In this document: positions 1 to 64,000 of the stretch, in pieces
How positions within the stretch are numbered: the stretch's first letter is position 1
Layout: the number at the start of each line of letters is the position of its first letter
Origin: Hyphomicrobiales bacterium
GTDB taxonomy: Bacteria; Pseudomonadota; Alphaproteobacteria; Rhizobiales; Rhizobiaceae
DNA length: 64,000 nucleotides
Assembly: GCA_900469445.1 (NCBI GenBank)
Contig: UBXM01000002.1
Location: 62,001 to 126,000, forward strand
Direction: 5' to 3'
Program-made: the position numbers and the translations under genes
Notes under the pieces: generated by a model
Database searches by the model: none
Told to the model about the DNA's origin: nothing
What the model saw: only the letters and a program-made list of their open reading frames with translations

Positions 1-1
1 G

Positions 2-1081
2 GCCGAGGTGATCGGAATTGACGCGCAAAGCAGGCAGGTGCTGCTCGACGGCAATGACCGGGTCGATTTTGACCGTCTGGTCATCGCCACCGGCTCCGAA
101 TACAATTATTTCGGCAAGGATGGTTGGCGCGCCAACGCACCGGGCATGAAGACGATTCACGAAGCACGCCAGATCCGGCAGCGTCTCTTATCGTCGTTCG
201 AGAAGGCGGAGCGAGCCCACGACGAACAGGAAAAGCGTAACCTTCTCACCTATGTGGTGATCGGAGGAGGGCCGACCGGCGTTGAAATGGCCGGAGCGAT
301 ATCCGAGCTTGGTCGCTTCATGATCAATCGGGATTTCAGAAACATTCAACTTGACCAGCTCAAGGTGATCCTGATCGAAGCGGGTCCCCGGATCCTCGCC
401 GCGTTTCCAGAAAAGCTCACCGAATACGCGCGCCATTACCTTGAGAAGATTGGTGTCGAGGTGCGCACTGGCGAGAAGGTCCTGGATGTGACATCGGAGG
501 GCGTCATGGTCGGATTCGAGTTCATTCGAACCGGCTGTATCGTCTGGGGCGCGGGCGTGAAGGCCTCGCCGGCCCACCGTTGGCTCGGCCTGGATGCCGT
601 GCCAGGCGGGCGAATTCCGGTTGATCGTCGGTTGCAGGTCGTAGGCCACCGGAACATTTTCGCTCTTGGAGACACGGCTAATTTCACGGGGACCGATGGA
701 AAGCCGCTGCCCGGTCTGGCGCAAGTTGCAAAGCAGCAAGGGATCTACCTTGGACGTCTGTTGAAAAACCAAGGTGCCGACTCAGCGGCGTTTGAGTTCA
801 AGAACCGAGGCAACACAGCGGTAATTGGACGAAACGCGGCTATTTTCGATTTCGGCAACTGGACCTTGAAGGGAAGGGCCGCCTGGTTCCTATGGGCCTT
901 CGTGCACGTGTACCTGCTGATCAATTTCGAAAAGCGCATCCTCGTAAGCATTCAATGGATATGGCGCTACCTTACCCGGCAGCGCGGCGCGCGCTTGATC
1001 GAGGAAGGCTCGATCGGAAAGATCGATGAAAGCGTGCCCTCTGTCGTTTACTCGGTGACTGGGCCAGGAGGAGATCGATGA
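2..1081 (+). CDS. Type II NADH dehydrogenase (NDH-2), 5' truncated by window edge
   Basis: FAD-dependent pyridine nucleotide-disulphide oxidoreductase of the NDH-2 type, which passes electrons from NADH to quinone at the inner membrane without pumping protons. The reading frame is open from base 2, so the true start and the first FAD-binding GxGxxG lie left of the window. The second nucleotide-binding motif is visible (VVIGGGPTGVEMAG), as is the late FAD motif ALGDTANF. The C-terminus has a hydrophobic stretch (WFLWAFVHVYLLINF) typical of the NDH-2 membrane anchor. The stop overlaps the next start (ATGA), which suggests translational coupling to the small membrane proteins that follow. Confidence 0.88.
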   Translation, partial: AEVIGIDAQSRQVLLDGNDRVDFDRLVIATGSEYNYFGKDGWRANAPGMKTIHEARQIRQRLLSSFEKAERAHDEQEKRNLLTYVVIGGGPTGVEMAGAISELGRFMINRDFRNIQLDQLKVILIEAGPRILAAFPEKLTEYARHYLEKIGVEVRTGEKVLDVTSEGVMVGFEFIRTGCIVWGAGVKASPAHRWLGLDAVPGGRIPVDRRLQVVGHRNIFALGDTANFTGTDGKPLPGLAQVAKQQGIYLGRLLKNQGADSAAFEFKNRGNTAVIGRNAAIFDFGNWTLKGRAAWFLWAFVHVYLLINFEKRILVSIQWIWRYLTRQRGARLIEEGSIGKIDESVPSVVYSVTGPGGDR

Positions 1082-1275
1082 TGCAGTTCGGGTTCTTTGC
1101 TTTGGTGGCAGGGGCGACGCTTTTCGCTATAGCGATCTCCGTTGCATCGAAGAAAATGATGTGGCTTGGAGTGGTTCTGTCCGTCGTCGGCGTGCTCGGC
1201 GTCGGGTTCTATTTCTTTAACGGCAGCCAAGCGGGACCTGGTGACCCACCCGACGTCTCCGGCTCCACCCAGTGA
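1078..1275 (+). CDS. Small two-helix membrane protein
   Basis: A 65-residue protein with two hydrophobic segments (residues about 4-22 and 28-46) and a polar Gly/Pro-rich tail. It starts inside the stop codon of the NDH-2 gene, so the two are probably co-translated. A second ATG follows immediately at 1081. I do not recognise the family. The position suggests an accessory membrane peptide of the dehydrogenase, but that is inference only. Confidence 0.6.
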   Translation: MMQFGFFALVAGATLFAIAISVASKKMMWLGVVLSVVGVLGVGFYFFNGSQAGPGDPPDVSGSTQ

Positions 1276-1304
1276 AGGTCCGATATCCAAAGCGAGGATA
1301 CTCC

Positions 1305-1475
1305 ATGGCTCAACACGAAAAGGCTGCAAGCGGCATGATGCTGTTTGTTGCGCTCATATTGGTCGCGGCGCTGGCATTGGCCGCGCTCTATTTTTTCGTA
1401 CTAACTCCAGGAAATCCGGACAGCAACACAATCCAACGACCGCAAGAGGGGACGTTGGAACAGCACACGCGATGA
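1305..1475 (+). CDS. Small single-pass membrane protein
   Basis: A 56-residue protein starting at ATG 1305, preceded by a GCGAGGA ribosome-binding site. The longer frame from 1272 has no such site. A charged N-terminus is followed by one strong membrane helix (residues about 11-33) and a polar tail. It is probably the third gene of the NDH-2 transcript, with a 29-nt gap from the previous gene. The family is not recognised. Confidence 0.55.
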   Translation: MAQHEKAASGMMLFVALILVAALALAALYFFVLTPGNPDSNTIQRPQEGTLEQHTR

Positions 1476-1512
1476 TGTGCCAGCTCGAATGCGTCGCAGT
1501 AAACACAGCGCC

Positions 1513-1537
1513 GGAACTCCGGGAGGGGAAAGCAGTT
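1513..1537 (+). promoter_or_regulatory. EcfG-type promoter, GGAAC-N16-AGTT
   Basis: GGAAC at 1513-1517 and AGTT at 1534-1537, ending 26 nt before the DUF892 start. It matches the alphaproteobacterial general-stress sigma pattern GGAAC-N16/17-CGTT except at the first -10 base. Confidence 0.7.
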
Positions 1538-1562
1538 CGTGGTTCGTCAAAAGGAGGCAATG

Positions 1563-2075
1563 ATGTCTGACGATAAAACGAGAGATATTTTCATTACCGG
1601 TCTGAAGAACGCTCACGCGATGGAGAACCAGGCGCTCTCCATCATGAAACCTCAGGTCAAGCGAATTGAGAACTATCCAGATGTGGCAGCGAGGCTCGAA
1701 GAGCATATCCGGGAGACGGAAGGACAAATAAGCCGTCTGGATGAAATCCTGACATCCCTCGCCGAGGAAAGCTCCTCGTTGAAGGATGCTGCTCTGTCCT
1801 TCACCGGCTCGATGGCTGCACTCGGCCATACCGTCGCCCGGGACGAGATCCTCAAGAACAGCATGGCGAATTTCGCATTCGAGCACTTCGAAATTGCGGC
1901 TTACAAATCGCTGATCACCATAGCCGAACTGGGCGGCTTTGCAGCGATGGTCGATCCCTTACAAGCCAATCTCGGCGAGGAAATCGCGATGGCTGCCTGG
2001 CTTGAAGACAACCTCCGTCCGACGACGATCAAGTTCGCCAACCTCAAGGAAGCAGGCGTCTCCGCAAAAACATAG
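1563..2075 (+). CDS. DUF892 (YciE/YciF) ferritin-like protein
   Basis: A 170-residue protein of the DUF892 family, four-helix ferritin-like proteins made under stress. Their exact reaction is not established. Recognisable features are the opening DIFITGLKNAHAMENQALS, the central EEHIRETEGQISRLD helix and the FEHFEIAAYKSLI helix, which carries the Glu/His residues these bundles use to bind metal. The start is ATG 1563, with AGGAGG at 1552-1557 at good spacing; ATG 1560 is the alternative. An EcfG-type promoter sits just upstream. A diverged paralogue lies on the other strand at 2740-3240. Two tiny genes follow downstream and may share the transcript. Confidence 0.88.
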   Translation: MSDDKTRDIFITGLKNAHAMENQALSIMKPQVKRIENYPDVAARLEEHIRETEGQISRLDEILTSLAEESSSLKDAALSFTGSMAALGHTVARDEILKNSMANFAFEHFEIAAYKSLITIAELGGFAAMVDPLQANLGEEIAMAAWLEDNLRPTTIKFANLKEAGVSAKT

Positions 2076-2125
2076 CCGTCTGATCTCGTTCATTTAGCAG
2101 ACGAACAACGTGAAAGGGAATACAA

Positions 2126-2272
2126 ATGACTGATCCCGCGAAATCGAGCCCGGAAAGCGATGCGGCACGCTCTGATGCGAAAACTGCCGATGAAAACCGG
2201 GAGGCTTTAAAGAAGCGTGCTAAACAAAGCCTCGAAGAGAGCAGGGGCGAGCGATCGCGCGATGGAACATGA
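2126..2272 (+). CDS. Small hydrophilic protein (48 aa)
   Basis: A short frame starting at ATG 2126 after the purine-rich stretch GAAAGGGAA. The product is strongly charged and probably disordered, with an Asp/Glu/Lys/Arg-rich C-terminal helix (ENREALKKRAKQSLEESRGE). Its last codons overlap the ATG of the next small gene (ATGA at 2269-2272), which supports both being translated. The family is not recognised. It probably belongs to the DUF892 transcript. Confidence 0.5.
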   Translation: MTDPAKSSPESDAARSDAKTADENREALKKRAKQSLEESRGERSRDGT

Positions 2273-2427
2273 CCCCGGGCGGCCCGACTCGGAAAGGCTT
2301 ATTCATCGCTCTAGCGCTTGTCGCAGCCGTCGTCCTAATCAGTGGTGTGATCTATGTAATGCGGATGCCTTCCGGTGCGCCGCCGAAAGCCCAGCCATCT
2401 CCTCATGCCATTGATCAAGGTGGTTGA
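2269..2427 (+). CDS. Small single-pass membrane protein (52 aa)
   Basis: Begins at ATG 2269 within the stop of the preceding frame. A short basic start (MTPGGPTRKG) is followed by one hydrophobic helix (residues about 11-31) and a Pro/Ser-rich tail. The overlap and the clean membrane helix make it a likely real gene despite its length. Function unknown. Confidence 0.5.
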   Translation: MTPGGPTRKGLFIALALVAAVVLISGVIYVMRMPSGAPPKAQPSPHAIDQGG

Positions 2428-2499
2428 GGCGGCAGAATAAGAAAACGATGGCGGATGTCCGCCATCGTCTCAAGTTCATCTCGATCGGCGACGCTAAAT

Positions 2500-2679
2500 T
2501 TAATACTCTTCATCGTCCCAGCTTGCAGCAGCGCTATTTGTCTTATTCTCTCCTTGGCCGGCATCCCACTCGGCGCTGGCTTGGGCCCATTGCTCGGCAT
2601 CCTGGCCATCGGGCCGCCCTGCCTCTTCCCAGAGTTCATAAGCTCGTTTTGCTATCCACTCCTCGCGATCGGTACCCAT
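2500..2679 (-). CDS. DUF2934 small protein
   Basis: A 59-residue protein with the DUF2934 signature: REEWIAKRAYELWEEAGRPD followed by DAEQWAQASAEW. The family is small and of unknown function, common in rhizobia and often beside stress genes. The start at 2679 has a strong AGGAGGAAGAT ribosome-binding site. It lies 60 nt downstream of the minus-strand DUF892 gene, separated by a long GC-rich hairpin, so the two probably share the EcfG-type promoter at 3276-3300. Two further DUF2934 copies are present at 22516 (interrupted) and 38324. Confidence 0.75.
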   Translation of the reverse strand: MGTDREEWIAKRAYELWEEAGRPDGQDAEQWAQASAEWDAGQGENKTNSAAASWDDEEY

Positions 2680-2702
2680 ATCTTCCTCCTATAAATCGTT
2701 TT

Positions 2703-2734
2703 GCCGCCGGCGAGCAGCCGCGCTCGCCGGCGGC
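2703..2734. other. 12-bp perfect inverted repeat between two stress genes
   Basis: Arms 2703-2714 and 2723-2734 are perfectly complementary, with an 8-nt loop. The hairpin lies in the 60-nt gap between the minus-strand DUF892 gene and the DUF2934 gene. There is no T-tract on either side, so it is more likely an intercistronic mRNA element (processing, stability or partial termination) than a classic terminator. Confidence 0.6.
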
Positions 2735-2739
2735 GATAG

Positions 2740-3240
2740 TCACGCGCCCTTGTTGGCGCCCTTGAGGTTTGCAGACGACTCGCCAAGCTGGGTGAGAAGC
2801 TTGTCGGTTTCGAGCTCCTCCTGAAGGTTGGCATCGAGCAGGGGAATAGCGTCCTTCAGACCAAGCTGGCCGGCCCAACTTTTCAGGGTGCCGTAGCGTG
2901 CGATCTCGTAATGCTCGACAGCCTGGGCCGACGCGATCAGGCCAGCATCCAGCGCGACGGAGCCTTTGAATTCGTCGATGATTTCTTCGGCTTCGGCGAT
3001 GATGCCCTGGATGGCTTCGCAGGTCTTGCCACGGGCCGGCTTGCCAAGAAGCTCAAAGACCTGCTGCAGACGTTCGATCTGCCCTTCGGTCTGCTCCTTA
3101 TGCTTGAGAAAAGCCGCTTTGCCGTCTTCCGACTGCGATGCACGCGCCATCTTCGGCAAGGCCTTCAGAATCTGCCTTTCAGCGTAGTAGATGTCCTTTA
3201 GCGTATCGAGGAACAGGTCGTCTAGAGTCTTCTCAGCCAT
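2740..3240 (-). CDS. DUF892 (YciE/YciF) ferritin-like protein
   Basis: A 166-residue DUF892 protein. The typical opening is KTLDDLFLDTLKDIYYAERQ, followed by LPKMARASQSEDGKAAFLKH, EQTEGQIERLQQVFELLGK and the late QAVEHYEIARYGTLKSWA helix. The start at 3240 is preceded by AAAAGGAGCTATA; an upstream in-frame ATG at 3276 falls inside the promoter and is not used. It is closer to the family norm than the copy at 1563. The promoter at 3276-3300 places it under the general-stress sigma factor. Confidence 0.9.
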   Translation of the reverse strand: MAEKTLDDLFLDTLKDIYYAERQILKALPKMARASQSEDGKAAFLKHKEQTEGQIERLQQVFELLGKPARGKTCEAIQGIIAEAEEIIDEFKGSVALDAGLIASAQAVEHYEIARYGTLKSWAGQLGLKDAIPLLDANLQEELETDKLLTQLGESSANLKGANKGA

Positions 3241-3275
3241 TATAGCTCCTTTTGATATCCGAATTGGCGCATACA

Positions 3276-3300
3276 AACTTTCGGGGAAATTGAAAGTTCC
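3276..3300 (-). promoter_or_regulatory. EcfG-type promoter, GGAAC-N16-AGTT
   Basis: On the minus strand, GGAAC is the complement of 3296-3300 and AGTT of 3276-3279. It ends 36 nt before the DUF892 start at 3240. The remaining 3301-3549 holds nothing else that I can identify. Confidence 0.7.
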
Positions 3301-3549
3301 AAGCGCGTTTAGAAGAAAATCGGAGTTGAAATTGCCTTGCCCTGCAGACCTGTTGTCATTGGATCAAACCCACTTATCGGGCTTGAGGATAGTCGGCTCG
3401 TCAGCACGATTGGAAGAGTGCTGAAGGTCGCTTTCGAAGCCGTCGTTGAAGAGCGTAGCACCATACCTTAGCCCGTTCGCCCAGTCATGAGTTCGGCATG
3501 TTCTTTTAAATCGGTAGCAGGCCATTTTAAATCTTCGACTCGCATCTTC

Positions 3550-4725
3550 TCACGCTGTCATAACAACCTTGATGCAGTTGTCTTTCTTGTCGCGGAACGT
3601 CTCGTAGAGCTCCGGTCCCTGATCAAGAGTAGCGCGATGGGTTATGATAAAGCTCGGATCGATCTCGCCCTCTTCGATGCGGCGAAGGAGATCAAGCGAG
3701 TAACGATTAACATGCGTCTGCCCAGTTCTGATCGTCAGGCCTTTGTTCATCGCCGCCCCGAACGGGATCTTGTCCAGAAAGCCGCCGTAGACGCCGGGAA
3801 CAGAAACGATGCCGCCAGGGCGGCACGTCATGATCGCTGTTCTAAGGACATGCGGGCGGTCGGTTCCCAGCAAAGTTGCGGCTTTCACCTTGTCGATGAT
3901 TGCGTCAAATGATGCGGTTGCGTGGGATTCTGCGCCGACGGCATCAATGCATTTGTCGGCGCCATGACCTGTCGTCATGTCCTTGATGTAATCGGGAACA
4001 GTGCCCTCGATCTCATCGAAGTTGATAATCTCCGCACCGGCTGCAGCGGCGAGAGCCAGACGCTCAGGCACGTTGTCAACTGCGATGACGCGCGCCGCGC
4101 CTTGCATGAACGCGCTTTTGATGCAAAACTGGCCGACGGGGCCACAGCCCCAGATCGCAACGATATCTGTCGGTTCGATTTCGCAATTGGCGGCCGCCAT
4201 CCATCCGGTAGGGAAAATATCGCCGAGGAAAAGAGCCTGCTCGTCCGAAACGCCATTTGGAATAATGATGGGCGAGACGTCCGCATAGGGCACGCGCACA
4301 AATTCCGCCTGGCCGCCAGCATAAGCTCCCGTCAGGTGAGAATATCCAAAGAGACCGGCAGTAGGATAGCCAAAGGCTTTGGTGGCATTCTCAGCCTTGC
4401 GGTTGGACCTTTCACAAACCGACCAATTGCCTTTGAGGCATTGTGAGCATTCGCCGCAGCAGATTGTGAAGGGGACGACAACGCGATCTCCCACCCTAAG
4501 CTTTTTGTTGCCGCGGCCGACTTCGACGACTTCGCCCATAAACTCATGACCAAGGATGTCTCCCTTTTCCATAAAGGGGATGTAGCCGTCCATCAAATGG
4601 AGGTCGGATCCGCAAATTGCGCAGGCTGACATTTTGATGATCACATCGCGATCATCTTCGATTTGGGGATCAGGAACGCTATCGCATCGAATATCGCCCT
4701 TGCCGTGCCAGCATAGTGCTTTCAT
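3550..4725 (-). CDS. Zinc-dependent alcohol dehydrogenase (MDR family)
   Basis: A 391-residue medium-chain dehydrogenase of the glutathione-dependent formaldehyde dehydrogenase-like group. Visible motifs are the catalytic zinc site ([19 protein letters not shown]), the structural zinc cysteines ([17 protein letters not shown]) and a Rossmann motif near residue 190 ([10 protein letters not shown]). The substrate cannot be read from sequence. Start: AAAGGAG is followed by two adjacent ATGs (4728 and 4725), and 4725 has the better spacing. It lies 16 nt downstream of a membrane-protein gene that carries an EcfG-type promoter, so both are probably induced together. Confidence 0.88.
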
Positions 4726-4744
4726 CATTATCTCCTTTTGTGGT

Positions 4745-5098
4745 TTAGGATGCGGTGCCTGTCGCTCGAATTTGTGTGATAAACGCGAGGACAACGGCCA
4801 ATCCGCCGATGGTATGGACCACCCAGTGGATCGCTGGAGGAAAGTCGACAATGCTTGGGGCAACAAGCATGACGACACCGAACAGGACGTCCAGTGTCAA
4901 ATGGAAACGGACCCGAAGAAACCGGATGACGCCGAGTTCGTAATCGGTGAACAAGCTATAGAAGACGGCAAATAGGCCCAGGCAAATCAGCGTTATGAAG
5001 GCTGCGCCTTGAAGAGGGACGGCGATCGCCATTGCTATCGCAATAAGCCCAACAAGGTAGTCGAGAATTCCGTGCAGACGGGTTGGGATGAAACGCAT
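4745..5098 (-). CDS. Four-helix integral membrane protein
   Basis: A 117-residue hydrophobic protein with about four membrane segments (residues 10-30, 34-52, 66-84 and 89-108). It resembles the small SPW-type or acid-resistance-type membrane proteins, but I cannot assign a family with certainty. It is the first gene of a probable two-gene transcript with the zinc dehydrogenase. An EcfG-type promoter ends about 33 nt upstream. Confidence 0.7.
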
Positions 5099-5130
5099 AG
5101 TGGGCCTCTCCAGTAACTCAGCATATCGCG

Positions 5131-5155
5131 AACCGGAGGAAGAGGAGTTAGTTCC
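5131..5155 (-). promoter_or_regulatory. EcfG-type promoter, GGAAC-N16-GGTT
   Basis: The minus-strand GGAAC is the complement of 5151-5155 and GGTT of 5131-5134, 33 nt before the start at 5098. It is arranged divergently with the plus-strand site at 5182-5206. Confidence 0.7.
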
Positions 5156-5181
5156 AGTCGGTTAGAATTTAAAATCCGGTT

Positions 5182-5206
5182 GGAACTCCGAAGTCTGGCG
5201 ACTGTT
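5182..5206 (+). promoter_or_regulatory. EcfG-type promoter, GGAAC-N16-TGTT
   Basis: GGAAC at 5182-5186 and TGTT at 5203-5206, pointing at the receiver gene. The leader would be about 109 nt, longer than at most other sites. Confidence 0.5.
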
Positions 5207-5314
5207 CGCTGGATGTCAGAGCTCGGCATCTTGCTGCCGCTCATCAGGGTCGGAGCGACTGGTCCTTGTGGTGATGGATAATTTCCACTAACTCAAACCG
5301 GCTGTGAGGTTGCG

Positions 5315-5707
5315 TTGGACAATTCGATTTATCTGAGCCTTTTCGCGGGTAAGAACATTCTGATCGTCGAGGACGAGTATTTTCTCGCCGATGAGACCCG
5401 TCAACAGCTGGAACAGCTTGGTGCCACCGTTGTTGGTCCCGCCGCAAACGTGGAAGACGCTCTTGAACTCATCGCGTTATCTAAAATCGACGGTGCGATC
5501 CTGGATATTCATTTGGGAGATCAGTTTGTGTTTCCCGTCGCGGAAGAACTCGATCAGGCTGACGTCCCCTTCGTATTCGCGACGGGATACGATCCAGCCA
5601 TGATACCGGCGAGATTTTCAGGCTTTGCCTTGTGTGGAAAGCCTACGGAGCTGGGAAGGATCGCCGTGGCTCTTTTTGGGCCTGATGGAGGAGCTGCCCT
5701 CAACTAA
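5315..5707 (+). CDS. Single-domain response regulator (receiver)
   Basis: A 130-residue CheY-like receiver without an output domain. The acidic pocket is in ILIVEDEYFLAD. The phosphoacceptor Asp is in GAILDIHLGD near residue 70. The conserved Thr is in FATGYD and the Lys in CGKPTELG. The frame has no ATG: a stop lies at 5279 and the only good start is TTG 5315, preceded by GTGAGG. It converges with the sigma-factor gene, leaving a one-base gap. It lacks the sigma-like domain of PhyR, so it is not the classical anti-anti-sigma factor. A role in the same signalling pathway is plausible but unproven. Confidence 0.82.
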   Translation: MDNSIYLSLFAGKNILIVEDEYFLADETRQQLEQLGATVVGPAANVEDALELIALSKIDGAILDIHLGDQFVFPVAEELDQADVPFVFATGYDPAMIPARFSGFALCGKPTELGRIAVALFGPDGGAALN

Positions 5708-5708
5708 T

Positions 5709-6209
5709 CTATTCGCCATTGATCACGGTCCAGAGCTGAAGTCTGGCGCGATTGACGCGGCTTTTCATTGTTCCAAGGGCGCAACCGCATCGACAAGCCG
5801 CGTCCTCATAGCTTAGGCAGTCGATGAAGATCATTTCAATCGCTTCTCGGTGGTGGTCAGGTAGGCCGGAAATTGCCCGTTCGAGTTCTTGTCCCCGGAG
5901 GCTCCATTCCTGCGTAGCAGGAACGCTGACTTGCAGCGCAGTATCGTCCGAGAGACCAACGTCCTCGCGCTTGGTCAACCCAAATTTGGTGCAGAATGTA
6001 TTCCGCATAATCGTGAAGAGCCAAGACCTTAGCTGTGTACCCCGTTGAAACTTTTCCTCGTTTGCGATCGCCTTGACGTAAGTTTCCTGCACCAGATCGT
6101 CGGCTTCGGTCGGCGAAGCATGAAACCGGCGTGCAAAGTTTCGAAGCGCTGGCATATGCGCGAGAAGCTCGACTTCGGTGAAGCCTGTCTGCTTGGCTTG
6201 GTGTTGCAT
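5709..6209 (-). CDS. ECF sigma factor, EcfG/RpoE2-like
   Basis: A 166-residue group IV sigma factor. Region 2 is visible as MPALRNFARRFHASPTEADD with LVQETYVKAI. Region 4 is GLPDHHREAIEMIFIDCLSY followed by GCALGTMKSRVNRARLQLW, the pattern seen in EcfG-type general-stress sigma factors, which recognise GGAAC and CGTT elements. Its own upstream region carries that promoter 24 nt before the ATG at 6209, implying autoregulation. No NepR-like anti-sigma gene is visible nearby. In this family activity is normally released by phosphorylated PhyR binding NepR. Here the regulators would have to be elsewhere, or this paralogue works differently. Confidence 0.85.
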   Translation of the reverse strand: MQHQAKQTGFTEVELLAHMPALRNFARRFHASPTEADDLVQETYVKAIANEEKFQRGTQLRSWLFTIMRNTFCTKFGLTKREDVGLSDDTALQVSVPATQEWSLRGQELERAISGLPDHHREAIEMIFIDCLSYEDAACRCGCALGTMKSRVNRARLQLWTVINGE

Positions 6210-6232
6210 GAGATTCTCCCATCATCCTACGG

Positions 6233-6257
6233 AACCGCAATGATCCTCCATCGTTCC
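6233..6257 (-). promoter_or_regulatory. EcfG-type promoter upstream of the sigma gene, GGAAC-N16-GGTT
   Basis: The minus-strand GGAAC is the complement of 6253-6257 and GGTT of 6233-6236, 24 nt from the sigma-factor start. This suggests positive autoregulation or control by a paralogous EcfG. Confidence 0.72.
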
Positions 6258-6482
6258 GTGAAGTTTTGCCTGACGGGGTTTATGTACGGTTGCGTACCGA
6301 TTGACGTGTCGCTGCCTTAATTGGAAGCGGGATATGCGATGCACTTCTTTCTCCCGCGTGCGTGCAGAGCCCGGCTCGAAAAACACCGATTGAGAGTGTG
6401 TGACAGGCATTGTTCGCGGCTCGCGTCTAAGTCGATCCACCTAAAGCCAAAAGGCGAAGGGGAAGCCATCTCTATCAGGCGG

Positions 6483-6671
6483 ATGGTCGACGCGGAATTC
6501 CGCTTGAAGCACATCGCAGCAGGCTGGCGCTGGAAGAATGTGCGCGCCGTCCCGCTGGCGGGCGAAGACGGCAGCATCGAAAAGTGTAGCGGGATGAATC
6601 TCGATATCCACGATCGCAAGTTCGCCGAAGAGGCGGTCCGTGAAAGCGAAGAGCGCCTAAAAAGCGCGACA
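6483..6671 (+). pseudogene. PAS/PAC domain remnant
   Basis: This stretch encodes the end of a PAS domain with its PAC motif (RAVPLAGEDGSIEKCSGMNL and DIHDRKFAEEAVRESEERL). That is the usual linker before another PAS or a kinase domain in rhizobial sensors. The upstream half and any kinase domain are missing, and the open frame around it (6321-6797) is otherwise unrelated. It is therefore a fragment of a sensor kinase. The rest of 6258-6979 holds nothing I can identify. Confidence 0.6.
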
Positions 6672-6979
6672 GTGGTTGGCCGCAAATTCTCCTTGGTCTT
6701 CGAACTTGAAAAACCGGAAGAAGTTCGCGCTCGCGGAATGTGTTCTTGGCGCGCAACCGTCATTATGCAGCTTAAGTTCACGGCTCGCCACGTTTAGAAG
6801 AAGCATCCAGAGATCCCTTGTCCATATTGATGACAAGGCCGGGGTCCTGCACGGTGAGGACACTCACGTGCCAAGTCATCCTTGCACCTCTGAAGCTGAT
6901 GCCGCAAAATTTTCTCCTTCTGCGTGCCTTCCGATCACTACGGGTAGTAAGTGTCACCCAGATCACAACCAAATCGACA

Positions 6980-9900
6980 TCAACTTCGCTTGACCTTACG
7001 GCCAACATTGTCGAAAACTCGCTCGAAAAATGATAACTGCTCATCGGTAGTCTGTGGTGTGCCTTCAACGATGAGCTTGTCGTCGCGGCAAACGCCTCTG
7101 GTCGTTTTGACCAAAGCGGTGACTAGGCGTGCCGATGCCCTGTTGGTAAATGCGATTGCAGCGGCCTTCGGTCCTGCTTCTAGTTTCGCAATACCGAGTT
7201 CACCTGCCGCGAGCAGCAAACGATGGGTCCGCAAGAGGCGCTTCACCTCGAGCGGTGGACTGCCGAACCGGTCATCGAATTCTTCTTCCAGATCATCGAT
7301 CTCCCGTAACGTTGATGCCCGTGACAGCTTTGCGTAAAGGTTGAGCCTTACAGAAGGATCCGTGACATAATCTGCGGGTATCGAGTCAGTCACTCCAAGG
7401 TGAAGGACGGGACGATTGAGGGGCACGGAAGAATGCTTGCGCAGTTTTGCGACCGCGTCTGCAAGCAGCCTTTGATAGAGTCCAGTGCCCATAACCCTAA
7501 CGTGCCCAGCCTGGTCCTCGCCGGCTAGGTCACCTCCACCTCGCAGATCGAAATCTCGGAGGCTAATGGCCAGACCGGCGCCAAGGCGGTCGTTTTCGAC
7601 GACCGTCGCTAGTCGCAACTGGGTGTCCTCAGGCTGTTCCTTTCCTTCTTCAGTGAAGAAATAAGCCATCCCCTGTGCCGCCGCACGCCCGACTCGTCCA
7701 CGCAGCTGGTGAAGCTGTGCCAAGCCGAACCATTCCGCGTTCAATATGAATATCGTGTTTGCACGCGGCACATCGACGCCGTTTTCGATAATGTTTGTCG
7801 CCAGAAGAATGTCACCATGACCTTCCGCAAAGTTCACGATCGTTTCATCAATGGCAGCGGCCTGCATCTTGCCGTGAGCGACCTTGATTGACAGCTCCGG
7901 AACAATCGTGCGCAACCTTGCCTCTATGCCCTCTATCTCTTCAATACGCGGTACGACAACGAAGCTTTGACCGCCGCGTCTGTACTCGCGCATTAAACCG
8001 GTCCGCATAGATGCGCTGTCAAACGCAGCAAGAAAGGTTCGAACGGGCCGCCGTTTTAGGGGCGGGTTAGCGAGGAGACTGACCGCCTGAACACCAACCA
8101 TGGCGGACTGCAATGTCCGCGGGATAGGCGTTGCCGACATTGCTAGTGTATGAAGGGAGGGCGCGAGATTGATCATCGCACGTTTTTCTTTTATCCCGAA
8201 GCGATGCTCTTCGTCGATGATCAACAGTGAAAGACGAGCAAAGTTGACATCCTTGGAAAGGATTGCCTGGGTTGCGATGATAATGTCCGTTTCGCCCTCG
8301 GCAAGTGTCGCCTTGACGCGTTTCGCCACGCTCGGTTTGAGAAGGCGCGATAACATGGCGACCTTCAAACCCGTTCCCTCAAAGCGACGCTCGAAGGTGG
8401 CAAAGTGCTGGCGTGCGAGGACGGTGGTAGGAGCGACGATAGCGACTTGGCCGCCAGAGAGTGCCACCGCCGCCGCCGCTCGCAGCGCGATTTCAGTTTT
8501 CCCGAACCCCACATCGCCGCAGATAAGCCGGTTCATAACCTTTCCCGCTGCAAGATCTGACATGACAGATGCTATCGCTTCTGCCTGATCGGGAGTTTCG
8601 GCGTATGGAAAGCGTCGAATGAAGGCGGAAAAGTCAGCGCGTGACGGTGTGAATTTCCCGGCCTGCGATGTTTCCCTCTGCCGGGCAATTTTCAGAAGGT
8701 GACGCGCTGTGGCATGGATGTCTGAAGCGATCTTCTCCCGCCTTTTCTGCCAGGCATCGGAGTGCAGACGATCGAGCGTCACCGCCTCTGGTTCAGAACT
8801 ATAACGCCATAATTTTCCGAAGTCCTCCATCGGCACGAGTACAGAGGTTTCGTCACGATATCGCAAGCGTGCCGCGTCTCTCGGCATGCCGTCGACGACT
8901 ATGGTTTCCAGATCTTCGAGAACACCAACACCGTAGTCCTCGTGAACGACGGCCTCGCCGATCCGGAGCTCCGGTTCGGCTAAGAGTGTGCTGGCCTCAT
9001 TACTTACTCCCGTTTCGTTCGCGACAGCGATCACCACTACTTTTGCCGCGTCATCTATAAAGCTTTCTTGCAGCTCACAATGCAGTCTTAGCAGCGACCC
9101 GGGTGTAGCCTCATTCACCGCTTCCCACTTATCGATAGGACGAGGCGTGATACCGCTTGCCTTCAAAACTCGCCGAGATAGCGCTTCGGATCTTTTGCCG
9201 CGCCCGCAAATGACAACCTTTAGGCCCTGCTGCAGCTCATCCTGGATGAATTCGACCAACGAGCGTTGTTGACCGGCGTTAGATATCTCAGGCGGGAGAA
9301 AACGATTGCCTCCCAGATCGAGCGCGCCCGATGAGCTCGTGCTGATATACTGATGCCATTCTTCGTGGGCGAGATATGGCGACCGCACGGGAAGAGAGTT
9401 GTTTTCAAGATTTCCCTCGCGGACTTGACGGGCGTCCTCTATGATTTCCAGATACCGCTTTACCCGCTCTTGCGCGCCAGCAGCCAGATGCAGAGCGGTA
9501 TCGCCCATAAGGTCGAAGACTGTTGGCATGTCCGGATAGAGACGCATCAGCAGTCGCTCCATGGTATCTGCCATTGGCGCGGCATTCTTCGACCCAGTTT
9601 CCTTGAATATGGCTTCCGATGCCGGACCTACGACGACGCGGTCGAGATAACTCTCAGTGCGTTGCGACACTCGGTCAAAGCCCTTGAGTTCTTCAACCAC
9701 TCCCCCTTCCGAAAGGACAATCCGCATCGGGCCAGGTGCGCCGGCCGGGTAAATGTCCGTCACGCCTTCGCGCACGGCCACCTCGCCTGGATCGTCGGCC
9801 ACTGATTCTTCTCGATAGCCTGTGCGCTGGATGAACTCGAAAAATGCGCCGTGATCGAATGGCGCACCCACCACAAGCTCAAACTGGCTCATTTTTATGA

Positions 9901-10270
9901 CAGAGTAGGGTGGGAGACGCTGCAGAGTAGTATCAACTGAGGTAAGCAACAGTCTCGGCGCGTTGCCAGCGGAGCACCAGATGCGCAAGGCGTCCATCCG
10001 CCGACCCATACAATGACGAGAAGGCGGTACGCGATCGTACGGCAGACAATCCCAAGGAGGCAGAACGACAAGATCTACGGCGGGGAAAAGGGCGCCCATT
10101 GCCCCGGCAATTTCGTCGACATGCCGTTCGCTCAAAGCAATGTAGCAGAGCGGCTTTTCGGTCTTTTGCATCGTGGCGGCTAGCCTGCTTGCGATAAACC
10201 CGGCAGGCGATTGCTTACTGTGAACGTTCTCGCCGAGGATGGGAGATGTCGCCTCTATCTGTGTCCCCAT
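6980..10270 (-). CDS. mfd: Transcription-repair coupling factor paralogue (Mfd-like)
   Basis: A 1096-residue Mfd-type translocase, slightly shorter than housekeeping Mfd. In order it shows a UvrB-like N-terminal region (about residues 20-330), a CarD-type RNA polymerase-interaction domain (GEAVVHEDYGVGVLEDLE), an SF2 helicase core with Walker A (GDVGFGKTE), the DEEH box (LLIIDEEHRFG) and MSATPIPRT, the GRVGRAAAQG motif, and a C-terminal TRCF domain. Mfd removes stalled RNA polymerase and recruits UvrA. The start at ATG 10270 follows GGCAGGAG; upstream GTG 10294 and ATG 10276 are less well placed. Rhizobia often carry a second copy outside the core genome, and I infer this is that copy. I found no EcfG-type promoter for it. 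Confidence 0.87.
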   Translation of the reverse strand: MGTQIEATSPILGENVHSKQSPAGFIASRLAATMQKTEKPLCYIALSERHVDEIAGAMGALFPAVDLVVLPPWDCLPYDRVPPSRHCMGRRMDALRIWCSAGNAPRLLLTSVDTTLQRLPPYSVIKMSQFELVVGAPFDHGAFFEFIQRTGYREESVADDPGEVAVREGVTDIYPAGAPGPMRIVLSEGGVVEELKGFDRVSQRTESYLDRVVVGPASEAIFKETGSKNAAPMADTMERLLMRLYPDMPTVFDLMGDTALHLAAGAQERVKRYLEIIEDARQVREGNLENNSLPVRSPYLAHEEWHQYISTSSSGALDLGGNRFLPPEISNAGQQRSLVEFIQDELQQGLKVVICGRGKRSEALSRRVLKASGITPRPIDKWEAVNEATPGSLLRLHCELQESFIDDAAKVVVIAVANETGVSNEASTLLAEPELRIGEAVVHEDYGVGVLEDLETIVVDGMPRDAARLRYRDETSVLVPMEDFGKLWRYSSEPEAVTLDRLHSDAWQKRREKIASDIHATARHLLKIARQRETSQAGKFTPSRADFSAFIRRFPYAETPDQAEAIASVMSDLAAGKVMNRLICGDVGFGKTEIALRAAAAVALSGGQVAIVAPTTVLARQHFATFERRFEGTGLKVAMLSRLLKPSVAKRVKATLAEGETDIIIATQAILSKDVNFARLSLLIIDEEHRFGIKEKRAMINLAPSLHTLAMSATPIPRTLQSAMVGVQAVSLLANPPLKRRPVRTFLAAFDSASMRTGLMREYRRGGQSFVVVPRIEEIEGIEARLRTIVPELSIKVAHGKMQAAAIDETIVNFAEGHGDILLATNIIENGVDVPRANTIFILNAEWFGLAQLHQLRGRVGRAAAQGMAYFFTEEGKEQPEDTQLRLATVVENDRLGAGLAISLRDFDLRGGGDLAGEDQAGHVRVMGTGLYQRLLADAVAKLRKHSSVPLNRPVLHLGVTDSIPADYVTDPSVRLNLYAKLSRASTLREIDDLEEEFDDRFGSPPLEVKRLLRTHRLLLAAGELGIAKLEAGPKAAAIAFTNRASARLVTALVKTTRGVCRDDKLIVEGTPQTTDEQLSFFERVFDNVGRKVKRS

Positions 10271-10334
10271 GCGCATTCTCCTGCCGATTCTCACCTGCCC
10301 GAGCGCCCGACTACGTCAGGCACGATGGCGGTAG

Positions 10335-10359
10335 GGAACACACGCGATGTAACTCGGTT
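10335..10359 (+). promoter_or_regulatory. EcfG-type promoter, GGAAC-N16-GGTT
   Basis: GGAAC at 10335-10339 and GGTT at 10356-10359, pointing at the EAL gene with a leader of about 120 nt. Confidence 0.5.
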
Positions 10360-10478
10360 GCACTAGAATGCTGTCCGTACGATACCGGACAGAAGCCGAT
10401 TTCTCGCGACTTCGACGTTTTCCTTAGCACTCCGTTAGCTAAGCATCCCACACTTTACACAAAAAGCGAGGTGTCGAT

Positions 10479-11234
10479 TTGCGGAATGGTTGTGAAAGTT
10501 GTCGGCAGGGTCAGGCGTTCGAGCTACCGTTTTCGATGGCATTTCAACCGATTGTTGACATCCGCAAGCGTGAGGTCTTTGCGTTCGAAGCATTGGTGCG
10601 GGGTATTAATGGCGAGGGCGCAGCAAGCGTTCTGACGCAGGTCGATCCGATAAACCGGTACGCTTTCGATCAGCAGTGCCGCGTCAAAGCTATCGAACTG
10701 GCAGCGTCATTGCTCAAACGTGATGACACTACAAAACTCTCTATAAATTTTATGCCAAACGCAGTTTACGAGCCGCGAGCCTGTATAAGGCTTACGTTGG
10801 CGACAGCAGAACGGGTCGGGTTTCCACTTGATCGGATCATATTCGAGTTTACCGAAAACGAACATCTCAATACGGAACACGTATTGAAAATTCTTGAGAC
10901 GTATCGACAAATCGGCTTCAAGACCGCCATAGACGACTTTGGTGCCGGTCATGCGGGCCTAGGCCTTCTCACCAGATTTCAGCCGGATCTGGTTAAGCTC
11001 GACATGGATCTTATCCGCGGTATCGACACCGACCGGGTCAAGCGTGTTGTCGTTGAGCACACTCTGCAGATGCTCAAAGACCTTGATATCACGCCCCTTT
11101 GCGAAGGTGTCGAAACCGATGAGGAACTCTCAGTGTTAAGGGATTTGGGAGTCGCTCTAGTTCAGGGTTATCGCATCGCAAAACCAAGCTTCGAAGCTGC
11201 CATCACTCCCCATGAGTATCGAAATGGAGCTTGA
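10479..11234 (+). CDS. EAL-domain c-di-GMP phosphodiesterase
   Basis: A 251-residue protein consisting essentially of one EAL domain. It begins with a short Cys-rich leader (NGCESCRQGQ). Catalytic motifs look intact: FEALVRG in place of the EALLR loop, the metal ligands in INFMPNA and FEFTENEH, DDFGAGHAG, LVKLDMDLIRG, CEGVET and LVQGYRIAKP. It should hydrolyse cyclic di-GMP in the cytoplasm. The start is taken as TTG 10479, because homologous leaders keep the Cys pair; the first ATG (10536) lies inside the fold. A candidate EcfG-type promoter lies upstream. A diguanylate cyclase is present at 49867. Confidence 0.83.
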   Translation: MRNGCESCRQGQAFELPFSMAFQPIVDIRKREVFAFEALVRGINGEGAASVLTQVDPINRYAFDQQCRVKAIELAASLLKRDDTTKLSINFMPNAVYEPRACIRLTLATAERVGFPLDRIIFEFTENEHLNTEHVLKILETYRQIGFKTAIDDFGAGHAGLGLLTRFQPDLVKLDMDLIRGIDTDRVKRVVVEHTLQMLKDLDITPLCEGVETDEELSVLRDLGVALVQGYRIAKPSFEAAITPHEYRNGA

Positions 11235-11430
11235 GCAACGAAAATCATGGCTCATCGCGCCTCAACTACGGAGGTCTTTTTCGTTTTGCTTCCTTCGCTA
11301 AGGCAAGGCAAGCAACCGCGGTTGGCGAGAACAGTATGCCCAAAGGCTCTTATCCAACCGAGATTTCAGCCAGGGCGTTCAGTTGAGGAATGGGATAAAC
11401 CGTACGTTAGCGTACAATTGTCCATCCCTT

Positions 11431-11455
11431 GGAACTTTGGTGACAGACACGTCTT
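11431..11455 (+). promoter_or_regulatory. Weak EcfG-type promoter, GGAAC-N18-TT
   Basis: GGAAC at 11431-11435 is followed 18 nt later by TT (CGTCTT at 11450-11455). It fits the looser RpoE2 description but lacks a clean NGTT. The distance to the start codon (34 nt) matches the other sites. Confidence 0.4.
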
Positions 11456-11488
11456 TCTTCCGCATCCACTAACCACAGGGAGAAAATA

Positions 11489-11938
11489 ATGGTTACCATG
11501 GTCGGCAAAGAAAGCGAGTTCGGTAAGCTCATAAAAGATCTCATTTATCTCGAACATGATGCGATTGCAGCTTACAAGTCGACGATCGAACGTCTTGAAG
11601 ATAAGACGCTCAGCGCGAAAGTGTCTGAATTTCACCAGGATCATCTTCAGCATCTGTCGACACTCAACGAAATCGCGGTCGAAGCCGATATTGATGTTCC
11701 GACAGAAGGCGATATGAAACAGATGCTCACCACGGGCAAGATTGCGCTCGCCGATATGTTAGGCGACAAGACGATCCTCAAAGCTATGAGAAGCAACGAG
11801 GAAGACACTGTGACCGCGTATGAGCGTGCGTCGCAGCACGCAGATGCTCGACCGGAAACAAAGGCCTTTTTCATGAAGGCTCACCAGGATGAGGTACGCC
11901 ACCGAGCCTGGTTCGAAACAACAGCCGACCAGCTCTGA
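11489..11938 (+). CDS. DUF2383 / PA2169-type four-helix-bundle protein
   Basis: A 149-residue ferritin-like four-helix protein. Each long helix carries the Glu/His pattern of the fold: LIYLEHDAIAAYKSTIERLE, FHQDHLQHLSTLNEIA, NEEDTVTAYERAS and KAHQDEVRHRAWFE. The family's chemistry is not established; metal binding is likely. The start is ATG 11489, after AGGGAGAAAATA. It is one of four ferritin-like genes in the window, with 1563, 2740 and 53428. A weak EcfG-type promoter lies upstream. Confidence 0.83.
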   Translation: MVTMVGKESEFGKLIKDLIYLEHDAIAAYKSTIERLEDKTLSAKVSEFHQDHLQHLSTLNEIAVEADIDVPTEGDMKQMLTTGKIALADMLGDKTILKAMRSNEEDTVTAYERASQHADARPETKAFFMKAHQDEVRHRAWFETTADQL

Positions 11939-12036
11939 TCTTGTAACCGAGAGCGGATGCCATCATCGAAGGTCCATGGCCGTGATTGCAGACGAAATGC
12001 CGTGACGAAGGTCGCGTTGTCTCTGCCCGGGTTGAA

Positions 12037-12068
12037 GAGGGCGCTCCCCATGAGGGTTGAGCGCCCTC
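12037..12068. other. 10-bp perfect hairpin upstream of esterase paralogue
   Basis: Arms 12037-12046 and 12059-12068 are perfectly complementary around a 12-nt loop, ending 33 nt before the TTG start at 12101. A matching hairpin with the same loop length lies at the same distance from the paralogous gene on the other strand (55569-55596). That conservation argues for a regulatory RNA structure rather than a terminator. Confidence 0.6.
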
Positions 12069-12100
12069 TGTCTTCGATATCCCACTGAAAGTCAGCGGAC

Positions 12101-12694
12101 TTGGCACCGACAATCGGACCCATCACTCTCTTCCACGGCATCGGTACTTCAGGTGCACAATGGATGCCGCTTGCTTCGTCCTGGAAGGCCGGTCTACCTG
12201 CTAACAGGTTCGCAACGCCCGGCGCGCCCTTTCGCGAAGCCGCCGGACGCGGTCACCTTTGGTTTCAAGTCGACGGCGATCAACTCCTGCCGGATCGCTT
12301 TGTTGGAATACGCGGCATCCGATCGGATGATCGATCAGGCATCAAGCGCGGGGGATTCGAAGGCGCACTCGATCGTGTCGCGTTTATCGGCGTCTCACAG
12401 GGCGCGATCGCCGCTCTGTACGCTGTCGTATCTGGCAGATGGAATGTCGGCGCACTGATTGAATATAAGGCCTTCTCCCCCGTCCCGGTGTCTTCCGGCA
12501 GCAGTGGCACGCCGGTTCTTCTGGTTCACGGGCAGAATGATCGGACCATCCAGCCATTCGCATCTACTCTTGCCGCCTCGCAACTCAAAACGGCTGGTTA
12601 CAAGGTTGATCTGATCAAGCCAGTTGCGCGAGATACAATCTCGATGATGGACGCACGTCTTGGCCTGGACTTCCTCCGCAAACACCTAGCCTGA
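12101..12694 (+). CDS. Alpha/beta-hydrolase paralogue lacking the catalytic His
   Basis: A 197-residue phospholipase/carboxylesterase-type hydrolase, clearly paralogous to 54940-55536: they share the HGIG-SGAQ-MPLA block and a GVSQGAI nucleophile elbow. The Ser (GVSQG) and Asp (HGQNDRTI) are kept. The block that should read VGHTIS is VARDTIS, so the catalytic His is absent. The region around residues 60-80 is also shuffled. It may be decaying or non-catalytic. The TTG start at 12101 aligns exactly with the paralogue's ATG. No ATG is available in the conserved N-terminus. Confidence 0.6.
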   Translation: MAPTIGPITLFHGIGTSGAQWMPLASSWKAGLPANRFATPGAPFREAAGRGHLWFQVDGDQLLPDRFVGIRGIRSDDRSGIKRGGFEGALDRVAFIGVSQGAIAALYAVVSGRWNVGALIEYKAFSPVPVSSGSSGTPVLLVHGQNDRTIQPFASTLAASQLKTAGYKVDLIKPVARDTISMMDARLGLDFLRKHLA

Positions 12695-12716
12695 ACGTCA
12701 GAGATAGAGAACTTCA

Positions 12717-13349
12717 ATGCTAGAAATATTGCAAGCAAACGCTCCGATCGTCTCCGCTGCAGCCAGCCTTGGGACCCTTTGTATCTGGGCTGTCTACCTC
12801 CAGATCTTCGTTGGCGGTCATCGGAGGCAAGTCAAGCCGATGCTCGTTATCAACCATGGAGAGGGGAGGGCACTCGACGCCCACTGTTTGGTCACGAACA
12901 TGAGCCGGGAGCCCGTCCATATTCAAAGTGTTGTCGCGAAGGTCACAACTGAGAGCCAGACCCACTCCGCCTACATCACGGATGCTGAAGATATTCGACG
13001 ATCAGGGCTCGACACTGGCTGGCAGCGTATGACTCGCCAAGGGCCTTTGCAGCCAGGGACCATGACGGATATGGGGACTTTCGACTGCATCATAGAGTAC
13101 GCCGAGGCCAACGCGATCGAAGCCGGCGAACATCTCGCGGAAAACCTCTCTGCTGTTGCACAAAGCATTGAAATTACGATCCTCGGAATTTACGGTTCTG
13201 AAGATCTGTTAATCGGCGCGACGCGAAAATTCGACCTGACGAAGTCTGACGGCGGATCGGCAATTCGAGCTTCGGAAGCATTGACGCGTCAGATCACTCG
13301 AAGACGCGAGCGCAAGAAGTTGCTCAAGGAATTGAACGAACAGCTATAA
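12717..13349 (+). CDS. Membrane-anchored protein of unknown function
   Basis: A 210-residue protein with one N-terminal membrane helix (residues about 10-33), then a soluble beta-rich region (about 40-180) and a basic coiled C-terminus ending in RRRERKKLLKELNEQL. It starts 23 nt after the hydrolase paralogue. I do not recognise the domain, and nothing indicates an enzymatic site. Codon use looks like a normal gene of this replicon. Confidence 0.65.
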   Translation: MLEILQANAPIVSAAASLGTLCIWAVYLQIFVGGHRRQVKPMLVINHGEGRALDAHCLVTNMSREPVHIQSVVAKVTTESQTHSAYITDAEDIRRSGLDTGWQRMTRQGPLQPGTMTDMGTFDCIIEYAEANAIEAGEHLAENLSAVAQSIEITILGIYGSEDLLIGATRKFDLTKSDGGSAIRASEALTRQITRRRERKKLLKELNEQL

Positions 13350-13468
13350 TCTGGTCCACGCCAAGAAAGCGCGCGGCCTGGGCTGCCGATTTTGGTAACC
13401 TTACTCCGCGTCATGGGAGGGTAAGCCCTGATCGTGGAACTCTCGTGGCCGCGTGTGCATTTACCGAG

Positions 13469-13666
13469 ATGTTGAGAAGAAGCCGCAACCGTCGCGCCGT
13501 GGAACTTGAACTTCAAGCGGAGAAGGAAACGCGAGAAGCGATCATAGCTGCTGCTATCGCTGGAGCCGATGCAGTGGTCCTTGAGGCGATCGCGTCTGAT
13601 CCGGTTCCTGTCGGAGCGTTGGATGACCGCAGATCAGATAAGGGTCATCGCCGGAAACATCTCTGA
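13469..13666 (+). CDS. Small charged protein, doubtful
   Basis: A possible 65-residue product from ATG 13469. A helical charged N-terminus (ELELQAEKETREAIIAAA) is followed by an acidic and then basic tail. The ribosome-binding site is weak and the family is unknown. It may be a chance frame. Confidence 0.3.
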   Translation: MLRRSRNRRAVELELQAEKETREAIIAAAIAGADAVVLEAIASDPVPVGALDDRRSDKGHRRKHL

Positions 13667-14232
13667 TTCAGCGTAAGGTGCTCATAAACGGGCGTCACCG
13701 CTTATCAATCGCAGGATGACGCCCGACCGAGATAATGAAGAATCTGTTCCAACGTGACTGGCTTCAGGGAAAAAGGGTCGACACCGACATCATATTGTCG
13801 AGAAAGGGGCTTTAGCCGCCCGTCCGAGAAGATCGACCGATTTCTTGCCCCCTGGTTGCAAGTCCGGAACGGATTGGCATAGGATTGAAAGGATCTCGTC
13901 GATCTTGAATTCCGCGTAGTGCTGCACGCTTGCTCATCCTCCAAATTCCACAACCACTTTTCGGTATTATTGCCGACTATGAGATGTTTGATCCCACGCG
14001 GTCTACAGTGCAAGCTGACGCATTTCGTTGTCCAAGTTGCGAAAGTCATCCAAATGCCAAACCTCATCATTCACGTCTGATCACATGTTCCAGTTCGTGA
14101 TGATCGCGTCGTCATGCTCCACCATGTTTGCACGGCCTGCGATCTATTCGGAGAACGTGCGGATCGATGAAAATGCGTCTCAGCGGTGAAGAAGATCATC
14201 GTAGCCCCTTCTGGCAAGAGATACCTGTTGGA
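13667..14232. other. Gene-poor stretch with a hairpin
   Basis: A 9-bp perfect inverted repeat lies at 13689-13697 and 13717-13725 (19-nt loop), just after the doubtful small gene, without a T-tract. A 121-codon minus-strand frame (13705-14070) gives a product rich in Cys, Trp and Arg that resembles nothing I know. I treat it as non-coding or decayed. Confidence 0.4.
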
Positions 14233-14257
14233 GGAACCGAAAACCGCCTCATTTGTT
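14233..14257 (+). promoter_or_regulatory. EcfG-type promoter, GGAAC-N16-TGTT
   Basis: GGAAC at 14233-14237 and TGTT at 14254-14257, ending 28 nt before the DUF2945 start. It lies inside the longer open frame from 14186, which argues that the upstream part of that frame is not translated. Confidence 0.7.
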
Positions 14258-14284
14258 CGTCTGGTTTATGAAGGAGAAGAAACA

Positions 14285-14497
14285 ATGGCTAACAAACTGA
14301 GGAAAGGCGATACCGTCACGTGGAACACAAGCCAAGGTGAGACCACGGGGAAGGTCGTCAAGAACCAAACAACTCCGACAAAGATCAAGGGGCATGAGGT
14401 TAAGGCCTCGAAGTCAGATCCTCAGGTTATTGTTGAGAGTTCCAAGACCGGAGCCGAGGCCGCGCACAAGCCAAGCGCTCTGAAGAAGAAATCTTAG
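14285..14497 (+). CDS. DUF2945 (HVA1-type) small protein
   Basis: A 70-residue protein opening with KLRKGDTVTWNTSQGETTGKV and followed by a lysine-rich tail. This is the DUF2945/HVA1 fold, a small beta-rich domain of unknown molecular role that is often stress induced. The start at ATG 14285 has AAGGAGAAGAAACA before it. An EcfG-type promoter lies 28 nt upstream. The GFA gene follows after 24 nt and may share the transcript. Confidence 0.82.
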   Translation: MANKLRKGDTVTWNTSQGETTGKVVKNQTTPTKIKGHEVKASKSDPQVIVESSKTGAEAAHKPSALKKKS

Positions 14498-14521
14498 ATC
14501 CACTGCGCGAAGGGGTTCAGC

Positions 14522-14920
14522 ATGCCGCCACGGATAGCGGAATGTAGGTGCGGGAAATTGCGGGTGAAGTGCAATGGCGAGCCGCAGCGGGTATCCGTCT
14601 GTCACTGTCTCGAATGCCAGCGTCGAACCGGTAGCGCCTTTGCAGTCCAGGCACGATACTCAAAGAAGGAAGTAGCCATTGAAGGGACTTCCCGGTCTTA
14701 CGAGAGGACTGGTGATAGCGGAATGTGGTCGCTCTATCATTTCTGTCCGGATTGTGGATCAACTGTCTATTACGAAAATGAGGATACGCCCGGCGTCTAC
14801 GCGGTCCCGGTCGGGGCATTCGCCGATCCTACTTTTCCGGCGCCACAGCGTTCGATATATGAAAACCGCATGCATCCCTGGACCGCTGTCAAAGGAAATG
14901 CGATCCATCATGAGCAATGA
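14522..14920 (+). CDS. GFA (CENP-V type) zinc protein
   Basis: A 132-residue glutathione-dependent formaldehyde-activating-enzyme family protein. Zinc-binding cysteines are visible in ECRCGKL, CHCLECQRRTGSAF and FCPDCGST, the standard layout for the fold. Family members form or handle glutathione adducts, but many have no proven activity. It follows the DUF2945 gene and lies on a replicon with a formaldehyde-dehydrogenase-like enzyme (3550-4725). A link between the two is only suggestive. Confidence 0.87.
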   Translation: MPPRIAECRCGKLRVKCNGEPQRVSVCHCLECQRRTGSAFAVQARYSKKEVAIEGTSRSYERTGDSGMWSLYHFCPDCGSTVYYENEDTPGVYAVPVGAFADPTFPAPQRSIYENRMHPWTAVKGNAIHHEQ

Positions 14921-15188
14921 CCCTGCCATTTCAATTAAACACGTACTGTAACTGCTGCGCCAATTCATACCGCGGTGTAGCGGTGTTTCATATACGCAGA
15001 GGTGTTGTGTCAGGTGGGTGTAGCACGAGTGGAATGCGCGAAAAGCTTGCCGCGTCTATGCAGGTCAAATGCTGATAGCCTGTCTGGCGGCGATTGCAGC
15101 ATCTGCCGTACCATTCGCTATGGCCGTAAACGCCTTAACCTTATGGCTCGCTTTGCCTTAGCATCAGGAAAAGCGCATCACCCAGGCT

Positions 15189-15466
15189 CTATCTCGCCGG
15201 CCCTTTGTAGCCTGAAGAAATTTCGGCGGTGGTCTGACCAGCGAATGGAGGAAAGGCGGGATCGATTGCGACACGCTTTCCTGGATACCTCCGAACGATA
15301 GTGCGTGGGCAGGCATACCGGTTGGACACGCTTTCCGAACCAGTGCCAGATTATCAAGAACCCGATCCAAGGGGTGGCCCCAAGCGTGACCTGAGCCCTT
15401 CCACAGGCCCATCATGTCCCCTAGGTCGACGGGCTCCAGAGCGTTAAAACCAGTCTGAGATCTCAC
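15189..15466 (-). pseudogene. GXWXG/DUF4334-type protein, frameshifted
   Basis: The first part reads as a GXWXG domain (MMGLWKGSGHAWGHPLD, then RVLDNLALVRKACPTGM). After the ALSF block the family continuation (PGKRVAIDPAFPPFAG) is found in another frame, so a frameshift near 15300 breaks the gene. Only the N-terminal half of the usual length remains. The rest of 14921-15496 holds a possible 30-residue hydrophobic peptide (15069-15161, plus strand) without a good ribosome-binding site, and nothing else I can name. Confidence 0.6.
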
Positions 15467-15496
15467 CCTGCAGCGTTGACTGAAGCGGTATGTTTC

Positions 15497-16297
15497 TCAA
15501 TGGTCTGGATCTTCCTCGACGTCTATCTCGATCACCACAGGTGCGTGATCACTCGTATGCGGCCAGCTCCGAGGCTTCCTGCGCACCGACGCTGATTTGA
15601 GCCAAGGCGCGGCCGTCGGCGATAGGAGGAAGTGGTCAATCCGAAGGCCCGCATCGCGCTCAAAGCTATTTCGCCAGTATTTCCAAAAGGTGTAGACCCT
15701 CTCGTCGGGATGCAGATGTCGGATCGCATCGGTCCATCCTTGCTGGAGTAGATCAGCATAGGCCTGACGGACCTCCGGGCGGAACAAAGCATCATCGACC
15801 CATCGTTCAGGTTTGTAGACATCTAGTTCAGTCGGCATCACGTTGAAATCGCCAATGAGAAGAGCTGGGATATCGAGGTCCAACAAATCGGCAGCGTAGT
15901 TCAGGAGGCGGTCAAACCATTTGAGCTTGTAATCAAATCTCGGCCCTGGAGCAGGGTTGCCATTTGGAAGATAAACGCAGCCCACTAAGGTGCCGTCGAC
16001 CGCAGCTTCGATATACCGGCTTTGGTTGTCGTCTGGATCGCCTGGTAGGCCGCGCCTCGTAACGAGAGGCTCCTGGCCCCTCGCCAGAATTGCGACACCA
16101 TTCCAAGACTTTTGGCCCTGCCAAGCAGCGCCATACCCGGCACGCGCGATCTCTTTATGCGGAAACGTCGTGGATTTGAGTTCCTGAAGGCAGACTATGT
16201 CCGGTTTGTCCTCCTTGAGCCATCGCAGCAAGACATCCAGCCTGCCGTTGATCCCGTTGACATTGTAAGTTGCGATCTTCAATTCGCCGCCGCCCAT
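15497..16297 (-). CDS. xthA: Exodeoxyribonuclease III
   Basis: A 266-residue ExoIII/AP endonuclease of the endonuclease/exonuclease/phosphatase fold. Motifs in order: IATYNVNGINGR, VCLQELKS (metal-binding Glu), QSRYIEA, YLPNGNPAPG, IGDFNVMP (Asp/Asn active site), LRIDHFLLS and TSDHAPVVIEI (catalytic His). It cleaves DNA at abasic sites and degrades 3' ends in base-excision repair. A TTG at 16282 would give the more typical N-terminus (KIATYN). It is probably an accessory copy, given its setting near LigD and Mfd-like genes. Confidence 0.88.
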   Translation of the reverse strand: MGGGELKIATYNVNGINGRLDVLLRWLKEDKPDIVCLQELKSTTFPHKEIARAGYGAAWQGQKSWNGVAILARGQEPLVTRRGLPGDPDDNQSRYIEAAVDGTLVGCVYLPNGNPAPGPRFDYKLKWFDRLLNYAADLLDLDIPALLIGDFNVMPTELDVYKPERWVDDALFRPEVRQAYADLLQQGWTDAIRHLHPDERVYTFWKYWRNSFERDAGLRIDHFLLSPTAAPWLKSASVRRKPRSWPHTSDHAPVVIEIDVEEDPDH

Positions 16298-16671
16298 GAT
16301 GGCTATCGATATTTGGGATGGCCTTACGGATCTTCTGTCACGGGATTGCCCTAGTCGGCCAATCCGCTCATGCTCCGCTTGGCGTGTTCAACGATCTTTT
16401 CATCGTCCGTCATGCCGCAATATGAACTGGCGATGAGGCGCTCGGTTCCGCAAACGGATCTATCCGCCGCAAAATCCCCACGAATTTGGCGTCGGGCCGA
16501 CTTGGTAGTTCACATCCCCAGCCTTCTCGGACCCTTACCAGGTGGATCACGATGGCATCTTCCGAACCGGTCACTGTAGGCTTTGCCCCGTGTAGACACG
16601 TTTCTATCTGCTCGCAACGAGCGTATTGACCTTTGGCATCGTCATCAGGGTCATTAGGATCATCCTTCGTT
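16298..16671. other. Stretch without a supported gene
   Basis: Minus-strand frames here are short or low in quality. A 20-codon frame ending at 16352 and a 107-codon frame (16410-16733) lack ribosome-binding sites and family likeness. I see nothing functional. Confidence 0.3.
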
Positions 16672-16854
16672 TTAAGGGCGTCGGATATGACTGTCTTTTG
16701 GATTTGCATTCGTTTCGCCAACAGCATCCTCATCCCTATCCGGAGAGTGTTCCGCCTTCATGTAACCGCGTGGTTTGCTTTCTTGGGGCCGTTCCCATCG
16801 AGGAGGTTGATCGGTCGTACTGGGAGCGCCGTCGCTCGGTGTTGTGGTTCCCAT
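16672..16854 (-). CDS. Small disordered protein (60 aa)
   Basis: A 60-residue polar protein, rich in Pro, Asp, Glu and Arg, with the block PRGYMKAEHSPDRDEDAVGE. The start is ATG 16854, because GGAGGATCTCAG precedes it at correct spacing. An EcfG-type promoter lies about 27 nt upstream, divergent from the small-gene operon at 16991. The family is not recognised. The composition recalls hydrophilin-like stress proteins, which is inference. Confidence 0.6.
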   Translation of the reverse strand: MGTTTPSDGAPSTTDQPPRWERPQESKPRGYMKAEHSPDRDEDAVGETNANPKDSHIRRP

Positions 16855-16880
16855 TCTGAGATCCTCCATTGCATTAGCAC

Positions 16881-16905
16881 AAGCGATGCTGCCGCTGATT
16901 GTTCC
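16881..16905 (-). promoter_or_regulatory. EcfG-type promoter, GGAAC-N16-GCTT
   Basis: The minus-strand GGAAC is the complement of 16901-16905 and GCTT of 16881-16884. The -10 is imperfect but keeps TT at the right distance. It ends 27 nt before the start at 16854. Confidence 0.5.
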
Positions 16906-16931
16906 GGCTCACTCGCTTCGGCTTAAACAGG

Positions 16932-16957
16932 GGAACCACCGAGCGCGGCTGGTAGTT
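16932..16957 (+). promoter_or_regulatory. EcfG-type promoter, GGAAC-N17-AGTT
   Basis: GGAAC at 16932-16936 and AGTT at 16954-16957, ending 34 nt before the small-gene operon. It is one of the sites with a 17-nt spacer. Confidence 0.62.
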
Positions 16958-16990
16958 CAGGAAGTGAACACGTTTTACGAGGAGCAAGCG

Positions 16991-17200
16991 ATGGCGTTGA
17001 AAGTTGTAGAAGTGGTTGCGGAAGTGGAAAATGGTGTTGTCCCACTCGGGATAATGAACGCCGAGCAGGCGATGACCCTGCCATCCGATGTTCACGTGAA
17101 GATCTCTCATCCAGAAGACGAGCCCGGCGAAACCGATCGGTACTTAGACCGATACGAGTTCCGGCAGATGCACGCCCAGCCAGCCTCGTCCAAGGAGTGA
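16991..17200 (+). CDS. Small acidic protein (69 aa)
   Basis: A 69-residue protein starting at ATG 16991, after GAGGAGCAAGCG. The longer frame from 16844 would run through the promoter. The N-terminal half is rich in Val and Glu (KVVEVVAEVENGVVPLGIM) and the C-terminal half is acidic. The next gene follows after 4 nt, so it heads a probable three-gene operon. Unknown family. Confidence 0.6.
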   Translation: MALKVVEVVAEVENGVVPLGIMNAEQAMTLPSDVHVKISHPEDEPGETDRYLDRYEFRQMHAQPASSKE

Positions 17201-17204
17201 TCCG

Positions 17205-17390
17205 ATGCAGCTTAAGAACATTAATGTAGCGAAAACCACTGACACAACTGTCACGGTTGAGTTCAAGGGCGAGGACAACGACCTCATCACTGTCCGAATG
17301 TCCGCAGATCCAAGCCTTAACGAGGATCAAACCGTCGCGGCAGCCCTGGCGATGATTAGCCAACTAAAAGAATTCCAACGTACCGCATGA
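17205..17390 (+). CDS. Small protein (61 aa)
   Basis: A 61-residue protein with a beta-rich N-terminus (VAKTTDTTVTVEFKGEDNDL) and a C-terminal helix (TVAAALAMISQLKEF). It lies 4 nt after the previous gene in the same small operon. Not recognised. Confidence 0.58.
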   Translation: MQLKNINVAKTTDTTVTVEFKGEDNDLITVRMSADPSLNEDQTVAAALAMISQLKEFQRTA

Positions 17391-17420
17391 TCACTCTTTC
17401 TAGCAGCAAGGAACTCTTCG

Positions 17421-17732
17421 ATGTCTGACACCAGCACGAAAACCATCACCGCAGTATTTTCCACCCGTGAGGCCGCCGACTTGGCGGTCGAACATCTTGT
17501 ACAAATCCAAGGTATCGACCGGGCGGACGTCTTTGTACAGACGAGCGGTCCAGACAATTCATCCGGCACCGATGTCAGCGGCGGGGACGCCGCGACGGTG
17601 GACGAGGAAGAGCGTGATGATGCGTCGCTGGCATCGGCCATCGAGGTGTCTGCCGATATAGCAGCCACTCAAGAAGCGGCCGTCCGCTCAGCCTTTGAGG
17701 AAATGGGCGCCACCGATGTCGCTGCAAGCTGA
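17421..17732 (+). CDS. Small acidic protein (103 aa), possible dodecin-like or flavin-free stress protein
   Basis: A 103-residue acidic protein. It starts with a ferredoxin-like pattern (TKTITAVFSTREAADLAVEH followed by LVQI) that resembles the opening of general-stress GsmA/YflT-type sequences. A Gly/Asp-rich linker and an Ala-rich C-terminal helix follow. The first helix-strand pattern is visible, but family membership is inference. It starts 31 nt after the previous gene, with AAGGAACTC as ribosome-binding site, so it is probably the last gene of the EcfG-driven small operon. Confidence 0.55.
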   Translation: MSDTSTKTITAVFSTREAADLAVEHLVQIQGIDRADVFVQTSGPDNSSGTDVSGGDAATVDEEERDDASLASAIEVSADIAATQEAAVRSAFEEMGATDVAAS

Positions 17733-17793
17733 TCATTTGTGACGGAGCAAAAGTATGCTGTCGGCATGGTGATACAAACTGGGATGAGGCCCG

Positions 17794-20487
17794 ATGATGC
17801 CTGACAACCTGAGCAAATACCGCGCTAAGCGCGACTTCAAGAAAACCGCCGAGCCGAGCGGGGAGGTCGCAGTAAAGGCGTCGAACCGTCGTCGCTTCGT
17901 AATCCAGAAGCATGACGCAACGCGCCTTCACTACGATTTGCGCATTGAGATGGACGGGGTGTTCAAGTCCTGGGCCGTCACGAAGGGGCCATCTCTCGAT
18001 CCGCAAGACAAGCGTCTAGCCGTTGAGGTCGAAGATCACCCTCTGGACTACGGGGACTTCGAGGGGACGATCCCGAAAGGTCAGTACGGCGGGGGCACGG
18101 TCATGCTTTGGGATCGCGGATACTGGCAGCCGGAAGGCAATAAGACCCCGGAGCAAGCGTTGGCGAAAGGCGACTTCAAGTTCACGCTCGATGGTGCGCG
18201 CTTGCACGGCAGCTTTGTGCTCGTTCGGATGCGCAGCCGTGATGGCGAAAAACGAACCAACTGGCTCCTGATCAAACACAATGATGACTTCTCGGTCGAC
18301 GAGGATGGGGGCTCTATACTTGAGGAGAAGGTCACTTCCGTCGCATCTGGCAGGACTATGGAAGCGATCGCGGCCGGTAAGGGAAAAAAGCCGAAGCCGT
18401 TCATGACAACTGACGGTGCTGTCGAGGCCGACGCGGTGTGGGATCGCAGCGAAGGGCTTGCGGCCGAAGAACGAGCGGCAGGTGTTAGGACGACGACTTT
18501 AAAGAAGGCCAAATCGAAACCGAATCCAAAGCCGCGTGCTCAATCAATGCGGATGCCCGATTTTGTCGCACCCCAACTGTGCGAGACCTTGCAGCGGCCG
18601 CCGGCCGTGGAGGGATGGATACATGAGATCAAGTTTGACGGATATCGTATTCAGATGCGGGTCGAGGACGGGGAGGTTACATTAAAGACCCGCAAGGGAC
18701 TGGATTGGACTGCAAAGTATCCGGCAATTGCCAAATCTGCAGCAGAGCTGCCGGATGCAATCATCGATGGCGAGATCTGCGCCTTGGACGGAAACGGCGC
18801 ACCAGATTTCGCCGCTCTGCAAGCGGCGCTTTCGGAGGGAAAGACCGACGATCTTGTATTCTTCGCGTTCGATTTCCTCTTCGAAGGCGAGTCAGATTTG
18901 AGGAGCTTACCCCTTAGTAATCGCAAGGATCGTTTGGCTGAACTCCTAGCCAATGCCGGAGACGACCCCCGCTTGCGATTTGTCGAGCATTTCGAGACCG
19001 GTGGCGATGCCGTTTTGAAGTCAGCTTGTCGGCTTTCGTTGGAGGGAATTGTCTCCAAAAAAAGCGATGCCGCATATCAGTCTGGCCGCTCCGATACCTG
19101 GGCCAAATCCAAATGCCGAGCAGGGCATGAGGTGGTGATTGGCGCTTATGCTACGACGAACGGAGCGTTTCGGTCCCTCTTGGTAGGAGTTTATCGCGGT
19201 GATCATTTCGTCTACGTCGGCAGGGTTGGTACAGGTTACGGCGCAAAGGTCGTTGATCAGATATTGCCACAACTGGAGAAGCTGAAGACGTCGAAGTCCC
19301 CGTTCACTGGCATCGGTGCGCCTAAGCAATCGGCTGACATCATCTGGTTGAAGCCGGAACTCGTCGCCGAGATAGAATTTGCAGGCTGGACCGCAGACGG
19401 CCAGGTGCGCCAGGCCTCGTTCAAGGGCTTGCGAGAAGACAAGCCTGCAAAAGAGGTGGAAGCCGAAAAACCTGCCGAGCCTGACAAGGTCGGAACACCT
19501 GAGCCCAATAACGCACCAAAATCGGCTCCATCTCCACGGGAGAAACCCTCTCGGTTGCGCAAGGGCGCGAAGGTCGATGTCATGGGCGTGCTCATCTCCA
19601 GCCCAGACAAAGAGCTTTGGCCCGACGCTCTTGAGGGCGAACCGGTCACCAAGGTCGACCTCGCCCAATATTATGAGGCAGTCGGCCCGTGGCTCATCGA
19701 TCACATCAAGGGGCGACCTTGCTCAATCATTCGGACCCCCGACGGGATCGGCGGTGAGCAGTTCTTCCAACGTCATGCGATGCGGGGAACGTCGAACCTG
19801 ATCGAGCAGGTCAAGGTGTCCGGTGACAAGCAGCCGTACCTACAGATCGATCGGATCGAAGGCCTCGCGGCCGTTGCGCAGATTGGAGGCACAGAGCTTC
19901 ATCCGTGGAACTGCGAGCCCTCTCAACCGGACGTCCCTGGCCGATTGGTCTTCGATCTTGACCCTGGTCCCGATGTTGATTTCGACACAGTTATTGAAGG
20001 CGCGCGGGAGATCCGAGACCGCTTGGAAGAACTGGGATTGATAAGCTTCTGCAAGACCACAGGGGGCAAAGGCCTTCATGTGGTAACGCCGCTATCGGTG
20101 CCTAAGGGAAGGAAGCTAAACTGGGATCAAGGAAAGGCGTTTGCCCGAGATGTTTGCCAGGCAATGGCACGGGACAACCCGGAGCTATACCTGATCAAGA
20201 TGTCTAAGGCCCAACGGAACGGCCGCATATTCCTGGATTACCTTCGCAACGACAGGACCTCGACGGCGGTCGCTCCTTTTTCGCCTCGTGCTCGACCGGG
20301 CGCAACCGTTTCGATGCCGCTTAATTGGAGCCAAGTGAAAAAAGGTCTCAACCCGAAGCGCTTCACTATCCGTACCGTTCCAGTTATCCTGAAAGACAAT
20401 ACAGCATGGCAGGACTACTGCGATGGCCAGCGATCATTGGAGCAAGCAATAAAGCGGCTGGAGAAGGCGTTTAACCGGGCAGCATGA
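17794..20487 (+). CDS. ligD: ATP-dependent DNA ligase D (LigD)
   Basis: An 897-residue three-domain enzyme of bacterial non-homologous end joining. The N-terminal 3'-phosphoesterase has [20 protein letters not shown] near residues 33-52, followed by [14 protein letters not shown]. The central ligase has the nucleotidyl-acceptor Lys near residue 280 ([10 protein letters not shown]), [11 protein letters not shown] and EGIVSKK. The C-terminal archaeo-eukaryotic primase-type polymerase has [11 protein letters not shown] and [20 protein letters not shown]. All key residues appear present. ATG 17797 is an adjacent alternative start. Its usual partner Ku is not intact here: only a 115-residue Ku-like remnant is present at 21079-21426. 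Confidence 0.93.
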
Positions 20488-20511
20488 TCGGGCGCGGAGG
20501 TTCCAAGTTTG

Positions 20512-20899
20512 TCAGCGTGTCGATCCGCTGCCCAAGCTTTCTAGGGCGCGCTCGAACCTCGCCTTGAGTTCGGCCCGTCCGCTCTCTGTGCCGTCCTTCA
20601 ACTCGCTAAGCAGATCGGCTCTAGGGGTTTGGTTAATCGCCATAATCACGGCCCAGAACGAAGCGCTGACTATCTCGGCGCCGCCGAAGTGGTCGCTGAT
20701 GACCAGCCGTTTCCTCGTCTCGGGGCTGCTCCAGAACCTCCTCGGCTTTAACAAGAAAGTGACACGCCGAAAGAGGCTGCCGCGTCGCGTCACTCAACGC
20801 GGATCGCCTGCCATCTGTCTTAGCATTGCTGTTTTGGAGGTGTTCCTGGTCCTCATCAATTAAATAAGCAAATCCATCGGGATTGTACCCAAAGGCCAC
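20512..20899 (-). pseudogene. Small protein broken by a frameshift, family unknown
   Basis: Two overlapping minus-strand frames complement each other. The first, from GTG 20899, reads AFGYNPDGFAYLIDEDQEHL and loses sense after about 55 residues. The second ends at 20512 and reads VISDHFGGAEIVSASFWAVI and onward as plausible protein. A shift near 20740 would join them into one product of about 125 residues. I do not recognise the family, so the frameshift is inferred from protein-like composition alone. Bases 20900-21078 show nothing else. Confidence 0.4.
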
Positions 20900-21078
20900 G
20901 ATGAGATTGTTCTAAGGATGCGTGGCCGTGACTAGGAGCGCCCTCTTTAATCAGACTTTGTACTATTTTGAGACAGCGATGCAATTACTCTGAAATCGCT
21001 GTTCGGCGAAACCCTAAGAGAACAATGGGGGCAAGGTGTCATGCATGGGATGTAGATAGGTCGCGGACCATGGCAAGG

Positions 21079-21426
21079 TCATTGCGCCTTAAGCGACTTC
21101 AGCTCTTTGGCGACCGATTGCTTCAGAGCATCCCTGATATCGATGACGTTGCTCTTTTCTTCAGCATCGCGCTCTGAGGAGTTCTTATCCTTGATTTGCT
21201 CGGCTTCTTTGCCTCCGCTCTTGTCCACAATGAGCTGCAGCAAACTCTCTTTTATAGGATCGGACACCATTCTCGGAGACCAGCCTTTCAGCCATTTCTT
21301 GATCGATGCTTCGATGGCCGCAAGACTGATGTGATCGGCTGTCGATGGGGCCGTAGAGCGACCAATAGCACAGCTCAGATCGCCGATATGTACGTCGTCC
21401 TTCCATTGAGCTCTGGGTCCAGCCAT
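21079..21426 (-). pseudogene. ku: Internally deleted Ku (mini-Ku, 115 codons)
   Basis: The frame is intact, but the product looks like Ku with its centre removed. The first 33 residues match the Ku N-terminus (MAGPRAQWK, GDLSCAIG, STAPSTADHIS). The remainder matches the Ku C-terminal part (WSPRMVSDPIKESLLQLIV, then NVIDIRDALKQSVAKEL). Normal bacterial Ku is about 260-300 residues, and the missing middle forms the beta-barrel ring that encircles DNA. Without it, DNA-end binding is unlikely, but the C-terminal LigD-contacting region remains. It is convergent with ligD, 0.6 kb away. Either a relic or a short LigD-interacting protein. Confidence 0.65.
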
Positions 21427-21429
21427 CTC

Positions 21430-21447
21430 AGTCCTCAGCCGAGGACT
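21430..21447. other. 7-bp inverted repeat just upstream of the mini-Ku start
   Basis: Arms 21430-21436 and 21441-21447 are perfectly complementary around a 4-nt loop and end 3 nt before the start codon at 21426. The structure would cover the ribosome-binding region and could limit translation. Confidence 0.4.
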
Positions 21448-21532
21448 GGTAGGGAGGCGCAGTTCCCAAAGATGCTTTCAAGCCGATGACGCTGGTCACA
21501 CGGATTTGTCATTTGATGTCATCTCAATAGAA

Positions 21533-21557
21533 GGAACGAAGGTGGGGTCGTTCCGTT
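21533..21557 (+). promoter_or_regulatory. EcfG-type promoter, consensus GGAAC-N16-CGTT
   Basis: GGAAC at 21533-21537 and CGTT at 21554-21557, ending 34 nt before the PRC-barrel gene. It is a perfect match to the published EcfG pattern. Confidence 0.82.
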
Positions 21558-21590
21558 GCCTGCACGTTCGATATATACGAGGAAAGACCT

Positions 21591-22241
21591 ATGTTGAAAC
21601 GCACGATCTCGGCACTTATCCTGTCTGCAGCTATTCCCTTTGCAGCACTCGCTCAGGCTGGAGGTGCCCCGCAAACGGCCCCTGCAGCGCCAGCTACAAT
21701 GGGATCGGAGAGCAACGAGGCACAGGATAAAACAACCGCACAGCCTATGGAACAGGCATCAGCCAGCGATGCGACAACAGCGGGTCCATTCGTCACCGTG
21801 CCGGAATCTGGTGCATGGCGGGTTAGCGACCTCCAAGGCAAGGAAGTCTATGGTGCGGAAGATGAAAGCATCGGTCAGATCAATGATGTGCTCGTCAGTC
21901 AGAATGGAAGCGTAAATGCGGTTATCGTCGGCGTAGGTGGGTTCCTCGGCATTGGTGAGAAGGACGTTGCGGTGGACATCAGCGCTTTGCAGCTGGGCCC
22001 AGGCACTATGTCGAACAACGCTGCGGCTACAGAGGCGGCACCCGGCGTGTCGGGTGAAACAACCGCTTCGACATCCCCTGCTACCCCAACATTAAACAGC
22101 GCCGCTCCTGAAGCAGATGGCGCGGAAGTCGCTCAGGTCGAAGCTGGGTCGGATCGTCTGCCAGACCGAATCGTGCTGAATGTTACGCGCCAACAGGTAC
22201 AGGACGCACCCGAGTTCGAGGGCGTCGAGGCTCAGCACTAA
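21591..22241 (+). CDS. Periplasmic PRC-barrel domain protein
   Basis: A 216-residue exported protein. It has a signal peptide (MLKRTISALILSAAIPFAAL, cut after an AQA-type site), an Ala/Thr/Pro-rich linker, then one PRC-barrel (residues about 66-125). The barrel reads WRVSDLQGKEVYGAEDESIG, INDVLVSQNG and VIVGVGGFLGIGEKDVAV. A low-complexity acidic tail follows. PRC-barrel proteins of this type are stress-induced envelope proteins of unknown biochemical role. It has a consensus EcfG promoter and a hairpin terminator downstream. Confidence 0.86.
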   Translation: MLKRTISALILSAAIPFAALAQAGGAPQTAPAAPATMGSESNEAQDKTTAQPMEQASASDATTAGPFVTVPESGAWRVSDLQGKEVYGAEDESIGQINDVLVSQNGSVNAVIVGVGGFLGIGEKDVAVDISALQLGPGTMSNNAAATEAAPGVSGETTASTSPATPTLNSAAPEADGAEVAQVEAGSDRLPDRIVLNVTRQQVQDAPEFEGVEAQH

Positions 22242-22249
22242 GGGTGTTT

Positions 22250-22289
22250 GGTGCGCTCGCGTGGAGCGGGCGCACCTGAATACGTTTTT
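22250..22289 (+). terminator. Rho-independent terminator after PRC-barrel gene
   Basis: Arms 22250-22256 and 22270-22276 pair perfectly (7 bp) around a 13-nt loop. A T-rich stretch (GTTTTT) follows at 22284-22289, 43 nt after the stop. Confidence 0.5.
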
Positions 22290-22468
22290 GTAAATGCCTG
22301 AACTTCTGCGATTTGCTCCTCTTTCAGTAAGAATTCAGTTTCCCAGTCGACGGTATCAAAATCCGATATCGTTTAGACCACCGGTTCGCGTGCAGCCTCA
22401 TACGGATCAGCTCAAGATGCTTAATAACTGACAACGGAGACAGGGTTAGGAGAAAAGAGAAGTCGCTT

Positions 22469-22492
22469 GGAACAAAGCACGCGCCATTTGTT
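22469..22492 (+). promoter_or_regulatory. EcfG-type promoter, GGAAC-N15-TGTT
   Basis: GGAAC at 22469-22473 and TGTT at 22489-22492 (one base short of the usual spacer; GTTT at N16 also fits). It ends about 24 nt before the interrupted DUF2934 gene, the same distance as at well-formed sites. Confidence 0.45.
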
Positions 22493-22515
22493 TTGGATCG
22501 TTGATCGGGGAGGAT

Positions 22516-22800
22516 ATGGCTACGGGTAAGAACAAGAAGATCCGCCAAATGGCTTACGATATCTGAGAAAATGAGGGTCGCCCAGATGTCGTTGCCGATC
22601 GCCATGATGCGCAAGCGACTGATGAGCTGATGGGAGAGAATGAGCACGAGACACTGCAGGATCTAATCGATGAGGGCGACAGGGAGGATGACGTTCGCTT
22701 TCAGACAGCCAGGAGGCCAGCCGACCCCGCTCTTGATGTTACGACGACAACAGGCGAAACACCTACTTCACGCATTGTCCATGAAATAGGAGCTCCTTAG
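22516..22800 (+). pseudogene. DUF2934 protein with in-frame TGA at a conserved Trp
   Basis: A 94-codon frame from ATG 22516 (GGGGAGGAT before it) to TAG 22798-22800, interrupted only at codon 17 by TGA (22564-22566). Reading through gives KKIRQMAYDI-(TGA)-ENEGRPDV, where DUF2934 has a Trp: compare AYELWEEAGRPD at 2500-2679 and AYASWEAEGQR at 38324. TGG to TGA is a single change. The 77 codons after the stop remain open and acidic, so the interruption is recent or is read through. A putative EcfG-type promoter lies upstream. The stretch 22290-22468 holds nothing I can identify. Confidence 0.7.
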
Positions 22801-22919
22801 AACTCCTGTTTGGAACAAACCTTAGGGATGCTACCCTCCACTAGCGGCCTGGATGAAGGTTGCCGCGCACTTCGAGAGCGCTAGCTTCACGAGAGCTATA
22901 ATATTTGATAGGCGAGTTG

Positions 22920-23963
22920 ATGCCGCAATATAGATCGTCTCTTTCATTGGACCGTTTCCTTGAGTGGTCCCTAGAGCACGAGATACCAAAGGCCTATCGG
23001 TTCGTTTTCGTGACCGTCATTGTGGTCGCCGTTGGTGTGTTCAGGACATTATTCGTCACCTCTCTTTTGCCTTGGCTTTTCTTCATTCCCGTCATCGTCC
23101 TAAGCGGGCTGATGTTCGGTCGGAGCTGGGGCCTTTATGCCAGCACGCTGTCTACAGTCGCAGCAGGCGTCACGATTTCCGATCCGCAAAACCCCCTTTG
23201 GCTATCCGGGCCTCAATGGGCTGGCAGCATCCTGTTTTTAGTCGTGACCCTCGGCCTCGCATGGCTTGCTGCCGAACTCCGATCGGCCTTCGCGCGTTAT
23301 CGGAGCCTCGCTAAACGGCATGAAAGTACGAACGGAGAGCTAAAACAGGCCGAGAGCCAACAATTGCTGCTCAACGAAGAGCTTAGCCACAGACTAAAAA
23401 ACGTCCTCGCCGTCGTCCAGTCGGTTGTATCCCAAACCCTGAGGCAGGCAAGCGACCTCCCTTCTGCGAGTACCGCCATCTCGGCCAGGTTGGTTGCGCT
23501 CGGCGATGCTACAACCGTTTTGACGGCGAACTCCTGGTCTTCGGCCGACATGATGACGATGATCGAGAAAGTCCTCGGACCGCACGGGGCGATTGGCGTG
23601 CGGATCATTGCAAAGGGGCCGCCGTTGACCCTCAATCCACGTGGTGCGCTTGCATTTGCCCTGGCGCTCCATGAACTTGCCACGAACGCGGCGAAATATG
23701 GTGCGCTGTCAAACGAGACAGGCAGGATTGAGTTGACGTGGTCAGTCGGACATGTTGAAGGCAAGGCTTGCCTCAAGCTTCTGTGGCGGGAAGTGGGAGG
23801 TCCGACGGTGAAACCGCCGAAACGTCGTGGGTTTGGGTCAACGATGATTGAACGTTCCCTTAGAGCTTACTTCCGAGGCGAGGCAAATATGGATTACCGT
23901 TCCGACGGGCTGAGGTTCGAAGTCGACTGCGATCTTGAGGCGGCCGGGATTGTGAAGGCTTGA
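22920..23963 (+). CDS. HWE-family sensor histidine kinase
   Basis: A 347-residue membrane histidine kinase. The N-terminal region has about four membrane helices in a compact DUF4118-like block (residues 25-115). A coiled linker follows. The HWE/HisKA_2 dimerisation box has the phosphoacceptor His (EELSHRLKNVLAVVQSVVSQ). The ATPase has HELATNAAKYGALS, the LLWREVGGP motif (WxE of the HWE family) and RRGFGSTMIERSL. The start at ATG 22920 follows TAGGCGAG. It is followed 3 nt later by a receiver gene, its probable partner. HWE kinases commonly feed the general-stress pathway in this group. Confidence 0.88.
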   Translation: MPQYRSSLSLDRFLEWSLEHEIPKAYRFVFVTVIVVAVGVFRTLFVTSLLPWLFFIPVIVLSGLMFGRSWGLYASTLSTVAAGVTISDPQNPLWLSGPQWAGSILFLVVTLGLAWLAAELRSAFARYRSLAKRHESTNGELKQAESQQLLLNEELSHRLKNVLAVVQSVVSQTLRQASDLPSASTAISARLVALGDATTVLTANSWSSADMMTMIEKVLGPHGAIGVRIIAKGPPLTLNPRGALAFALALHELATNAAKYGALSNETGRIELTWSVGHVEGKACLKLLWREVGGPTVKPPKRRGFGSTMIERSLRAYFRGEANMDYRSDGLRFEVDCDLEAAGIVKA

Positions 23964-23966
23964 GCC

Positions 23967-24347
23967 ATGGGACAGGGCAAACCGATCAATACCAGCACCA
24001 TCCTCATCGTTGAAGACGAGGCGATCATTCGCTTCGAACTGACGGATTACTTTCAAGATGCCGGCTACGTGGTCTTCGAAGCCAGCGACGCCGACGAGGC
24101 TCTCTCGATCCTCGAGCACGAGACGTCTGTACGGGTCGTCCTGACTGATATCCAGCTACCTGGCTCGATGGACGGCCTCAAGCTTGCGCATTATGTTCGA
24201 GACCGATACCCGCCGACAGTACTCCTGGTGACGTCCGGCTTGGCGCAACTTAACGCAGATGCCTTACCGGCTAACAGTCAGTTCATTGCAAAGCCGTTTG
24301 ACCCTGCACGCATGCTTCGACAGATCGATGCGATGACGCGTGATTGA
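23967..24347 (+). CDS. Single-domain response regulator
   Basis: A 126-residue receiver without an output domain. It has the acidic pocket (ILIVEDEAIIRFE), the phosphoacceptor Asp in VVLTDIQLPGSMDG, the Thr/Ser switch in LLVTSGLA and the Lys in FIAKPFDP. It lies 3 nt downstream of the HWE kinase and is the probable phosphotransfer partner. It is similar in kind to the receiver at 5315. Confidence 0.88.
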   Translation: MGQGKPINTSTILIVEDEAIIRFELTDYFQDAGYVVFEASDADEALSILEHETSVRVVLTDIQLPGSMDGLKLAHYVRDRYPPTVLLVTSGLAQLNADALPANSQFIAKPFDPARMLRQIDAMTRD

Positions 24348-24350
24348 GCA

Positions 24351-24662
24351 ATGGATTTTCACGCATCATCAATGAAACCCGAGGCTGCTAGCGTCCTTTG
24401 CGAGCCTCATCATCGCCGCTTCCCCACGATCCTCCAGCAGCTCGCTGATGCGCAGCGGACACTTGCCGCTGGGAAATTTCGCCATCAACGCGGCTGGATC
24501 TGCTTCCGTTTCGCCGGAAACAGGGAGGCTGTAGAGATTCAGGTCATCACGTCGCCGGATACAGCGCGATGGGGGAAGAAGTCTTGGCAGGCTGCTGCAA
24601 TCGAGGCGCTGGAGGAAACAGGAGAACACCGCATCGTCAAGCGCAAACCGCCGGGACGGTAA
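24351..24662 (+). CDS. Hypothetical protein (103 aa)
   Basis: A 103-residue basic protein starting 3 nt after the receiver stop, without a strong ribosome-binding site, so it may be coupled. The central part (QLADAQRTLAAGKFRHQRG) looks helical. The rest is featureless. Not recognised. It could be the end of the kinase-receiver transcript or a chance frame. Confidence 0.4.
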   Translation: MDFHASSMKPEAASVLCEPHHRRFPTILQQLADAQRTLAAGKFRHQRGWICFRFAGNREAVEIQVITSPDTARWGKKSWQAAAIEALEETGEHRIVKRKPPGR

Positions 24663-25014
24663 GCGCCCCTTAAAACCCTGGGCGATGGAGATGTTGTTCC
24701 CTGAGTGTCTAGCTTTACGAGCTGGAGGTAACGGTATCAAGACCGGCTTCAAGGAATACGGCCAACGCCAAGCAGCTTGGGTTTCGACTGAAGCGGCGTG
24801 ACGCGTGCTGGAAATTCAACTGAGATCGGTCCTTGTGAATTCAAACCGAAGAAGAAGCGAAGATCAGTCAGTCGCTGACTAGTGCTCTGACGCTGGAGAC
24901 GGCATTTATTACCCGCCGCAAAATCTACATCGTACGATTTGATTGCATCGTTGGTCTGCCTTTCCGGATCAACCTTGATGAACTGCCTGATCGCCTTTAT
25001 GCACGAATGTTCAA
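24663..25014. other. Stretch without a recognised gene
   Basis: Bases 24663-25014 carry only short frames without ribosome-binding sites. No promoter of the EcfG type or hairpin was seen. Confidence 0.35.
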
Positions 25015-28000
25015 TTGCCACATCTGGGATATGCAGTGGATACGACCGAAGACAAACACTTTCAGATCGTAGAGAGACTTAGCACTGCGCAAGCGGCAGG
25101 AGGCGTCGGAAGTTTTTCTATCGATATTTCGGACGATCTTGTCACAGCCACGGCCGAATTCTCCAAGCTGTACGGCCTCGGTCACATCCCCGTGCGACCA
25201 GCAACGGACTTCGAAGCCGTTGTTGTCGCCGATGATCAATCGGTCGTGTCACATCTGAGTACCCGCCGGGAAGGAAATGCTGCCACTGAGGTCGAATATC
25301 GGATCCGCCGGCATGACGACGGCGAACTCCGCTGGATCGCCCGCAAAGGCGAATTCGAACGAGACGCGAGCGGCAGTCCGATCCGGTTTATCGGTATCGC
25401 CCGCGATGTAACCTCAAGAAGGCTCGCGGAGGACAATCTCAGAAAAACGCAGGAGAAGCTTTCCCTCGCTTTGGAAGCAACTGGCGTTGGGACTTTCGAC
25501 TACGACCTCGTCCATGACGTCCTGGAGTGGGATGACAGATGCCGCGAACTGTTCGGGCTTCCGGCTGAGACTCCGGTCTCCTATGAAACATTCCTGAGCG
25601 GCTTACACCCAGAAGACCGAGACCAGATCGACACTGCAGTGAAGGCGGCGATCAGCGCTGACGGTGACGGACAGTACGACGTCGCTTATCGTACGGTCGG
25701 CATTGTGGACGGTGTCATCCGTTGGGTCGCCGCAAAAGGCCGGACTTTTTTGGCAACGGAAGAGCCCTCCGATTTATCGGTACGGTCCGGGACGTCACGC
25801 AGGCGCGGCTGGAGAAGATGTCGCACCGCGAGACTGAAGAGCGCTACCGACTGGCGAGCCGGGCAACCAATGACGCGATTTGGGACTGGGACTTTTGCAC
25901 GAACTACGTGCTCTGGAACGAAGCGCTCTCGAAAGCGTACGGCCATCCTTTGGAGACTGTCCGCCCCACAGGAGAATGGTGGATCGAGCAAATCCACCCT
26001 GAGGATCGCGGCCGGATCGACCAGTCGATCCATGCGGCCATCGACGGATCAGACGCGGACTGGAGCGGCGAATATCGCTTCCGCTGGCTGAATGGATCCT
26101 ACGCGCCTGTTCTCGACCGCGGACATATTATTCGCGACCGATACGGCAAGGCGCGGCGGATGATTGGAGCAATGCTTGATCTCCCACATGTGCAGGAAGC
26201 AGAGGCGGCGCTAAGAAAGAGCGAGTTGAGGTACCGCAGCCTGTTTGCGTCTCTGGATGAAGGCCTTTGCATCATCGAGTTTCTTGACCGTCCTGAGGAT
26301 CCTCTTCGCGACTATGTACATCTCGAATACAACGATGCTTACAGGCGGCAATCCGGTGTACCTGATATCGTCGGTAAAACCGTCCGCGAAGCCTTCCCAC
26401 AAGAGGCAGATAAGTGGGTCGATTTCTATCGAACCGTCTTGGAAACAGGCGAGCCTAAACGCATCGAGCTGCTATTTGACGAGACGGGAAAAATCCTCGA
26501 CGTTGGTGCCTTTCGTGTCGAGCCGCCGAGCCGGCGCCAGGTTGCGGTCGTATGCCAGGATGTGACAGCGCGACGTAAGGCGGAGTGTGCCTTGCAGGAG
26601 ATGAACGAGACACTCGAGCGTCGTGTCGCCGAGCGGACCGCCGACCGTGACCGCATGTGGCGCTTGTCGACCGACATTCTGCTCGTTGCCGACTTCTCAG
26701 CGGTGATCACCGCGGTGAACCCCGCTTGGAATGCGATGTTTGGCTGGGAGAGCGAGGATCTGGTCGGTCGCTCGTTTATGAACCTCGTGCACCCGGACGA
26801 CAGGGGTGCTACTCTCGCTGAGGTGAGCAAGCTTGGCGAGGGGATCACAACGTTTCTTTTCGAAAACCGCTACCAGGCAAAAAATGGGAGCTATCGCACC
26901 ATCTCATGGACTGCGGTGCCTGACGAAGCTTGCATTCATGCGGTCGGACGTGACGTTACCGAAGAGCGCGAAGCCGCGATTGCGTTGAAGAGAACCGAGA
27001 CGGCACTTCAGCAGGCGCAGAAGATGGAGGCGATTGGCAACCTGACAGGCGGCGTCGCTCACGACTTCAACAACTTGCTGCAGGTTGTGGCCGGCAACCT
27101 GCAGCTCCTCTCTAAGGACGTTAGCGGCAACGATATGGCTCAGCGGAGAATAACAAACGCTTTGGCCGGTGTTGACCGAGGGTCGAAACTCGCTTCGCAA
27201 CTGCTTGCTTTTGGCCGTCGGCAAGCTTTGGATCCGCGCGTTCTCAACATCGGTCGGCTCGTAATGGCATGGACGAGATGCTGCGCCGGACGATCGGCGA
27301 GGGCGTCGAAGTCGAAACAATCGTCTCGGGTGGGCTATGGAACACGCTTGTCGATCCGATGCAAATCGAGAATGCAATTCTCAATCTCGCGATCAATGCA
27401 CGTGACGCGATGGATGGTTTCGGCAAATTGACGATAGAAGTTGGAAACGGCTACATCGACGATGCCTACACGATGTCACATCAGGATGTGGACCCTGGCC
27501 AGTATGTCGTGCTCGCAGTATCCGACACGGGCTCGGGCATATCCGCTGATCTGATCGAAAAGGTATTCGAGCCTTTCTTTTCAACCAAGCCCGAAGGGAA
27601 GGGGACCGGTCTTGGCCTTTCCATGGTCTATGGCTTCGTCAAACAGACAGGTGGTCACGTCAAGATCTACAGTGAGGTCGGCCACGGGACGACGATAAAA
27701 ATGTACCTTCCGCGGTCGACCAGCCAGGAGGATCTTGAAGTCGTCACCCTCGATGGACCCGTCGAAGGTGGGCCTGAGACCATCCTTGTCGCGGAGGATG
27801 CCGAGGGCGTGCGGGCGGCCGTTGTAGAGATGCTTCAGGAACTCGGATACCGCGTCCTTAAGGCTCCAGATGCCAGTGCCGCGCTCACCATCTTGGAAAG
27901 CGGCATGCCGATCGACATGTTATTTACTGACGTCGTGATGCCGGGGCTTCTGAAGAGCGCCGAGCTTGCCCGCAAGGCGAAAGATAGACTGCCGCATATC

Positions 28001-28572
28001 GCGGTGTTGTTCACTTCGGGCTACACAGAGAACTCGATTGTGCACGGGGGAAAACTTGATCCCGGCGTGCAGCTGTTGTCCAAGCCTTATACCCGTGAGG
28101 CTCTGGCTCGAAAAATCCGCTACGTACTCAACAATGAGAAGCAGGTCACTCTCTCGGTATCCGAGCGGGACGAATCAGATCAGGAATCGGGTGCGTCCGC
28201 GGCTCCCGCTGATGCTACGGGTCTCCGTGTGCTCCTCGTCGAGGATAATGCCCTTATCCGGATTTCAGACGCGGACATGGTTAGCGATCTCGGATATGAT
28301 GTTTGCGAAGCGGGTTCTGCTGAGGAGGCGCTTCCACTGTTGGAGAAGGGCGAGATAGACATTCTGATTACAGATCTCGGTCTGCCTGGAATGTCAGGCG
28401 AGAATTTTCGCTCGAAGTGCGACGCCGTTGGCCGCAGATTGGAATCGTTTTTTCGACCGGGATGAACACTGCGCCCAATTTACAAGGTAATGAAAGGACG
28501 GCGCTTTTAAAGAAACCGCACGGGCTGGATGATATGAAGGCTGCGCTGGACGCTGTCTGCTTTGAAGGATGA
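25015..28572 (+). pseudogene. Multi-PAS hybrid histidine kinase broken by three frameshifts
   Basis: Joining three frames gives one sensor of about 1185 residues: about five PAS/PAC units (25090-26960), HisKA with the phospho-His (GGVAHDFNNLLQVVAGNLQL, near 27050), HATPase (NAILNLAINARDAMDG, then GKGTGLGLSMVYGF), then two receivers (27780-28110 and 28220-28560). Breaks occur near 25750 (run of six T), 27255 and 28405 (run of four T). Each is repaired by adding one base, restoring for instance TFFGNGRALRFIGTVRDV. The true C-terminus (to TGA 28570-28572) lies in the third shifted frame. The first codon is uncertain: TTG 25015 or GTG 25036. Two breaks in T-runs leave room for sequence error. Confidence 0.78.
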
Positions 28573-28647
28573 GGACAGTCCGGAATTCATTGCTTTCGCG
28601 ACAGGAAGGAACTAGCTCTCTCATCTTGTTCGAGACAGGATTGGCAA

Positions 28648-28903
28648 TCATTCAGTGCCACTCGTAATTAATGGCATTGAGGGTACTGCTTCCGCGATGA
28701 TATTTCGCGTCGATACCTTCTCGCGCACTTGATTACCCTTCTGCGTTAAAAGTGCCTTTGGCGTCGTGAACCTCACCGTGAAGTTCGACAAGCCCATGCT
28801 CGCGAGCCTCATTGAGGGTCTTAAGTCCAACTCCTTTGGGTAGTCTGCTCGGAAGATTGGGAGCGCACGCATCAAGAAGCACAAGGAGCTGCCGATACTG
28901 CAT
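28648..28903 (-). pseudogene. Possible small frameshifted gene
   Basis: From ATG 28903 the frame reads MQYRQLLVLLDACAPNLPSR and HGLVELHGEVHDAKGTF, then stops. The neighbouring frame continues plausibly (LLTQKGNQVREKVSTRN). The LTxKG piece resembles the end of a winged-helix recognition domain. The family is not certain. It is more likely a decayed gene than a working one. Confidence 0.3.
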
Positions 28904-29080
28904 CTGATGGAGCCTGCCTTTCCCGTTGAGATTGAAGCAGTTTAGCAGGACGTCATTTCCACGCACAACAGGATCGGACGCTTCGTATGCTAGCAGGCAG
29001 ACCGAACTGCCCCCACTTTCGACCGGCAGTCGGCATAAGGAGAAAGGCTTAAACAAAAGCTTGAGGACAGGCTTACGTCT

Positions 29081-29224
29081 AACGCGTATCGACACGTTGA
29101 ATTGCTGACAGGAGATGTCCGGCGCAGGCGGTGGACAACCGGGCAAAAGCTGACAATCAATGAGCAGAATTTCGAACCAGGCGAGACGGTTTCTTCGCTC
29201 GCTCGCCGTCACGGCAACCTACGA
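29081..29224 (+). mobile_element. IS66-family OrfA (TnpA) N-terminal remnant
   Basis: The frame reads HVELLTGDVRRRRWTTGQKL and FEPGETVSSLARRHG, the helix-turn-helix opening of IS66-type TnpA. It breaks off right after the second helix. A truncated insertion-sequence relic. Confidence 0.65.
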
Positions 29225-29247
29225 TTAAGCATCCGTTTGAAATGTTT

Positions 29248-29385
29248 TTTGTCGAGCGCCGCCGGCGCTGGTCTTGCGAGGACAAAGAACGGCTGGGGGC
29301 GGTACTTTCCAAGATTGCCCGTCCAGCCGGCAACCACAGCCAGCTCTTCCGATGGCGCAGGAACTCTGCGGATCGAAGAGCCGTC
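29248..29385 (+). mobile_element. Second IS66-family OrfA remnant
   Basis: The frame reads ERRRRWSCEDKERL, then IARPAGNHSQLFRWRRN. This is another TnpA-type start whose helix region carries a deletion. It differs from the neighbour at 29081, so two separate IS66 relics abut here. Confidence 0.6.
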
Positions 29386-30004
29386 GATGAAACGTATCGA
29401 GCTCCTAGGCTCCCTTGATCATTCCGGAGGCCGCGCCGGCACAGAAGAACCTCCTCCCGCACGGAGCCTTAGAAGTGTCAGCCACATCGCAGCTTCGCCG
29501 GGAGCGTAGTGATGTGACCATTGAGCTAGGTTGCGGTCAAGTCATGTGCCTTGCTACCCGCGCTAGCAAAGTCTGGACTTGTCTGAAGCCGGCCATGGCG
29601 GCTTTTTCGAGGGGCTTACCGAAGGCTATACGCGTCTTACTGCTACGGCGATGGATCTGATCGCCCGCATTGGAGACAGGTTTGATCTCAGCCGATCAGA
29701 CAGGCCCGCTTGCTATCGGCAACCGGAGGGTCTGTCGAAGATCCTGAACAATGTTGAGAGTATTACACTGCGAAAAGCCGAGTTTCTACAAGCGGCGACG
29801 TGACGTGACGAACGTGACGCCGCTGTTCCCTGAGAGCTGAGAAATGTCATCGTCGTGAAAACGGCCACAGAGTTGATGATGCAACGGTCCCGAGGGACGT
29901 GTAGCGTAACCGAAGCTGATGGCGATAGTTCCTGATCGCTTAAGCTGAATTGGCGAACGCAGCACACACGGCGACCAACCGCGACGCAGTCTTACCTCCC
30001 GCAG
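29386..30004. other. Stretch without a recognised gene
   Basis: A 74-codon plus-strand frame (29579-29803) has a plausible helix (TRLTATAMDLIARIGDRFDL) but no family or ribosome-binding site. I judge the stretch to be debris next to the IS66 relics. Confidence 0.35.
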
Positions 30005-30970
30005 CTAGTGGCTCGCTCCGTTCCCGTTAGGGTTAGGACGCAGCACGCGAAGTGCGCTAAGCAAGCCCACCATGACCCCTCCGACAGCGATCCCAAATAC
30101 TCCCTGGAAAAAGGACGTTGCCGTCCATGTGGTGATCGCGGGCAAGACGCCCACGGCGTCCCGTATGAACTCTACCGCATGCTCTACGAAATGTTCTGGT
30201 CCGTGCACGCCCAGTTCGGCAAGCCCGTGGATGATGATGCTGCCGCCCACCCACAGCATTGCGGCGGTTCCGACAACTGTAAGCATCTCGAGCACGAACG
30301 GAGTGCCGACGACTAGGCTTCGCCCGAGCGCCCGGGTTGCGCCTGATCCGTGAAGGACAAGATGCAGACCGATGTCGTCCGCTTTCACGATGACGGCGAC
30401 GACCCCGTAGACAGCAACCGTAATCAGGACACCCACTGCCGCGAGGACGGCCGCTTGGGTAGCAATGTTCGATGCCGCAACGCCTGCAAGCGTCAGCGCC
30501 ATAATTTCGGCGGACAAGATGAAGTCTGTACGGATCGCGCCAGCGACTTTCCGGTCCTCAAGCTGAACCGGTTCAATCGCGGGGCGGATCGCACTAGCGG
30601 GCTCATCCTCGTGCGGACGAAAAATGCGATGCAACTTCTCCGCTCCTTCGAAACACAGGTATGCACCTCCGATCATAAGCAGCGGCGTGATGATCCAAGC
30701 CGCGAAGTATCCAAGGAGAAGGCAGACAGGCAGGAGAAATACGAGCTTGTTCCTAAGCGATCCAAGTGCAATCCTCCCGATTATCGGTAGCTCGCGGCTA
30801 GGAGAAAATCCTACTACATAAGTAGGTGTCACGGCCGTATCGTCGATCACAACGCCTGCGGCCTTAACGCTAGCCTTGGCTGTTTGGGATGCAACGTCGT
30901 CTAACGATGCCGCCGCGAGTTTGGCAATGGCCACCACATCGTCGAGAAGCGCTATAAGGCCAGTAGCCAT
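30005..30970 (-). CDS. DUF808 (YedI-type) inner-membrane protein
   Basis: A 321-residue protein of the DUF808 family, recognised by the opening ATGLIALLDDVVAIAKLAAA, the block KASVKAAGVVIDDTAVTPTY and about seven membrane segments from residue 70 onward. Members are inner-membrane proteins of unknown transport or structural function. The start at 30970 is preceded by GCAGGAGATCAAC. It stands alone, with decayed sequence on both sides. Confidence 0.9.
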   Translation of the reverse strand: MATGLIALLDDVVAIAKLAAASLDDVASQTAKASVKAAGVVIDDTAVTPTYVVGFSPSRELPIIGRIALGSLRNKLVFLLPVCLLLGYFAAWIITPLLMIGGAYLCFEGAEKLHRIFRPHEDEPASAIRPAIEPVQLEDRKVAGAIRTDFILSAEIMALTLAGVAASNIATQAAVLAAVGVLITVAVYGVVAVIVKADDIGLHLVLHGSGATRALGRSLVVGTPFVLEMLTVVGTAAMLWVGGSIIIHGLAELGVHGPEHFVEHAVEFIRDAVGVLPAITTWTATSFFQGVFGIAVGGVMVGLLSALRVLRPNPNGNGASH

Positions 30971-31397
30971 GTTGATCTCCTGCTTTGCTGACCTCTATTT
31001 AGGCAAGGCGTCAGGAATGGGAACGGCGAACGGCGAGATTACTCGGCACTGCAGCTTGTCGGAAGATCTCGGCGCACAAACTTCCCCGATGATGCAACTG
31101 AGGTGCTCATCGGATGACAGACGCCAAGCGAACCGGTGCTGTCTCGCGCGGTAGGGACCGATCGCCAAGCCCACCGACGGTCCTTCATCGGTCGTCGGGC
31201 GCGCATCACAATTTGGTTGTCAGCTATCCTCCAAAGAACTTTTACTGGGGTGGCTCTGCTGCTTCGAACTCTTAAATGAAGTCGAGCCGGATCCGACTTT
31301 GCAATGCGCCAGATCACAATGACAATCGAAAAATGTAAGTCCGAAATCTTAAGCTGGTTTTCATCGATGTCGTAGCTGAACCGCAGGCAGGCTTCCT
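30971..31397. other. Stretch without a recognised gene
   Basis: A minus-strand frame (31039-31491) overlaps the next gene and has no family likeness or ribosome-binding site. No promoter or repeat was noticed. Confidence 0.35.
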
Positions 31398-31694
31398 CTA
31401 ATGTATCGTTTCGTTTCTGCTCGTTCCAAGGGCATGTCGCAGTTGAGCCATGAACTCGCAGGCAAGCTCTACAGCGTGTATCATTGAACACTCTGGATTG
31501 TTTGTCGGGTCACGCTCGAACAACTGCAGGATTTCGACTAACTGTCTCGCAGCTTCCGACCAGCCGTGCTTTTTTCTGTGATCAAGGCGCGCAAACGCAG
31601 CGGTGACCTCCATCCGCAAAGAAGCAAAAAAGAGGCGACGGTCTGGGATGCTGAGCGAGCCGATGATTGCTTCGGCGTTGGTTGTTTCTAGCAT
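31398..31694 (-). CDS. Hypothetical helical protein (98 aa)
   Basis: Starting at ATG 31694, the product is a 98-residue, mostly helical protein (LFFASLRMEVTAAFARLDHR, then HAVELACEFMAQLRHAL). The longer frame from 31850 adds an unlikely N-terminus. The ribosome-binding site is weak and the family unknown. Confidence 0.45.
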   Translation of the reverse strand: MLETTNAEAIIGSLSIPDRRLFFASLRMEVTAAFARLDHRKKHGWSEAARQLVEILQLFERDPTNNPECSMIHAVELACEFMAQLRHALGTSRNETIH

Positions 31695-32623
31695 GATGTC
31701 ATGTCGCCTCAATGGTGAAGTTGTTCGCGAACTCCAGTGCGACGGCAAAGTTTCATCGATGAGTTGGCATGCAAAAAGAATAAGGGTTGCTTCGAACGTT
31801 GAACCTCTACCACCTGCGACCGGACGATCGGCATAAACAGGAAGGCTCAAACCAGGCTTGAGAGGCTTATGTCCAACCGAGACTCGGTAATCCGAGACGC
31901 CCGGCGCTAATGCTGGCTTGAGAAAGATAAAACTTCGAGAAGGTCGATCATTGATCTTGATGCCAACAACGCGCTAAAACTTCCGTGTCGGGAATGAAGG
32001 TAGTTCACGGCATAGCGGGAAGCTGGTTCATGGACTTGGAGGTCTTGAACCAGCTTCTTCTGTATTGATCATGCCGTGCCAGTGGTCTACACGCGCTGCC
32101 GCGATAGGGAAACGTCGCGAAGGTGGGGACAGTTCGCGCTTGAGGTGGGCGGGCTGTCCTCACGCTTCAAGTCAGCAAAGCACGTGTCTCTCGACAGTTA
32201 CGGCTATAGGGTTCTGCTGTTCAAGAATCGATGTGTGCGTTCTAAGCAGCTAACGCCAATCGCATCGACCGTTCGGTCCTTCCTACCACTCAAGGCAATA
32301 ACCCGGAAGCAGGTACATTGCGGCATCTTGCTTGTTAAACAGCAAAAGGAGTTGATGGCATATTTCACTTGCGGCTAATTTATCGTAGGTCGATCGGCAG
32401 ACGTAAATTGTGAAAGTATCGCGCTGTAACGGCGCAAAAGAGTTGCGGGCCTCCCCATTTCCGACGTAGCGCCCGCATCTGCTTGGGTTCATCAACGTAG
32501 ACTTGCCGCTCCAGCATGGTTAAAGCATCCTTAGGACGTCTCGAGCGTCGGTAAAAACTTCCCCGTAGCCAAATCGAGTACGGAGCAAATGGACGCTCAC
32601 CCTAGTCGGTTTCACTCTGTCTC
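31695..32623. other. Decayed stretch with a 12-bp inverted repeat
   Basis: Arms 32019-32030 and 32046-32057 are perfectly complementary around a 15-nt loop, followed by TTCTGTATT. This resembles a terminator or an insertion-sequence end, yet no gene ends beside it. Bases about 31835-31895 resemble bases about 29020-29085, a small duplication. A 45-codon minus-strand frame (32380-32517) has no support. Confidence 0.4.
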
Positions 32624-32779
32624 TTAGATAAAGACAAAAGCCGACGGGTCTCTTCTTCGCATTTCGACGACACCGGCTTCCTCGAATGCCTCCCGCTCAG
32701 CGCGTGGAAATGACCGCTCTTTCGGATCCAGATTGCCTTTCGGAATAACCCAACGACCCGTATCGAGGTTGTTGACAGC
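32624..32779 (-). pseudogene. NUDIX hydrolase fragment
   Basis: The minus strand encodes a complete NUDIX box, GNLDPKERSFPRAEREAFEE followed by AG, which fits Gx5Ex7REx2EExG. It is preceded by TGRWVIPK and followed after about 18 residues by a stop. An in-frame stop precedes it and no start is available. Only the core of a hydrolase remains. Confidence 0.65.
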
Positions 32780-33514
32780 TGATGGAGACGATCAACGCAA
32801 CGGGACAGCTTCATGACGCCATTGTGGAAGAATTCAGCGCCATGGTCACCAATGCCACCATCTTATGGGACGGGCGATACACCAATGGAGGCTCAGCATC
32901 GGCCGCGCGGCTCGCATGCATCCTTTGAGCTCGTTGCTCGTTAGAAAGCACCGTGAAATTTCAGGAGCACACATGAGCATGGAGATTTCTCAAGCGAAGG
33001 CACCGCTAACAGTCGACGCAGAAAATTTGACTAGCAACACAACTGGTACATTATCCCACTATCGTAATCGAGCGCCGACGTGGCCGGTAAGCAGGTCGGA
33101 TGTTGGATATGGTGATACACTGCCTGACGAGTGGTTTAGTTTGTCTCATCGGATTTCACTAACAAGTCGTGGTACTTCGTAATAACCGAGCTCAGACACA
33201 TGCTCCGCTTGTCGTTAGAAAAGCGAGATGTGGGCTCGATCATTTCAGCTAATAGTCGCCCTTCTGCATCGGGGGGCGATAACAACGCCCTGAGACCGTC
33301 AGGAGAAAGAGATGTTTTGGGAGCTAAATGATACAATTTTCGTCCGGAAGGGCCGCACGCGAGGAGAAGGCGGTGATCTGGATACTGGCGTTCGACATTG
33401 TTGCCGCCATCGTCGCTCCAATCGGAGGCGCTTCCGTGATTGACACGTCGATTCGATAACCTTACTTGCGGCAGTCCGAGAGAAGTCAATGTCGTACGGG
33501 GTCGCGGGGCACTT
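32780..33514. other. Stretch without a recognised gene
   Basis: Frames here (for example 33136-33540 minus and 32865-33182 plus) have no ribosome-binding site or family likeness. I see nothing that can be named. Confidence 0.35.
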
Positions 33515-34003
33515 TTATCGCCATGCTTCCAACAATGCACCGCAATGACCTAGTAGGGGATCCGTTTTTGGAATCGGGAGTGAGGCTATCGTCTCCAGCA
33601 TTACGGAGGTGGACGCTCTTGTTTGAATGTCGGCTTCGTCGGCCTCAGGATATGCGCCGACAACTTGGAAATCAGATGATGATCCGAGGTTCAGGTGGCC
33701 CGTCCCAGCTGGTAGAACTAGGCAGTCGCCTTTAACAACATCAATCGCACGACCATCAGGACCTCCGATGAGAAGCCGGGCTCGACCGCGGCCGATGCCC
33801 AGTACCTCATGGGTGCTCACGTGGTAGTGTTGGTAGTCGAAGACACCATCGCGCCAGATTCCTGTCCAATCGTTTCTTGCGAAAGCCGCTTCAAAATCCG
33901 ATGACCAGCCGTCTGGTAATGCAGCTCTATAAACAACGACGGGAAGCCTAGGGTTATTTGGCACCCAGCCGCTAGGCTGGAAGATAACTTGCTCAATTTC
34001 CAT
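33515..34003 (-). CDS. Cupin protein (YjlB-like)
   Basis: A 162-residue cupin. The region YQHYHVSTHEVLGIGRGRAR is cupin motif 1 (His/His/Glu metal ligands), and KGDCLVLPAGTGHLN is motif 2. The opening IFQPSGWVPNNPRLPVVVYR resembles YjlB-like proteins. Metal binding is likely and the reaction is unknown. The start at 34003 is preceded by AGAGGAAACGAGTC. A small EcfG-driven gene lies just upstream (34036-34266), so both could be on one transcript. Confidence 0.82.
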   Translation of the reverse strand: MEIEQVIFQPSGWVPNNPRLPVVVYRAALPDGWSSDFEAAFARNDWTGIWRDGVFDYQHYHVSTHEVLGIGRGRARLLIGGPDGRAIDVVKGDCLVLPAGTGHLNLGSSSDFQVVGAYPEADEADIQTRASTSVMLETIASLPIPKTDPLLGHCGALLEAWR

Positions 34004-34035
34004 GACTCGTTTCCTCTAAGCCGGAAGCTGACGTG

Positions 34036-34266
34036 TCACCTCGGTCCGGGCTCGTCGCTGTCATCGTTCAAGGACGGAAGGTAGGTCTCGACGTCGCGGC
34101 GTTCTCGGTCGGAAAGCGGAGCTATATTTTCGTCCCAGAAGGCGGCGGCCTCAGGCGGATCACCGTCCCAGTCACGCGAAGAACCGAGATTGTCGTCGAT
34201 CACCGCAACTCTGCGGCCACCCAACTCCCGGTATTGTTCCGCAAGTGCCTTCGATGAGTTATCCAT
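34036..34266 (-). CDS. Small acidic protein (76 aa)
   Basis: A 76-residue acidic protein with the block RRVAVIDDNLGSSRDW and a C-terminal run of Asp, Pro and Glu. The start at 34266 has GGAGGCGTTGAT before it. A 17-spacer EcfG-type promoter ends 33 nt upstream. Unknown family. It precedes the cupin gene by 32 nt. Confidence 0.62.
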   Translation of the reverse strand: MDNSSKALAEQYRELGGRRVAVIDDNLGSSRDWDGDPPEAAAFWDENIAPLSDRERRDVETYLPSLNDDSDEPGPR

Positions 34267-34298
34267 ATCAACGCCTCCAGTTGAACACCACGCGGATA

Positions 34299-34324
34299 AA
34301 CCCCGTTAGGTTGACCGTGGTTCC
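34299..34324 (-). promoter_or_regulatory. EcfG-type promoter, GGAAC-N17-GGTT
   Basis: The minus-strand GGAAC is the complement of 34320-34324 and GGTT of 34299-34302, ending 33 nt before the start at 34266. It would drive the small acidic gene and probably the cupin gene. Confidence 0.65.
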
Positions 34325-34627
34325 CTAGAACGCATTGAAGGGGGGATACGTACGGACCTGCATGGAGGTTGACGACTGCTGTTTCAGAGATCTGGCTGCC
34401 GGAGCATCCGCGGCCCGAACAGAGAGGGTCACCCCTCCATTATCCTTCGCCGGTGGAGATCAGCGCAACCTTGGACGTCGCCAATAGCAAAGGTATATAT
34501 GCTGTCGCTAGCATAAAAACGGAAGACGAGATCATCCGAGGTGCCATGCTCTCCGAGCAATGCGATCGACATCTGATGCTGAACCAACCGATATGCCAAA
34601 TAATGCCAGCGGTATGATTAGGCTGGT

Positions 34628-34783
34628 CTACAGAAAATGCTCTTCGAAGTTGATCGCGGCGAGAGCCAACGTGACGATGACCGATCCAACTAGGAGGATA
34701 AGGAGGCGAAAAAGAGTGGCGGCGCCTAGTGCAGTATTCACGAATGCGATTAGTGTGAACGCCTACACCATACTGAAACCCAT
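34628..34783 (-). pseudogene. Small membrane protein with in-frame TAG at codon 7
   Basis: From ATG 34783 (GGAGAGCGTCAA before it) the frame reads MGFSMV, then TAG (34763-34765), then an uninterrupted membrane-type sequence (FTLIAFVNTALGAATLFRLL, then ILLVGSVIVTLALAAINFEE) to TAG 34628-34630. With CAG in place of TAG this would be a clean 51-residue, two-helix membrane protein. The good ribosome-binding site and intact hydrophobic pattern point to a recently inactivated gene. The rest of 34325-35252 shows nothing else I can name. Confidence 0.5.
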
Positions 34784-35252
34784 TTGACGCTCTCCAATTG
34801 AGATCGCTAACGAGGTAATTTAGCAGTTCGGCTCGAAGAAGGCGGCGGCGGCAGGTAAGCACTCACGACGTCCCTCGTCACTGCTCAGTTTTGTCTTTCA
34901 AAACAACGTTGAATCATCGCTCGCACAACCATCGTGCTTCCGTCGTCACGATCGCTGCGCTCGTCGGCGCAAGTGGCTAGGCTAGTCCCTTATCTATGCG
35001 AAATTGGCAGCGGCTGAGGAACGGGCGTGCGGTCCCTGCCTCGTCACTACGTATTCAATCATACAGTTCGAATTGTTCCTTGGCAGCCCCCATGTTGACA
35101 CGTTCAAAACCCTAGGGGAGCGGCGTTCAGTGACAGCAAGCTGCTGTGCTTCGATCACATTTCGGTGACTGTCTGTTAATCAACATTCACTAAAGCAATT
35201 GCTCAAGGCCATGACGGCTCCCCTAAACTTCAGTACTTCTTTCGGAGCAACG
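34784..35252. other. Upstream region of the chemoreceptor gene
   Basis: Bases 34784-35252 hold no supported gene. The frame of the chemoreceptor is open back to 35199, but translation should start at 35253. Confidence 0.35.
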
Positions 35253-37223
35253 ATGAACATTCGTGGCAAGATCTATTCGATCGTCGCGGTGATGGCGCTT
35301 ACTGCGCTCACTATAGGCGGCATCAGTTTCTACACTCTCAGCGTCTACGACGCTCGTGTTGACCGCTTGGAAAATGCGGCCAAACGGGCGCAGAATGGCG
35401 AAGTTCTGAACAGGCTCGTGACCGCAGTCGTAATGGACCTGCGCGGCACCTACGCTGCCGTATCCACCGAGGACACGAGACCATTCGCTGAAGGAGCCCT
35501 TGCGTCTCTCAAAAAGATGAATGCACTCCTCGATGCGTGGGAGCCGCTGGTGCCCGCAGATCAGAAAGCTGATTTTGCAGAGCTCCGCCAGGGCGCAGCG
35601 GCATTTACTCAGTTTCGTACGGAGACAGCTCGCATCGCAGTCACCGAGGGCCCTTCCGCGTCGAACGCGCACGGAAACACCGATGCCAACCGCGCTAACC
35701 GCAAGAGTTACCAGAAAGACATCGATGATGTTGTCAGTGAGGACGAAGCCAGGCTGGTGCAAATCAGCGCCGATCTGAAAGACTTCCAGTCGAACGTTCT
35801 TCTGATAATGGCGGCCGTGACAATAATCGGACTGGCGGGCGGCTGCGGCATCGCCTTCTACATCGCTACACATCAGATCAGTAATCCGATCAAAACCGTG
35901 ACTAGCGTGATGAAGTCTCTGGCGAGCGGCGACTTCAAGACCGACGTGCCATTCCTCGGGCGAGCTGACGAGATCGGCGAAATGGCAGAGGCTGTCGACG
36001 TCTTTAAGCGGAACGGTATTGAAGTCGAGCGCATGAATGCACAAGAGGCGGCAATGCGCGAGAAGAGCGATAGCTTGCAGAAGGGAATGGCGGTTGTCGT
36101 TAATTCCGCCGCAGATGGGAATTTTTCTGAGCGTGTCGGAACTGACTACGGTGACGAAGGTCTCAACCAGTTTGCTGCCAACATCAATACGCTCGTGTGC
36201 TCTGTGAAGTCGGGCGTTGATGAAACAAATCGAGTGATCCGTCTGCTCGCCGGAGGTGACCTTACACAGAACATGATGGGTGACTTCAAAGGCGTCTTCC
36301 TGGAACTGCAACAGAACGTCAATAATACCATCACCAGCTTGCAGGGTACGGTTGGAGAAATCCGGACCGCCAGCGACACATTGAATGCAAATAGCGACGA
36401 GCTCCGTTCGTCTTCCGACAGCCTTTCGAAGCGGACCGAGCAGCAGGCTGCAGCGCTGGAGGAATCGTCGGCGGCGCTTGATGAAATCACGACGGTTGTC
36501 CGGACGTCCACGGAGCGTGCCCACGAAGCGACCAGAATGGTTTCAGAGGCGAAGGAACGAGCAATCAAGTCATCGGACGTTGTCGCCCGCGCCGTGACGG
36601 CAATGGCCGATATCAAGACTGCGTCTGACGAGATCGCAAAGATTACGAACGTGATCGACGAAATTGCATTCCAGACGAACCTTCTCGCGCTCAATGCTGG
36701 CGTCGAAGCTGCTCGCGCGGGGGAAGCTGGCAAGGGTTTTGCGGTCGTCGCGCAAGAAGTCAGAGAACTTGCGCAGAGATCAGCTGTGGCGGCGAAAGAC
36801 ATCAAAACGCTGATCAGCCGTTCGGCAACTAGCGTGCAGTCCGGCGTTGGGCTCGTGGAGGAAACTGGATGTGCATTGAACGAGATCGGAGACTATGTGG
36901 CTCAGATCAATGACCGAGTTCATGCTATTGCGACCGCATCGCAGGAGCAGGCCACTGCCCTTGCAGAGGTCAACACGGCGGTCAATCAGATGGATCAGGT
37001 GACCCAGCAGAACGCCGCAATGGTTGAGGAGACTTCTGCTGCTACACATAAGCTGTCTGCAGAAGCGGGGAGTTTGTCTGAACTAGTCGGTCGTTTCAAA
37101 GTAGCTGCCACATCACGTTCTGCACCTGTGGCTCCCTCTGCAGATGCCCGTCGACTGCAGGCTCGTGTTGCTCGCTTCTCAGGTGCGAACGCCCTGAAAG
37201 TTGACGAGTGGGAAGAGTTCTGA
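35253..37223 (+). CDS. Methyl-accepting chemotaxis protein
   Basis: A 656-residue chemoreceptor. It has a first membrane helix at residues about 8-30, a periplasmic helical sensor (30-185), a second helix (about 186-210), HAMP (about 211-265 plus a second HAMP-like segment), then the signalling coiled coil with the hairpin tip [20 protein letters not shown]. It ends in WEEF, the C-terminal pentapeptide type that tethers CheR and CheB. The start at ATG 35253 follows GGAGCAACG. The ligand is unknown. No chemotaxis operon is nearby, so it would work with chromosomal Che proteins. A hairpin follows the stop. Confidence 0.9.
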
Positions 37224-37249
37224 TTTCAGACGATTTCATCCTGTTACCG

Positions 37250-37274
37250 CCCTCGAGGCCACTGGTCTCGAGGG
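37250..37274 (+). terminator. Hairpin after the chemoreceptor gene
   Basis: Perfect 8-bp arms 37250-37257 and 37267-37274 with a 9-nt loop, 26 nt after the stop. There is no T-run, so termination strength is uncertain. Confidence 0.4.
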
Positions 37275-37450
37275 CGACGCTCGTCGGACACCAGCGTGTT
37301 TTTCGCATAAAACTCCGCCACATCGATCGCCGCTGCTTAAATCGCGGCCCCGCGCGCCTCGAACGCGTTTACGAGGTGTTCGCTGGCATCAAAGATTGAA
37401 TGATACAATGTGCACAGACCTGGACGTTCCCGGCATATCAGGTGTCCTTA

Positions 37451-37816
37451 TTACGCTGGCTGCCCGCTGGAAGCAAACATCCCGCCATCTACAGGCAGGG
37501 TCACCGCGGTCACGAAACGCGCACCCTCACTGGCGAGAAACGCGATGACTGCAACGACATCCTCGGGCTCTCCCGGACCTTCCAGCGCAAATCTGTCGTT
37601 GAACTCATCGATCGGGTTCTGATCGTGTACCATGCCCTCCGTCATGCTAGTCTTGGTGAAGCTCGGACAAACAGCGTTGACACTGATCCCGTCCTTACCA
37701 TGGTCCATCATCATCGCTCGGGTCAAATCGGTAACAGCCCCCTTCGCGGCTTTTTAGGCTGCCGTTTGCCAGTCTCCACCCGTGCCAGAGACGGAGGTGA
37801 TATGAATGATCGAACC
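37451..37816 (-). pseudogene. Truncated SDR oxidoreductase paralogue
   Basis: This matches the C-terminal half of the intact SDR at 58976-59737: VSGTGGDW, then AAKGAVTDLTRA, MDHGKDGISVNAVCPSFT, FALEGPGEPEDVVAVIAFLA and LPVDGGM. An in-frame TAA (37754-37756) falls where the catalytic Tyr of YxxxK should be. The N-terminal Rossmann half is missing beyond 37816. It is a relic of a duplication. Confidence 0.78.
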
Positions 37817-38008
37817 CTAAGTCGTTCTACGATAGTTGCGCGGCGAGGAAACGAGACGACTGCAACTAGGTTCAGGCCCAACAGTCCGAGAGCCCGAAGT
37901 ACGATCGCTGCCAGCCGAAGCACAGCTACTAATGTATTATACCTTTCCTCTGCATCCTTTGCTGTTTTCAAGCGTTAGCAAAAAACCCGAAGCCAAGGAG
38001 AACAGCGC

Positions 38009-38302
38009 ATGGATGCGACCGCCGCTCGAACGGTAAACACTATAATTTCCAGCAATGCCACTCTTGAAGAGGTGCGACGCCTGCGGTCAGAGGTCGCTGA
38101 CCTAAAGGATCGGCTGACAGCCATCCATAGCCAGTCAGACTTTGAACTCACGGCTGAGAAGCAACACGCTTGGCTGCGGATCGCCGCGACGGTTGCCGTG
38201 ACCTTTGCATTGGGACAGTTGATCCGGGCGCTGAAGTTGCCGACGGCTACCGCTATTGCGATCCCAATGATCAGCAACGAAGTTAACCGTCGTTTCCTAT
38301 GA
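38009..38302 (+). CDS. Small coiled-coil membrane protein (97 aa)
   Basis: A 97-residue protein. A coiled coil (NATLEEVRRLRSEVADLKDR) is followed by a hydrophobic segment (residues about 56-70, AWLRIAATVAVTFALGQLI) and a polar end. The start at ATG 38009 has CAAGGAGAACAGCGC before it. The DUF2934 gene follows 21 nt later, so the two probably form an operon. Unknown family. Confidence 0.65.
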   Translation: MDATAARTVNTIISSNATLEEVRRLRSEVADLKDRLTAIHSQSDFELTAEKQHAWLRIAATVAVTFALGQLIRALKLPTATAIAIPMISNEVNRRFL

Positions 38303-38323
38303 CGAGTTGGAGCAGCTCCCAAG

Positions 38324-38572
38324 ATGTCAGATGAAGAGAGCACTCGACTAGAAGCTTACGCCAGCTGGGAGGCAGAAGGCCAACGAAATGGGCAGCACGA
38401 GCGCCATTGGCGGGAAGCAAACGAGGCGTGCAAGCCCACAGCACTACCGAAGACCTGGTCGTCAGACCGCGGAGGCGGTGTAAGTTCTTCTCCTGCGTCA
38501 TTCGGAGAGCGAACGGATGAAGGCATTAAGCCTCAGGACTTGAATTCGGAAAACGATCAGGGCACTGGCTGA
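38324..38572 (+). CDS. DUF2934 small protein
   Basis: An 82-residue protein with the DUF2934 motif (TRLEAYASWEAEGQRNGQHE then RHWREANEAC) and a long polar tail ending in NDQGTG. It is the third DUF2934 copy of the window. It follows the coiled-coil membrane protein by 21 nt. Confidence 0.72.
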   Translation: MSDEESTRLEAYASWEAEGQRNGQHERHWREANEACKPTALPKTWSSDRGGGVSSSPASFGERTDEGIKPQDLNSENDQGTG

Positions 38573-38826
38573 GTAAGCGTCTTCGGAACCGAATGTGACC
38601 ACTTGGATGTCGTGAGGTGGGAGCGAGTAATTGCTTTCGCAGGCTGAGTCGCGGGGGACACCGCTTCCTTGGATTGCGCCACCCGCGAATTTCAAAAAGC
38701 TTGCAGCTGCATAGCGATCGAACAGCTGCCTGAGGGTAGATCGAGGTCTGAACGGTAGCGTACGGAAGGTTGAGGTCGAAAGTCGTAGCGCTAATTCGAA
38801 CACTGGGCGGAAACGAGGAGACTTCC

Positions 38827-38973
38827 ATGACACTCGCTGACAGGATTGCGAAATTCGAAGAAACGGACCGGGCCGCTTACGAAATCATCGACGCAGAGGT
38901 GATCGCGCGTGAGAAGAAGACTAAAAAGCTAAAGGCGCTTCGGCTGGCGCGCGAGCAGTCGGGCAACCCTTAA
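38827..38973 (+). CDS. Small charged helical protein (48 aa)
   Basis: A 48-residue protein from ATG 38827, with GAGGAGACTTCC before it. It is almost entirely helical and charged (RIAKFEETDRAAYEIIDAEV then REKKTKKLKALRLARE). The strong ribosome-binding site supports it; the family is unknown. Confidence 0.5.
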   Translation: MTLADRIAKFEETDRAAYEIIDAEVIAREKKTKKLKALRLAREQSGNP

Positions 38974-39477
38974 TCCGACTGAACCTCAGTGGCGGGTTGG
39001 AACCCCGTTCGCCTGCCGAAACAATCTAAGCTCGCCACCTGCAGCTAGGCGTCTCCCGGAGTCGCGGCGTCTTGGGTTCAGGGAGCCACCCTTGGGTATC
39101 ATCACCGTCTCAGGGGTGGCGAACGAGGTCATGGAGCGCCTGTATTCTTCGGGACTATTTTCCGAAGACAGAATCACGCTGAAACGCTGCTCGCGCAATC
39201 TCTGCGGCTAGCGTCTGGATGACATTCCTTGACGGCATCAATGAAGCTTGGGCTTCATGCCGGGAACTGCCAGCCCCTGATTGTTTTCGCGATCCTTTCC
39301 ATCTTCCGCAGTTTATTTTCGCGCATGATATTAGGACCACGTCCAAATTCTTGAAAGCTTCTGTCAGAACATGATGACGCTCTGATGAAAGACCGACCCG
39401 ATATCCGACCTTTGGCTGAGGAACAAATAGATCGCGAACGGCATTTTGGATAGCAAATCCATAAGGTTACCGTCTTG
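38974..39477. other. Stretch without a recognised gene
   Basis: Short minus-strand frames (38986-39198, 39155-39346, 39255-39494) have no ribosome-binding sites or family likeness. No promoter was recognised for the gene at 39478. Confidence 0.35.
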
Positions 39478-40107
39478 ATGCGCGAACTTCTCACAGGCCT
39501 TGTTCTTGTTTCCTGCCTCCTGCCGATTACAGCAGCAGGAATGCGGGTGTCATCCTACCTTGCGGCACCTGCCGCCCCACATGAATTTGCTGACCTTCAT
39601 GGAGAGCCGCTGTGGTCGTCCGAGGTCCGGAGGGTTGAGCCAGGTTTGCAAGGTTACGAGCGGCTTCCGTCGGCATTGTCGGCGAATACGCTCTTGGCCG
39701 TGGTTAAGCAGGAGGAGCGCGTGAATGTGATGCTTGGCGCCCCGAACAGGCCCGATGTGGCCAAGGGGCCGGTTGGTCTGTCTGAAACGCTATCCGCCAA
39801 GGCGCAGGAGTGGTGTGGCGCGCGGTACCGCTCATATGATCCTGCCGATAACACGTACCAGCCCTATGGCGGCGGACCGCGGAGGGCATGTGCAGCTCCC
39901 ATCCAAGGGGCTACCGTCCCCGTCCGGCAGCTTGCAGGCGGTAGCGCGAACGAGCGGTGGTGCATGGAGAGATACAGTTCGTATCGGATAGAAGATAACA
40001 CATACCAACCGTTTTCGGGTGAGAGGAAGCAGTGTCCTGGGCCGACATCGGAGTCGGCAAGCAACATAATCGGGAGTGCTGCGGGAGCTAGCGTGGCCCA
40101 GTTCTGA
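39478..40107 (+). CDS. Exported BA14K-type protein with two motif copies
   Basis: A 209-residue protein with an N-terminal signal peptide (RELLTGLVLVSCLLPITAAG). It carries two copies of the BA14K signature: WCGARYRSYDPADNTYQPY near residue 112 and WCMERYSSYRIEDNTYQPF near residue 161. Each is followed by a C-containing loop (RRACA, KQCPG). BA14K proteins are lectin-like surface or periplasmic proteins of rhizobia and Brucella. The usual form has one motif at the C-terminus, so the tandem copy is unusual. ATG 39478 is preferred over the adjacent TTG. Confidence 0.8.
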   Translation: MRELLTGLVLVSCLLPITAAGMRVSSYLAAPAAPHEFADLHGEPLWSSEVRRVEPGLQGYERLPSALSANTLLAVVKQEERVNVMLGAPNRPDVAKGPVGLSETLSAKAQEWCGARYRSYDPADNTYQPYGGGPRRACAAPIQGATVPVRQLAGGSANERWCMERYSSYRIEDNTYQPFSGERKQCPGPTSESASNIIGSAAGASVAQF

Positions 40108-40309
40108 GGGGTGGATTCCCTGTTGAGTGGGCGGACTAAGGAACAGCACAAGCTGGCACGACCGAGACCGGGACGAGCCAGGGTCCTGCGGCCTCTGGAG
40201 ACCCGGGGTACGGGACCTCGCACCATCTGGTCCGCGAGTTATTCCTAGATCAGCGATACGTCAAATGCTCATCGAGAATATTAACCTGCGCCGAGCCCGT
40301 ACGGTATGT

Positions 40310-40334
40310 GGAACTACGTACTCATGAGGAGGTT
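40310..40334 (+). promoter_or_regulatory. EcfG-type promoter, GGAAC-N16-GGTT
   Basis: GGAAC at 40310-40314 and GGTT at 40331-40334, ending 27 nt before the DUF3833 start. Confidence 0.7.
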
Positions 40335-40360
40335 ATCGCTGTAACCCAGCGGAGGTTTTC

Positions 40361-40840
40361 ATGAACATTTCCGACTTCGCCGACCAACGCCCACTTTTCG
40401 TTCTCGAGAATTTCTTCTCGGGAAGCCTGCGAGGATGGGGCATTACCCTTAGTCGACTAGGTAATCTTCAGAACCGCTTTACTATCGAGGCTGAGGGGCA
40501 TTACGAGGCCTCCGCGAACACGCTGACCCTGAAAGAAACGTATGCGTTTGACGACGGGCACCGCGATTTTCTTACGTGGACGATCATCAAGCGGGGCGAG
40601 GGCAACTACGAGGGTCGTGAGACGCTGATCGACGGCACCGCCGACGGCGAGCAGGCAGGCAGCGCGTTCCGCTGGAAATATACGCGCGAGGTGCCCACAG
40701 CCGATGGCTCGAAGACGAAGTTCGGCTTTGATGACTGGTTCTTCCTGCATGATGAGAACCACATGACGGCACATGCTTCGCTGACGAAGCTTGGAATTGA
40801 ATTCGCAACTCTTAGCGCGTTTTACGAGCGGGTGACCTGA
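40361..40840 (+). CDS. DUF3833 family protein
   Basis: A 159-residue protein with the DUF3833 pattern: the opening PLFVLENFFSGSLRGWG, the beta strands RFTIEAEGHYEASANTLTLK and ETYAFDDG, and the end FGFDDWFFLHDENHM. It is probably a beta-barrel, lipocalin-like fold. Unlike many members it has no lipoprotein signal, so it may be cytoplasmic. The start at ATG 40361 has AGCGGAGGTTTTC. An EcfG-type promoter lies 27 nt upstream, and a hairpin terminator separates it from the convergent gene. Confidence 0.82.
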   Translation: MNISDFADQRPLFVLENFFSGSLRGWGITLSRLGNLQNRFTIEAEGHYEASANTLTLKETYAFDDGHRDFLTWTIIKRGEGNYEGRETLIDGTADGEQAGSAFRWKYTREVPTADGSKTKFGFDDWFFLHDENHMTAHASLTKLGIEFATLSAFYERVT

Positions 40841-40879
40841 GTTAGCAGGAAATCCGAAGATGGAGACGTTCTACGCGAA

Positions 40880-40905
40880 CCGCTGGCTGAGAAATCAGCC
40901 AGCGG
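40880..40905. terminator. Bidirectional hairpin between convergent genes
   Basis: Arms 40880-40890 and 40895-40905 pair perfectly (11 bp) around a GAAA tetraloop. The hairpin lies between the stops of the DUF3833 gene (40840) and the minus-strand gene (40915). Without a T-run it is a moderately certain terminator for both. Confidence 0.55.
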
Positions 40906-40914
40906 TGCTCATGG

Positions 40915-41241
40915 TCAGATTTCCGGACATCCACGGCGGTTGGCGAACGTGATCCTGTCGGGGCCGTTTCGGGTCATACCGCGGACCGTAATGCTGCGAT
41001 CGGTGACGCGCACCACCTCTGCTCTCCGGAAGCCCTCGTCTCTAGCGGCGGCGCGTGCCTCGCTTGGGCTACACCCGCCACGGCGGTTTCGATCGCGGTC
41101 CCTATCGCGGTCGCGGATTACCGGACGCACGCCGTCTGGGCCGAGACGAAGTTCGACATCCTGAGCGGTGCTCATGGTTGGGGTAGAGGCTAGACTGACT
41201 AGAGCAACGGAAAGAGCAGCAACAAGTTTGAGCATTTTCAT
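40915..41241 (-). CDS. Small exported Asp/Arg-repeat protein
   Basis: A 108-residue protein with a signal peptide (KMLKLVAALSVALVSLASTP), then a short linker with alternating RDRDRDRDRNRR, then a small domain (SEARAAARDEGFRRAEVVRV, then TDRSITVRGMTRNGPDRI) ending in RRGCPEI. The domain resembles the tail of small rhizobial secreted proteins, but I cannot name it. The start at 41241 follows GGTGAGGATACCC. An EcfG-type promoter ends 36 nt upstream. Confidence 0.72.
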   Translation of the reverse strand: MKMLKLVAALSVALVSLASTPTMSTAQDVELRLGPDGVRPVIRDRDRDRDRNRRGGCSPSEARAAARDEGFRRAEVVRVTDRSITVRGMTRNGPDRITFANRRGCPEI

Positions 41242-41276
41242 GGGTATCCTCACCAACTGAATTGAAGTGGATACTG

Positions 41277-41301
41277 AACTACCCAGGTGGTTCCTTGTTC
41301 C
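41277..41301 (-). promoter_or_regulatory. EcfG-type promoter, GGAAC-N16-AGTT
   Basis: The minus-strand GGAAC is the complement of 41297-41301 and AGTT of 41277-41280, 36 nt from the start at 41241. An overlapping second GGAAC in the spacer (complement of 41290-41294) has no matching -10. Confidence 0.68.
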
Positions 41302-41434
41302 TCCGGGTGCTGAGTAAACTTGGCTTAATATTTTATGGATTGGATGCCTTCGCGTATTGTTTCCAGAGTTCATCTGCGTTGAGCTTCACAGCTAAAATTA
41401 CATCGGTATGGCTCAGCCGAGATCACAAGTCTCA

Positions 41435-41583
41435 TCACCAGCTTGAAATGAGGCGCAGTCCATTCATAACATGCGGCCAGGAAAGAAGGCTTTCGTCATT
41501 CAGTCTTTGGAAAGTGGTGAGGTCCTTGCGCACGACGTGAAGCATGTAATCAGGGTCACCGAAGAGTCCTGCGGGCTTGGACT
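41435..41583 (-). pseudogene. Lrp/AsnC-family regulator, C-terminal remnant
   Basis: The minus strand encodes GLFGDPDYMLHVVRKDLTTF then QRLNDESLLSWPHVMNGLRL, the ligand-sensing (RAM) domain end of an Lrp/AsnC regulator. There is no upstream continuation and a stop precedes it. The remaining parts of 41302-41845 show nothing else. Confidence 0.65.
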
Positions 41584-41845
41584 ATCCAGGCACCCCATGC
41601 GGCTCAGCATGGAGCCAGCGTAAGCATTCATCACTGTCGCGCCTGTCGCATTTCTTAGCCGCAGTATACTGTCTAGACAAAGCAAAGGCTTAGCGGCTCG
41701 TCCCCTTAAAGCAAAATGAAAAATTCGCAGAGAGCCAACTTGGGTTTCCTCCGATTTCCTTGTTGTTTTGAGATTATTGCCTCATTGACATGATGTTCAC
41801 CTAAGCCAGAGATAATCAGCGTTCGGCCAACCAAGGAGATGCGAG

Positions 41846-42226
41846 ATGGCAGACGACCAGAACAACGAAAACGTTAGCGCCGCCGGGGCGAAAAATGGAT
41901 CGGCAACGGATGGCGCGGCTAAGAAGACACGTGCGCCTCGTCGCCCCAAGAATGCTGTAGGTGCCGCGGCGAATGCTGAAAGTGCTATTACTGATAAGCC
42001 CGCGAAGAAGACCCGCGCGAAGCGTGGTTCGAAAATATTAGAAACCAAGGGTCCGACGTCCGCTCGTTTGGCATCCACGGCTAAGCCCACGACTTCAGCT
42101 TCAACGAGCGCCGGCGACGAGCTGGCGGACCTTCTTACGCTTGAGGAAGAAAATAGAAATCTCCGCAAGCAACTCGCCGACAAGCTTCGTGTAGAGAACG
42201 CAGATCTGCGTAAGCGCCTGGGTTAG
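41846..42226 (+). CDS. SyrB-like protein
   Basis: A 126-residue protein, basic and Ala/Lys-rich in its first 85 residues (KKTRAPRRPKNAVGAAANAE), with a C-terminal leucine-zipper-like block LLTLEEENRNLRKQLADKLR then VENADLRKRLG. This is the pattern of SyrB, described in Sinorhizobium as a repressor of syrM, and of its relatives. The start at ATG 41846 has AAGGAGATGCGAG before it. A larger protein with a related C-terminal block follows. Confidence 0.72.
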   Translation: MADDQNNENVSAAGAKNGSATDGAAKKTRAPRRPKNAVGAAANAESAITDKPAKKTRAKRGSKILETKGPTSARLASTAKPTTSASTSAGDELADLLTLEEENRNLRKQLADKLRVENADLRKRLG

Positions 42227-42344
42227 ATTTGACCGACTCACTCATACGGCGCTAGAATCCGGGTGATTCCTTCACGAGTGTCGGGTTCCGATTACGTCCG
42301 GCACTCGTGGCTTTGGCGCTAACAGTGAGAAGGATGATATCGCC

Positions 42345-42998
42345 ATGAGGATGCCCTGGGATTTTTTTAGGAGCCGGAAGTCAAAGAACACACCCCGAGA
42401 AAATGATGTCGAGAAGCTGCCAGCGTCATCAGTGATAAGCTTGAAGATCCGGGTCGCCGATAGCGCCGATCTTCCACCGCTTAATCCCTCTTTAGTCGAT
42501 ACCGCGAATTCCGTGAAGCTTCTAACTGAATTGGACGCGGCTCCCGAACCGACCGATGTGCCTGTGTCTGATGATGGAAAGGCTGAAGCTCAAGTTGTTG
42601 AGGAAGGTCTTGTTTCCCCAAAACCTGATGCCAAAGAGTTGAGTGTTGCTGACAAGGACGAGGCCCAAGCTTTAACCAACGAGGTCACAGCGCCAAAGAG
42701 CGCGTACGCCGACTTCAACGAGGAGCGGCATACCGACAAGCTCGCAGTGACTGCAGAACCAGTTCAGGCAGAAGAAATCCCTCCACCTAGAGAAGTATCT
42801 CTTCAGTCGACTGGTTTGAACCAGAGGCCAGATGTTCAGCCTCCAATCATCGATTTACCGAGCACCAGACGTCGCGATGCGCGAGGAGATATGGCCAAGC
42901 TGGATTTGGAGATCACCGAACTTCGTCGTGCTTTGTCTTCGAAACTTACTGTTCAGAACGAGCAACTGCGTCAGTTGTTGCAGCGTTTCCCGGACTAG
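42345..42998 (+). CDS. Acidic protein with SyrB-like C-terminal block
   Basis: A 217-residue protein with a basic start (MPWDFFRSRKSKNTPREND), a long acidic, Pro/Glu-rich disordered middle and a helical end (DLEITELRRALSSKLTVQNE then QLRQLLQRF). The helical end has the same layout as the SyrB-like gene at 41846 (LEEENRNLRKQLADKLR then VENADLRKRL). I read it as a diverged SyrB relative with an expanded disordered region. The start may be ATG 42345 or ATG 42351. It is 118 nt downstream of the SyrB-like gene. Confidence 0.65.
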   Translation: MRMPWDFFRSRKSKNTPRENDVEKLPASSVISLKIRVADSADLPPLNPSLVDTANSVKLLTELDAAPEPTDVPVSDDGKAEAQVVEEGLVSPKPDAKELSVADKDEAQALTNEVTAPKSAYADFNEERHTDKLAVTAEPVQAEEIPPPREVSLQSTGLNQRPDVQPPIIDLPSTRRRDARGDMAKLDLEITELRRALSSKLTVQNEQLRQLLQRFPD

Positions 42999-43137
42999 CT
43001 AAACGGCCTCTCCTTCAAAAAAGGCAACCTCGGAAATTGGGGAAAATCGACGGATGATGTTGATTGGGAGGGTAGGCGCGGTATCTATCGGTAAACCTAG
43101 TCTGCTCCAGGTGTGTCGATAGGGTAGGAAAAATGTT

Positions 43138-43362
43138 GTGGGCGAGAAGCTTGAAGATCTGAGTTGCTTACTGATCGAAGGAGCCTTGCTGGGCCTGAGC
43201 GCACAAGAGCTGTATGGTTACGCTCTCGAGCGTCGTAAGAAAGTTTCGGTCAAACGAATCCAGCGGGCTGCGCTGATGCTTTTGTCCCGCGACGGGCCGC
43301 ACGATAAGCAACTATTTGAAGACCTCTACTCGTTCGCCGTCTATGCAAGGTTTGCCCGATGA
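43138..43362 (+). CDS. Hypothetical helical protein (74 aa)
   Basis: A possible 74-residue product from GTG 43138, preceded by AGGAAAAATGTT. It has helical segments (LLIEGALLGLSAQELYGYAL then RIQRAALMLLSRDGPHDKQL). The family is not recognised and the start is weak. Confidence 0.4.
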   Translation: MGEKLEDLSCLLIEGALLGLSAQELYGYALERRKKVSVKRIQRAALMLLSRDGPHDKQLFEDLYSFAVYARFAR

Positions 43363-43786
43363 TATGAGGTGACGCTGTCCTACAACGATAGGTCCCACAT
43401 GCCCTAATCGCGTAATGATTGGTGGTCAAACGTTTCGAGCTCATTGGGATGATTGATTGGCAGGGACGCACTTCGCTCGGAGGCGCTAAGCGGAAGTTCA
43501 CGGCCATCAGCCGACGTGTGGCTGCGCCCCGAGAGGAGCGCGCCGAGCTTACACAACGGCAAGCGACGCAAGACAGCGTCCGAACGAGTTGAATATCCCC
43601 ACAAGCGCGATATAGGATTCAAGTGCCGGGCAACCAATTTCGTCCGCCGAACCAGCCGTAGGGCCAAAGTGAATGATAGCGACGACAGTGTGAATGCGCG
43701 GTGTTATCCAGCCGGATCGGTGCGAAACTACACGTCCCGCCGCGGTGACAGGATCGGGGATTGAGTTCACCTGATAGCCTGTTCTG
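43363..43786. other. Stretch without a recognised gene
   Basis: Overlapping frames on both strands (43453-43764, 43404-43667, 43549-43770) have arginine- or serine-rich noise-like products. I see nothing that can be named. Confidence 0.35.
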
Positions 43787-44062
43787 TTAAACGGCTAGGC
43801 CACCGACCACGATCATCCGGGACATGACGCGATCGTAGCCGACGACTTCATGAGCAGTCCGAAGAACACGGGCAAGTTCCGTTTTCGATTTTACCGCGCC
43901 TTCGGCGATGATGTTGCCGCCAAATGTCTCGATCGTCAGGTTGCTCGCATCGAAGTCGGGCAGGTAACTGAGCTCTGTTTCGAGCGCGGTCTTCTCCATC
44001 GAGATGCCGTGATCCTGAGTCGTGAAGTTCGACGAGGAAGTCTGAAGGGAGCTTAAAAACAC
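43787..44062 (-). CDS. BON-domain protein
   Basis: A 91-residue protein whose C-terminal part (about 60 residues) reads as one BON domain: LSYLPDFDASNLTIETFGGN, IIAEGAVKSKTELARVL and VVGYDRVMSRMIVV. BON domains usually attach proteins to membranes or stabilise envelopes. The start is taken as GTG 44062, because GGAGGCAGGACA lies in front at ideal spacing; ATG 43999 would give a 70-residue form. A near-perfect EcfG promoter (CGTT) ends 33 nt upstream of the GTG. There is no signal peptide. Confidence 0.65.
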   Translation of the reverse strand: MFLSSLQTSSSNFTTQDHGISMEKTALETELSYLPDFDASNLTIETFGGNIIAEGAVKSKTELARVLRTAHEVVGYDRVMSRMIVVGGLAV

Positions 44063-44094
44063 TGTCCTGCCTCCAAGATGAATGTCAGATGAAC

Positions 44095-44120
44095 AACGGA
44101 TTGCGCTAAATTTATGTTCC
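44095..44120 (-). promoter_or_regulatory. EcfG-type promoter, consensus GGAAC-N17-CGTT
   Basis: The minus-strand GGAAC is the complement of 44116-44120 and CGTT of 44095-44098. A full consensus match, ending 33 nt before the GTG start of the BON gene. Confidence 0.78.
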
Positions 44121-44799
44121 GTCCGCGGTTGCTTACTCTTGTCGCCATTTCCAGCGCATTGATCTGGAAAGCAATTCGGTATTGGCACAGGATACGGTTT
44201 CAGTCGTGTCACCGGTCGACCCCAGGTCGGGTCCGCTTGCGTAGATCGCCGTCCGGTTCGACGTGCTCCATTTCGGCGATAATGAAACGTCTGGCGAGCT
44301 TTCTGTTGGAAGCGGCGAGGGTTTGGACATCGATGATGGTCTGAGCGATCGCGCGTTCGTTGCTTCGACGGCACTGGTCAGGACGGCATTTCATTGGATA
44401 GCGGTCGCCTTATACCACCCGGAGTAGCCCTGCCAGTCGGACCTCATGACTTTCTTGCGTTGGTGCCTTTAAGCGGAGAGGTTGGTCCGGAACCAGAACA
44501 TCTTCTTCCTATGTAATCCCGATTACTATCCGATCTCGGATGATGTAGACGAACCCCGAGTTATCGCCGATGTCCGTGCTTGTGGATATCTTATCGTCGT
44601 AAAGCCTCACTCCGAGATACCTAAAAGGACGTATCTTTCGACAGGACGCGATTGTTTGTTCGCTGGACATTCGCGGTAGGTGCTGTGGATGTTCTGTCAA
44701 TCTCTCAGAATTGGTACGAATTCTAGTGAGGCGTCAGCTCAGTTGAGTTTGGAGAACATAAGAGGGACACGAGGAATTATCCTAACTGCGAAGGTCCAT
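44121..44799. other. Stretch with no firmly supported gene
   Basis: A 61-codon minus-strand frame (44209-44394) has a protein-like middle (TIIDVQTLAASNRKLARRF) but no ribosome-binding site. I do not call it. Confidence 0.35.
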
Positions 44800-44988
44800 A
44801 TGTCCGCTGCTGAAAAGATCGAGAAAGTCGAGAACGGCCACGCACAAGCCGTTTTGGATGCCGTCGGCGGAAGCGCGCTGGCGGCACTCAGGTCGGTTGT
44901 TGCTGATGCTAAGCTACTTTGCGCTGACTGCAAAGGGCGAACCTCTATCTCAGTCATGGATAGCGCGGGGCCTGAGCACCGAATTTAG
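44800..44988 (+). CDS. Hypothetical small protein (62 aa), doubtful
   Basis: A possible product from ATG 44800, with AAGG close before it. It has helical, Ala-rich content (AQAVLDAVGGSALAALRSVV) and a Cys pair (LLCADCKG). It lies 13 nt before the next small gene. Unknown family. Confidence 0.35.
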   Translation: MSAAEKIEKVENGHAQAVLDAVGGSALAALRSVVADAKLLCADCKGRTSISVMDSAGPEHRI

Positions 44989-45001
44989 AGCAAGATGGTT
45001 A

Positions 45002-45196
45002 ATGGAGACGATCACGGCAGTACTTGAGCAATTGCGGGAGGTAGACGCGAAATTCGATGTGCCGGTACGCATCATGTACGACATCGTCATGCCTATGATC
45101 GCGGCAGGGCACAGCCGAGACCAGATCGCAAACGCGCTCGTCTATCTAAAAAGTAAAAGGCAGATCGAACTTTTCCCGGCAGTCGTTTCAGAGTGA
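45002..45196 (+). CDS. Hypothetical small protein (64 aa)
   Basis: A 64-residue product from ATG 45002 with regular amphipathic helices (ITAVLEQLREVDAKFDVPVR then AAGHSRDQIANALVYLKSKR), consistent with a small helical-bundle or winged-helix-like fold. It is similar in size and pattern to the gene at 52991. The ribosome-binding site is weak and the family unknown. Confidence 0.42.
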   Translation: METITAVLEQLREVDAKFDVPVRIMYDIVMPMIAAGHSRDQIANALVYLKSKRQIELFPAVVSE

Positions 45197-45703
45197 CCTC
45201 ATAGAACAGGGCCGCCATCGAGTGACCGCCGTCGCGGCAGGTGCCGGTCGGCTGGGAAGCTATTTTCCGGCGTCAGTCAAACCGCAATTGCCGCTGCTGT
45301 ACTTTAGAAATCGTGCATTCGTCACTGAATAAGATGCTGATCGATCGACGTGATCAGAGTGCTCTTTGCCGCATGGGTCATAGAAGGGCGCGGCGGAGAG
45401 GCACCATGTGAGCCCGGTCCATGCGCGATCGGACCGGTACAAGCATCACTTGCAGATTCGGGGTCGTGTTCCAAAAATTCGGACGCTCTGCGGGGGGAAC
45501 AGCGGCAGAGGGTTTGAAGATCGGCAGGTTGCGATCAATCCCGATAGCGAGGCTGCCTGGGTTGAGCGCTTGACGGAATCGCGCTGTTTGGTTCAAATTC
45601 AGTGGCACTGGGAAAGACTGCTTGGCTTCCGAGAGCAGACGTTAACCGAAAAATCTTTGGAAGTTCCATAATTCAGATTATGCGATTTATATGTGTAGCC
45701 GCG
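45197..45703. other. Stretch flanking the first insertion sequence
   Basis: Frames here (45378-45608 minus, 45408-45671 plus) have no ribosome-binding site or family likeness. The stretch runs into the left end of the IS30 element. Confidence 0.35.
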
Positions 45704-46812
45704 GCAGATTCCATTTTCAAATGCAACGAAGACAATAATGGCCATGGTTTCAGGAGGATGGAATGGCCCGCTCTTTTGTGCAGCTGAGTTTGGACGAACG
45801 CCGCATCATTTCGCGGATGTATGAGAAGAAGATCAGTCAGGCCGAGATCGCACGTACCCTCCGCCGCGACCGGTCGACGATCTGCCGGGAGCTGCGACGG
45901 AATTTCTGGCACGACCGCGAGGTTCCGATCGCCGAAGGATACTGGCACGTCACAGCGCATGGAATGGCATCTGACCGGCGGCGCAGATACCGCAAGCTAC
46001 TGCGTGATCCCAGTCTATGTGCAGCCGTTATCGATCGCCTCAAGGACGGCTGGTCGCCGGAACAGATTTCTGGTCGATTGCGGCTTGCCAGTGGCGCAGC
46101 CGCTCGGTTGAGCCATGAGACAATCTACCAGTACGTCTATTCCCAGGAAGGTCAGGATCAGCAACTGGGCCGGCATCTGCCTGAGCGACGCCGCAAGCGC
46201 CGATCGCGATACGCACGCAAACCCAGAAGCCTCGTCTTTCCAATGGAATGCGCCATTCGCAACAGGCCGGAAGCGATCAATTCGCGAAGCGAGTTCGGTC
46301 ACTGGGAAGCAGATCTGATGATCTTCAGGAAGGAGCACGGTGCCGCCAACATCACGACCGTCGTCGAGCGCAAGAGCCGCTATACCCTGCTGTTTCGCAA
46401 CAACGACAGGCGATCGAAGCCAATCATGAGCCAGTTGATCCGCCATCTGGCGCCCCTGCCCGCGCTGGCCCGCCAGAGCCTGACATTCGATCGAGGGCTG
46501 GAATTCGTCTCATGGCGCGAGTTGGAGCACGGCATGGGAACGGCAGCCTGGTTTTGCGATCCGCAGGCGCCTTGGCAGAAAGGGACGGTGGAGAACACCA
46601 ACAAGCGCGTCCGCCGTTACCTGCCACCGGAAACGATTGTGCTTGAGGTCAGCAATCAGGAGATCCGCTCTCTATGTGACCGACTGAATGACACGCCGCG
46701 CAAGTGCTTAGGGTTTCAGACGCCGAAAGAGATGTTCGGCCGACATCTATTGGCTCTTGAACGGCAATGCGTGTAGATTTTCGAGCAGCGTTGCATTCAA
46801 GCTGGAACCAGC
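45704..46812 (+). mobile_element. IS30-family insertion sequence (first copy)
   Basis: Imperfect terminal inverted repeats are visible. The left end at about 45704-45730 (GCAGATTCCATTTTCAAATG) matches the complement of about 46786-46812 (GCTGGTTCCAGCTTGAATGC). They bracket one complete IS30-type transposase. The element is about 1.1 kb, normal for IS30. Exact ends and target duplications were not resolved. Confidence 0.75.
45763..46776 (+). CDS. IS30-family transposase
   Basis: A 337-residue transposase. The helix-turn-helix start is LSLDERRIISRMYEKKISQA then EIARTLRRDRSTICRELRRN, followed by WSPEQISGRL, then the DDE core: GHWEADLMIF (first D), LTFDRGLEF (second D) and WQKGTVENTNKRVRRYLP (E). 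The end reads PRKCLGFQTPKEMF, the standard IS30 tail. It appears intact and could be active. Confidence 0.93.
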   Translation: MARSFVQLSLDERRIISRMYEKKISQAEIARTLRRDRSTICRELRRNFWHDREVPIAEGYWHVTAHGMASDRRRRYRKLLRDPSLCAAVIDRLKDGWSPEQISGRLRLASGAAARLSHETIYQYVYSQEGQDQQLGRHLPERRRKRRSRYARKPRSLVFPMECAIRNRPEAINSRSEFGHWEADLMIFRKEHGAANITTVVERKSRYTLLFRNNDRRSKPIMSQLIRHLAPLPALARQSLTFDRGLEFVSWRELEHGMGTAAWFCDPQAPWQKGTVENTNKRVRRYLPPETIVLEVSNQEIRSLCDRLNDTPRKCLGFQTPKEMFGRHLLALERQCV

Positions 46813-46814
46813 AC

Positions 46815-48404
46815 GCAAAGTTAGAATGTCCTAATTCAGCAAAGTTAGAGTGTCACACTCCCCGCGTTTGACGACGCGGAGACAAGCAGATGGGATTGAT
46901 AGCGATGAGTGAGCGCGATCTGCAGCGGATCGAAGTTTTGTCGAAGGTGGCGGCTGGCCGTATGACGATGGTGACGGCGGCGCATGTGCTTGACGTGAGC
47001 ACGCGCCAGGTGCGCCGATTGTTGACCCGGATGAGCATTGGTGGAGCCGCATCGATCCGCCACAAGGCGATCGGACGTCCATCAAACAACCGGATCAGCG
47101 CCGGCGTTCGGGATTACGCGGTGACGCTGGTCCGGGAAAGTTATGCAGACTTTGGTCCGACCCTAGCGTCAGAGATGCTGGCCGAGCGGGATGGATTGTG
47201 TGTGTCGCGCGAGACGTTGCGTCATTGGATGATCGATGCCGGCATCTGGTTGTCGCGCAAGCAGCGCCGGACGTTCCATCAGCCAAGATTGCGTCGCGAG
47301 GGTTACGGCGAACTGGTGCAGATTGATGGGTCGGAGCATCGCTGGTTTGAAGACCGTGGCGATCCATGTTCGTTGTTGGTGTTCATCGACGATGCGACCG
47401 GCAAGTTGATGCAATTGCGGTTCGTACGGTCAGAAAGTGCGTTCTCGTATTTTGAAGCGCTAGGGCTGTATCTGCGCGAACATGGCGCCCCGATTGCATT
47501 TTATTCAGATAAGCATTCGGTGTTCCGAGTGGCAAAGAAGGATGCCAAGGGCGGCCAGGCGATGACGCAGTTCGGGCGCGCACTCTGCGAGCTAAACATC
47601 GAGATTCTTTGCGCAAATTCGAGCCAAGCCAAGGGTCGTGTCGAACGGATGAACCGGACATTGCAGGATCGCCTGGTCAAGGCATTGCGACTGGCCAGGA
47701 TTGATAACATGGAGGCCGGCAACGCGTTTCTGGCGAGTTTCATGAGCCGGTATAATGCGCGATTTTCCATCGTCCCTGCCCGTTCCGATGATTTGCACCG
47801 GCCGTTGAATCTGGCGCCGGATCGATTGACCGAGATCCTGTGTAAACGCGAGCAGCGTTACGTCGGAACACAGCTGACGTTTTCGTTTGAACGCAAGCGG
47901 ATCATGTTGGCGGAGACCGAAGTGACGCGTGGTCTGGTTGGCCATTATGTCGAGACCTATGCCTATGCGGATGGTCGCCTCGATGTACGCTGGAAAGGAT
48001 ATTCCCTACCCTATACGGTGTTCGACAAGGACCAGCGTGTGACGCATGCGGCAATTACCGAGAACAAGCGGCTCGGTGATATTCTGGCTTACGTCAGGGA
48101 GCGCCAGGACCAGCATGTGCCGCCGGTCGTCAAGACCAACAGCGAGAAGATCGGTTACCAGCCACGGGGTCGAAAGCCGGGGCGGAGCACGGACTTCATG
48201 AATGATCCCGCGGTGATTGCGCGTCGCAAAAAGGCTCTGTTGAAGCAGCAAGCTGCGGAGTGACCTGAAGGTCGAATAGCCTCAAAGCTAAAGCCGAGGG
48301 GTGGTTCCCACCCGCCCCGATCTGATCTTGCAACCGGGATCAGCCGCTCAGATCGGGGCTGGTCGATGTGCCGTTTGGCGACCAGTCGGACATTTCTACT
48401 TTGC
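46815..48404 (+). mobile_element. ISNCY-type insertion sequence
   Basis: Inverted ends: 46815-46831 (GCAAAGTTAGAATGTCC) against 48388-48404 (GGACATTTCTACTTTGC), imperfect. Each has a second copy of a related motif just inside or outside (GCAAAGTTAGAGTGTC at 46839-46854; GGACATTCC at about 48413-48421). It lies directly against the first IS30 element. The true outer boundary may extend to about 48421. Confidence 0.65.
46890..48263 (+). CDS. ISNCY-family transposase
   Basis: A 457-residue integrase-type transposase. It has an N-terminal helix-turn-helix (IEVLSKVAAGRMTMVTAAHV then LDVSTRQVRRLL), then an rve core: QIDGSEHRWFED (first D), FYSDKHSVF (second D) and SSQAKGRVERMNRTLQDRLV (E). The C-terminal extension ends in basic residues and RRKKALLKQQAAE. 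A second start at ATG 46905 (MSERDLQRIEV) may be the real one. Complete and apparently intact. Confidence 0.88.
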   Translation: MGLIAMSERDLQRIEVLSKVAAGRMTMVTAAHVLDVSTRQVRRLLTRMSIGGAASIRHKAIGRPSNNRISAGVRDYAVTLVRESYADFGPTLASEMLAERDGLCVSRETLRHWMIDAGIWLSRKQRRTFHQPRLRREGYGELVQIDGSEHRWFEDRGDPCSLLVFIDDATGKLMQLRFVRSESAFSYFEALGLYLREHGAPIAFYSDKHSVFRVAKKDAKGGQAMTQFGRALCELNIEILCANSSQAKGRVERMNRTLQDRLVKALRLARIDNMEAGNAFLASFMSRYNARFSIVPARSDDLHRPLNLAPDRLTEILCKREQRYVGTQLTFSFERKRIMLAETEVTRGLVGHYVETYAYADGRLDVRWKGYSLPYTVFDKDQRVTHAAITENKRLGDILAYVRERQDQHVPPVVKTNSEKIGYQPRGRKPGRSTDFMNDPAVIARRKKALLKQQAAE

Positions 48405-48448
48405 AAACAGGCGGACATTCCAACCATGCCGTCACAATATGTGTAGCC

Positions 48449-49566
48449 GGGTACATTCTATTTCCAAGTGCGACATGCCAGTAATTTCAATGGCTTCACT
48501 TTGGAGATTTTGGCATGTCCCGATGCTATACGCAGATCACCCTCGCCGATCGTCGGCGTCTTCATCACCTGGTGGCGGCAAAGGTTCCGATCAACGAGAT
48601 GGCGCGCCAGCTTGGTCGCCATCGTTCGACCATCTATCGCGAGATCAAGCGCAATACGTTTCGTGATCGCGAACTGCCGGACTATGACGGTTATTACAGC
48701 ACCGTCGCCGATGACATCTCCAAGGAGCGCCGCAGGCGGCTGAGAAAGCTGAGACGGCATCCGCAGTTACGCGCTCTGATCATCGAACGATTGAAAGCCT
48801 ATTGGTCACCTGAGCAGATAGCCGGCCGGCTGCTGGCCGATGGCATCAGCCTCGTGCGCATCTGTGCCGAGACGATCTATCGCTTCATTTATTGCAAGGA
48901 GGACTATGGCCTCGGGCTTTATCGCTACCTGCCAGAGGCCCGTCGCAAACGCCGATCGCGAGGCTCCAGAAAGCCCCGAAACAGCGTCTTTCCCGCCACG
49001 CACAGAATATCCCAACGGCCTGATTACATTAAAGATCGCTCGCAGTTCGGCCATTGGGAAGGCGACCTTCTGATCTTTGAACGTGAACTCGGTCATGCCA
49101 ACATCACCTCGATTGTTGAGCGCACAAGCCGCTATGTCGTGTTGCTGAAGAACCAGAGCCGGCATTCAAATCCAATCATGGACAGAATCATCAGAGCGTT
49201 TTCGCCTTTGCCGGCCTTCGCGCGTCAAAGCTTCACGTTTGATCGGGGTACCGAGTTTGCCGGTTTCAGGGCTTTGGAAGACGGAATTGGTGCGCGCAGC
49301 TGGTTCTGCGATCCAAGCGCGCCTTGGCAAAAAGGCGGTGTCGAGAACGCAAACAAGCGCATTCGCCGCTTCATGCCAGGCAGCACTGACCTCGCCAACA
49401 TGCCACAACGCGCGCTCAATCAGTTGGCCCGCGATCTCAATGACCAACCGAGAAAGTGTCTCAATTATCGAACGCCGGCTGAGGTGTTTACGGATCGCTT
49501 GCTCGGTAGACGATGACGCCCTAACCTGCAAAACGGCTATGATGCACTTGGGTTAGGTTCTCCACC
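48449..49566 (+). mobile_element. IS30-family insertion sequence (second copy)
   Basis: The left end at about 48449-48480 (GTACATTCTATTTCCAAGTG) matches the complement of about 49535-49566 (AGAACCTAACCCAAGTGCAT) imperfectly. The element carries one complete transposase. Its right end adjoins a fragment of another IS30 transposase, showing insertion near or into an older element. Confidence 0.7.
48515..49516 (+). CDS. IS30-family transposase
   Basis: A 333-residue IS30 transposase, diverged from the copy at 45763. It has MARQLGRHRSTIYREIKRNT, WSPEQIAGRL, GHWEGDLLIF (first D), FTFDRGTEF (second D), WQKGGVENANKRIRRFMP (E) and the end PRKCLNYRTPAEVF. It appears intact. Confidence 0.93.
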   Translation: MSRCYTQITLADRRRLHHLVAAKVPINEMARQLGRHRSTIYREIKRNTFRDRELPDYDGYYSTVADDISKERRRRLRKLRRHPQLRALIIERLKAYWSPEQIAGRLLADGISLVRICAETIYRFIYCKEDYGLGLYRYLPEARRKRRSRGSRKPRNSVFPATHRISQRPDYIKDRSQFGHWEGDLLIFERELGHANITSIVERTSRYVVLLKNQSRHSNPIMDRIIRAFSPLPAFARQSFTFDRGTEFAGFRALEDGIGARSWFCDPSAPWQKGGVENANKRIRRFMPGSTDLANMPQRALNQLARDLNDQPRKCLNYRTPAEVFTDRLLGRR

Positions 49567-49645
49567 GCGCAAATGCCTTGGCTACCGAACGCCAGCAGAG
49601 GTCTTTCGAAAGAAACTGCTCGCCCAGATGCGACATGCCGGATAG
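49567..49645 (+). pseudogene. 3' remnant of another IS30 transposase
   Basis: Immediately after the second IS30 element the frame continues as PPRKCLGYRTPAEVFRKKLL then AQMRHAG and a stop, an IS30 transposase C-terminus from a third, lost copy. Bases 49646-49866 hold nothing else recognisable. Confidence 0.72.
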
Positions 49646-49866
49646 CTTGATCATGCCCGCAAGTCGCGCCTTAGCATGAACTCACAATGACGATCTTCAG
49701 CCTGGTCGAGACCATGAGCGGTCGGAGTCGTCATGTCCTTTTTGATCACCATGTCGCAGAAAGAATTGCATCGCGTCGAGCAAGCGACGTACGCACTTTC
49801 CCGCTCTCGCTTAAGTCGTTGAGCATCGCGTACGCTGAAACAGTCCTTTCTGTTCGCGATCGTCAT

Positions 49867-51123
49867 TCACGCGGCGAATGCCACTTCGACGCTCCGGCGA
49901 TCCTGCGCGATTACCCTGCATCTCGTCCGGAAACCATCGCCTGGAATGGCCAGGACGAATTCAGGCGGAATCCCCGCCGAATTGGAGACCGACAAGCCCG
50001 CACCGTCTGCTCCCAAGGCCCGCACCGTGCAGTCGATCGTCGATCGCCGGTCGTTGAAGATGATGGATCCGGCTTTCAGCACCCTTCGGCGCTGACCGAT
50101 CTGTGTTTGCCCATCGATCGCGCCCCACGCAAGACACCTGTTCCGGCCAGCCTGCTTGGCTTGGTACATGGCGGTGTCCGCCTGAGCCATGAGCGTCTCG
50201 AGGTCCTTCGCGACAATCGAAAGCGAAGCCATGCCAAAGCTGGCTGTAACCTGGAGCCCGCCTGCCGGCAGTTCTATCGTCAAAGACTGCACAAGTTCCC
50301 TCAGTCTCTCAGCCGTCGCAAGCGCGCCCTGGAGATCCACGTGTGGTAGAAGGACTGCGAACTCCTCGCCGCCCTGGCGGCTGAAGAGGTCCTCTGCGCG
50401 CAGCACTGATCTGCAAGAAAAAGCGACGGCCTGCAAAACTTCGTCACCTGCGGCATGTCCATGGGTGTCGTTCACCCTCTTGAAGTGGTCCACGTCGAGC
50501 ACGAGGCAGGAAAGGTCGTGACGATGACGGGCGGCCAACGAGATCAGGCGGTCGGCCTCCTCCTTAAAGGCGCGCCTGGTCATGGCTCCCGTCAAGCTGT
50601 CAGTTGACGCCGTCTGGAGAAGCTCCACTCGATCCATCGCCGCGCCGGTCAGCTCTTCAAGAACAGTTAGATCCCTCTTGCTGAACGAGCGTGTACGGCG
50701 ATCGATGGCGCAGACTGTTCCGACGACATGCCCCGCCGCGGTCTTCAACGGCACCCCGGCATAGAAGCGAATATGAGCTTCACCGGTTACGGCCGGGTTC
50801 TGCGAGAACCGCGGATCCTTCGTCGCATCCTGGACAACGATGGGATCTTCGGCTGCGACGACGTACTGGCAGAAGGTGTCCTGACGCGCCATTTCGTCTG
50901 GAGCGAGGCCTGAGCAGGCCTTGTACCATTGTCGATGTGCGTCGATGAAGGAGACGATGCCAATGTCGACGTCAAAGATCTTTTTGATGAGGCGGACGAT
51001 ACGATCAAAACCCGGGTCACGTGGTGTGTCGAGCATGTCGAGCTGCTGGAGCGCAGCAAGCCGTGCCGTCTCCCGGTCGACCATGTCCACGGATGATTTC
51101 CCAAATACTCGCGCTGCGGCCAT
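49867..51123 (-). CDS. GAF-GGDEF-PilZ diguanylate cyclase
   Basis: A 418-residue signalling protein. The N-terminal GAF domain (residues about 20-170) reads FDRIVRLIKKIFDVDIGIVS and FYAGVPLKTAAGHVVGTVCA. A GGDEF domain (about 175-335) has DVDHFKRVNDTHGHAAGDEV and an active-site GGEEF near residue 252. An inhibitory-site RAED motif sits five residues before GGEEF. A short C-terminal PilZ-like domain (RRRVLKAGSIIFNDRRSTID) follows. It should make cyclic di-GMP with product feedback. The start at ATG 51123 is taken over GTG 51132. The opposing EAL enzyme is at 10479. Confidence 0.88.
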   Translation of the reverse strand: MAAARVFGKSSVDMVDRETARLAALQQLDMLDTPRDPGFDRIVRLIKKIFDVDIGIVSFIDAHRQWYKACSGLAPDEMARQDTFCQYVVAAEDPIVVQDATKDPRFSQNPAVTGEAHIRFYAGVPLKTAAGHVVGTVCAIDRRTRSFSKRDLTVLEELTGAAMDRVELLQTASTDSLTGAMTRRAFKEEADRLISLAARHRHDLSCLVLDVDHFKRVNDTHGHAAGDEVLQAVAFSCRSVLRAEDLFSRQGGEEFAVLLPHVDLQGALATAERLRELVQSLTIELPAGGLQVTASFGMASLSIVAKDLETLMAQADTAMYQAKQAGRNRCLAWGAIDGQTQIGQRRRVLKAGSIIFNDRRSTIDCTVRALGADGAGLSVSNSAGIPPEFVLAIPGDGFRTRCRVIAQDRRSVEVAFAA

Positions 51124-51334
51124 GCGTCTCACTCAGTTTATCGATCGTACGAATCGTACCTTAAGGAATAGCGACGCCCCGTAACAGCGGCTTCTTTCAT
51201 GCCACCTTCCGCCTGGTCGGATCCCTTCAAGCGCGCGGATACCGCATCTGGAGGAGATGGGAGGATTTAGCTGTCGAAATCTCACCAAAGACCCATATTA
51301 AAAAGTAATATTATTGATCGGAGGCATTTCGCAA

Positions 51335-52857
51335 ATGAAAATCAACGGTAGCCTGCTTATCGCAGGTTCTGAGAAGCGCGGTTCGAACGGCGAATTTTCC
51401 GGAGTGGAGGCCGCTACCGGCGCTGTACTCCCGGTTTCGTTCGGCGGGGCGTCGTCTGCAGATGTCGGTGAAGCTACCCGCCTCGCCTGGGATGCCTTCC
51501 ATGTCTATCGGGAAACTGATCTCGAGACGCGAGCATCTTTCCTCGAAGCCATCGCGACCGAGATCGAAGGCATAGGCGAAGAGCTGGTTGAGCGCGCAAT
51601 GGCCGAAACCGGATTAGCGCGCGGGAGGTTAGAAGGCGAGCGCGCCCGCACGACCGGCCAGCTACGGCTGTTCGCTAAGGAGGTCCGCGAAGGCGGTTTT
51701 CGGGAGCTACGCTTCGATGCGGGCGATCCGTCGCGCAAGCCGGTTCCGAAGCCCGATCTTCGACTGCGCAATATCCCGGTCGGCCCTGTTGCCGTGTTCG
51801 GGGCATCCAATTTTCCTTGGCCTTTTCCGTCGCTGGCGGCGACACCGCTTCGGCACTAGCTGCAGGTTGCCCAGTCGTTGTTAAGGCGCACTCTGCGCAT
51901 CCAGGGACGTCCGAGCTTGTTGGCCGCGCAGTCCAGCGAGCCGTAGCGAATGCATGCCTTCCTGCGGGTACGTTCGCTCTGTTGTTCGACACTGGCTTCG
52001 ACGCCGGACAACAGCTCGTCGCGGATCCGAAAATCCGCGCAATCGGTTTCACAGGCTCTCGCCGCGGTGGCACCGCACTCATGAAGATTGCTTCCGAGCG
52101 TAAGCAGCCGATCCCTGTCTATGCGGAGATGAGCAGCATCAATCCGGTAATCCTCTTTCCACGTGCGCTGGGCAGCCGGGCCGAGGGGATCGCGGCTTCC
52201 TTTGTCTCTTCGCTGGTACTCGGTGCCGGGCAATTCTGCACGAATCCGGGCCTTATCTTGGCGGTTGATGGCGAGGGGCTGGATACTTTTGTAGCCAAGG
52301 CGCGAGAGTTGCTTCCAGAGACTGGGGCACAGACCATGCTGACATCTTTGATCGCAGAGACGTTTCGCGAGGGCGTGGGACGCCTCGAAAAACACGCCGA
52401 GGTGTCCATGCTCGCCAAAGGAAAGACCGGCGGTGAATACGACGGCGTGGCTGCGCTCTTCGAAACGTCTGCCAGCTCCTTCCTTGCGCATCACGAACTG
52501 CAGGATGAGGTCTTCGGTGCGGCCGGGCTTGTCGTGCGCTGTACGGATTTTGACGAACTTGAGCGTGTCATAGACGCACTCGAAGGTCAGCTTACCGTCG
52601 CGCTCCACGTCGATGACAACGACCACGACGACGCTCGCCGCCTCGTCCCGAAACTGGAGATGCTCGCCGGTCGCCTGCTCGTCAACGGCTTCGGCACGGG
52701 CGTCGAGGTGTCGCCCGCGATGGTTCACGGCGGCCCTTATCCGGCGACAGCCGATGGAAGATCGACCTCGGTCGGAACGCTTGCCATCTATCGTTTTCTC
52801 CGACCGGTGTCCTACCAGGACTTTCCGGAAGCAATCCGTCCGGCGCCCTTGCGATAG
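51335..52857 (+). pseudogene. Aldehyde dehydrogenase (ketoglutarate-semialdehyde type), one frameshift
   Basis: Two frames join at about 51814 into an aldehyde dehydrogenase of about 507 residues. The first ends ...[13 protein letters not shown]; the second resumes [20 protein letters not shown]. Adding one base in TTTTCCTTGG restores [13 protein letters not shown]. The nucleotide-binding and catalytic parts are otherwise intact: Glu in [12 protein letters not shown] and the Cys nucleophile in [10 protein letters not shown]. It resembles 2,5-dioxovalerate (alpha-ketoglutarate semialdehyde) dehydrogenases of sugar-acid catabolism. The start at ATG 51335 follows GGAGGCATTTCGCAA. It is a recent break or a sequence error. 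Confidence 0.78.
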
Positions 52858-52990
52858 CTTGGCGAACATGTCGAATCCCGTCGATGTGGACGTTCAACTC
52901 GAGCGTCCCATCTGCCGTTCTAGGACTATTGCTATAGATTCGACGGCTGTGATGTGAGACCGATCAGCCTGAAACAGGTCAAAGAGCCGT

Positions 52991-53224
52991 ATGAGCAGAT
53001 TTGCACAGACTGAAGCGGCATTACTTGAGCGCCTTCGAGCCATGGGTGCCGCGCCAGACATGTCGATCAACTTGTTCGACATCGGGGTGCTTTTGGGTGC
53101 CTCTGGCTTCACGCAGGAACAGATGATCGGCGTCTTGGACGCGCTCGAGCAGGAAAAGTTCATCGCGTACGCCCCCGGAAATCGGCTGCAGATACTGAAG
53201 GAGCTGCCGGAAGCGGAGTGCTAA
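52991..53224 (+). CDS. Small helical protein (77 aa)
   Basis: A 77-residue protein from ATG 52991 with a winged-helix-like pattern (INLFDIGVLLGASGFTQEQM then IGVLDALEQEKFIAYAPGNR). Resembles the gene at 45002 in size and design. Function unknown. A terminator hairpin follows. Confidence 0.5.
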   Translation: MSRFAQTEAALLERLRAMGAAPDMSINLFDIGVLLGASGFTQEQMIGVLDALEQEKFIAYAPGNRLQILKELPEAEC

Positions 53225-53245
53225 ATGGTGGCGGTGGAGGCAACG

Positions 53246-53276
53246 AAAAAAGGCCGGGCGAGCACGCCCGACCTTC
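53246..53276. terminator. GC-rich hairpin with A/T tract
   Basis: CGGGCG (53255-53260) pairs with CGCCCG (53265-53270) around AGCA, extended by AGG/CCT. A run of six A precedes it on the plus strand, giving a U-run for minus-strand transcripts. It could end the small gene at 52991 on one side and the DUF4142 transcript on the other. Confidence 0.55.
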
Positions 53277-53427
53277 CTCGCTGTCGCCTGTTCACCAGTG
53301 CCATCACATCCATGGTCACAAGCGCCGAGCGACAAAGTAATTAATTCGAAACCCTAGTTCCATTGCATGAAGCCGACAACTCTTGGTAACACGGCCACTG
53401 TTTCAGCCACGGCTGAGCGCATGCCGC

Positions 53428-53955
53428 TTAATTGTCGAGATCCTGAGCCATCTTGTAGTGATGCTCCAGTGCAGGCAAGGTCTTTGCGGCCCAAGCCTTC
53501 AGCTCGGCGTTCTCGCCCTCTTCCGCATATCGCTTAAAGAGGTCGACGGCGTCTTCGTGGGCTTCGACTTGGTCGTCGATATATTCCTCGTTGAACTCAG
53601 CGCCTTCTAGCTTGGCAAGTTCGTCGACTTCTTCCTTGTGGTCTTCCGTCAGAGCGGTGACGGGATTGCCCTGCACCTTGCCGCCCGCAAGAAGCGCCTT
53701 GAGCTCGGCCGAGGTCTTTTCGTGGTCGGTGATCATCTGCTGGGCGAACGCCTTGGTCGTTTCGTCACCCTTCTGAAGAGCGAGCTTGCTGGACTCGATC
53801 TCGAACATGTCGCTGGCGGACGCCTGCAGAATGAAGTCCTCAGTCTTCGGCGCGACCCCGAGCGCAGAGTTCACTCCAGTCGATTCCGTAGCGGACTGGG
53901 CGAAGGCACTAGTGGCCGTCATGACGAAGACGGAGGCGAGTAGGATCTTTTTCAT
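53428..53955 (-). CDS. Exported DUF4142 ferritin-like protein
   Basis: A 175-residue protein. It has a signal peptide (KKILLASVFVMTATSAFAQS), then the DUF4142 domain with ferritin-like helices: FILQASASDMFEIESSKLAL, FAQQMITDHEKTSAELKALL, EDHKEEVDELAKLEGAEFNE and WAAKTLPALEHHYKMAQDL. The fold is a four-helix bundle in the periplasm; its function is not established. The start at 53955 has CAGGAGAGACCTC. An EcfG-type promoter ends 28 nt upstream. The fourth ferritin-like gene of the window, and the only exported one. Confidence 0.87.
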   Translation of the reverse strand: MKKILLASVFVMTATSAFAQSATESTGVNSALGVAPKTEDFILQASASDMFEIESSKLALQKGDETTKAFAQQMITDHEKTSAELKALLAGGKVQGNPVTALTEDHKEEVDELAKLEGAEFNEEYIDDQVEAHEDAVDLFKRYAEEGENAELKAWAAKTLPALEHHYKMAQDLDN

Positions 53956-53982
53956 GAGGTCTCTCCTGTTGTTTGCCCCTAT

Positions 53983-54007
53983 AACCCGCGTGTGTCCCAA
54001 CTGTTCC
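53983..54007 (-). promoter_or_regulatory. EcfG-type promoter, GGAAC-N16-GGTT
   Basis: The minus-strand GGAAC is the complement of 54003-54007 and GGTT of 53983-53986, 28 nt before the DUF4142 start. Confidence 0.72.
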
Positions 54008-54034
54008 CTGTAAACATCTGTGACAAAAGAGTAA

Positions 54035-54943
54035 TCATTCGAGTGGCGGCTTGCCGCGCCGACGGTACTTAGCCTTTTGCCGGGCGTCGCGAAGCTCATT
54101 AAGGGTAGGCTGCCACCAGCCACGTTCCCGCTCGTATTTCCCCGGTTCCGCTCGTGCGGGCCAAGTGTGAACGAGTTCGTCAGTAGTCGGCGTGCGCCAA
54201 AAGGCCCAGACGTGTTCGTCATCCGCGTGCGGGTACAGTTCGGCAACCTCTCCGGCGTCGACCAGTTCGCCCGTCACCTCGATGAAGACGACGATCCCGT
54301 ATTTGAACGTCGCAACTGGCCGATCAGGTGGCGGCAGGTCGTCAGACGGTACGGGCAGGCGTTTTTTCCGGCGCTCCATGGACCGGCGTTTTGCCTTCGC
54401 CTCTTCCTCAGTCCCTTTCCGCGCCTCGGCACGCTTGCGTCGCTCGTCCGGCTCATTTCGTTTTGCAGCCGACTCGATCGTCTCCCATCGCTGCTGCAGC
54501 TCATCATATGAGGCGTAGGGAACCTCCCACACCTTCTCTTCTCCATTCCAACGCGCGAACGGGATCTGCCTGAGCTCTTCGACGACGGTCTTCGAGTAAG
54601 GTGTCCTGATCCGAAAGCCGCGGTCGTAGACCGTCAAGTAAGGACTGAGAATAGGTTCGAACTCGTAGGCGTCGCGCCCGCGCTCCTCCTCGTAGGGAGT
54701 CCTGCGGGCAGCTTCGCTCGCTAGCCAGCGGTTGATGCGTCGACGTGCGGTGGCACCGGGAACAGTCCATGCCTGGAGGGTGTCGTTCCAGCGGGCACGC
54801 GGAAACGTCTCCCGGAACCGCGCGACGGTCATCCGGTCGAACGCGAACGACACCGTTTCCGGCTCAGGATGGAATCCTTCCTCGTGTTCGTCATCACTTT
54901 CCATTGCGGAAAAACGTCGAGCAGCCGTTGCGGTTTCGATCAC
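54035..54943 (-). CDS. HARP-like domain protein with a charged linker
   Basis: A 302-residue protein. Two repeats in the N-terminal half resemble the HARP motif of annealing helicases: ARFRETFPRARWNDTLQAWT then VPG, and ELRQIPFARWNGEEKVWEVP. A highly charged linker (RRKRAEARKGTEEEAKAKRR) and a Trp-rich C-terminal part follow (WAFWRTPTTDELVHTWPARA). No helicase motifs are present. GTG 54943 overlaps the stop of the upstream hydrolase (GTGA), implying translational coupling; ATG 54904 is an alternative. DNA binding is inferred from the repeat likeness and charge only. Confidence 0.62.
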   Translation of the reverse strand: MIETATAARRFSAMESDDEHEEGFHPEPETVSFAFDRMTVARFRETFPRARWNDTLQAWTVPGATARRRINRWLASEAARRTPYEEERGRDAYEFEPILSPYLTVYDRGFRIRTPYSKTVVEELRQIPFARWNGEEKVWEVPYASYDELQQRWETIESAAKRNEPDERRKRAEARKGTEEEAKAKRRSMERRKKRLPVPSDDLPPPDRPVATFKYGIVVFIEVTGELVDAGEVAELYPHADDEHVWAFWRTPTTDELVHTWPARAEPGKYERERGWWQPTLNELRDARQKAKYRRRGKPPLE

Positions 54944-55536
54944 GCGAGCGACCACTGCAGGAATTGGAGCGCCCTCTCTGCGCCGCCCGGCGAAATCGTA
55001 TGCCCGACAGCCGGCAGGATCTCAGCTTCGACACGAAAACCTGCTGCGCCGAGTTGGTTCGCCGCCATCGTTGATGCGACAGCCGGAATCGTCCTGTCAT
55101 CCTTCCCGTGTAGCAGCAGGATTGGGGTGCGATTGCTCTTGGGTAAAAATTTAATCGGCGGGAGAAGGCCAGCGAAGGAGACGAGTGCCCCTACCTGCCA
55201 ACGGCCGGAAGCGACGGCATCGAGAGCGACAATGGCCCCCTGTGAGACGCCAACGAAGGCGACCCGGTCTTGTGTGCTCCCGAAGCCTTCTTCGCGAATG
55301 ATATCAGCCACCGTTTCGTCGAATCCGTCGCGGGCTGATCGGATGTTCTCCGGTGCAAGCGGATTGCCATCAATACGAAACCACTGGTGACCGCGCCAGT
55401 GTGTGAAGGGAGCGTCCGGGGCGGCGAAGCGGCTGTTGGGAAGTGCCGTACGCCAGGAGGTGGCGAGCGGCATCAATTGCGCCCCAGAGGCGCCAATGCC
55501 GTGGAAAAAGATCACGAGACTATCTTGTGCTGGCAT
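54940..55536 (-). CDS. Alpha/beta hydrolase, esterase/phospholipase type
   Basis: A 198-residue hydrolase of the phospholipase/carboxylesterase group. It has the oxyanion-hole start (VIFFHGIGASGAQLMPLATS), nucleophile elbow GVSQGAI, catalytic Asp in HGKDDRTIP and His in AVGHTISPGG. The triad is complete, unlike its paralogue at 12101. The start at ATG 55536 is taken because it aligns with the paralogue; the frame is open to 55698. Its stop overlaps the start of the HARP-like gene. A conserved hairpin sits 33 nt upstream. Confidence 0.82.
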   Translation of the reverse strand: MPAQDSLVIFFHGIGASGAQLMPLATSWRTALPNSRFAAPDAPFTHWRGHQWFRIDGNPLAPENIRSARDGFDETVADIIREEGFGSTQDRVAFVGVSQGAIVALDAVASGRWQVGALVSFAGLLPPIKFLPKSNRTPILLLHGKDDRTIPAVASTMAANQLGAAGFRVEAEILPAVGHTISPGGAERALQFLQWSLA

Positions 55537-55568
55537 GCCGATCCCGTGAATGATTGAAACAAAGCCGA

Positions 55569-55596
55569 GGGCGCTCGACCGTTTCCAGGAGCGCCC
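55569..55596. other. Hairpin upstream of the esterase, matched in its paralogue
   Basis: Arms 55569-55576 and 55589-55596 pair (8 bp) around a 12-nt loop, 33 nt before the esterase ATG. The paralogue at 12101 has the same arm core (GGGCGCTC), loop length and distance. Confidence 0.6.
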
Positions 55597-56179
55597 CATA
55601 CCCCGCGCGCGGCCATCGACGTGCGACGGAGAGGTCGCTGCGGAGACTGCGCTGATTGCGGGGCGGCATGGATTAGATGGTGCTGGTAGATATCGCACGC
55701 AAGGGCGGAGCCATGCGCCTACGTGATGACTGCCATCGCGGGATGGCCGTTGAAGATGTTTGCTTCGGAACCGCTCATTAGAAATCCCTCAACAATGAGA
55801 TGACCTCATGGTGAGTAGGGTCGGCAGAACCCCCACGTGCAGGAACGCGCGGCCGCATTCGAGCATAAGAATGAAGTGGCGCAGGAAACGGCCAAGTCGG
55901 CAACTTGATCCTGCCGCGGAAGTTCTGTTGGCCCGCACCTAAAATACCCTTGTCGGAACGCGGCGGTGATAATCGGTGCTCCAATTGCTACATCAACGCA
56001 GTGACGACAGCATCATCGGTTGCGCTAATTATGTCGGATTTACTACCGAAACTTTGAGATCATGTTTCCGTCCGAGAGTTTATTAGTGGTACCCTGGATG
56101 CATGTCGTGTCACGACAGCTCCGCTGCCAGAGCTCCCTAGAATTGCGGATCGGTGGTTCCATCATCAATCAGAGGTTGA
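55597..56179. other. Stretch without a firmly supported gene
   Basis: A 19-codon minus-strand frame (start ATG 55780, reading MSGSEANIFNGHPAMAVIT) has a fair ribosome-binding site (GAGGGATTTCTA) but is too short to judge. Nothing else was recognised. Confidence 0.35.
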
Positions 56180-56647
56180 GTGTTTAGCTACGCAATGGTT
56201 GGTGCGAATGATCTTGGCGCAATGGTGGCTTTCTATGATTCCGTTTTAGGCACGCTTGGGCTCGTTCGTGACCCGATTCGGCCGGTCGATTGCTCAGCCG
56301 GAGTGATCTGGCAACGGCGCGGACAACGATGGCCTCAGTTTGCTTTGAGTCGCCCCTTTGATGGTCGAGCGGCAACTATGGGAAACGGAGTTCAAATCAT
56401 TTTTGCAGCGGCGTCGCGAGGGGAGGTCGTCGCGGCCTGGCGGACCGCGATCGGCAATGGTGGATCAGATGAAGGCGGACCTCGCATTCGCCCGCAATTT
56501 AGCGAGAACTGTTTCGCTGCCTGTTGTCGTGATAACGAGGGCAACAAATTGTGCTTTGTTCACGCCCATGATCATAGGTTCTTACGTTTGCAACCGGCAG
56601 CGCGGCCCGAGCCGAAGCTATTCATGAAACATGGTCTGATCGCTTGA
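56180..56647 (+). CDS. VOC-family (glyoxalase-like) protein
   Basis: A 155-residue protein with the vicinal-oxygen-chelate layout: FSYAMVGANDLGAMVAFYDS at the start, a central GNGVQIIFAAASRGEV and ENCFAACCRDNEGNKLCFVH near the end. Family members bind a metal and act on small molecules or resistance substrates; the specific role is unknown. The start GTG 56180 follows GAGGTTGA. Confidence 0.78.
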   Translation: MFSYAMVGANDLGAMVAFYDSVLGTLGLVRDPIRPVDCSAGVIWQRRGQRWPQFALSRPFDGRAATMGNGVQIIFAAASRGEVVAAWRTAIGNGGSDEGGPRIRPQFSENCFAACCRDNEGNKLCFVHAHDHRFLRLQPAARPEPKLFMKHGLIA

Positions 56648-56715
56648 GTTTTTGTGACGGTCCAGAAACGTCTCTCGCGCTCCGGACTTAGACGGAGCGA
56701 ATGTAATCCGCTGCT

Positions 56716-56910
56716 TTAACGAAACCACTTCTCCGCAGCGGTGATCAGTGCGTGCTCCTCGCGGACACCATCCTGGAAGAGACGCACCAGCAGCATTGCC
56801 AGCTCCTCAGGATGCGTGTCGTGTTCGGGAATTACCTGAGCAAACACGCGTTCGAGCAGGGAAAGGTCATCCGGGCGGAGATGAACGTCTGAAGGGATTC
56901 GACCACGCAT
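56716..56910 (-). CDS. Small acidic helical protein (64 aa)
   Basis: A 64-residue protein with two amphipathic helices (LSLLERVFAQVIPEHDTHPE then ELAMLLVRLFQDGVREEHAL). Its composition is gene-like, but the ribosome-binding site is weak. I do not recognise the family. It lies 53 nt downstream of a small membrane-protein gene on the same strand. Confidence 0.5.
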   Translation of the reverse strand: MRGRIPSDVHLRPDDLSLLERVFAQVIPEHDTHPEELAMLLVRLFQDGVREEHALITAAEKWFR

Positions 56911-56963
56911 TCATAGACGGTACGGCTAGTTGTCAATTTAAGCAAGTGGGCAACGGCTAGGCC

Positions 56964-57215
56964 CTACCAGCGCGGACTTTCATAATGCGGATCTGCATGC
57001 CGCCATTGGTCGACGTGGTCAACCACCGTCTCGCCCGCCGTCCGGAGGATGCTAGGATCGTTCCATAGAACCCAGGCACCAATCGCCAGCCCGGCCATCA
57101 AAGCCGCGCCGACCAGCTTTCGGAAGACCAACATCACCAGCCACAACCCGAAAAGGATCACCACGCCCGTTACCAGCGACGAGTAGATATCATTTGGCAG
57201 GTTCGCTTCGATCAC
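56964..57215 (-). CDS. Small membrane protein (83 aa)
   Basis: An 83-residue protein with two adjacent membrane helices (SLVTGVVILFGLWLVMLVFR then LVGAALMAGLAIGAWVLW) and a polar C-terminus. The start is GTG 57215, preceded by AAGGGGATATAG. Unknown function. A weak GGAAC element lies upstream (complement of 57290-57294), but its -10 is poor. Confidence 0.62.
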   Translation of the reverse strand: MIEANLPNDIYSSLVTGVVILFGLWLVMLVFRKLVGAALMAGLAIGAWVLWNDPSILRTAGETVVDHVDQWRHADPHYESPRW

Positions 57216-57365
57216 ACCTATATCCCCTTCAACAGCCGCTCAGACGGATGTCGAACTGATATGGCTAAATCGAGACGTCATGGTCGGTTCCTGCTCCGCA
57301 GTCGCCGGCTCAGTTCGATGTCGTGAGGTTAAGCTAAATACGGAGAACGATCGCTAAGATCCGCC

Positions 57366-57390
57366 GGAACAAGTAGACTTCTGGAGGGTT
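57366..57390 (+). promoter_or_regulatory. Possible EcfG-type promoter overlapping the ribosome-binding site
   Basis: GGAAC at 57366-57370 and GGTT at 57387-57390, only 9 nt from the ATG at 57399. The GGAGGG ribosome-binding site lies inside the spacer and -10. If used, the transcript would be leaderless or nearly so; otherwise the match is chance. Confidence 0.4.
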
Positions 57391-57398
57391 CAACGTCC

Positions 57399-58373
57399 AT
57401 GAAAAAGCTCAGTCTCGCCGCCCTCGGTTTCGCCCTGTTTAGCACAACAGCTCTTGCGGGAAATGTCACCGCCGACATGATCAATTCGGCCGCCCTCCAG
57501 ACCCTATCACCGGAGCGCCCGCGTGAACCGCCGAATGAACCCCATCCGGCAATAGTCCGTCTGCAGGTGCTGCTCGACCGGGCCGGATCCTCACCTGGAG
57601 TGATAGACGGTTTCTATGGAGAGAATGTCAGCAAGGCGATCGCGGGTGTCGAGGCCATGAACGGACTGCCGGTCGACGGCAAGCTCGACCCTGATGTCAT
57701 CGCGCTTATTGAGAACGACCAGCCTCTGGTCGGTAGCTATGAGATTACCGCAGACGACGCCAAAGGCATTGTGGCATCCATCCCCAAGGACTATGCCGAG
57801 CAGGCGTCGATGAAATACTTGGGGTTCACTAGCGTCGCCGAAAAGCTGGCCGAACGATTCCATATGGACATCGATTTGCTAAATGCACTCAATCCAGGAT
57901 CCCGATACGCCGCGGGCGATGCGGTCTTCGTGTCGGCGCCGGATCGTCCCAAGGCGGGCAGCGTAAAACGTATCGAAGCGCATGGTGAGTCAGGCCAGGT
58001 CTTTGTCTTCGACGAGGCCGACAAGATCATCGCCGTCTACCCGGCGACGATCGGAAGCGAGGACAACCCCTCGCCGTCCGGCAGACATGAGATCAACGGT
58101 GTCGCGAAGATGCCAAAATACACCTACAACCCGAAGGTCAACTTTCAGCAGGGTCAGAACAAGAAGATCCTCGAGCTGCCGGGCGGCCCGAATAATCCGG
58201 TCGGCACCGTCTGGATTGATCTGTCCGAGCCGACCTATGGCATCCATGGGACGCCGGAGCCCGAGAAGATCGACAAGGCGGGGTCACATGGCTGCATACG
58301 CCTTTCAAACTGGGACGTCGAGGAGTTGGCCGCGATGGTGAAGCCCGGTGTAATGGTCGATATCCTACCATAG
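57399..58373 (+). CDS. L,D-transpeptidase (YkuD) with LysM-like region
   Basis: A 324-residue periplasmic enzyme. It has a signal peptide (KKLSLAALGFALFSTTALAG), a peptidoglycan-binding-like region (VRLQVLLDRAGSSPGVIDGF, residues about 53-105), a LysM-like segment (SVAEKLAERFHMDIDLLNAL) and a C-terminal YkuD domain. The catalytic motif is HGTPEPEKID, then GSHGCIRLSN with the Cys nucleophile. It makes 3-3 cross-links or attaches proteins to peptidoglycan. The start at ATG 57399 has GGAGGG at 57383. Envelope remodelling fits the other envelope-stress genes here. Confidence 0.9.
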   Translation: MKKLSLAALGFALFSTTALAGNVTADMINSAALQTLSPERPREPPNEPHPAIVRLQVLLDRAGSSPGVIDGFYGENVSKAIAGVEAMNGLPVDGKLDPDVIALIENDQPLVGSYEITADDAKGIVASIPKDYAEQASMKYLGFTSVAEKLAERFHMDIDLLNALNPGSRYAAGDAVFVSAPDRPKAGSVKRIEAHGESGQVFVFDEADKIIAVYPATIGSEDNPSPSGRHEINGVAKMPKYTYNPKVNFQQGQNKKILELPGGPNNPVGTVWIDLSEPTYGIHGTPEPEKIDKAGSHGCIRLSNWDVEELAAMVKPGVMVDILP

Positions 58374-58451
58374 GGAAGAGCCAGATCTCCGGTCAAAGTG
58401 AAAAGCTATCTGTAGACGATCCGCCGTCGCCCCACCTTTTGATCCGACTTC

Positions 58452-58643
58452 CTAGCTACTGACGATATCCTTGGCCAGTTCGAGCTGGGCAGCGAGCCTC
58501 TCCTCCACCTGTCTGTCGATGTCCGGCAGTGAGCGACGGAGGCTCTCCCTCTCCTCCGGGCTGGCCGCTCGGAAATAATCGAGGCTGTCACCGCGCGCCA
58601 CGCATACGGCACCGATCACCCGCTTGCCCTCATCACTGGTCAT
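58452..58643 (-). CDS. Small helical protein (63 aa)
   Basis: A 63-residue protein with an N-terminal GKRVIGAVCVARGDSLDYF and a C-terminal charged helix (DRQVEERLAAQLELAKDIV). The start at ATG 58643 is chosen over GTG 58670 because the extra residues look unlike protein. The ribosome-binding site is weak. Unknown family. Confidence 0.45.
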   Translation of the reverse strand: MTSDEGKRVIGAVCVARGDSLDYFRAASPEERESLRRSLPDIDRQVEERLAAQLELAKDIVSS

Positions 58644-58911
58644 CAACGTCGAGCGCCAAGGAATTACCACGCCCTATCTCTGCTATGGTCGATGCCTGCG
58701 AGACGGAGACCGCCAACTGTATTTACTGGCAGATCGACCGTGCGTTCTTCTGAGTTCCGTCGCCTGATATCTCAGACAACGATGGCTCACTGGATAAGCA
58801 CGCCGGCTCGCAGCCACGCGTGCGAAGTTGATTAACAACCGCGCAACCTTTGGTTAGCTTCTTGCTGTGAGCTACCGGCCTCGCGATAGTTTTCGCGCGG
58901 GGGCCTCTTTT

Positions 58912-58937
58912 GGAACATAATAAAGGCTCCTTCCGTT
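58912..58937 (+). promoter_or_regulatory. EcfG-type promoter, consensus GGAAC-N17-CGTT
   Basis: GGAAC at 58912-58916 and CGTT at 58934-58937, a full match to the published pattern, ending 39 nt before the SDR start. Confidence 0.8.
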
Positions 58938-58975
58938 GCGGACCCGAAAAGCCGTTAGCTACAAAGGAGAATTTC

Positions 58976-59737
58976 ATGCAGCGTTTCGTGGACAAGGTCG
59001 TAATCGTAACCGGGGCTGGTTCGGGCATCGGAAGAGCTACTGCCATCCGATTTCTGAACGAGGGCGCAAAGGTCACACTCGTCGGACGTACGAAATCCAA
59101 GCTCGACGAGGTCGCGAAACCCTACCCCGCCGATCAAGTCCTGATTGTCGAGGCCGACGTTTCGAAGGAATTCGATATCGACGACGTTGTTGCGAAGAGT
59201 GTCGAAAGTTTTGGTCGGCTGGACACTCTTGTCAACAATGCCGGTGTGGTTGCGGAAGGCGACGTTGAGTCGCTCTCAACCGAAGACTGGCGCAAGGTGA
59301 TGGCGACTGATCTCGATGGAGTGTTCTTTGCCTCACGCGCTGCGATCCCCCACCTCAAGACGTCTGGTGGATCGATCGTTAACGTCAGCTCGGTATCCGG
59401 CACTGGGGGTGACTGGGGAATGGCTGCCTACAATGCGGCAAAGGGTGGCGTGACGAACCTTACCCGTTCGATGGCAATGGACCATGGCAAAGACGGTGTT
59501 CGCGTGAATGCAGTCTGCCCAAGTTTCACGGTGACAGGAATGACGGACGATATGGTTGAGGACGCAAAGCTCGTCGCGAAGTTCAATGAGCGGTTCGCAC
59601 TTGAAGGACCGGGTAAGCCTGAGGACGTCGCGGCGGTCATCGCGTTTTTGGCAAGCGATGACGCTCGGTTTGTAACCGGTGTCAACCTGCCCGTCGACGG
59701 TGGCATGTCTGCGTCTAACGGTCAGCCGCCCCAATAA
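58976..59737 (+). CDS. Short-chain dehydrogenase/reductase (SDR)
   Basis: A 253-residue classical SDR. It has the cofactor motif TGAGSGIG near residue 12, NNAG near 88, the catalytic Ser in NVSSVSGTGG and YNAAKGG (Tyr/Lys), with C-terminal PSFTVTGMTDD and LPVDGGM. It is similar to glucose 1-dehydrogenase or acetoin-reductase-like SDRs; the substrate is unknown. The start at ATG 58976 has AAAGGAGAATTTC. It has a consensus EcfG promoter. A truncated paralogue lies at 37451-37816. A small gene follows after 11 nt. Confidence 0.9.
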   Translation: MQRFVDKVVIVTGAGSGIGRATAIRFLNEGAKVTLVGRTKSKLDEVAKPYPADQVLIVEADVSKEFDIDDVVAKSVESFGRLDTLVNNAGVVAEGDVESLSTEDWRKVMATDLDGVFFASRAAIPHLKTSGGSIVNVSSVSGTGGDWGMAAYNAAKGGVTNLTRSMAMDHGKDGVRVNAVCPSFTVTGMTDDMVEDAKLVAKFNERFALEGPGKPEDVAAVIAFLASDDARFVTGVNLPVDGGMSASNGQPPQ

Positions 59738-59748
59738 GGAATCTTCTC

Positions 59749-59967
59749 ATGCCCGGTACTTTCACCGTCGTCTACATTGTGGCATTTGATCTGGATGATC
59801 GCAGTCAGGCCGTGCCCGCCTTCACGCCAAGGGTTGCCGCCAGTGAGGCAGCCGCCATCGAGGAGGCGGGGGAACTGGCGCGCCGGCATGCGGGCGTTAT
59901 CGTGTGGCGACGAGCCAACGATCCTGTATCGGAGAGGAAGGCGATCCCGAGGTCGTATTTAGTTTAG
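59749..59967 (+). CDS. Small protein downstream of the SDR (72 aa)
   Basis: A 72-residue protein with a strand-turn start (TFTVVYIVAFDLDDRSQAVP) and an Ala/Glu-rich helix (AASEAAAIEEAGELARRHAG). It lies 11 nt after the SDR gene, probably on the same EcfG-driven transcript. Not recognised. Confidence 0.55.
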   Translation: MPGTFTVVYIVAFDLDDRSQAVPAFTPRVAASEAAAIEEAGELARRHAGVIVWRRANDPVSERKAIPRSYLV

Positions 59968-60202
59968 GCAAGGTTGGGGATTTTGCCTGAAGCCAATGTC
60001 GGTGCTTGCCGACAGGCTATAGCGCTTGACACTCATTTTAGCCACGGATGAGGGCGACCCAAGAGAGAATATCCCAGGCGCTTAGGAAGCGCCAAATGGG
60101 TAACAACTAGCCGATGCGTGTTGCCTCGGCTGGATCATTTCGGAATTTCGAGGCTAGCCGGCCAATATTGCGGCATCAGCCGAGAAACGTGGAGGACGGC
60201 AT

Positions 60203-60871
60203 ATGAGCCACCAGACAATAGTGACGGGTCCCAAATGCGCAAAAACGACGATCATACTCGCGCACGGCGCCGGCGGGGCGATGGATAGCAAATGGATGGA
60301 TGCCATGTGCGAAGCTCTGTCACAGCAAGACTTGCATGTGGTCCGCTTCGAGTTCGCTTATATGGCCGCTCGGCGAACGACTGGTAAGCGGACCCCACCA
60401 CCGCGGGCCGAGCGACTGCAGGACGAATACAAGAGCATTGTCTCACAGGTCGGCAAGCATAAAAGGATCGTCATCGGCGGAAAATCGATGGGTGGCCGAG
60501 TTGCCAGCATGATCGCAGATGAACTCCGCAAAGACGGCTTGATTTCTGGCCTGCTATGCCTCGGATATCCCTTTCATCCAATCGGAAAGCCGGACGTGCC
60601 CCGTACTGCGCATCTTGAGCACCTACAAACGCTTGCGCTGATCTGCCAAGGCACCAGGGACCATTTTGGAACGAGAGAAGAAGCGGCTTTTTATCCTCTC
60701 TCGAAGTCCATCGAGCTTTGCTGGCTAGAAGACGGCGATCACGACTTCAAACCGCGGAAAGTAGTTTCTGAACTGACCCTGGATGACAACCTGCGTCGTG
60801 CTGCAAGAAAGATCGCAGAGTGGGCGGAAGGTCTAGGCGCGAATGTATCTGATGCCATCGCGGGCACCTGA
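60203..60871 (+). CDS. Alpha/beta hydrolase of the KANL3/Tex30 type
   Basis: A 222-residue hydrolase with HGAGGAMDSKWMDAMCEAL (oxyanion region), GGKSMGGRVASM (nucleophile Ser), GTRDHFGTREE and DGDHDF (catalytic His). This is the layout of the dienelactone-hydrolase-like KANL3/Tex30 family. The substrate is unknown. The start at ATG 60203 has GTGGAGGACGGCAT. Confidence 0.85.
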   Translation: MSHQTIVTGPKCAKTTIILAHGAGGAMDSKWMDAMCEALSQQDLHVVRFEFAYMAARRTTGKRTPPPRAERLQDEYKSIVSQVGKHKRIVIGGKSMGGRVASMIADELRKDGLISGLLCLGYPFHPIGKPDVPRTAHLEHLQTLALICQGTRDHFGTREEAAFYPLSKSIELCWLEDGDHDFKPRKVVSELTLDDNLRRAARKIAEWAEGLGANVSDAIAGT

Positions 60872-60911
60872 GCCAGATCGCCCTCCGACGTTGACGGCCA
60901 CATCAACTGGC

Positions 60912-61179
60912 TCAGTACCGTTCGGTCGTTCGGTCGTTCAGTCGCTGCCGCGCGGTCGTAAACGAGGTGGAGTGACCGGTCCAGAGCCAGACGCCGCTAT
61001 CTTTGGCGTTTGCCTCGATCTACTTCATGGCTTTCGTAACGGGACACAACTCGAAGCGATTGCTGCCCGTTTCTTGCGGCCGTTCTTCTTGAAGACCGGA
61101 TTTCCGTCTTCGAATACAATGAATGCCCACCCTCCTGTCCGCGCTGCGTTGAACGAGCCATCGATAAAGATTTGAAGCA
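60912..61179 (-). pseudogene. RNase HI-like gene with a frameshift and premature stop
   Basis: From ATG 61179 the first frame reads LQIFIDGSFNAARTGGWAFI then VFEDGNPVFKKNGRKK, a type 1 RNase H opening with the metal-binding Asp. It then shifts. The continuation in another frame (SNRFELCPVTKAMK, TAG, IEANAKDSGVWLWTGHST) contains a TAG where homologues have Trp and ends early. The gene is dead by two independent changes. TTCGGTCG is repeated in tandem near 60929. Confidence 0.65.
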
Positions 61180-61199
61180 TCTCTCATGGGGCGAGTGCG

Positions 61200-62294
61200 T
61201 CACTGTGCAAGGATGGCCCCGCCCAGTCGGAAAGGGGCCGAGATCGCTCCGCCGACACCGTTGAGCACCAGCGCCCCAGTCCCGGCAACCGGATTGCTGA
61301 ATCCGTGACGCAACTGCGGATAAATCGCAGCGAGAGATGCAAATCGGTCGTGGTTGGTGCCGTTGAGCGATGGGATGCTCGATATATCGATTACTTCAAT
61401 GTTTTCTTTGACCGCGAGCTCACGCGTGCGGGGGTCGTCAATATCGAGGGATCCCGCAGTGGCGGCCGAGCCAGCAAGCCGTTTTGAAAGCGCCAGCGCG
61501 AGATCGTCCTTGGAGGCCAACACGACGATCGGTTTCGAAAGTCTTTCGGTGACTGACAACTGCTTTCGAAGCAAATCGATGTCGATGTCGGGAGCAGCAA
61601 GAACCATCTGGTCAATAGATCGTACTGCCACCGTATTTCCAGTCAGCGATAGCTGGCGAACAGCCTCGACCGCAAGCCAAGCCCCCATGCTGTGGGCGAG
61701 GATGGTTGATTTCACCCTACTCATGGACAGGTTCGACAAAACCGTGGTCAGATCGTCCCGGGCAAACGCAGCCGAATCCTTGTCGGCGACGTAGCCGGTC
61801 ACTTGTGCCTGCGACGGCCAATCGAACATGATAGCGCGCTCCCCAACCCTGGAGTCCGCTGTCATCTGTGCAAGCCTGAACAGGGCCTCCTGATGGCTGT
61901 AATTGTAGCCGTGGACGAATATGCCGGCGTGACCGTAAGCGGCAGAATTTGCAGGACCGCGAGCCAGAGCTGCAAACTCCTGCGCCGTAAGTTCCCGCCT
62001 CGCGATGATCGCGAAAGTGTTCTGCGGGTCTGGCTTGGACGTCGGCCATTCGATCCTGGAGGGGCGATGGTCAGGGGGGACCGAAACGGTGACCTCCGAA
62101 TAGCGTAATGTGTCGCCCCTACCCGCCGTGTATGCACCCGCCCTGCTCTGATCGGGAACGCGATCAGTTGCCACAAGGATCGACACAGCTGTTGCCGTCG
62201 CGACAGGTGTCACAATGGTCAAAGTTTCGGGACCGGGACGGGCACAGGAAGTTAGAGTGAAAAGTGTGATGGAAAGCGTGACTACGGGGCGCAA
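61200..62294 (-). CDS. DUF900 alpha/beta-hydrolase lipoprotein
   Basis: A 364-residue protein. A lipoprotein signal (VVTLSITLFTLTSCARPG, lipobox Cys near residue 17) is followed by a DUF900-type hydrolase. It shows ILVATDRVPD, the block GHAGIFVHGYNYSHQEALFR, FDWPSQAQVTGYVADKDSA and the nucleophile elbow in AHSMGAW. The C-terminus has DRFASLAAIYPQLRHGF. It is probably an outer-membrane or periplasmic esterase of unknown substrate. The start is TTG 62294; no ATG precedes the signal. Confidence 0.85.
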   Translation of the reverse strand: MRPVVTLSITLFTLTSCARPGPETLTIVTPVATATAVSILVATDRVPDQSRAGAYTAGRGDTLRYSEVTVSVPPDHRPSRIEWPTSKPDPQNTFAIIARRELTAQEFAALARGPANSAAYGHAGIFVHGYNYSHQEALFRLAQMTADSRVGERAIMFDWPSQAQVTGYVADKDSAAFARDDLTTVLSNLSMSRVKSTILAHSMGAWLAVEAVRQLSLTGNTVAVRSIDQMVLAAPDIDIDLLRKQLSVTERLSKPIVVLASKDDLALALSKRLAGSAATAGSLDIDDPRTRELAVKENIEVIDISSIPSLNGTNHDRFASLAAIYPQLRHGFSNPVAGTGALVLNGVGGAISAPFRLGGAILAQ

Positions 62295-62756
62295 CGGAAA
62301 CGAGCTCGTGATTCTGATGTCTACAACCTAACGGCAATCAGTTTGCAGGAAAGTGGCGGGTTCGCCGGAATATCGCTATCTCCACCACTTTTGCACCCTC
62401 CCAACCGCTTGCCAACGCCTCTTGACCATCGGGTATGAGAAGAAGTGGAACCCGCTAAACTAGATGAAAACAGCTCGTCTGCTTGAAGGCTACGCCCAGG
62501 CGGCCCAGTCATCATCAATAGGTCGCCACTGACGTCGTTCTTCTTTCAGCATTTAAATGCAACGACGATCCGTTAGCCGAGCTTACTCGTCGACGCGCTC
62601 ATTCAGAAGGTCCGACAAGCGTCCATACTCGTTCAGGCTCGATCAAAAAACTATTGCGACAGACCAAGAAAGCCGAAGGTGCGATAAAAACTTGATTGAA
62701 CTTGAAGTTGAATACGCCATCACTAAAACCGATCATCGAAATGTTTTGGGACACCA
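62295..62756. other. Stretch without a recognised gene
   Basis: No supported frame, promoter of the EcfG type or strong hairpin was seen in this stretch, upstream of the PAS pseudogene. Confidence 0.35.
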
Positions 62757-63161
62757 ATGCGCAACCTGCATGAGGTTTTGTATGTCGCCCAGACGACAGG
62801 CGAAGCGCCACCCGAAGTTGCTTCTTCGCTTGGGACGTGCCGGAGAATGTCCATTACGAAAATCGGCTTGCAGACCTTTTCGGACTGGATCCAACGATTG
62901 CGCCGCTGAGTTTACCAATCGAGGCGTACCTAGCGTGTCCATCCGCAAGACAGACCCCGATTAGCGAAGACGATCCGCGACAGCATCGTAACCGATCGGC
63001 CGCAGCAAGAGACCTACCGCGTCATGAACATCGGAGAGAACTACACTTTCTTCACTGGTTTCGGTCGTGCTTTTCGAAACCAGGACGGAGACATCGTACG
63101 CTATGTCGGAATTGTCGTGCCGATGAACCATAAGACCTCGCCACCACAATTCTCGCACTAG
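62757..63161 (+). pseudogene. Single-PAS-domain protein with frameshifts
   Basis: From ATG 62757 the product reads MRNLHEVLYVAQTTGEAPPE. It continues in a second frame (FAWDVPENVHYENRLADLFG then LDPTIAPLSLPIEAYLA) and in a third (VHPQDRPRLAKTIRDSIVTD then GRAFRNQDGDIVRYVGIVVP) to TAG 63159-63161. Together this is one complete PAS domain of about 135 residues, a type common in rhizobia as a stand-alone protein. Two shifts, near 62825 and 62935, break it. Confidence 0.68.
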
Positions 63162-63193
63162 CTATCACCGAGCTGGGACGGCTTGCATAAAGC

Positions 63194-63499
63194 TCAGTGG
63201 TCCTCAGTTTTAAACTCAAGGGATTGCAGACTTTCTAAAATCTTTCGAATGCCTGGATGGCTTGTCGAGTAGTAGACGTTCTGGGCATCGCGCCGTGTTG
63301 CAACCAGCTTATCGCTGCGAAGTCTCGCCAAATGTTGCGAGAGCGCCGACTGGCTAAGACCTACCTCATCTGCCAAATCACCTACGCCCACTTCGCGCTC
63401 CGAAATGATCCGCATGATCTGGAGCCGTTTACTATTGGCGAGTGCTGACAGCAGCTTCGTATGGTGTTCAAGCGCGTCTTCCGAAACCACGGTATTCAT
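63194..63499 (-). CDS. ArsR/SmtB-family transcriptional regulator
   Basis: A 101-residue winged-helix repressor. It opens DALEHHTKLLSALANSKRLQ, then the recognition region VGDLADEVGLSQSALSQHLA and RLRSDKLVATRRDAQNVYYS. There is no obvious metal-binding Cys motif (no ELCVCDL), so it may sense another signal such as redox or sulphur species. It is divergent from nothing in the window and has no clear target gene. The start at 63499 is ATG. Confidence 0.87.
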   Translation of the reverse strand: MNTVVSEDALEHHTKLLSALANSKRLQIMRIISEREVGVGDLADEVGLSQSALSQHLARLRSDKLVATRRDAQNVYYSTSHPGIRKILESLQSLEFKTEDH

Positions 63500-63684
63500 C
63501 CTGATGAGAATAACTAATCAAGTGGCAACTCATAATGCATTTCTTCGAAGAAAAAAGAGGGGATCCAAGCCAGCGCCAAAATTTACCAGGCCGTTCCTCG
63601 ACGGATAGATCCGGCACTTCGGTGGCTCTTGCATTACGCGTTTGTTTGCAGCCGGCGGGCCTCAAGGCAGGCGGCCGATGTCAC

Positions 63685-64000
63685 TCAGCCGCCGGAACGC
63701 ACGAACTCCATGCCGCATCGTTGCTCGACGTCAAGAAGACGGGCAACATCAGGAGCTGGTAGTGGATCAGGGAGGCTCGAGGTGTCTTGAGGCATCGGCT
63801 CTCCAGCTTCGGAGAAGAACTTAACATGCAAAGTGCCGGGCGTATTTAGTATCAGCAGCCGCCCCGGTTCATGTCCAATGTTTTTGAAGGTGTGGACCTC
63901 GCCCAGAGGCACACGCACGAAGTCGCCAGGCCCGGCCTTGCGCGTCGTCGTGCCGATGCCGAATTCGAAACTGCCGTCGAGCACAAAAAACGCCTCGTCA
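63685..64000 (-). CDS. Cupin-domain protein, 5' end beyond the window
   Basis: The last 105 residues of a cupin: FFVLDGSFEFGIGTTTRKAG, DFVRVPLGEVHTFKNIGHEP (cupin motif 2 with its His) and a C-terminal tail (FFSEAGEPMPQDTSSLPDPL). The start lies right of base 64000. It resembles small single-cupin proteins with a C-terminal extension, as found beside oxidoreductases. Function unknown. Confidence 0.8.
   Translation of the reverse strand, partial: DEAFFVLDGSFEFGIGTTTRKAGPGDFVRVPLGEVHTFKNIGHEPGRLLILNTPGTLHVKFFSEAGEPMPQDTSSLPDPLPAPDVARLLDVEQRCGMEFVRSGG

Follow-up and report, generated by a model that had tools for sequence, protein, structure and literature searches.

The window analyzed here, a 64,000-nt stretch of the genome of a Rhizobiaceae soil bacterium, probably cuts through an accessory general-stress island: an EcfG2-like sigma factor with a promoter of its own, a clade-specific promoter variant with T after the -35 core, and a separate regulon. 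In the mechanism that we favor, the sigma would switch itself on via its own GGAAC-N16-GGTT promoter and would probably transcribe the nearby stress-gene cluster. Its clade appears to prefer GGAACT-N15-[AGT]GTT-N-G, and such a preference would let the sigma hold its own regulon beside that of the canonical EcfG. For the many window sites that lie away from the sigma gene and lack the T, the canonical EcfG or another paralogue is the likelier reader.

Extra EcfG copies are common in alphaproteobacteria, and their role is debated. A regular-expression search for EcfG-like signatures gave no match; the sigma was then found by a Pfam search. The gene, its putative promoter, and its neighbor are as follows:

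5709..6209, minus strand: ECF sigma factor, accessory EcfG-type paralogue of 166 aa (P0001), by its Pfam domains
6233..6257, minus strand: putative EcfG-type promoter of the sigma gene itself, an exact match 23 nt before the ATG
5315..5707, plus strand: single-domain response regulator with a PFVFATGY motif, convergent with the sigma gene (Pfam Response_reg only)

The sigma matches Sigma70_r2 (56.6 bits), Sigma70_r4_2 (51.8 bits), and PhyR_sigma2 (46.8 bits), all above the cut-off, and thus has region 2 and region 4 of ECF type. The EcfG-family pattern GGAAC-N16/17-NGTT, which it shares with canonical EcfG/RpoE2 along with membership of the sigma family, is found both in the putative regulon and before its own gene. 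A canonical EcfG1 gene adjoins nepR and a divergent phyR; neither lies beside the window sigma. The canonical -10 element was published as CGTT in R. etli (PMC3892343). The complete PhyR-NepR-EcfG locus of the same genome is on contig C75, where the genome's sole NepR match adjoins another sigma and PhyR, and the window belongs to contig C48. In a tree, close orthologues of the window sigma form a clade with support of 100/97, and EcfG2 of R. etli and the genome's own EcfG1 fall on unresolved or long branches; one locus from Ktedonobacterales (L085, 27% identity) was excluded from the tree and from the locus totals. Judged by sequence and gene neighborhood, the window sigma is an accessory, noncanonical EcfG-type (EcfG2-like) paralogue and not the master sigma of the general stress response. 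A site of the same form stands ahead of the homologous sigma gene in 15 of 36 related loci, at gaps of 17 to 24 nt. This promoter has G, not T, after GGAAC, both in this genome and in the six closest loci.

The response regulator has a homologue in 28 of the 36 loci, at most 1.5 kb from the sigma gene in 25 and tail to tail with it, within about 110 nt, in 23. Its product is a receiver domain on its own and bears the PFxFATG[G/Y] motif, like the published FATGUY regulators MrrA, SdrG, and Sma0114 (PMC5964349). Unlike those regulators, it is encoded convergently with an EcfG paralogue and carries the promoter variant of that paralogue's clade; its role alongside the sigma is a putative one.

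The sequence-only reading had named 16 sites of the form GGAAC-N16/17-NGTT, and all are exact matches at their coordinates and strands. The window holds 21 such matches in 20 distinct places (6231 on the plus strand and 6233 on the minus strand overlap), the other five being 5410(+), 6231(+), 8352(-), 16425(-), and 29908(-). Two of the sites listed as weaker, 11431 and 22469, start with GGAAC, and a minus-strand GGAAC is present near the third, 16881. The estimate of about four chance sites per 64 kb proved accurate (mean of 3.59 in shuffled sequence; genome rate of 4.05 per 64 kb). None of 100 shuffles reached 21 matches, the largest count being 8, and the window exceeds the genome expectation of 4.05 with a Poisson P of 2e-9. 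Over the whole genome (6,293,153 bases), the pattern occurs 398 times and its reversed control 382 times; the genome-wide excess is thus almost nil, and the signal is local. When the spacer of GGAAC-Nk-GTT was varied across the window, 16 matches were found at k=17 and 5 at k=18, versus 0 to 6 at each of 14 other values between 10 and 25. Eighteen of the 21 matches lie mostly outside called open reading frames, which cover 70% of the window according to a simple purpose-written hexamer script rather than a standard gene finder.

The placement of the sites before genes also bore out the earlier description, in which 13 of the 16 ended about 24 to 39 nt before a start codon: we find 13 at 22 to 41 nt from plausible starts. 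One of these, 44095, requires a GTG start, and a better-scoring ATG is 95 nt away. The remaining three gaps are 108 nt (5182), 119 nt (10335), and 8 nt (57366). The candidate sites, besides that of the sigma gene, are these:

1513..1537, plus strand: T-flavor promoter site before the DUF892 gene 1563-2075; found before 7 of 11 homologues
3276..3300, minus strand: T-flavor promoter site before the DUF892 gene 2740-3240; found before 8 of 11 homologues
5131..5155, minus strand: T-flavor promoter site 32 nt before the SPW-domain gene 4745-5098; found before both homologues detected
5182..5206, plus strand: T-flavor promoter site before the response regulator gene, with a 108-nt leader
10335..10359, plus strand: candidate promoter site before the EAL-domain gene 10479-11234, with a 119-nt leader
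14233..14257, plus strand: promoter site before the Hva1_TUDOR (DUF2945) gene 14285-14497
16425..16449, minus strand: promoter site before a short ORF, absent from the earlier list
16932..16957, plus strand: promoter site (N17) before the 69-aa gene 16991-17200; near-identical site on plasmid NZ_CP104991.1
21533..21557, plus strand: promoter site of the CGTT type before the PRC-barrel gene 21591-22241
34299..34324, minus strand: promoter site (N17) before the 76-aa gene 34036-34266; N17 site before 1 of 10 homologues
40310..40334, plus strand: promoter site before the DUF3833 gene 40361-40840
41277..41301, minus strand: promoter site before the 108-aa gene 40915-41241
44095..44120, minus strand: promoter site (N17, CGTT), 32 nt before the BON-like gene 43787-44062 if that starts at GTG
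53983..54007, minus strand: promoter site before the DUF4142 gene 53428-53955
57366..57390, plus strand: doubtful site, with 8 nt between its end and the start (ATG) of a YkuD-domain (L,D-transpeptidase) gene
58912..58937, plus strand: promoter site (N17, CGTT) before the SDR gene 58976-59737

The BON match of 43787-44062, at 23.9 bits, is below the cut-off of 27. Site 57366 is doubtful because the match overlaps the ribosome-binding site, and 53983 has no separate evidence, since its two related-locus matches (L049 and L079) are shared with a second copy at C48:56572.

Of 31 gene-locus pairs in the five closest loci, 29 have an exact site ahead of the homologue; when all 36 loci are counted, 60 of 126 pairs do. 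A site of the 5182 type precedes the response regulator orthologue in all five closest loci (L049 to L053; leaders of 98 to 112 nt) and 8 of the 28 homologues overall. On plasmid NZ_CP104991.1, the orthologue of 14285-14497 follows a site of the same type with an N17 spacer and other letters, and the 16425 site is conserved before a small annotated gene (L164:22584). For 15 of the 30 site-gene pairs tested, mostly right of the sigma gene, no homologue was found in the related loci, so that their sites cannot be checked there; these include the PRC-barrel, DUF3833, and 108-aa genes. Fixed spacing, placement before starts, and conservation before orthologous genes support the view that the sites behave like promoters. 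The many tiny genes, labeled earlier as members of the regulon, would each be putative members.

What is new here is the pattern GGAACT-N15-[AGT]GTT-N-G, which surrounds the close relatives of the window sigma and was set against a one-base control. In this genome, GGAACTN15DGTTNG occurs 26 times versus 10 for the reversed control, and 11 of the 26 lie within the 26 kb ending at the sigma gene. Five relatives in the genus whose sigma orthologues are 81 to 87% identical have 58, 16, 52, 33, and 18 such sites, versus an average of 9.6 across 51 further genomes from that genus (P = 4e-4), although two of the five (16 and 18) are within the range of the others (maximum, 23) and the five, being mutually related, are not fully independent. 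Without the loci from which the motif was derived, the counts are 54, 13, 44, 25, and 14 (P = 0.0014). The one-base control GGAACA shows no excess in the five relatives over the other genomes (P = 0.46). When each downstream gene family is given one vote, T follows GGAAC in about 17 of 22 families around the clade of the window sigma (clade A) versus 6 of 59 around clade D (P = 1e-8), and G is the second base after GTT in 18 of 22 versus 24 of 59 (P = 0.001). A complete absence of C before GTT had been considered as a mark of the paralogue (0 of 40 raw sites in L049 to L054), yet by family it is not significant (2 of 22 versus 15 of 59; P = 0.13), and T after GGAAC was therefore adopted. A search with the canonical flavor, GGAACAN15CGTT, was uninformative (18 scattered matches in the genome versus 14 for the control). 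In held-out stretches of two genomes (G013 and G034), the spacing peaks at k=17 (87 matches versus 2 to 11 at other spacings from 11 to 23), and 46 of the 87 sites lie 15 to 50 nt before starts, versus 17 of 68 off-spacing sites; these stretches were picked for T-variant sites, so their counts of T, non-C, and G are not independent. Taken as sequence preferences, these patterns suggest that the signal recognized by the accessory sigma differs slightly from that of the main sigma.

The earlier claim of a stress regulon packed around a sigma factor stands in part: an EcfG-type sigma gene, preceded by a conserved site of its own, does lie among promoter-like sites, but it is not central to one uniform regulon and instead marks the right edge of a denser cluster (about 41 to 68 kb of the 130-kb contig C48), most of which is outside the window, to its left. 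Window positions 1 to 6300 hold seven k=17 matches (six distinct); positions 6300 to 64000, where sites are sparser, hold nine at k=17 and five at k=18, versus 0 to 5 at each of 13 other spacings tested. Among the stretches compared, C48:56-69 kb is the densest, with 12 k=17 matches (11 distinct) versus 0 to 9 in each of 27 other stretches of the same genome (11.5 to 20 kb), which were selected, overlap in part, and include none taken at random. Of the 16 named sites, just four (1513, 3276, 5131, and 5182) show the complete T variant; the remaining 12 may be targets of the canonical C75 EcfG or of further paralogues. The window may accordingly span two overlapping regulons, one left of about 6.3 kb served by the local sigma and one to the right served by the canonical EcfG or by paralogues (on C52 and C47), with some chance matches. 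The flavor does differ on the two sides, and three right-hand sites with counterparts on a conjugative plasmid lack the T variant, but the local sigma may tolerate other bases too. We give this description an even chance; it is compatible with the accessory island and differs only in emphasis.

The stress genes of the cluster encode DUF892 ferritin-like proteins, DUF4142 and PRC-barrel proteins, Mn-catalase, SDR, and many tiny products, and Ku, ligase, and imuB-dnaE2 genes lie near it; the two Ku genes on C48 are left of the window. PRC-barrel proteins, and two-component pairs as well, are also found among the published S. meliloti targets (PMC6180224). Three further genes of the window are of note:

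6980..10270, minus strand: transcription-repair coupling factor (Mfd-like) protein (Pfam TRCF, CarD_TRCF_RID, and helicase domains)
17794..20487, plus strand: LigD DNA ligase/polymerase (nonhomologous end joining)
22905..23963, plus strand: HWE_HK-domain gene (Pfam HWE_HK, 77 bits)

A complete conjugative plasmid shows colinearity with some of the right-hand side. Assignment of the island to a plasmid by repC was dropped, as C48 has no repC; in this genome, the gene was found only on C51 and C67.

The closest known counterparts include sigma factors of R. etli and S. meliloti. EcfG2 of R. etli (PF00052, on plasmid p42f) is likewise an accessory EcfG-type sigma away from nepR and phyR; it is plasmid-borne and reported to be autoregulated (PMC3892343). 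We take RHE_RS26680 to be PF00052 from its family and position; it is 51% identical to the window sigma over 151 aa and has the same three Pfam domains. As with the window sigma, GGAAC-N16-NGTT sites cluster beside it, and a ferritin-like gene is close by: of 17 k=17 matches across 90 kb of p42f, 11 fall next to this sigma at 54.4-67 kb (P = 2e-6; 10 of 16 if one overlapping pair is counted once). Unlike at the sites of the window clade, the base after GGAAC in these 11 is always A or C, so that EcfG2 of R. etli would not share the T dialect, and no response regulator is annotated next to its gene. Published work found no promoter motif for EcfG2; in favor of a separate regulon, a single one of the 19 units with lowered expression in the ecfG2 mutant fitted the EcfG1 motif, and in E. 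coli each R. etli EcfG preferentially recognized its own promoter (PMC3892343). Our scan showed no exact site upstream of katG, which is reported to be controlled by ecfG2 and was rejected as proof of the motif.

A less probable alternative, which we consider unlikely, holds that the canonical EcfG reads these sites as part of its usual regulon and that they happen to be concentrated on accessory replicons, with the flavors reflecting drift among related islands and the window paralogue, itself one more target, controlling few or no genes. The genome does have a complete PhyR-NepR-EcfG locus, and RpoE5 of S. meliloti, an accessory ECF15 sigma on a secondary replicon (pSymB), is described as activated by RpoE2 and as having a single putative target upon overexpression (PMC6180224); an accessory EcfG can thus be nearly idle. 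Other stretches of this genome are also site dense (C26, C36, C52, and C67); on C26, C precedes GTT in 9 of 17 sites, and its sole region-4 match looks like a response regulator of the LuxR type rather than a sigma. Against this alternative, the T variant tracks the clade A sigma across genomes and the A variant does not, and T-variant sites peak at the sigma gene. In R. etli, moreover, the gene sets under ecfG1 and ecfG2 differ in part (PMC3892343). Chance or composition, eight fixed bases in 56% GC sequence, is very improbable: the near parity with the reversed pattern genome-wide would fit it, but shuffles, spacing, position before starts, and conservation contradict it locally.

The favored reading remains that of an accessory island served by a sigma of its own. 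An extended -35/-10 pattern specific to a paralogue makes the role of accessory EcfG proteins testable by reporter assays and lets regulon members, tiny unknown genes included, be listed from sequence. Tentatively, and at somewhat less than even odds, we suggest that the EcfG paralogue, the convergent FATGUY regulator, and promoters in the matching dialect form a regulon module co-inherited across Rhizobiaceae. If so, gaining the sigma would add a second general stress response, invisible to searches with the canonical CGTT motif, and other paralogue clades would have dialects of their own, such as the A-rich GGAACAA flavor of the R. tropici group. The finding suggests that stress regulons may travel as physical clusters with their own sigma factor.

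The product of the ECF sigma gene at 5709-6209(-) is 166 aa long and has sigma regions 2 and 4. The same genome carries at least four other EcfG-type sigmas or sigma fragments, on contigs C75, C52, C47, and C36, the frame on C36 being incomplete. Since the genome's only NepR and a divergent PhyR adjoin the C75 sigma, we class the window sigma as an accessory paralogue and not as the canonical EcfG. Its closest relative is found in Rhizobium wenxiniae DSM 100734 (87%), followed by those of Neorhizobium huautlense, Rhizobium sp. NFR07, R. wenxiniae HU50, and Shinella (81-83%). In our tree, these sequences group with the window sigma and that of locus L054 in one clade (support 100/97), and the R. 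tropici-group paralogues form a separate clade (support 100/98); R. etli EcfG2, 51% identical to the window sigma, was not placed by the tree. On C36, an EcfG-like region 4 (15263-15403, L030) belongs to an open frame of 128 aa that by eye seems to be without region 2 and has a GGAAC site upstream; this frame is possibly a decayed EcfG paralogue. Two divergent N17 CGTT sites lie beside the EcfG-type paralogue on C52.

The sequence-only reading had proposed a dedicated general-stress regulon packed around this sigma, with at least 16 copies of its promoter pattern, GGAAC-N16/17-NGTT. All 16 are exact matches, and the window contains 21, at 20 distinct places, compared with a mean of 3.59 and a maximum of 8 in 100 shuffles; this is five times the genome-wide rate. 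Across the whole genome (6.29 Mb, 79 contigs), of which the window covers C48:62001-126000, the pattern matches 398 times and its reversed form 382 times, indicating almost no excess over the genome as a whole. A spacing scan gave a sharp peak at 17 bases between GGAAC and GTT (k = 17, that is, N16 plus the N of NGTT), with 16 matches in the window, 17 on C26, 13 in C48:1-60 kb, and 3 in 60 kb of C29.

With start codons chosen by ribosome-binding site and coding score in our own gene models, 13 of the 16 named sites end 22-41 nt upstream of a start, the exceptions being those at 5182, 10335, and 57366. The site at 44095 counts among the 13 only with a GTG start, although an ATG at 95 nt scores better. 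The leaders at 5182 and 10335 measure 108 and 119 nt, the former ranging over 98-112 nt among the five closest relatives, and the doubtful site at 57366 ends 8 nt upstream of an ATG. Most matches in the window (18/21) lie mostly outside called ORFs.

The window shows only part of the island, and the sigma lies at the right-hand edge of its dense sites. In the 13 kb of C48:56-69 kb we counted 12 k = 17 matches at 11 distinct places, including one within the response-regulator gene; the series ends just right of the sigma gene. Twenty-seven other stretches of the genome, which were chosen rather than random, measure 11.5-20 kb, and partly overlap, have 0-9 each, with the largest counts being 9 in C67:38-58 kb (L157), 8 in both C26:40-60 and C48:40-60 (the latter overlapping the island), and 7 in C52:25-45 kb (L152). 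C67 also carries a repC gene. Seven k = 17 matches (six distinct) and none at k = 18 fall in the first 6.3 kb of the window, compared with nine and five, respectively, in the other 57.7 kb. Left of the window, the genes behind island sites include those for DUF4142, PRC-barrel, SDR, Mn-catalase, and NADH-dehydrogenase-like proteins, and an N17 site precedes a Ku gene; C48:29-41 kb encodes ImuB and DnaE2 homologues, two Ku proteins, and an ATP-dependent DNA ligase. The window itself encodes two DUF892 proteins, one SPW protein, LigD, an Mfd-like protein, an HWE kinase, and an exonuclease-III-like member of the endonuclease/exonuclease/phosphatase family. Three transposase-like genes occupy 45763-49516, with megablast matches on Rhizobium plasmids annotated as IS30 and ISNCY family. 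C26 (L006-L009, 63 kb) is also site-dense; 9 of its 17 k = 17 sites have C before GTT, its single region-4 match reads as a LuxR-type regulator, and this contig may be an island under the canonical EcfG.

We compared 30 site-gene pairs of C48 with 36 related loci centred on homologous sigmas (L049-L084) and found a homologue for 15. An exact site lies within ~160 nt upstream in 60 of 126 gene-locus pairs, and in 29 of 31 for the five closest loci (L049-L053). The background is high (a site precedes 189 of the 752 genes called in the 36 loci) because these loci are themselves site-dense: their 688 kb, with the Ktedonobacterales locus L085 excluded, contain 297 k = 17 sites versus 36 for the reversed control. 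Site-dense surroundings are therefore common around these accessory sigmas, yet not everywhere, as the loci range from 1 to 17 sites. Right of the sigma, the sites at 14233, 16425, and 16932 have counterparts on NZ_CP104991.1, a complete conjugative plasmid of Rhizobium sp. CC-CFT758. One of these had not been listed before:

16425-16449, minus strand, additional site before a short ORF in the window

Its plasmid counterpart precedes a small annotated gene.

The response regulator at 5315-5707 (130 aa, motif PFVFATGY) is convergent with the sigma. A homologue occurs in 28 of the 36 loci; in 25 it lies no more than 1.5 kb from the sigma, and in 23 the two genes stand tail to tail, at most ~110 nt apart. 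The strict PFxFATG motif is found in 9 of the 28; three more, 1.2-8 kb from the sigma, have PYVFATGY, and the homologues adjoining clade D sigmas (another clade of these paralogues) deviate from PFxFATG. In the general stress response, FATGUY regulators of this type are proposed to act as phosphorylation hubs, as shown for MrrA of Caulobacter (PMC5964349). The sigma and the response regulator may form a feedback unit.

Despite much spacer turnover, the five closest loci keep, where the genes occur, a T after GGAAC, the GTT, and a G at the second position beyond it before the genes for the response regulator, both DUF892 proteins, Mn-catalase, the NADH-dehydrogenase-like protein, and SDR. Among the 40 sites of L049-L054, T follows GGAAC in 82%, and 85% have G two positions beyond GTT. 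In L067-L084, which are more distant (165 sites), A follows GGAAC in 61%. For sites that have a plausible start no more than 130 nt away, and with each downstream gene family counted once, T is found in ~17 of 22 families around clade A (close orthologues of the window sigma, own island included) versus 6 of 59 around clade D (P = 1e-8), and the G in 18 of 22 versus 24 of 59 (P = 0.001). The lack of C before GTT did not differ significantly between these families (P = 0.13). The sigma's own promoter departs from this dialect, with G after GGAAC in our genome and in L049-L054.

According to PMC3892343, R. etli EcfG1 and the plasmid-borne EcfG2 have largely parallel roles; EcfG1 recognises the motif GGAAC-N16-CGTT, none was found for EcfG2, and only 1 of 19 units downregulated in the ecfG2 mutant has the EcfG1 motif. 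The first 90 kb of p42f contain 17 k = 17 matches, of which 11 (10 distinct), at 54.4-67 kb (L087:8885-22000), surround the sigma gene that we take as EcfG2. C precedes GTT in 1 of these 11, and A or C follows GGAAC in all 11; clustering is thus shared with the window sigma, whereas the T dialect is not. A second ECF sigma gene contains one of the p42f sites, and ferritin-like genes lie near others. Sphingopyxis is known to have flexible -10 boxes (PMC7083833), Methylobacterium has a C/GGTT consensus (PMC4814048), and S. meliloti RpoE2 has many targets of mostly unknown function (PMC3616915, PMC6180224). In our searches of the open literature, we found neither an EcfG promoter variant reported as specific to one paralogue nor a description of comparable site clusters surrounding accessory EcfG genes.

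The T variant, GGAACT-N15-[AGT]GTT-N-G, occurs 26 times in our genome (control, 10), with 11 of the 26 in the 26 kb ending at the sigma. Across 120 genomes, our own included, the five relatives with a clade A sigma have 58, 16, 52, 33, and 18 such sites, compared with a mean of 9.6 and a maximum of 23 in the 51 other genomes of the same genus (P = 4e-4), although two of the five counts do not exceed that maximum. Without the sites in the loci from which the motif was derived, the counts are 54, 13, 44, 25, and 14 (P = 0.0014). With A in place of that single T, the difference disappears (13, 11, 7, 10, and 12 versus a mean of 12.1). Within what is a correlation among related genomes, this one-base control provides the strongest evidence that the dialect belongs to the clade of the window sigma.
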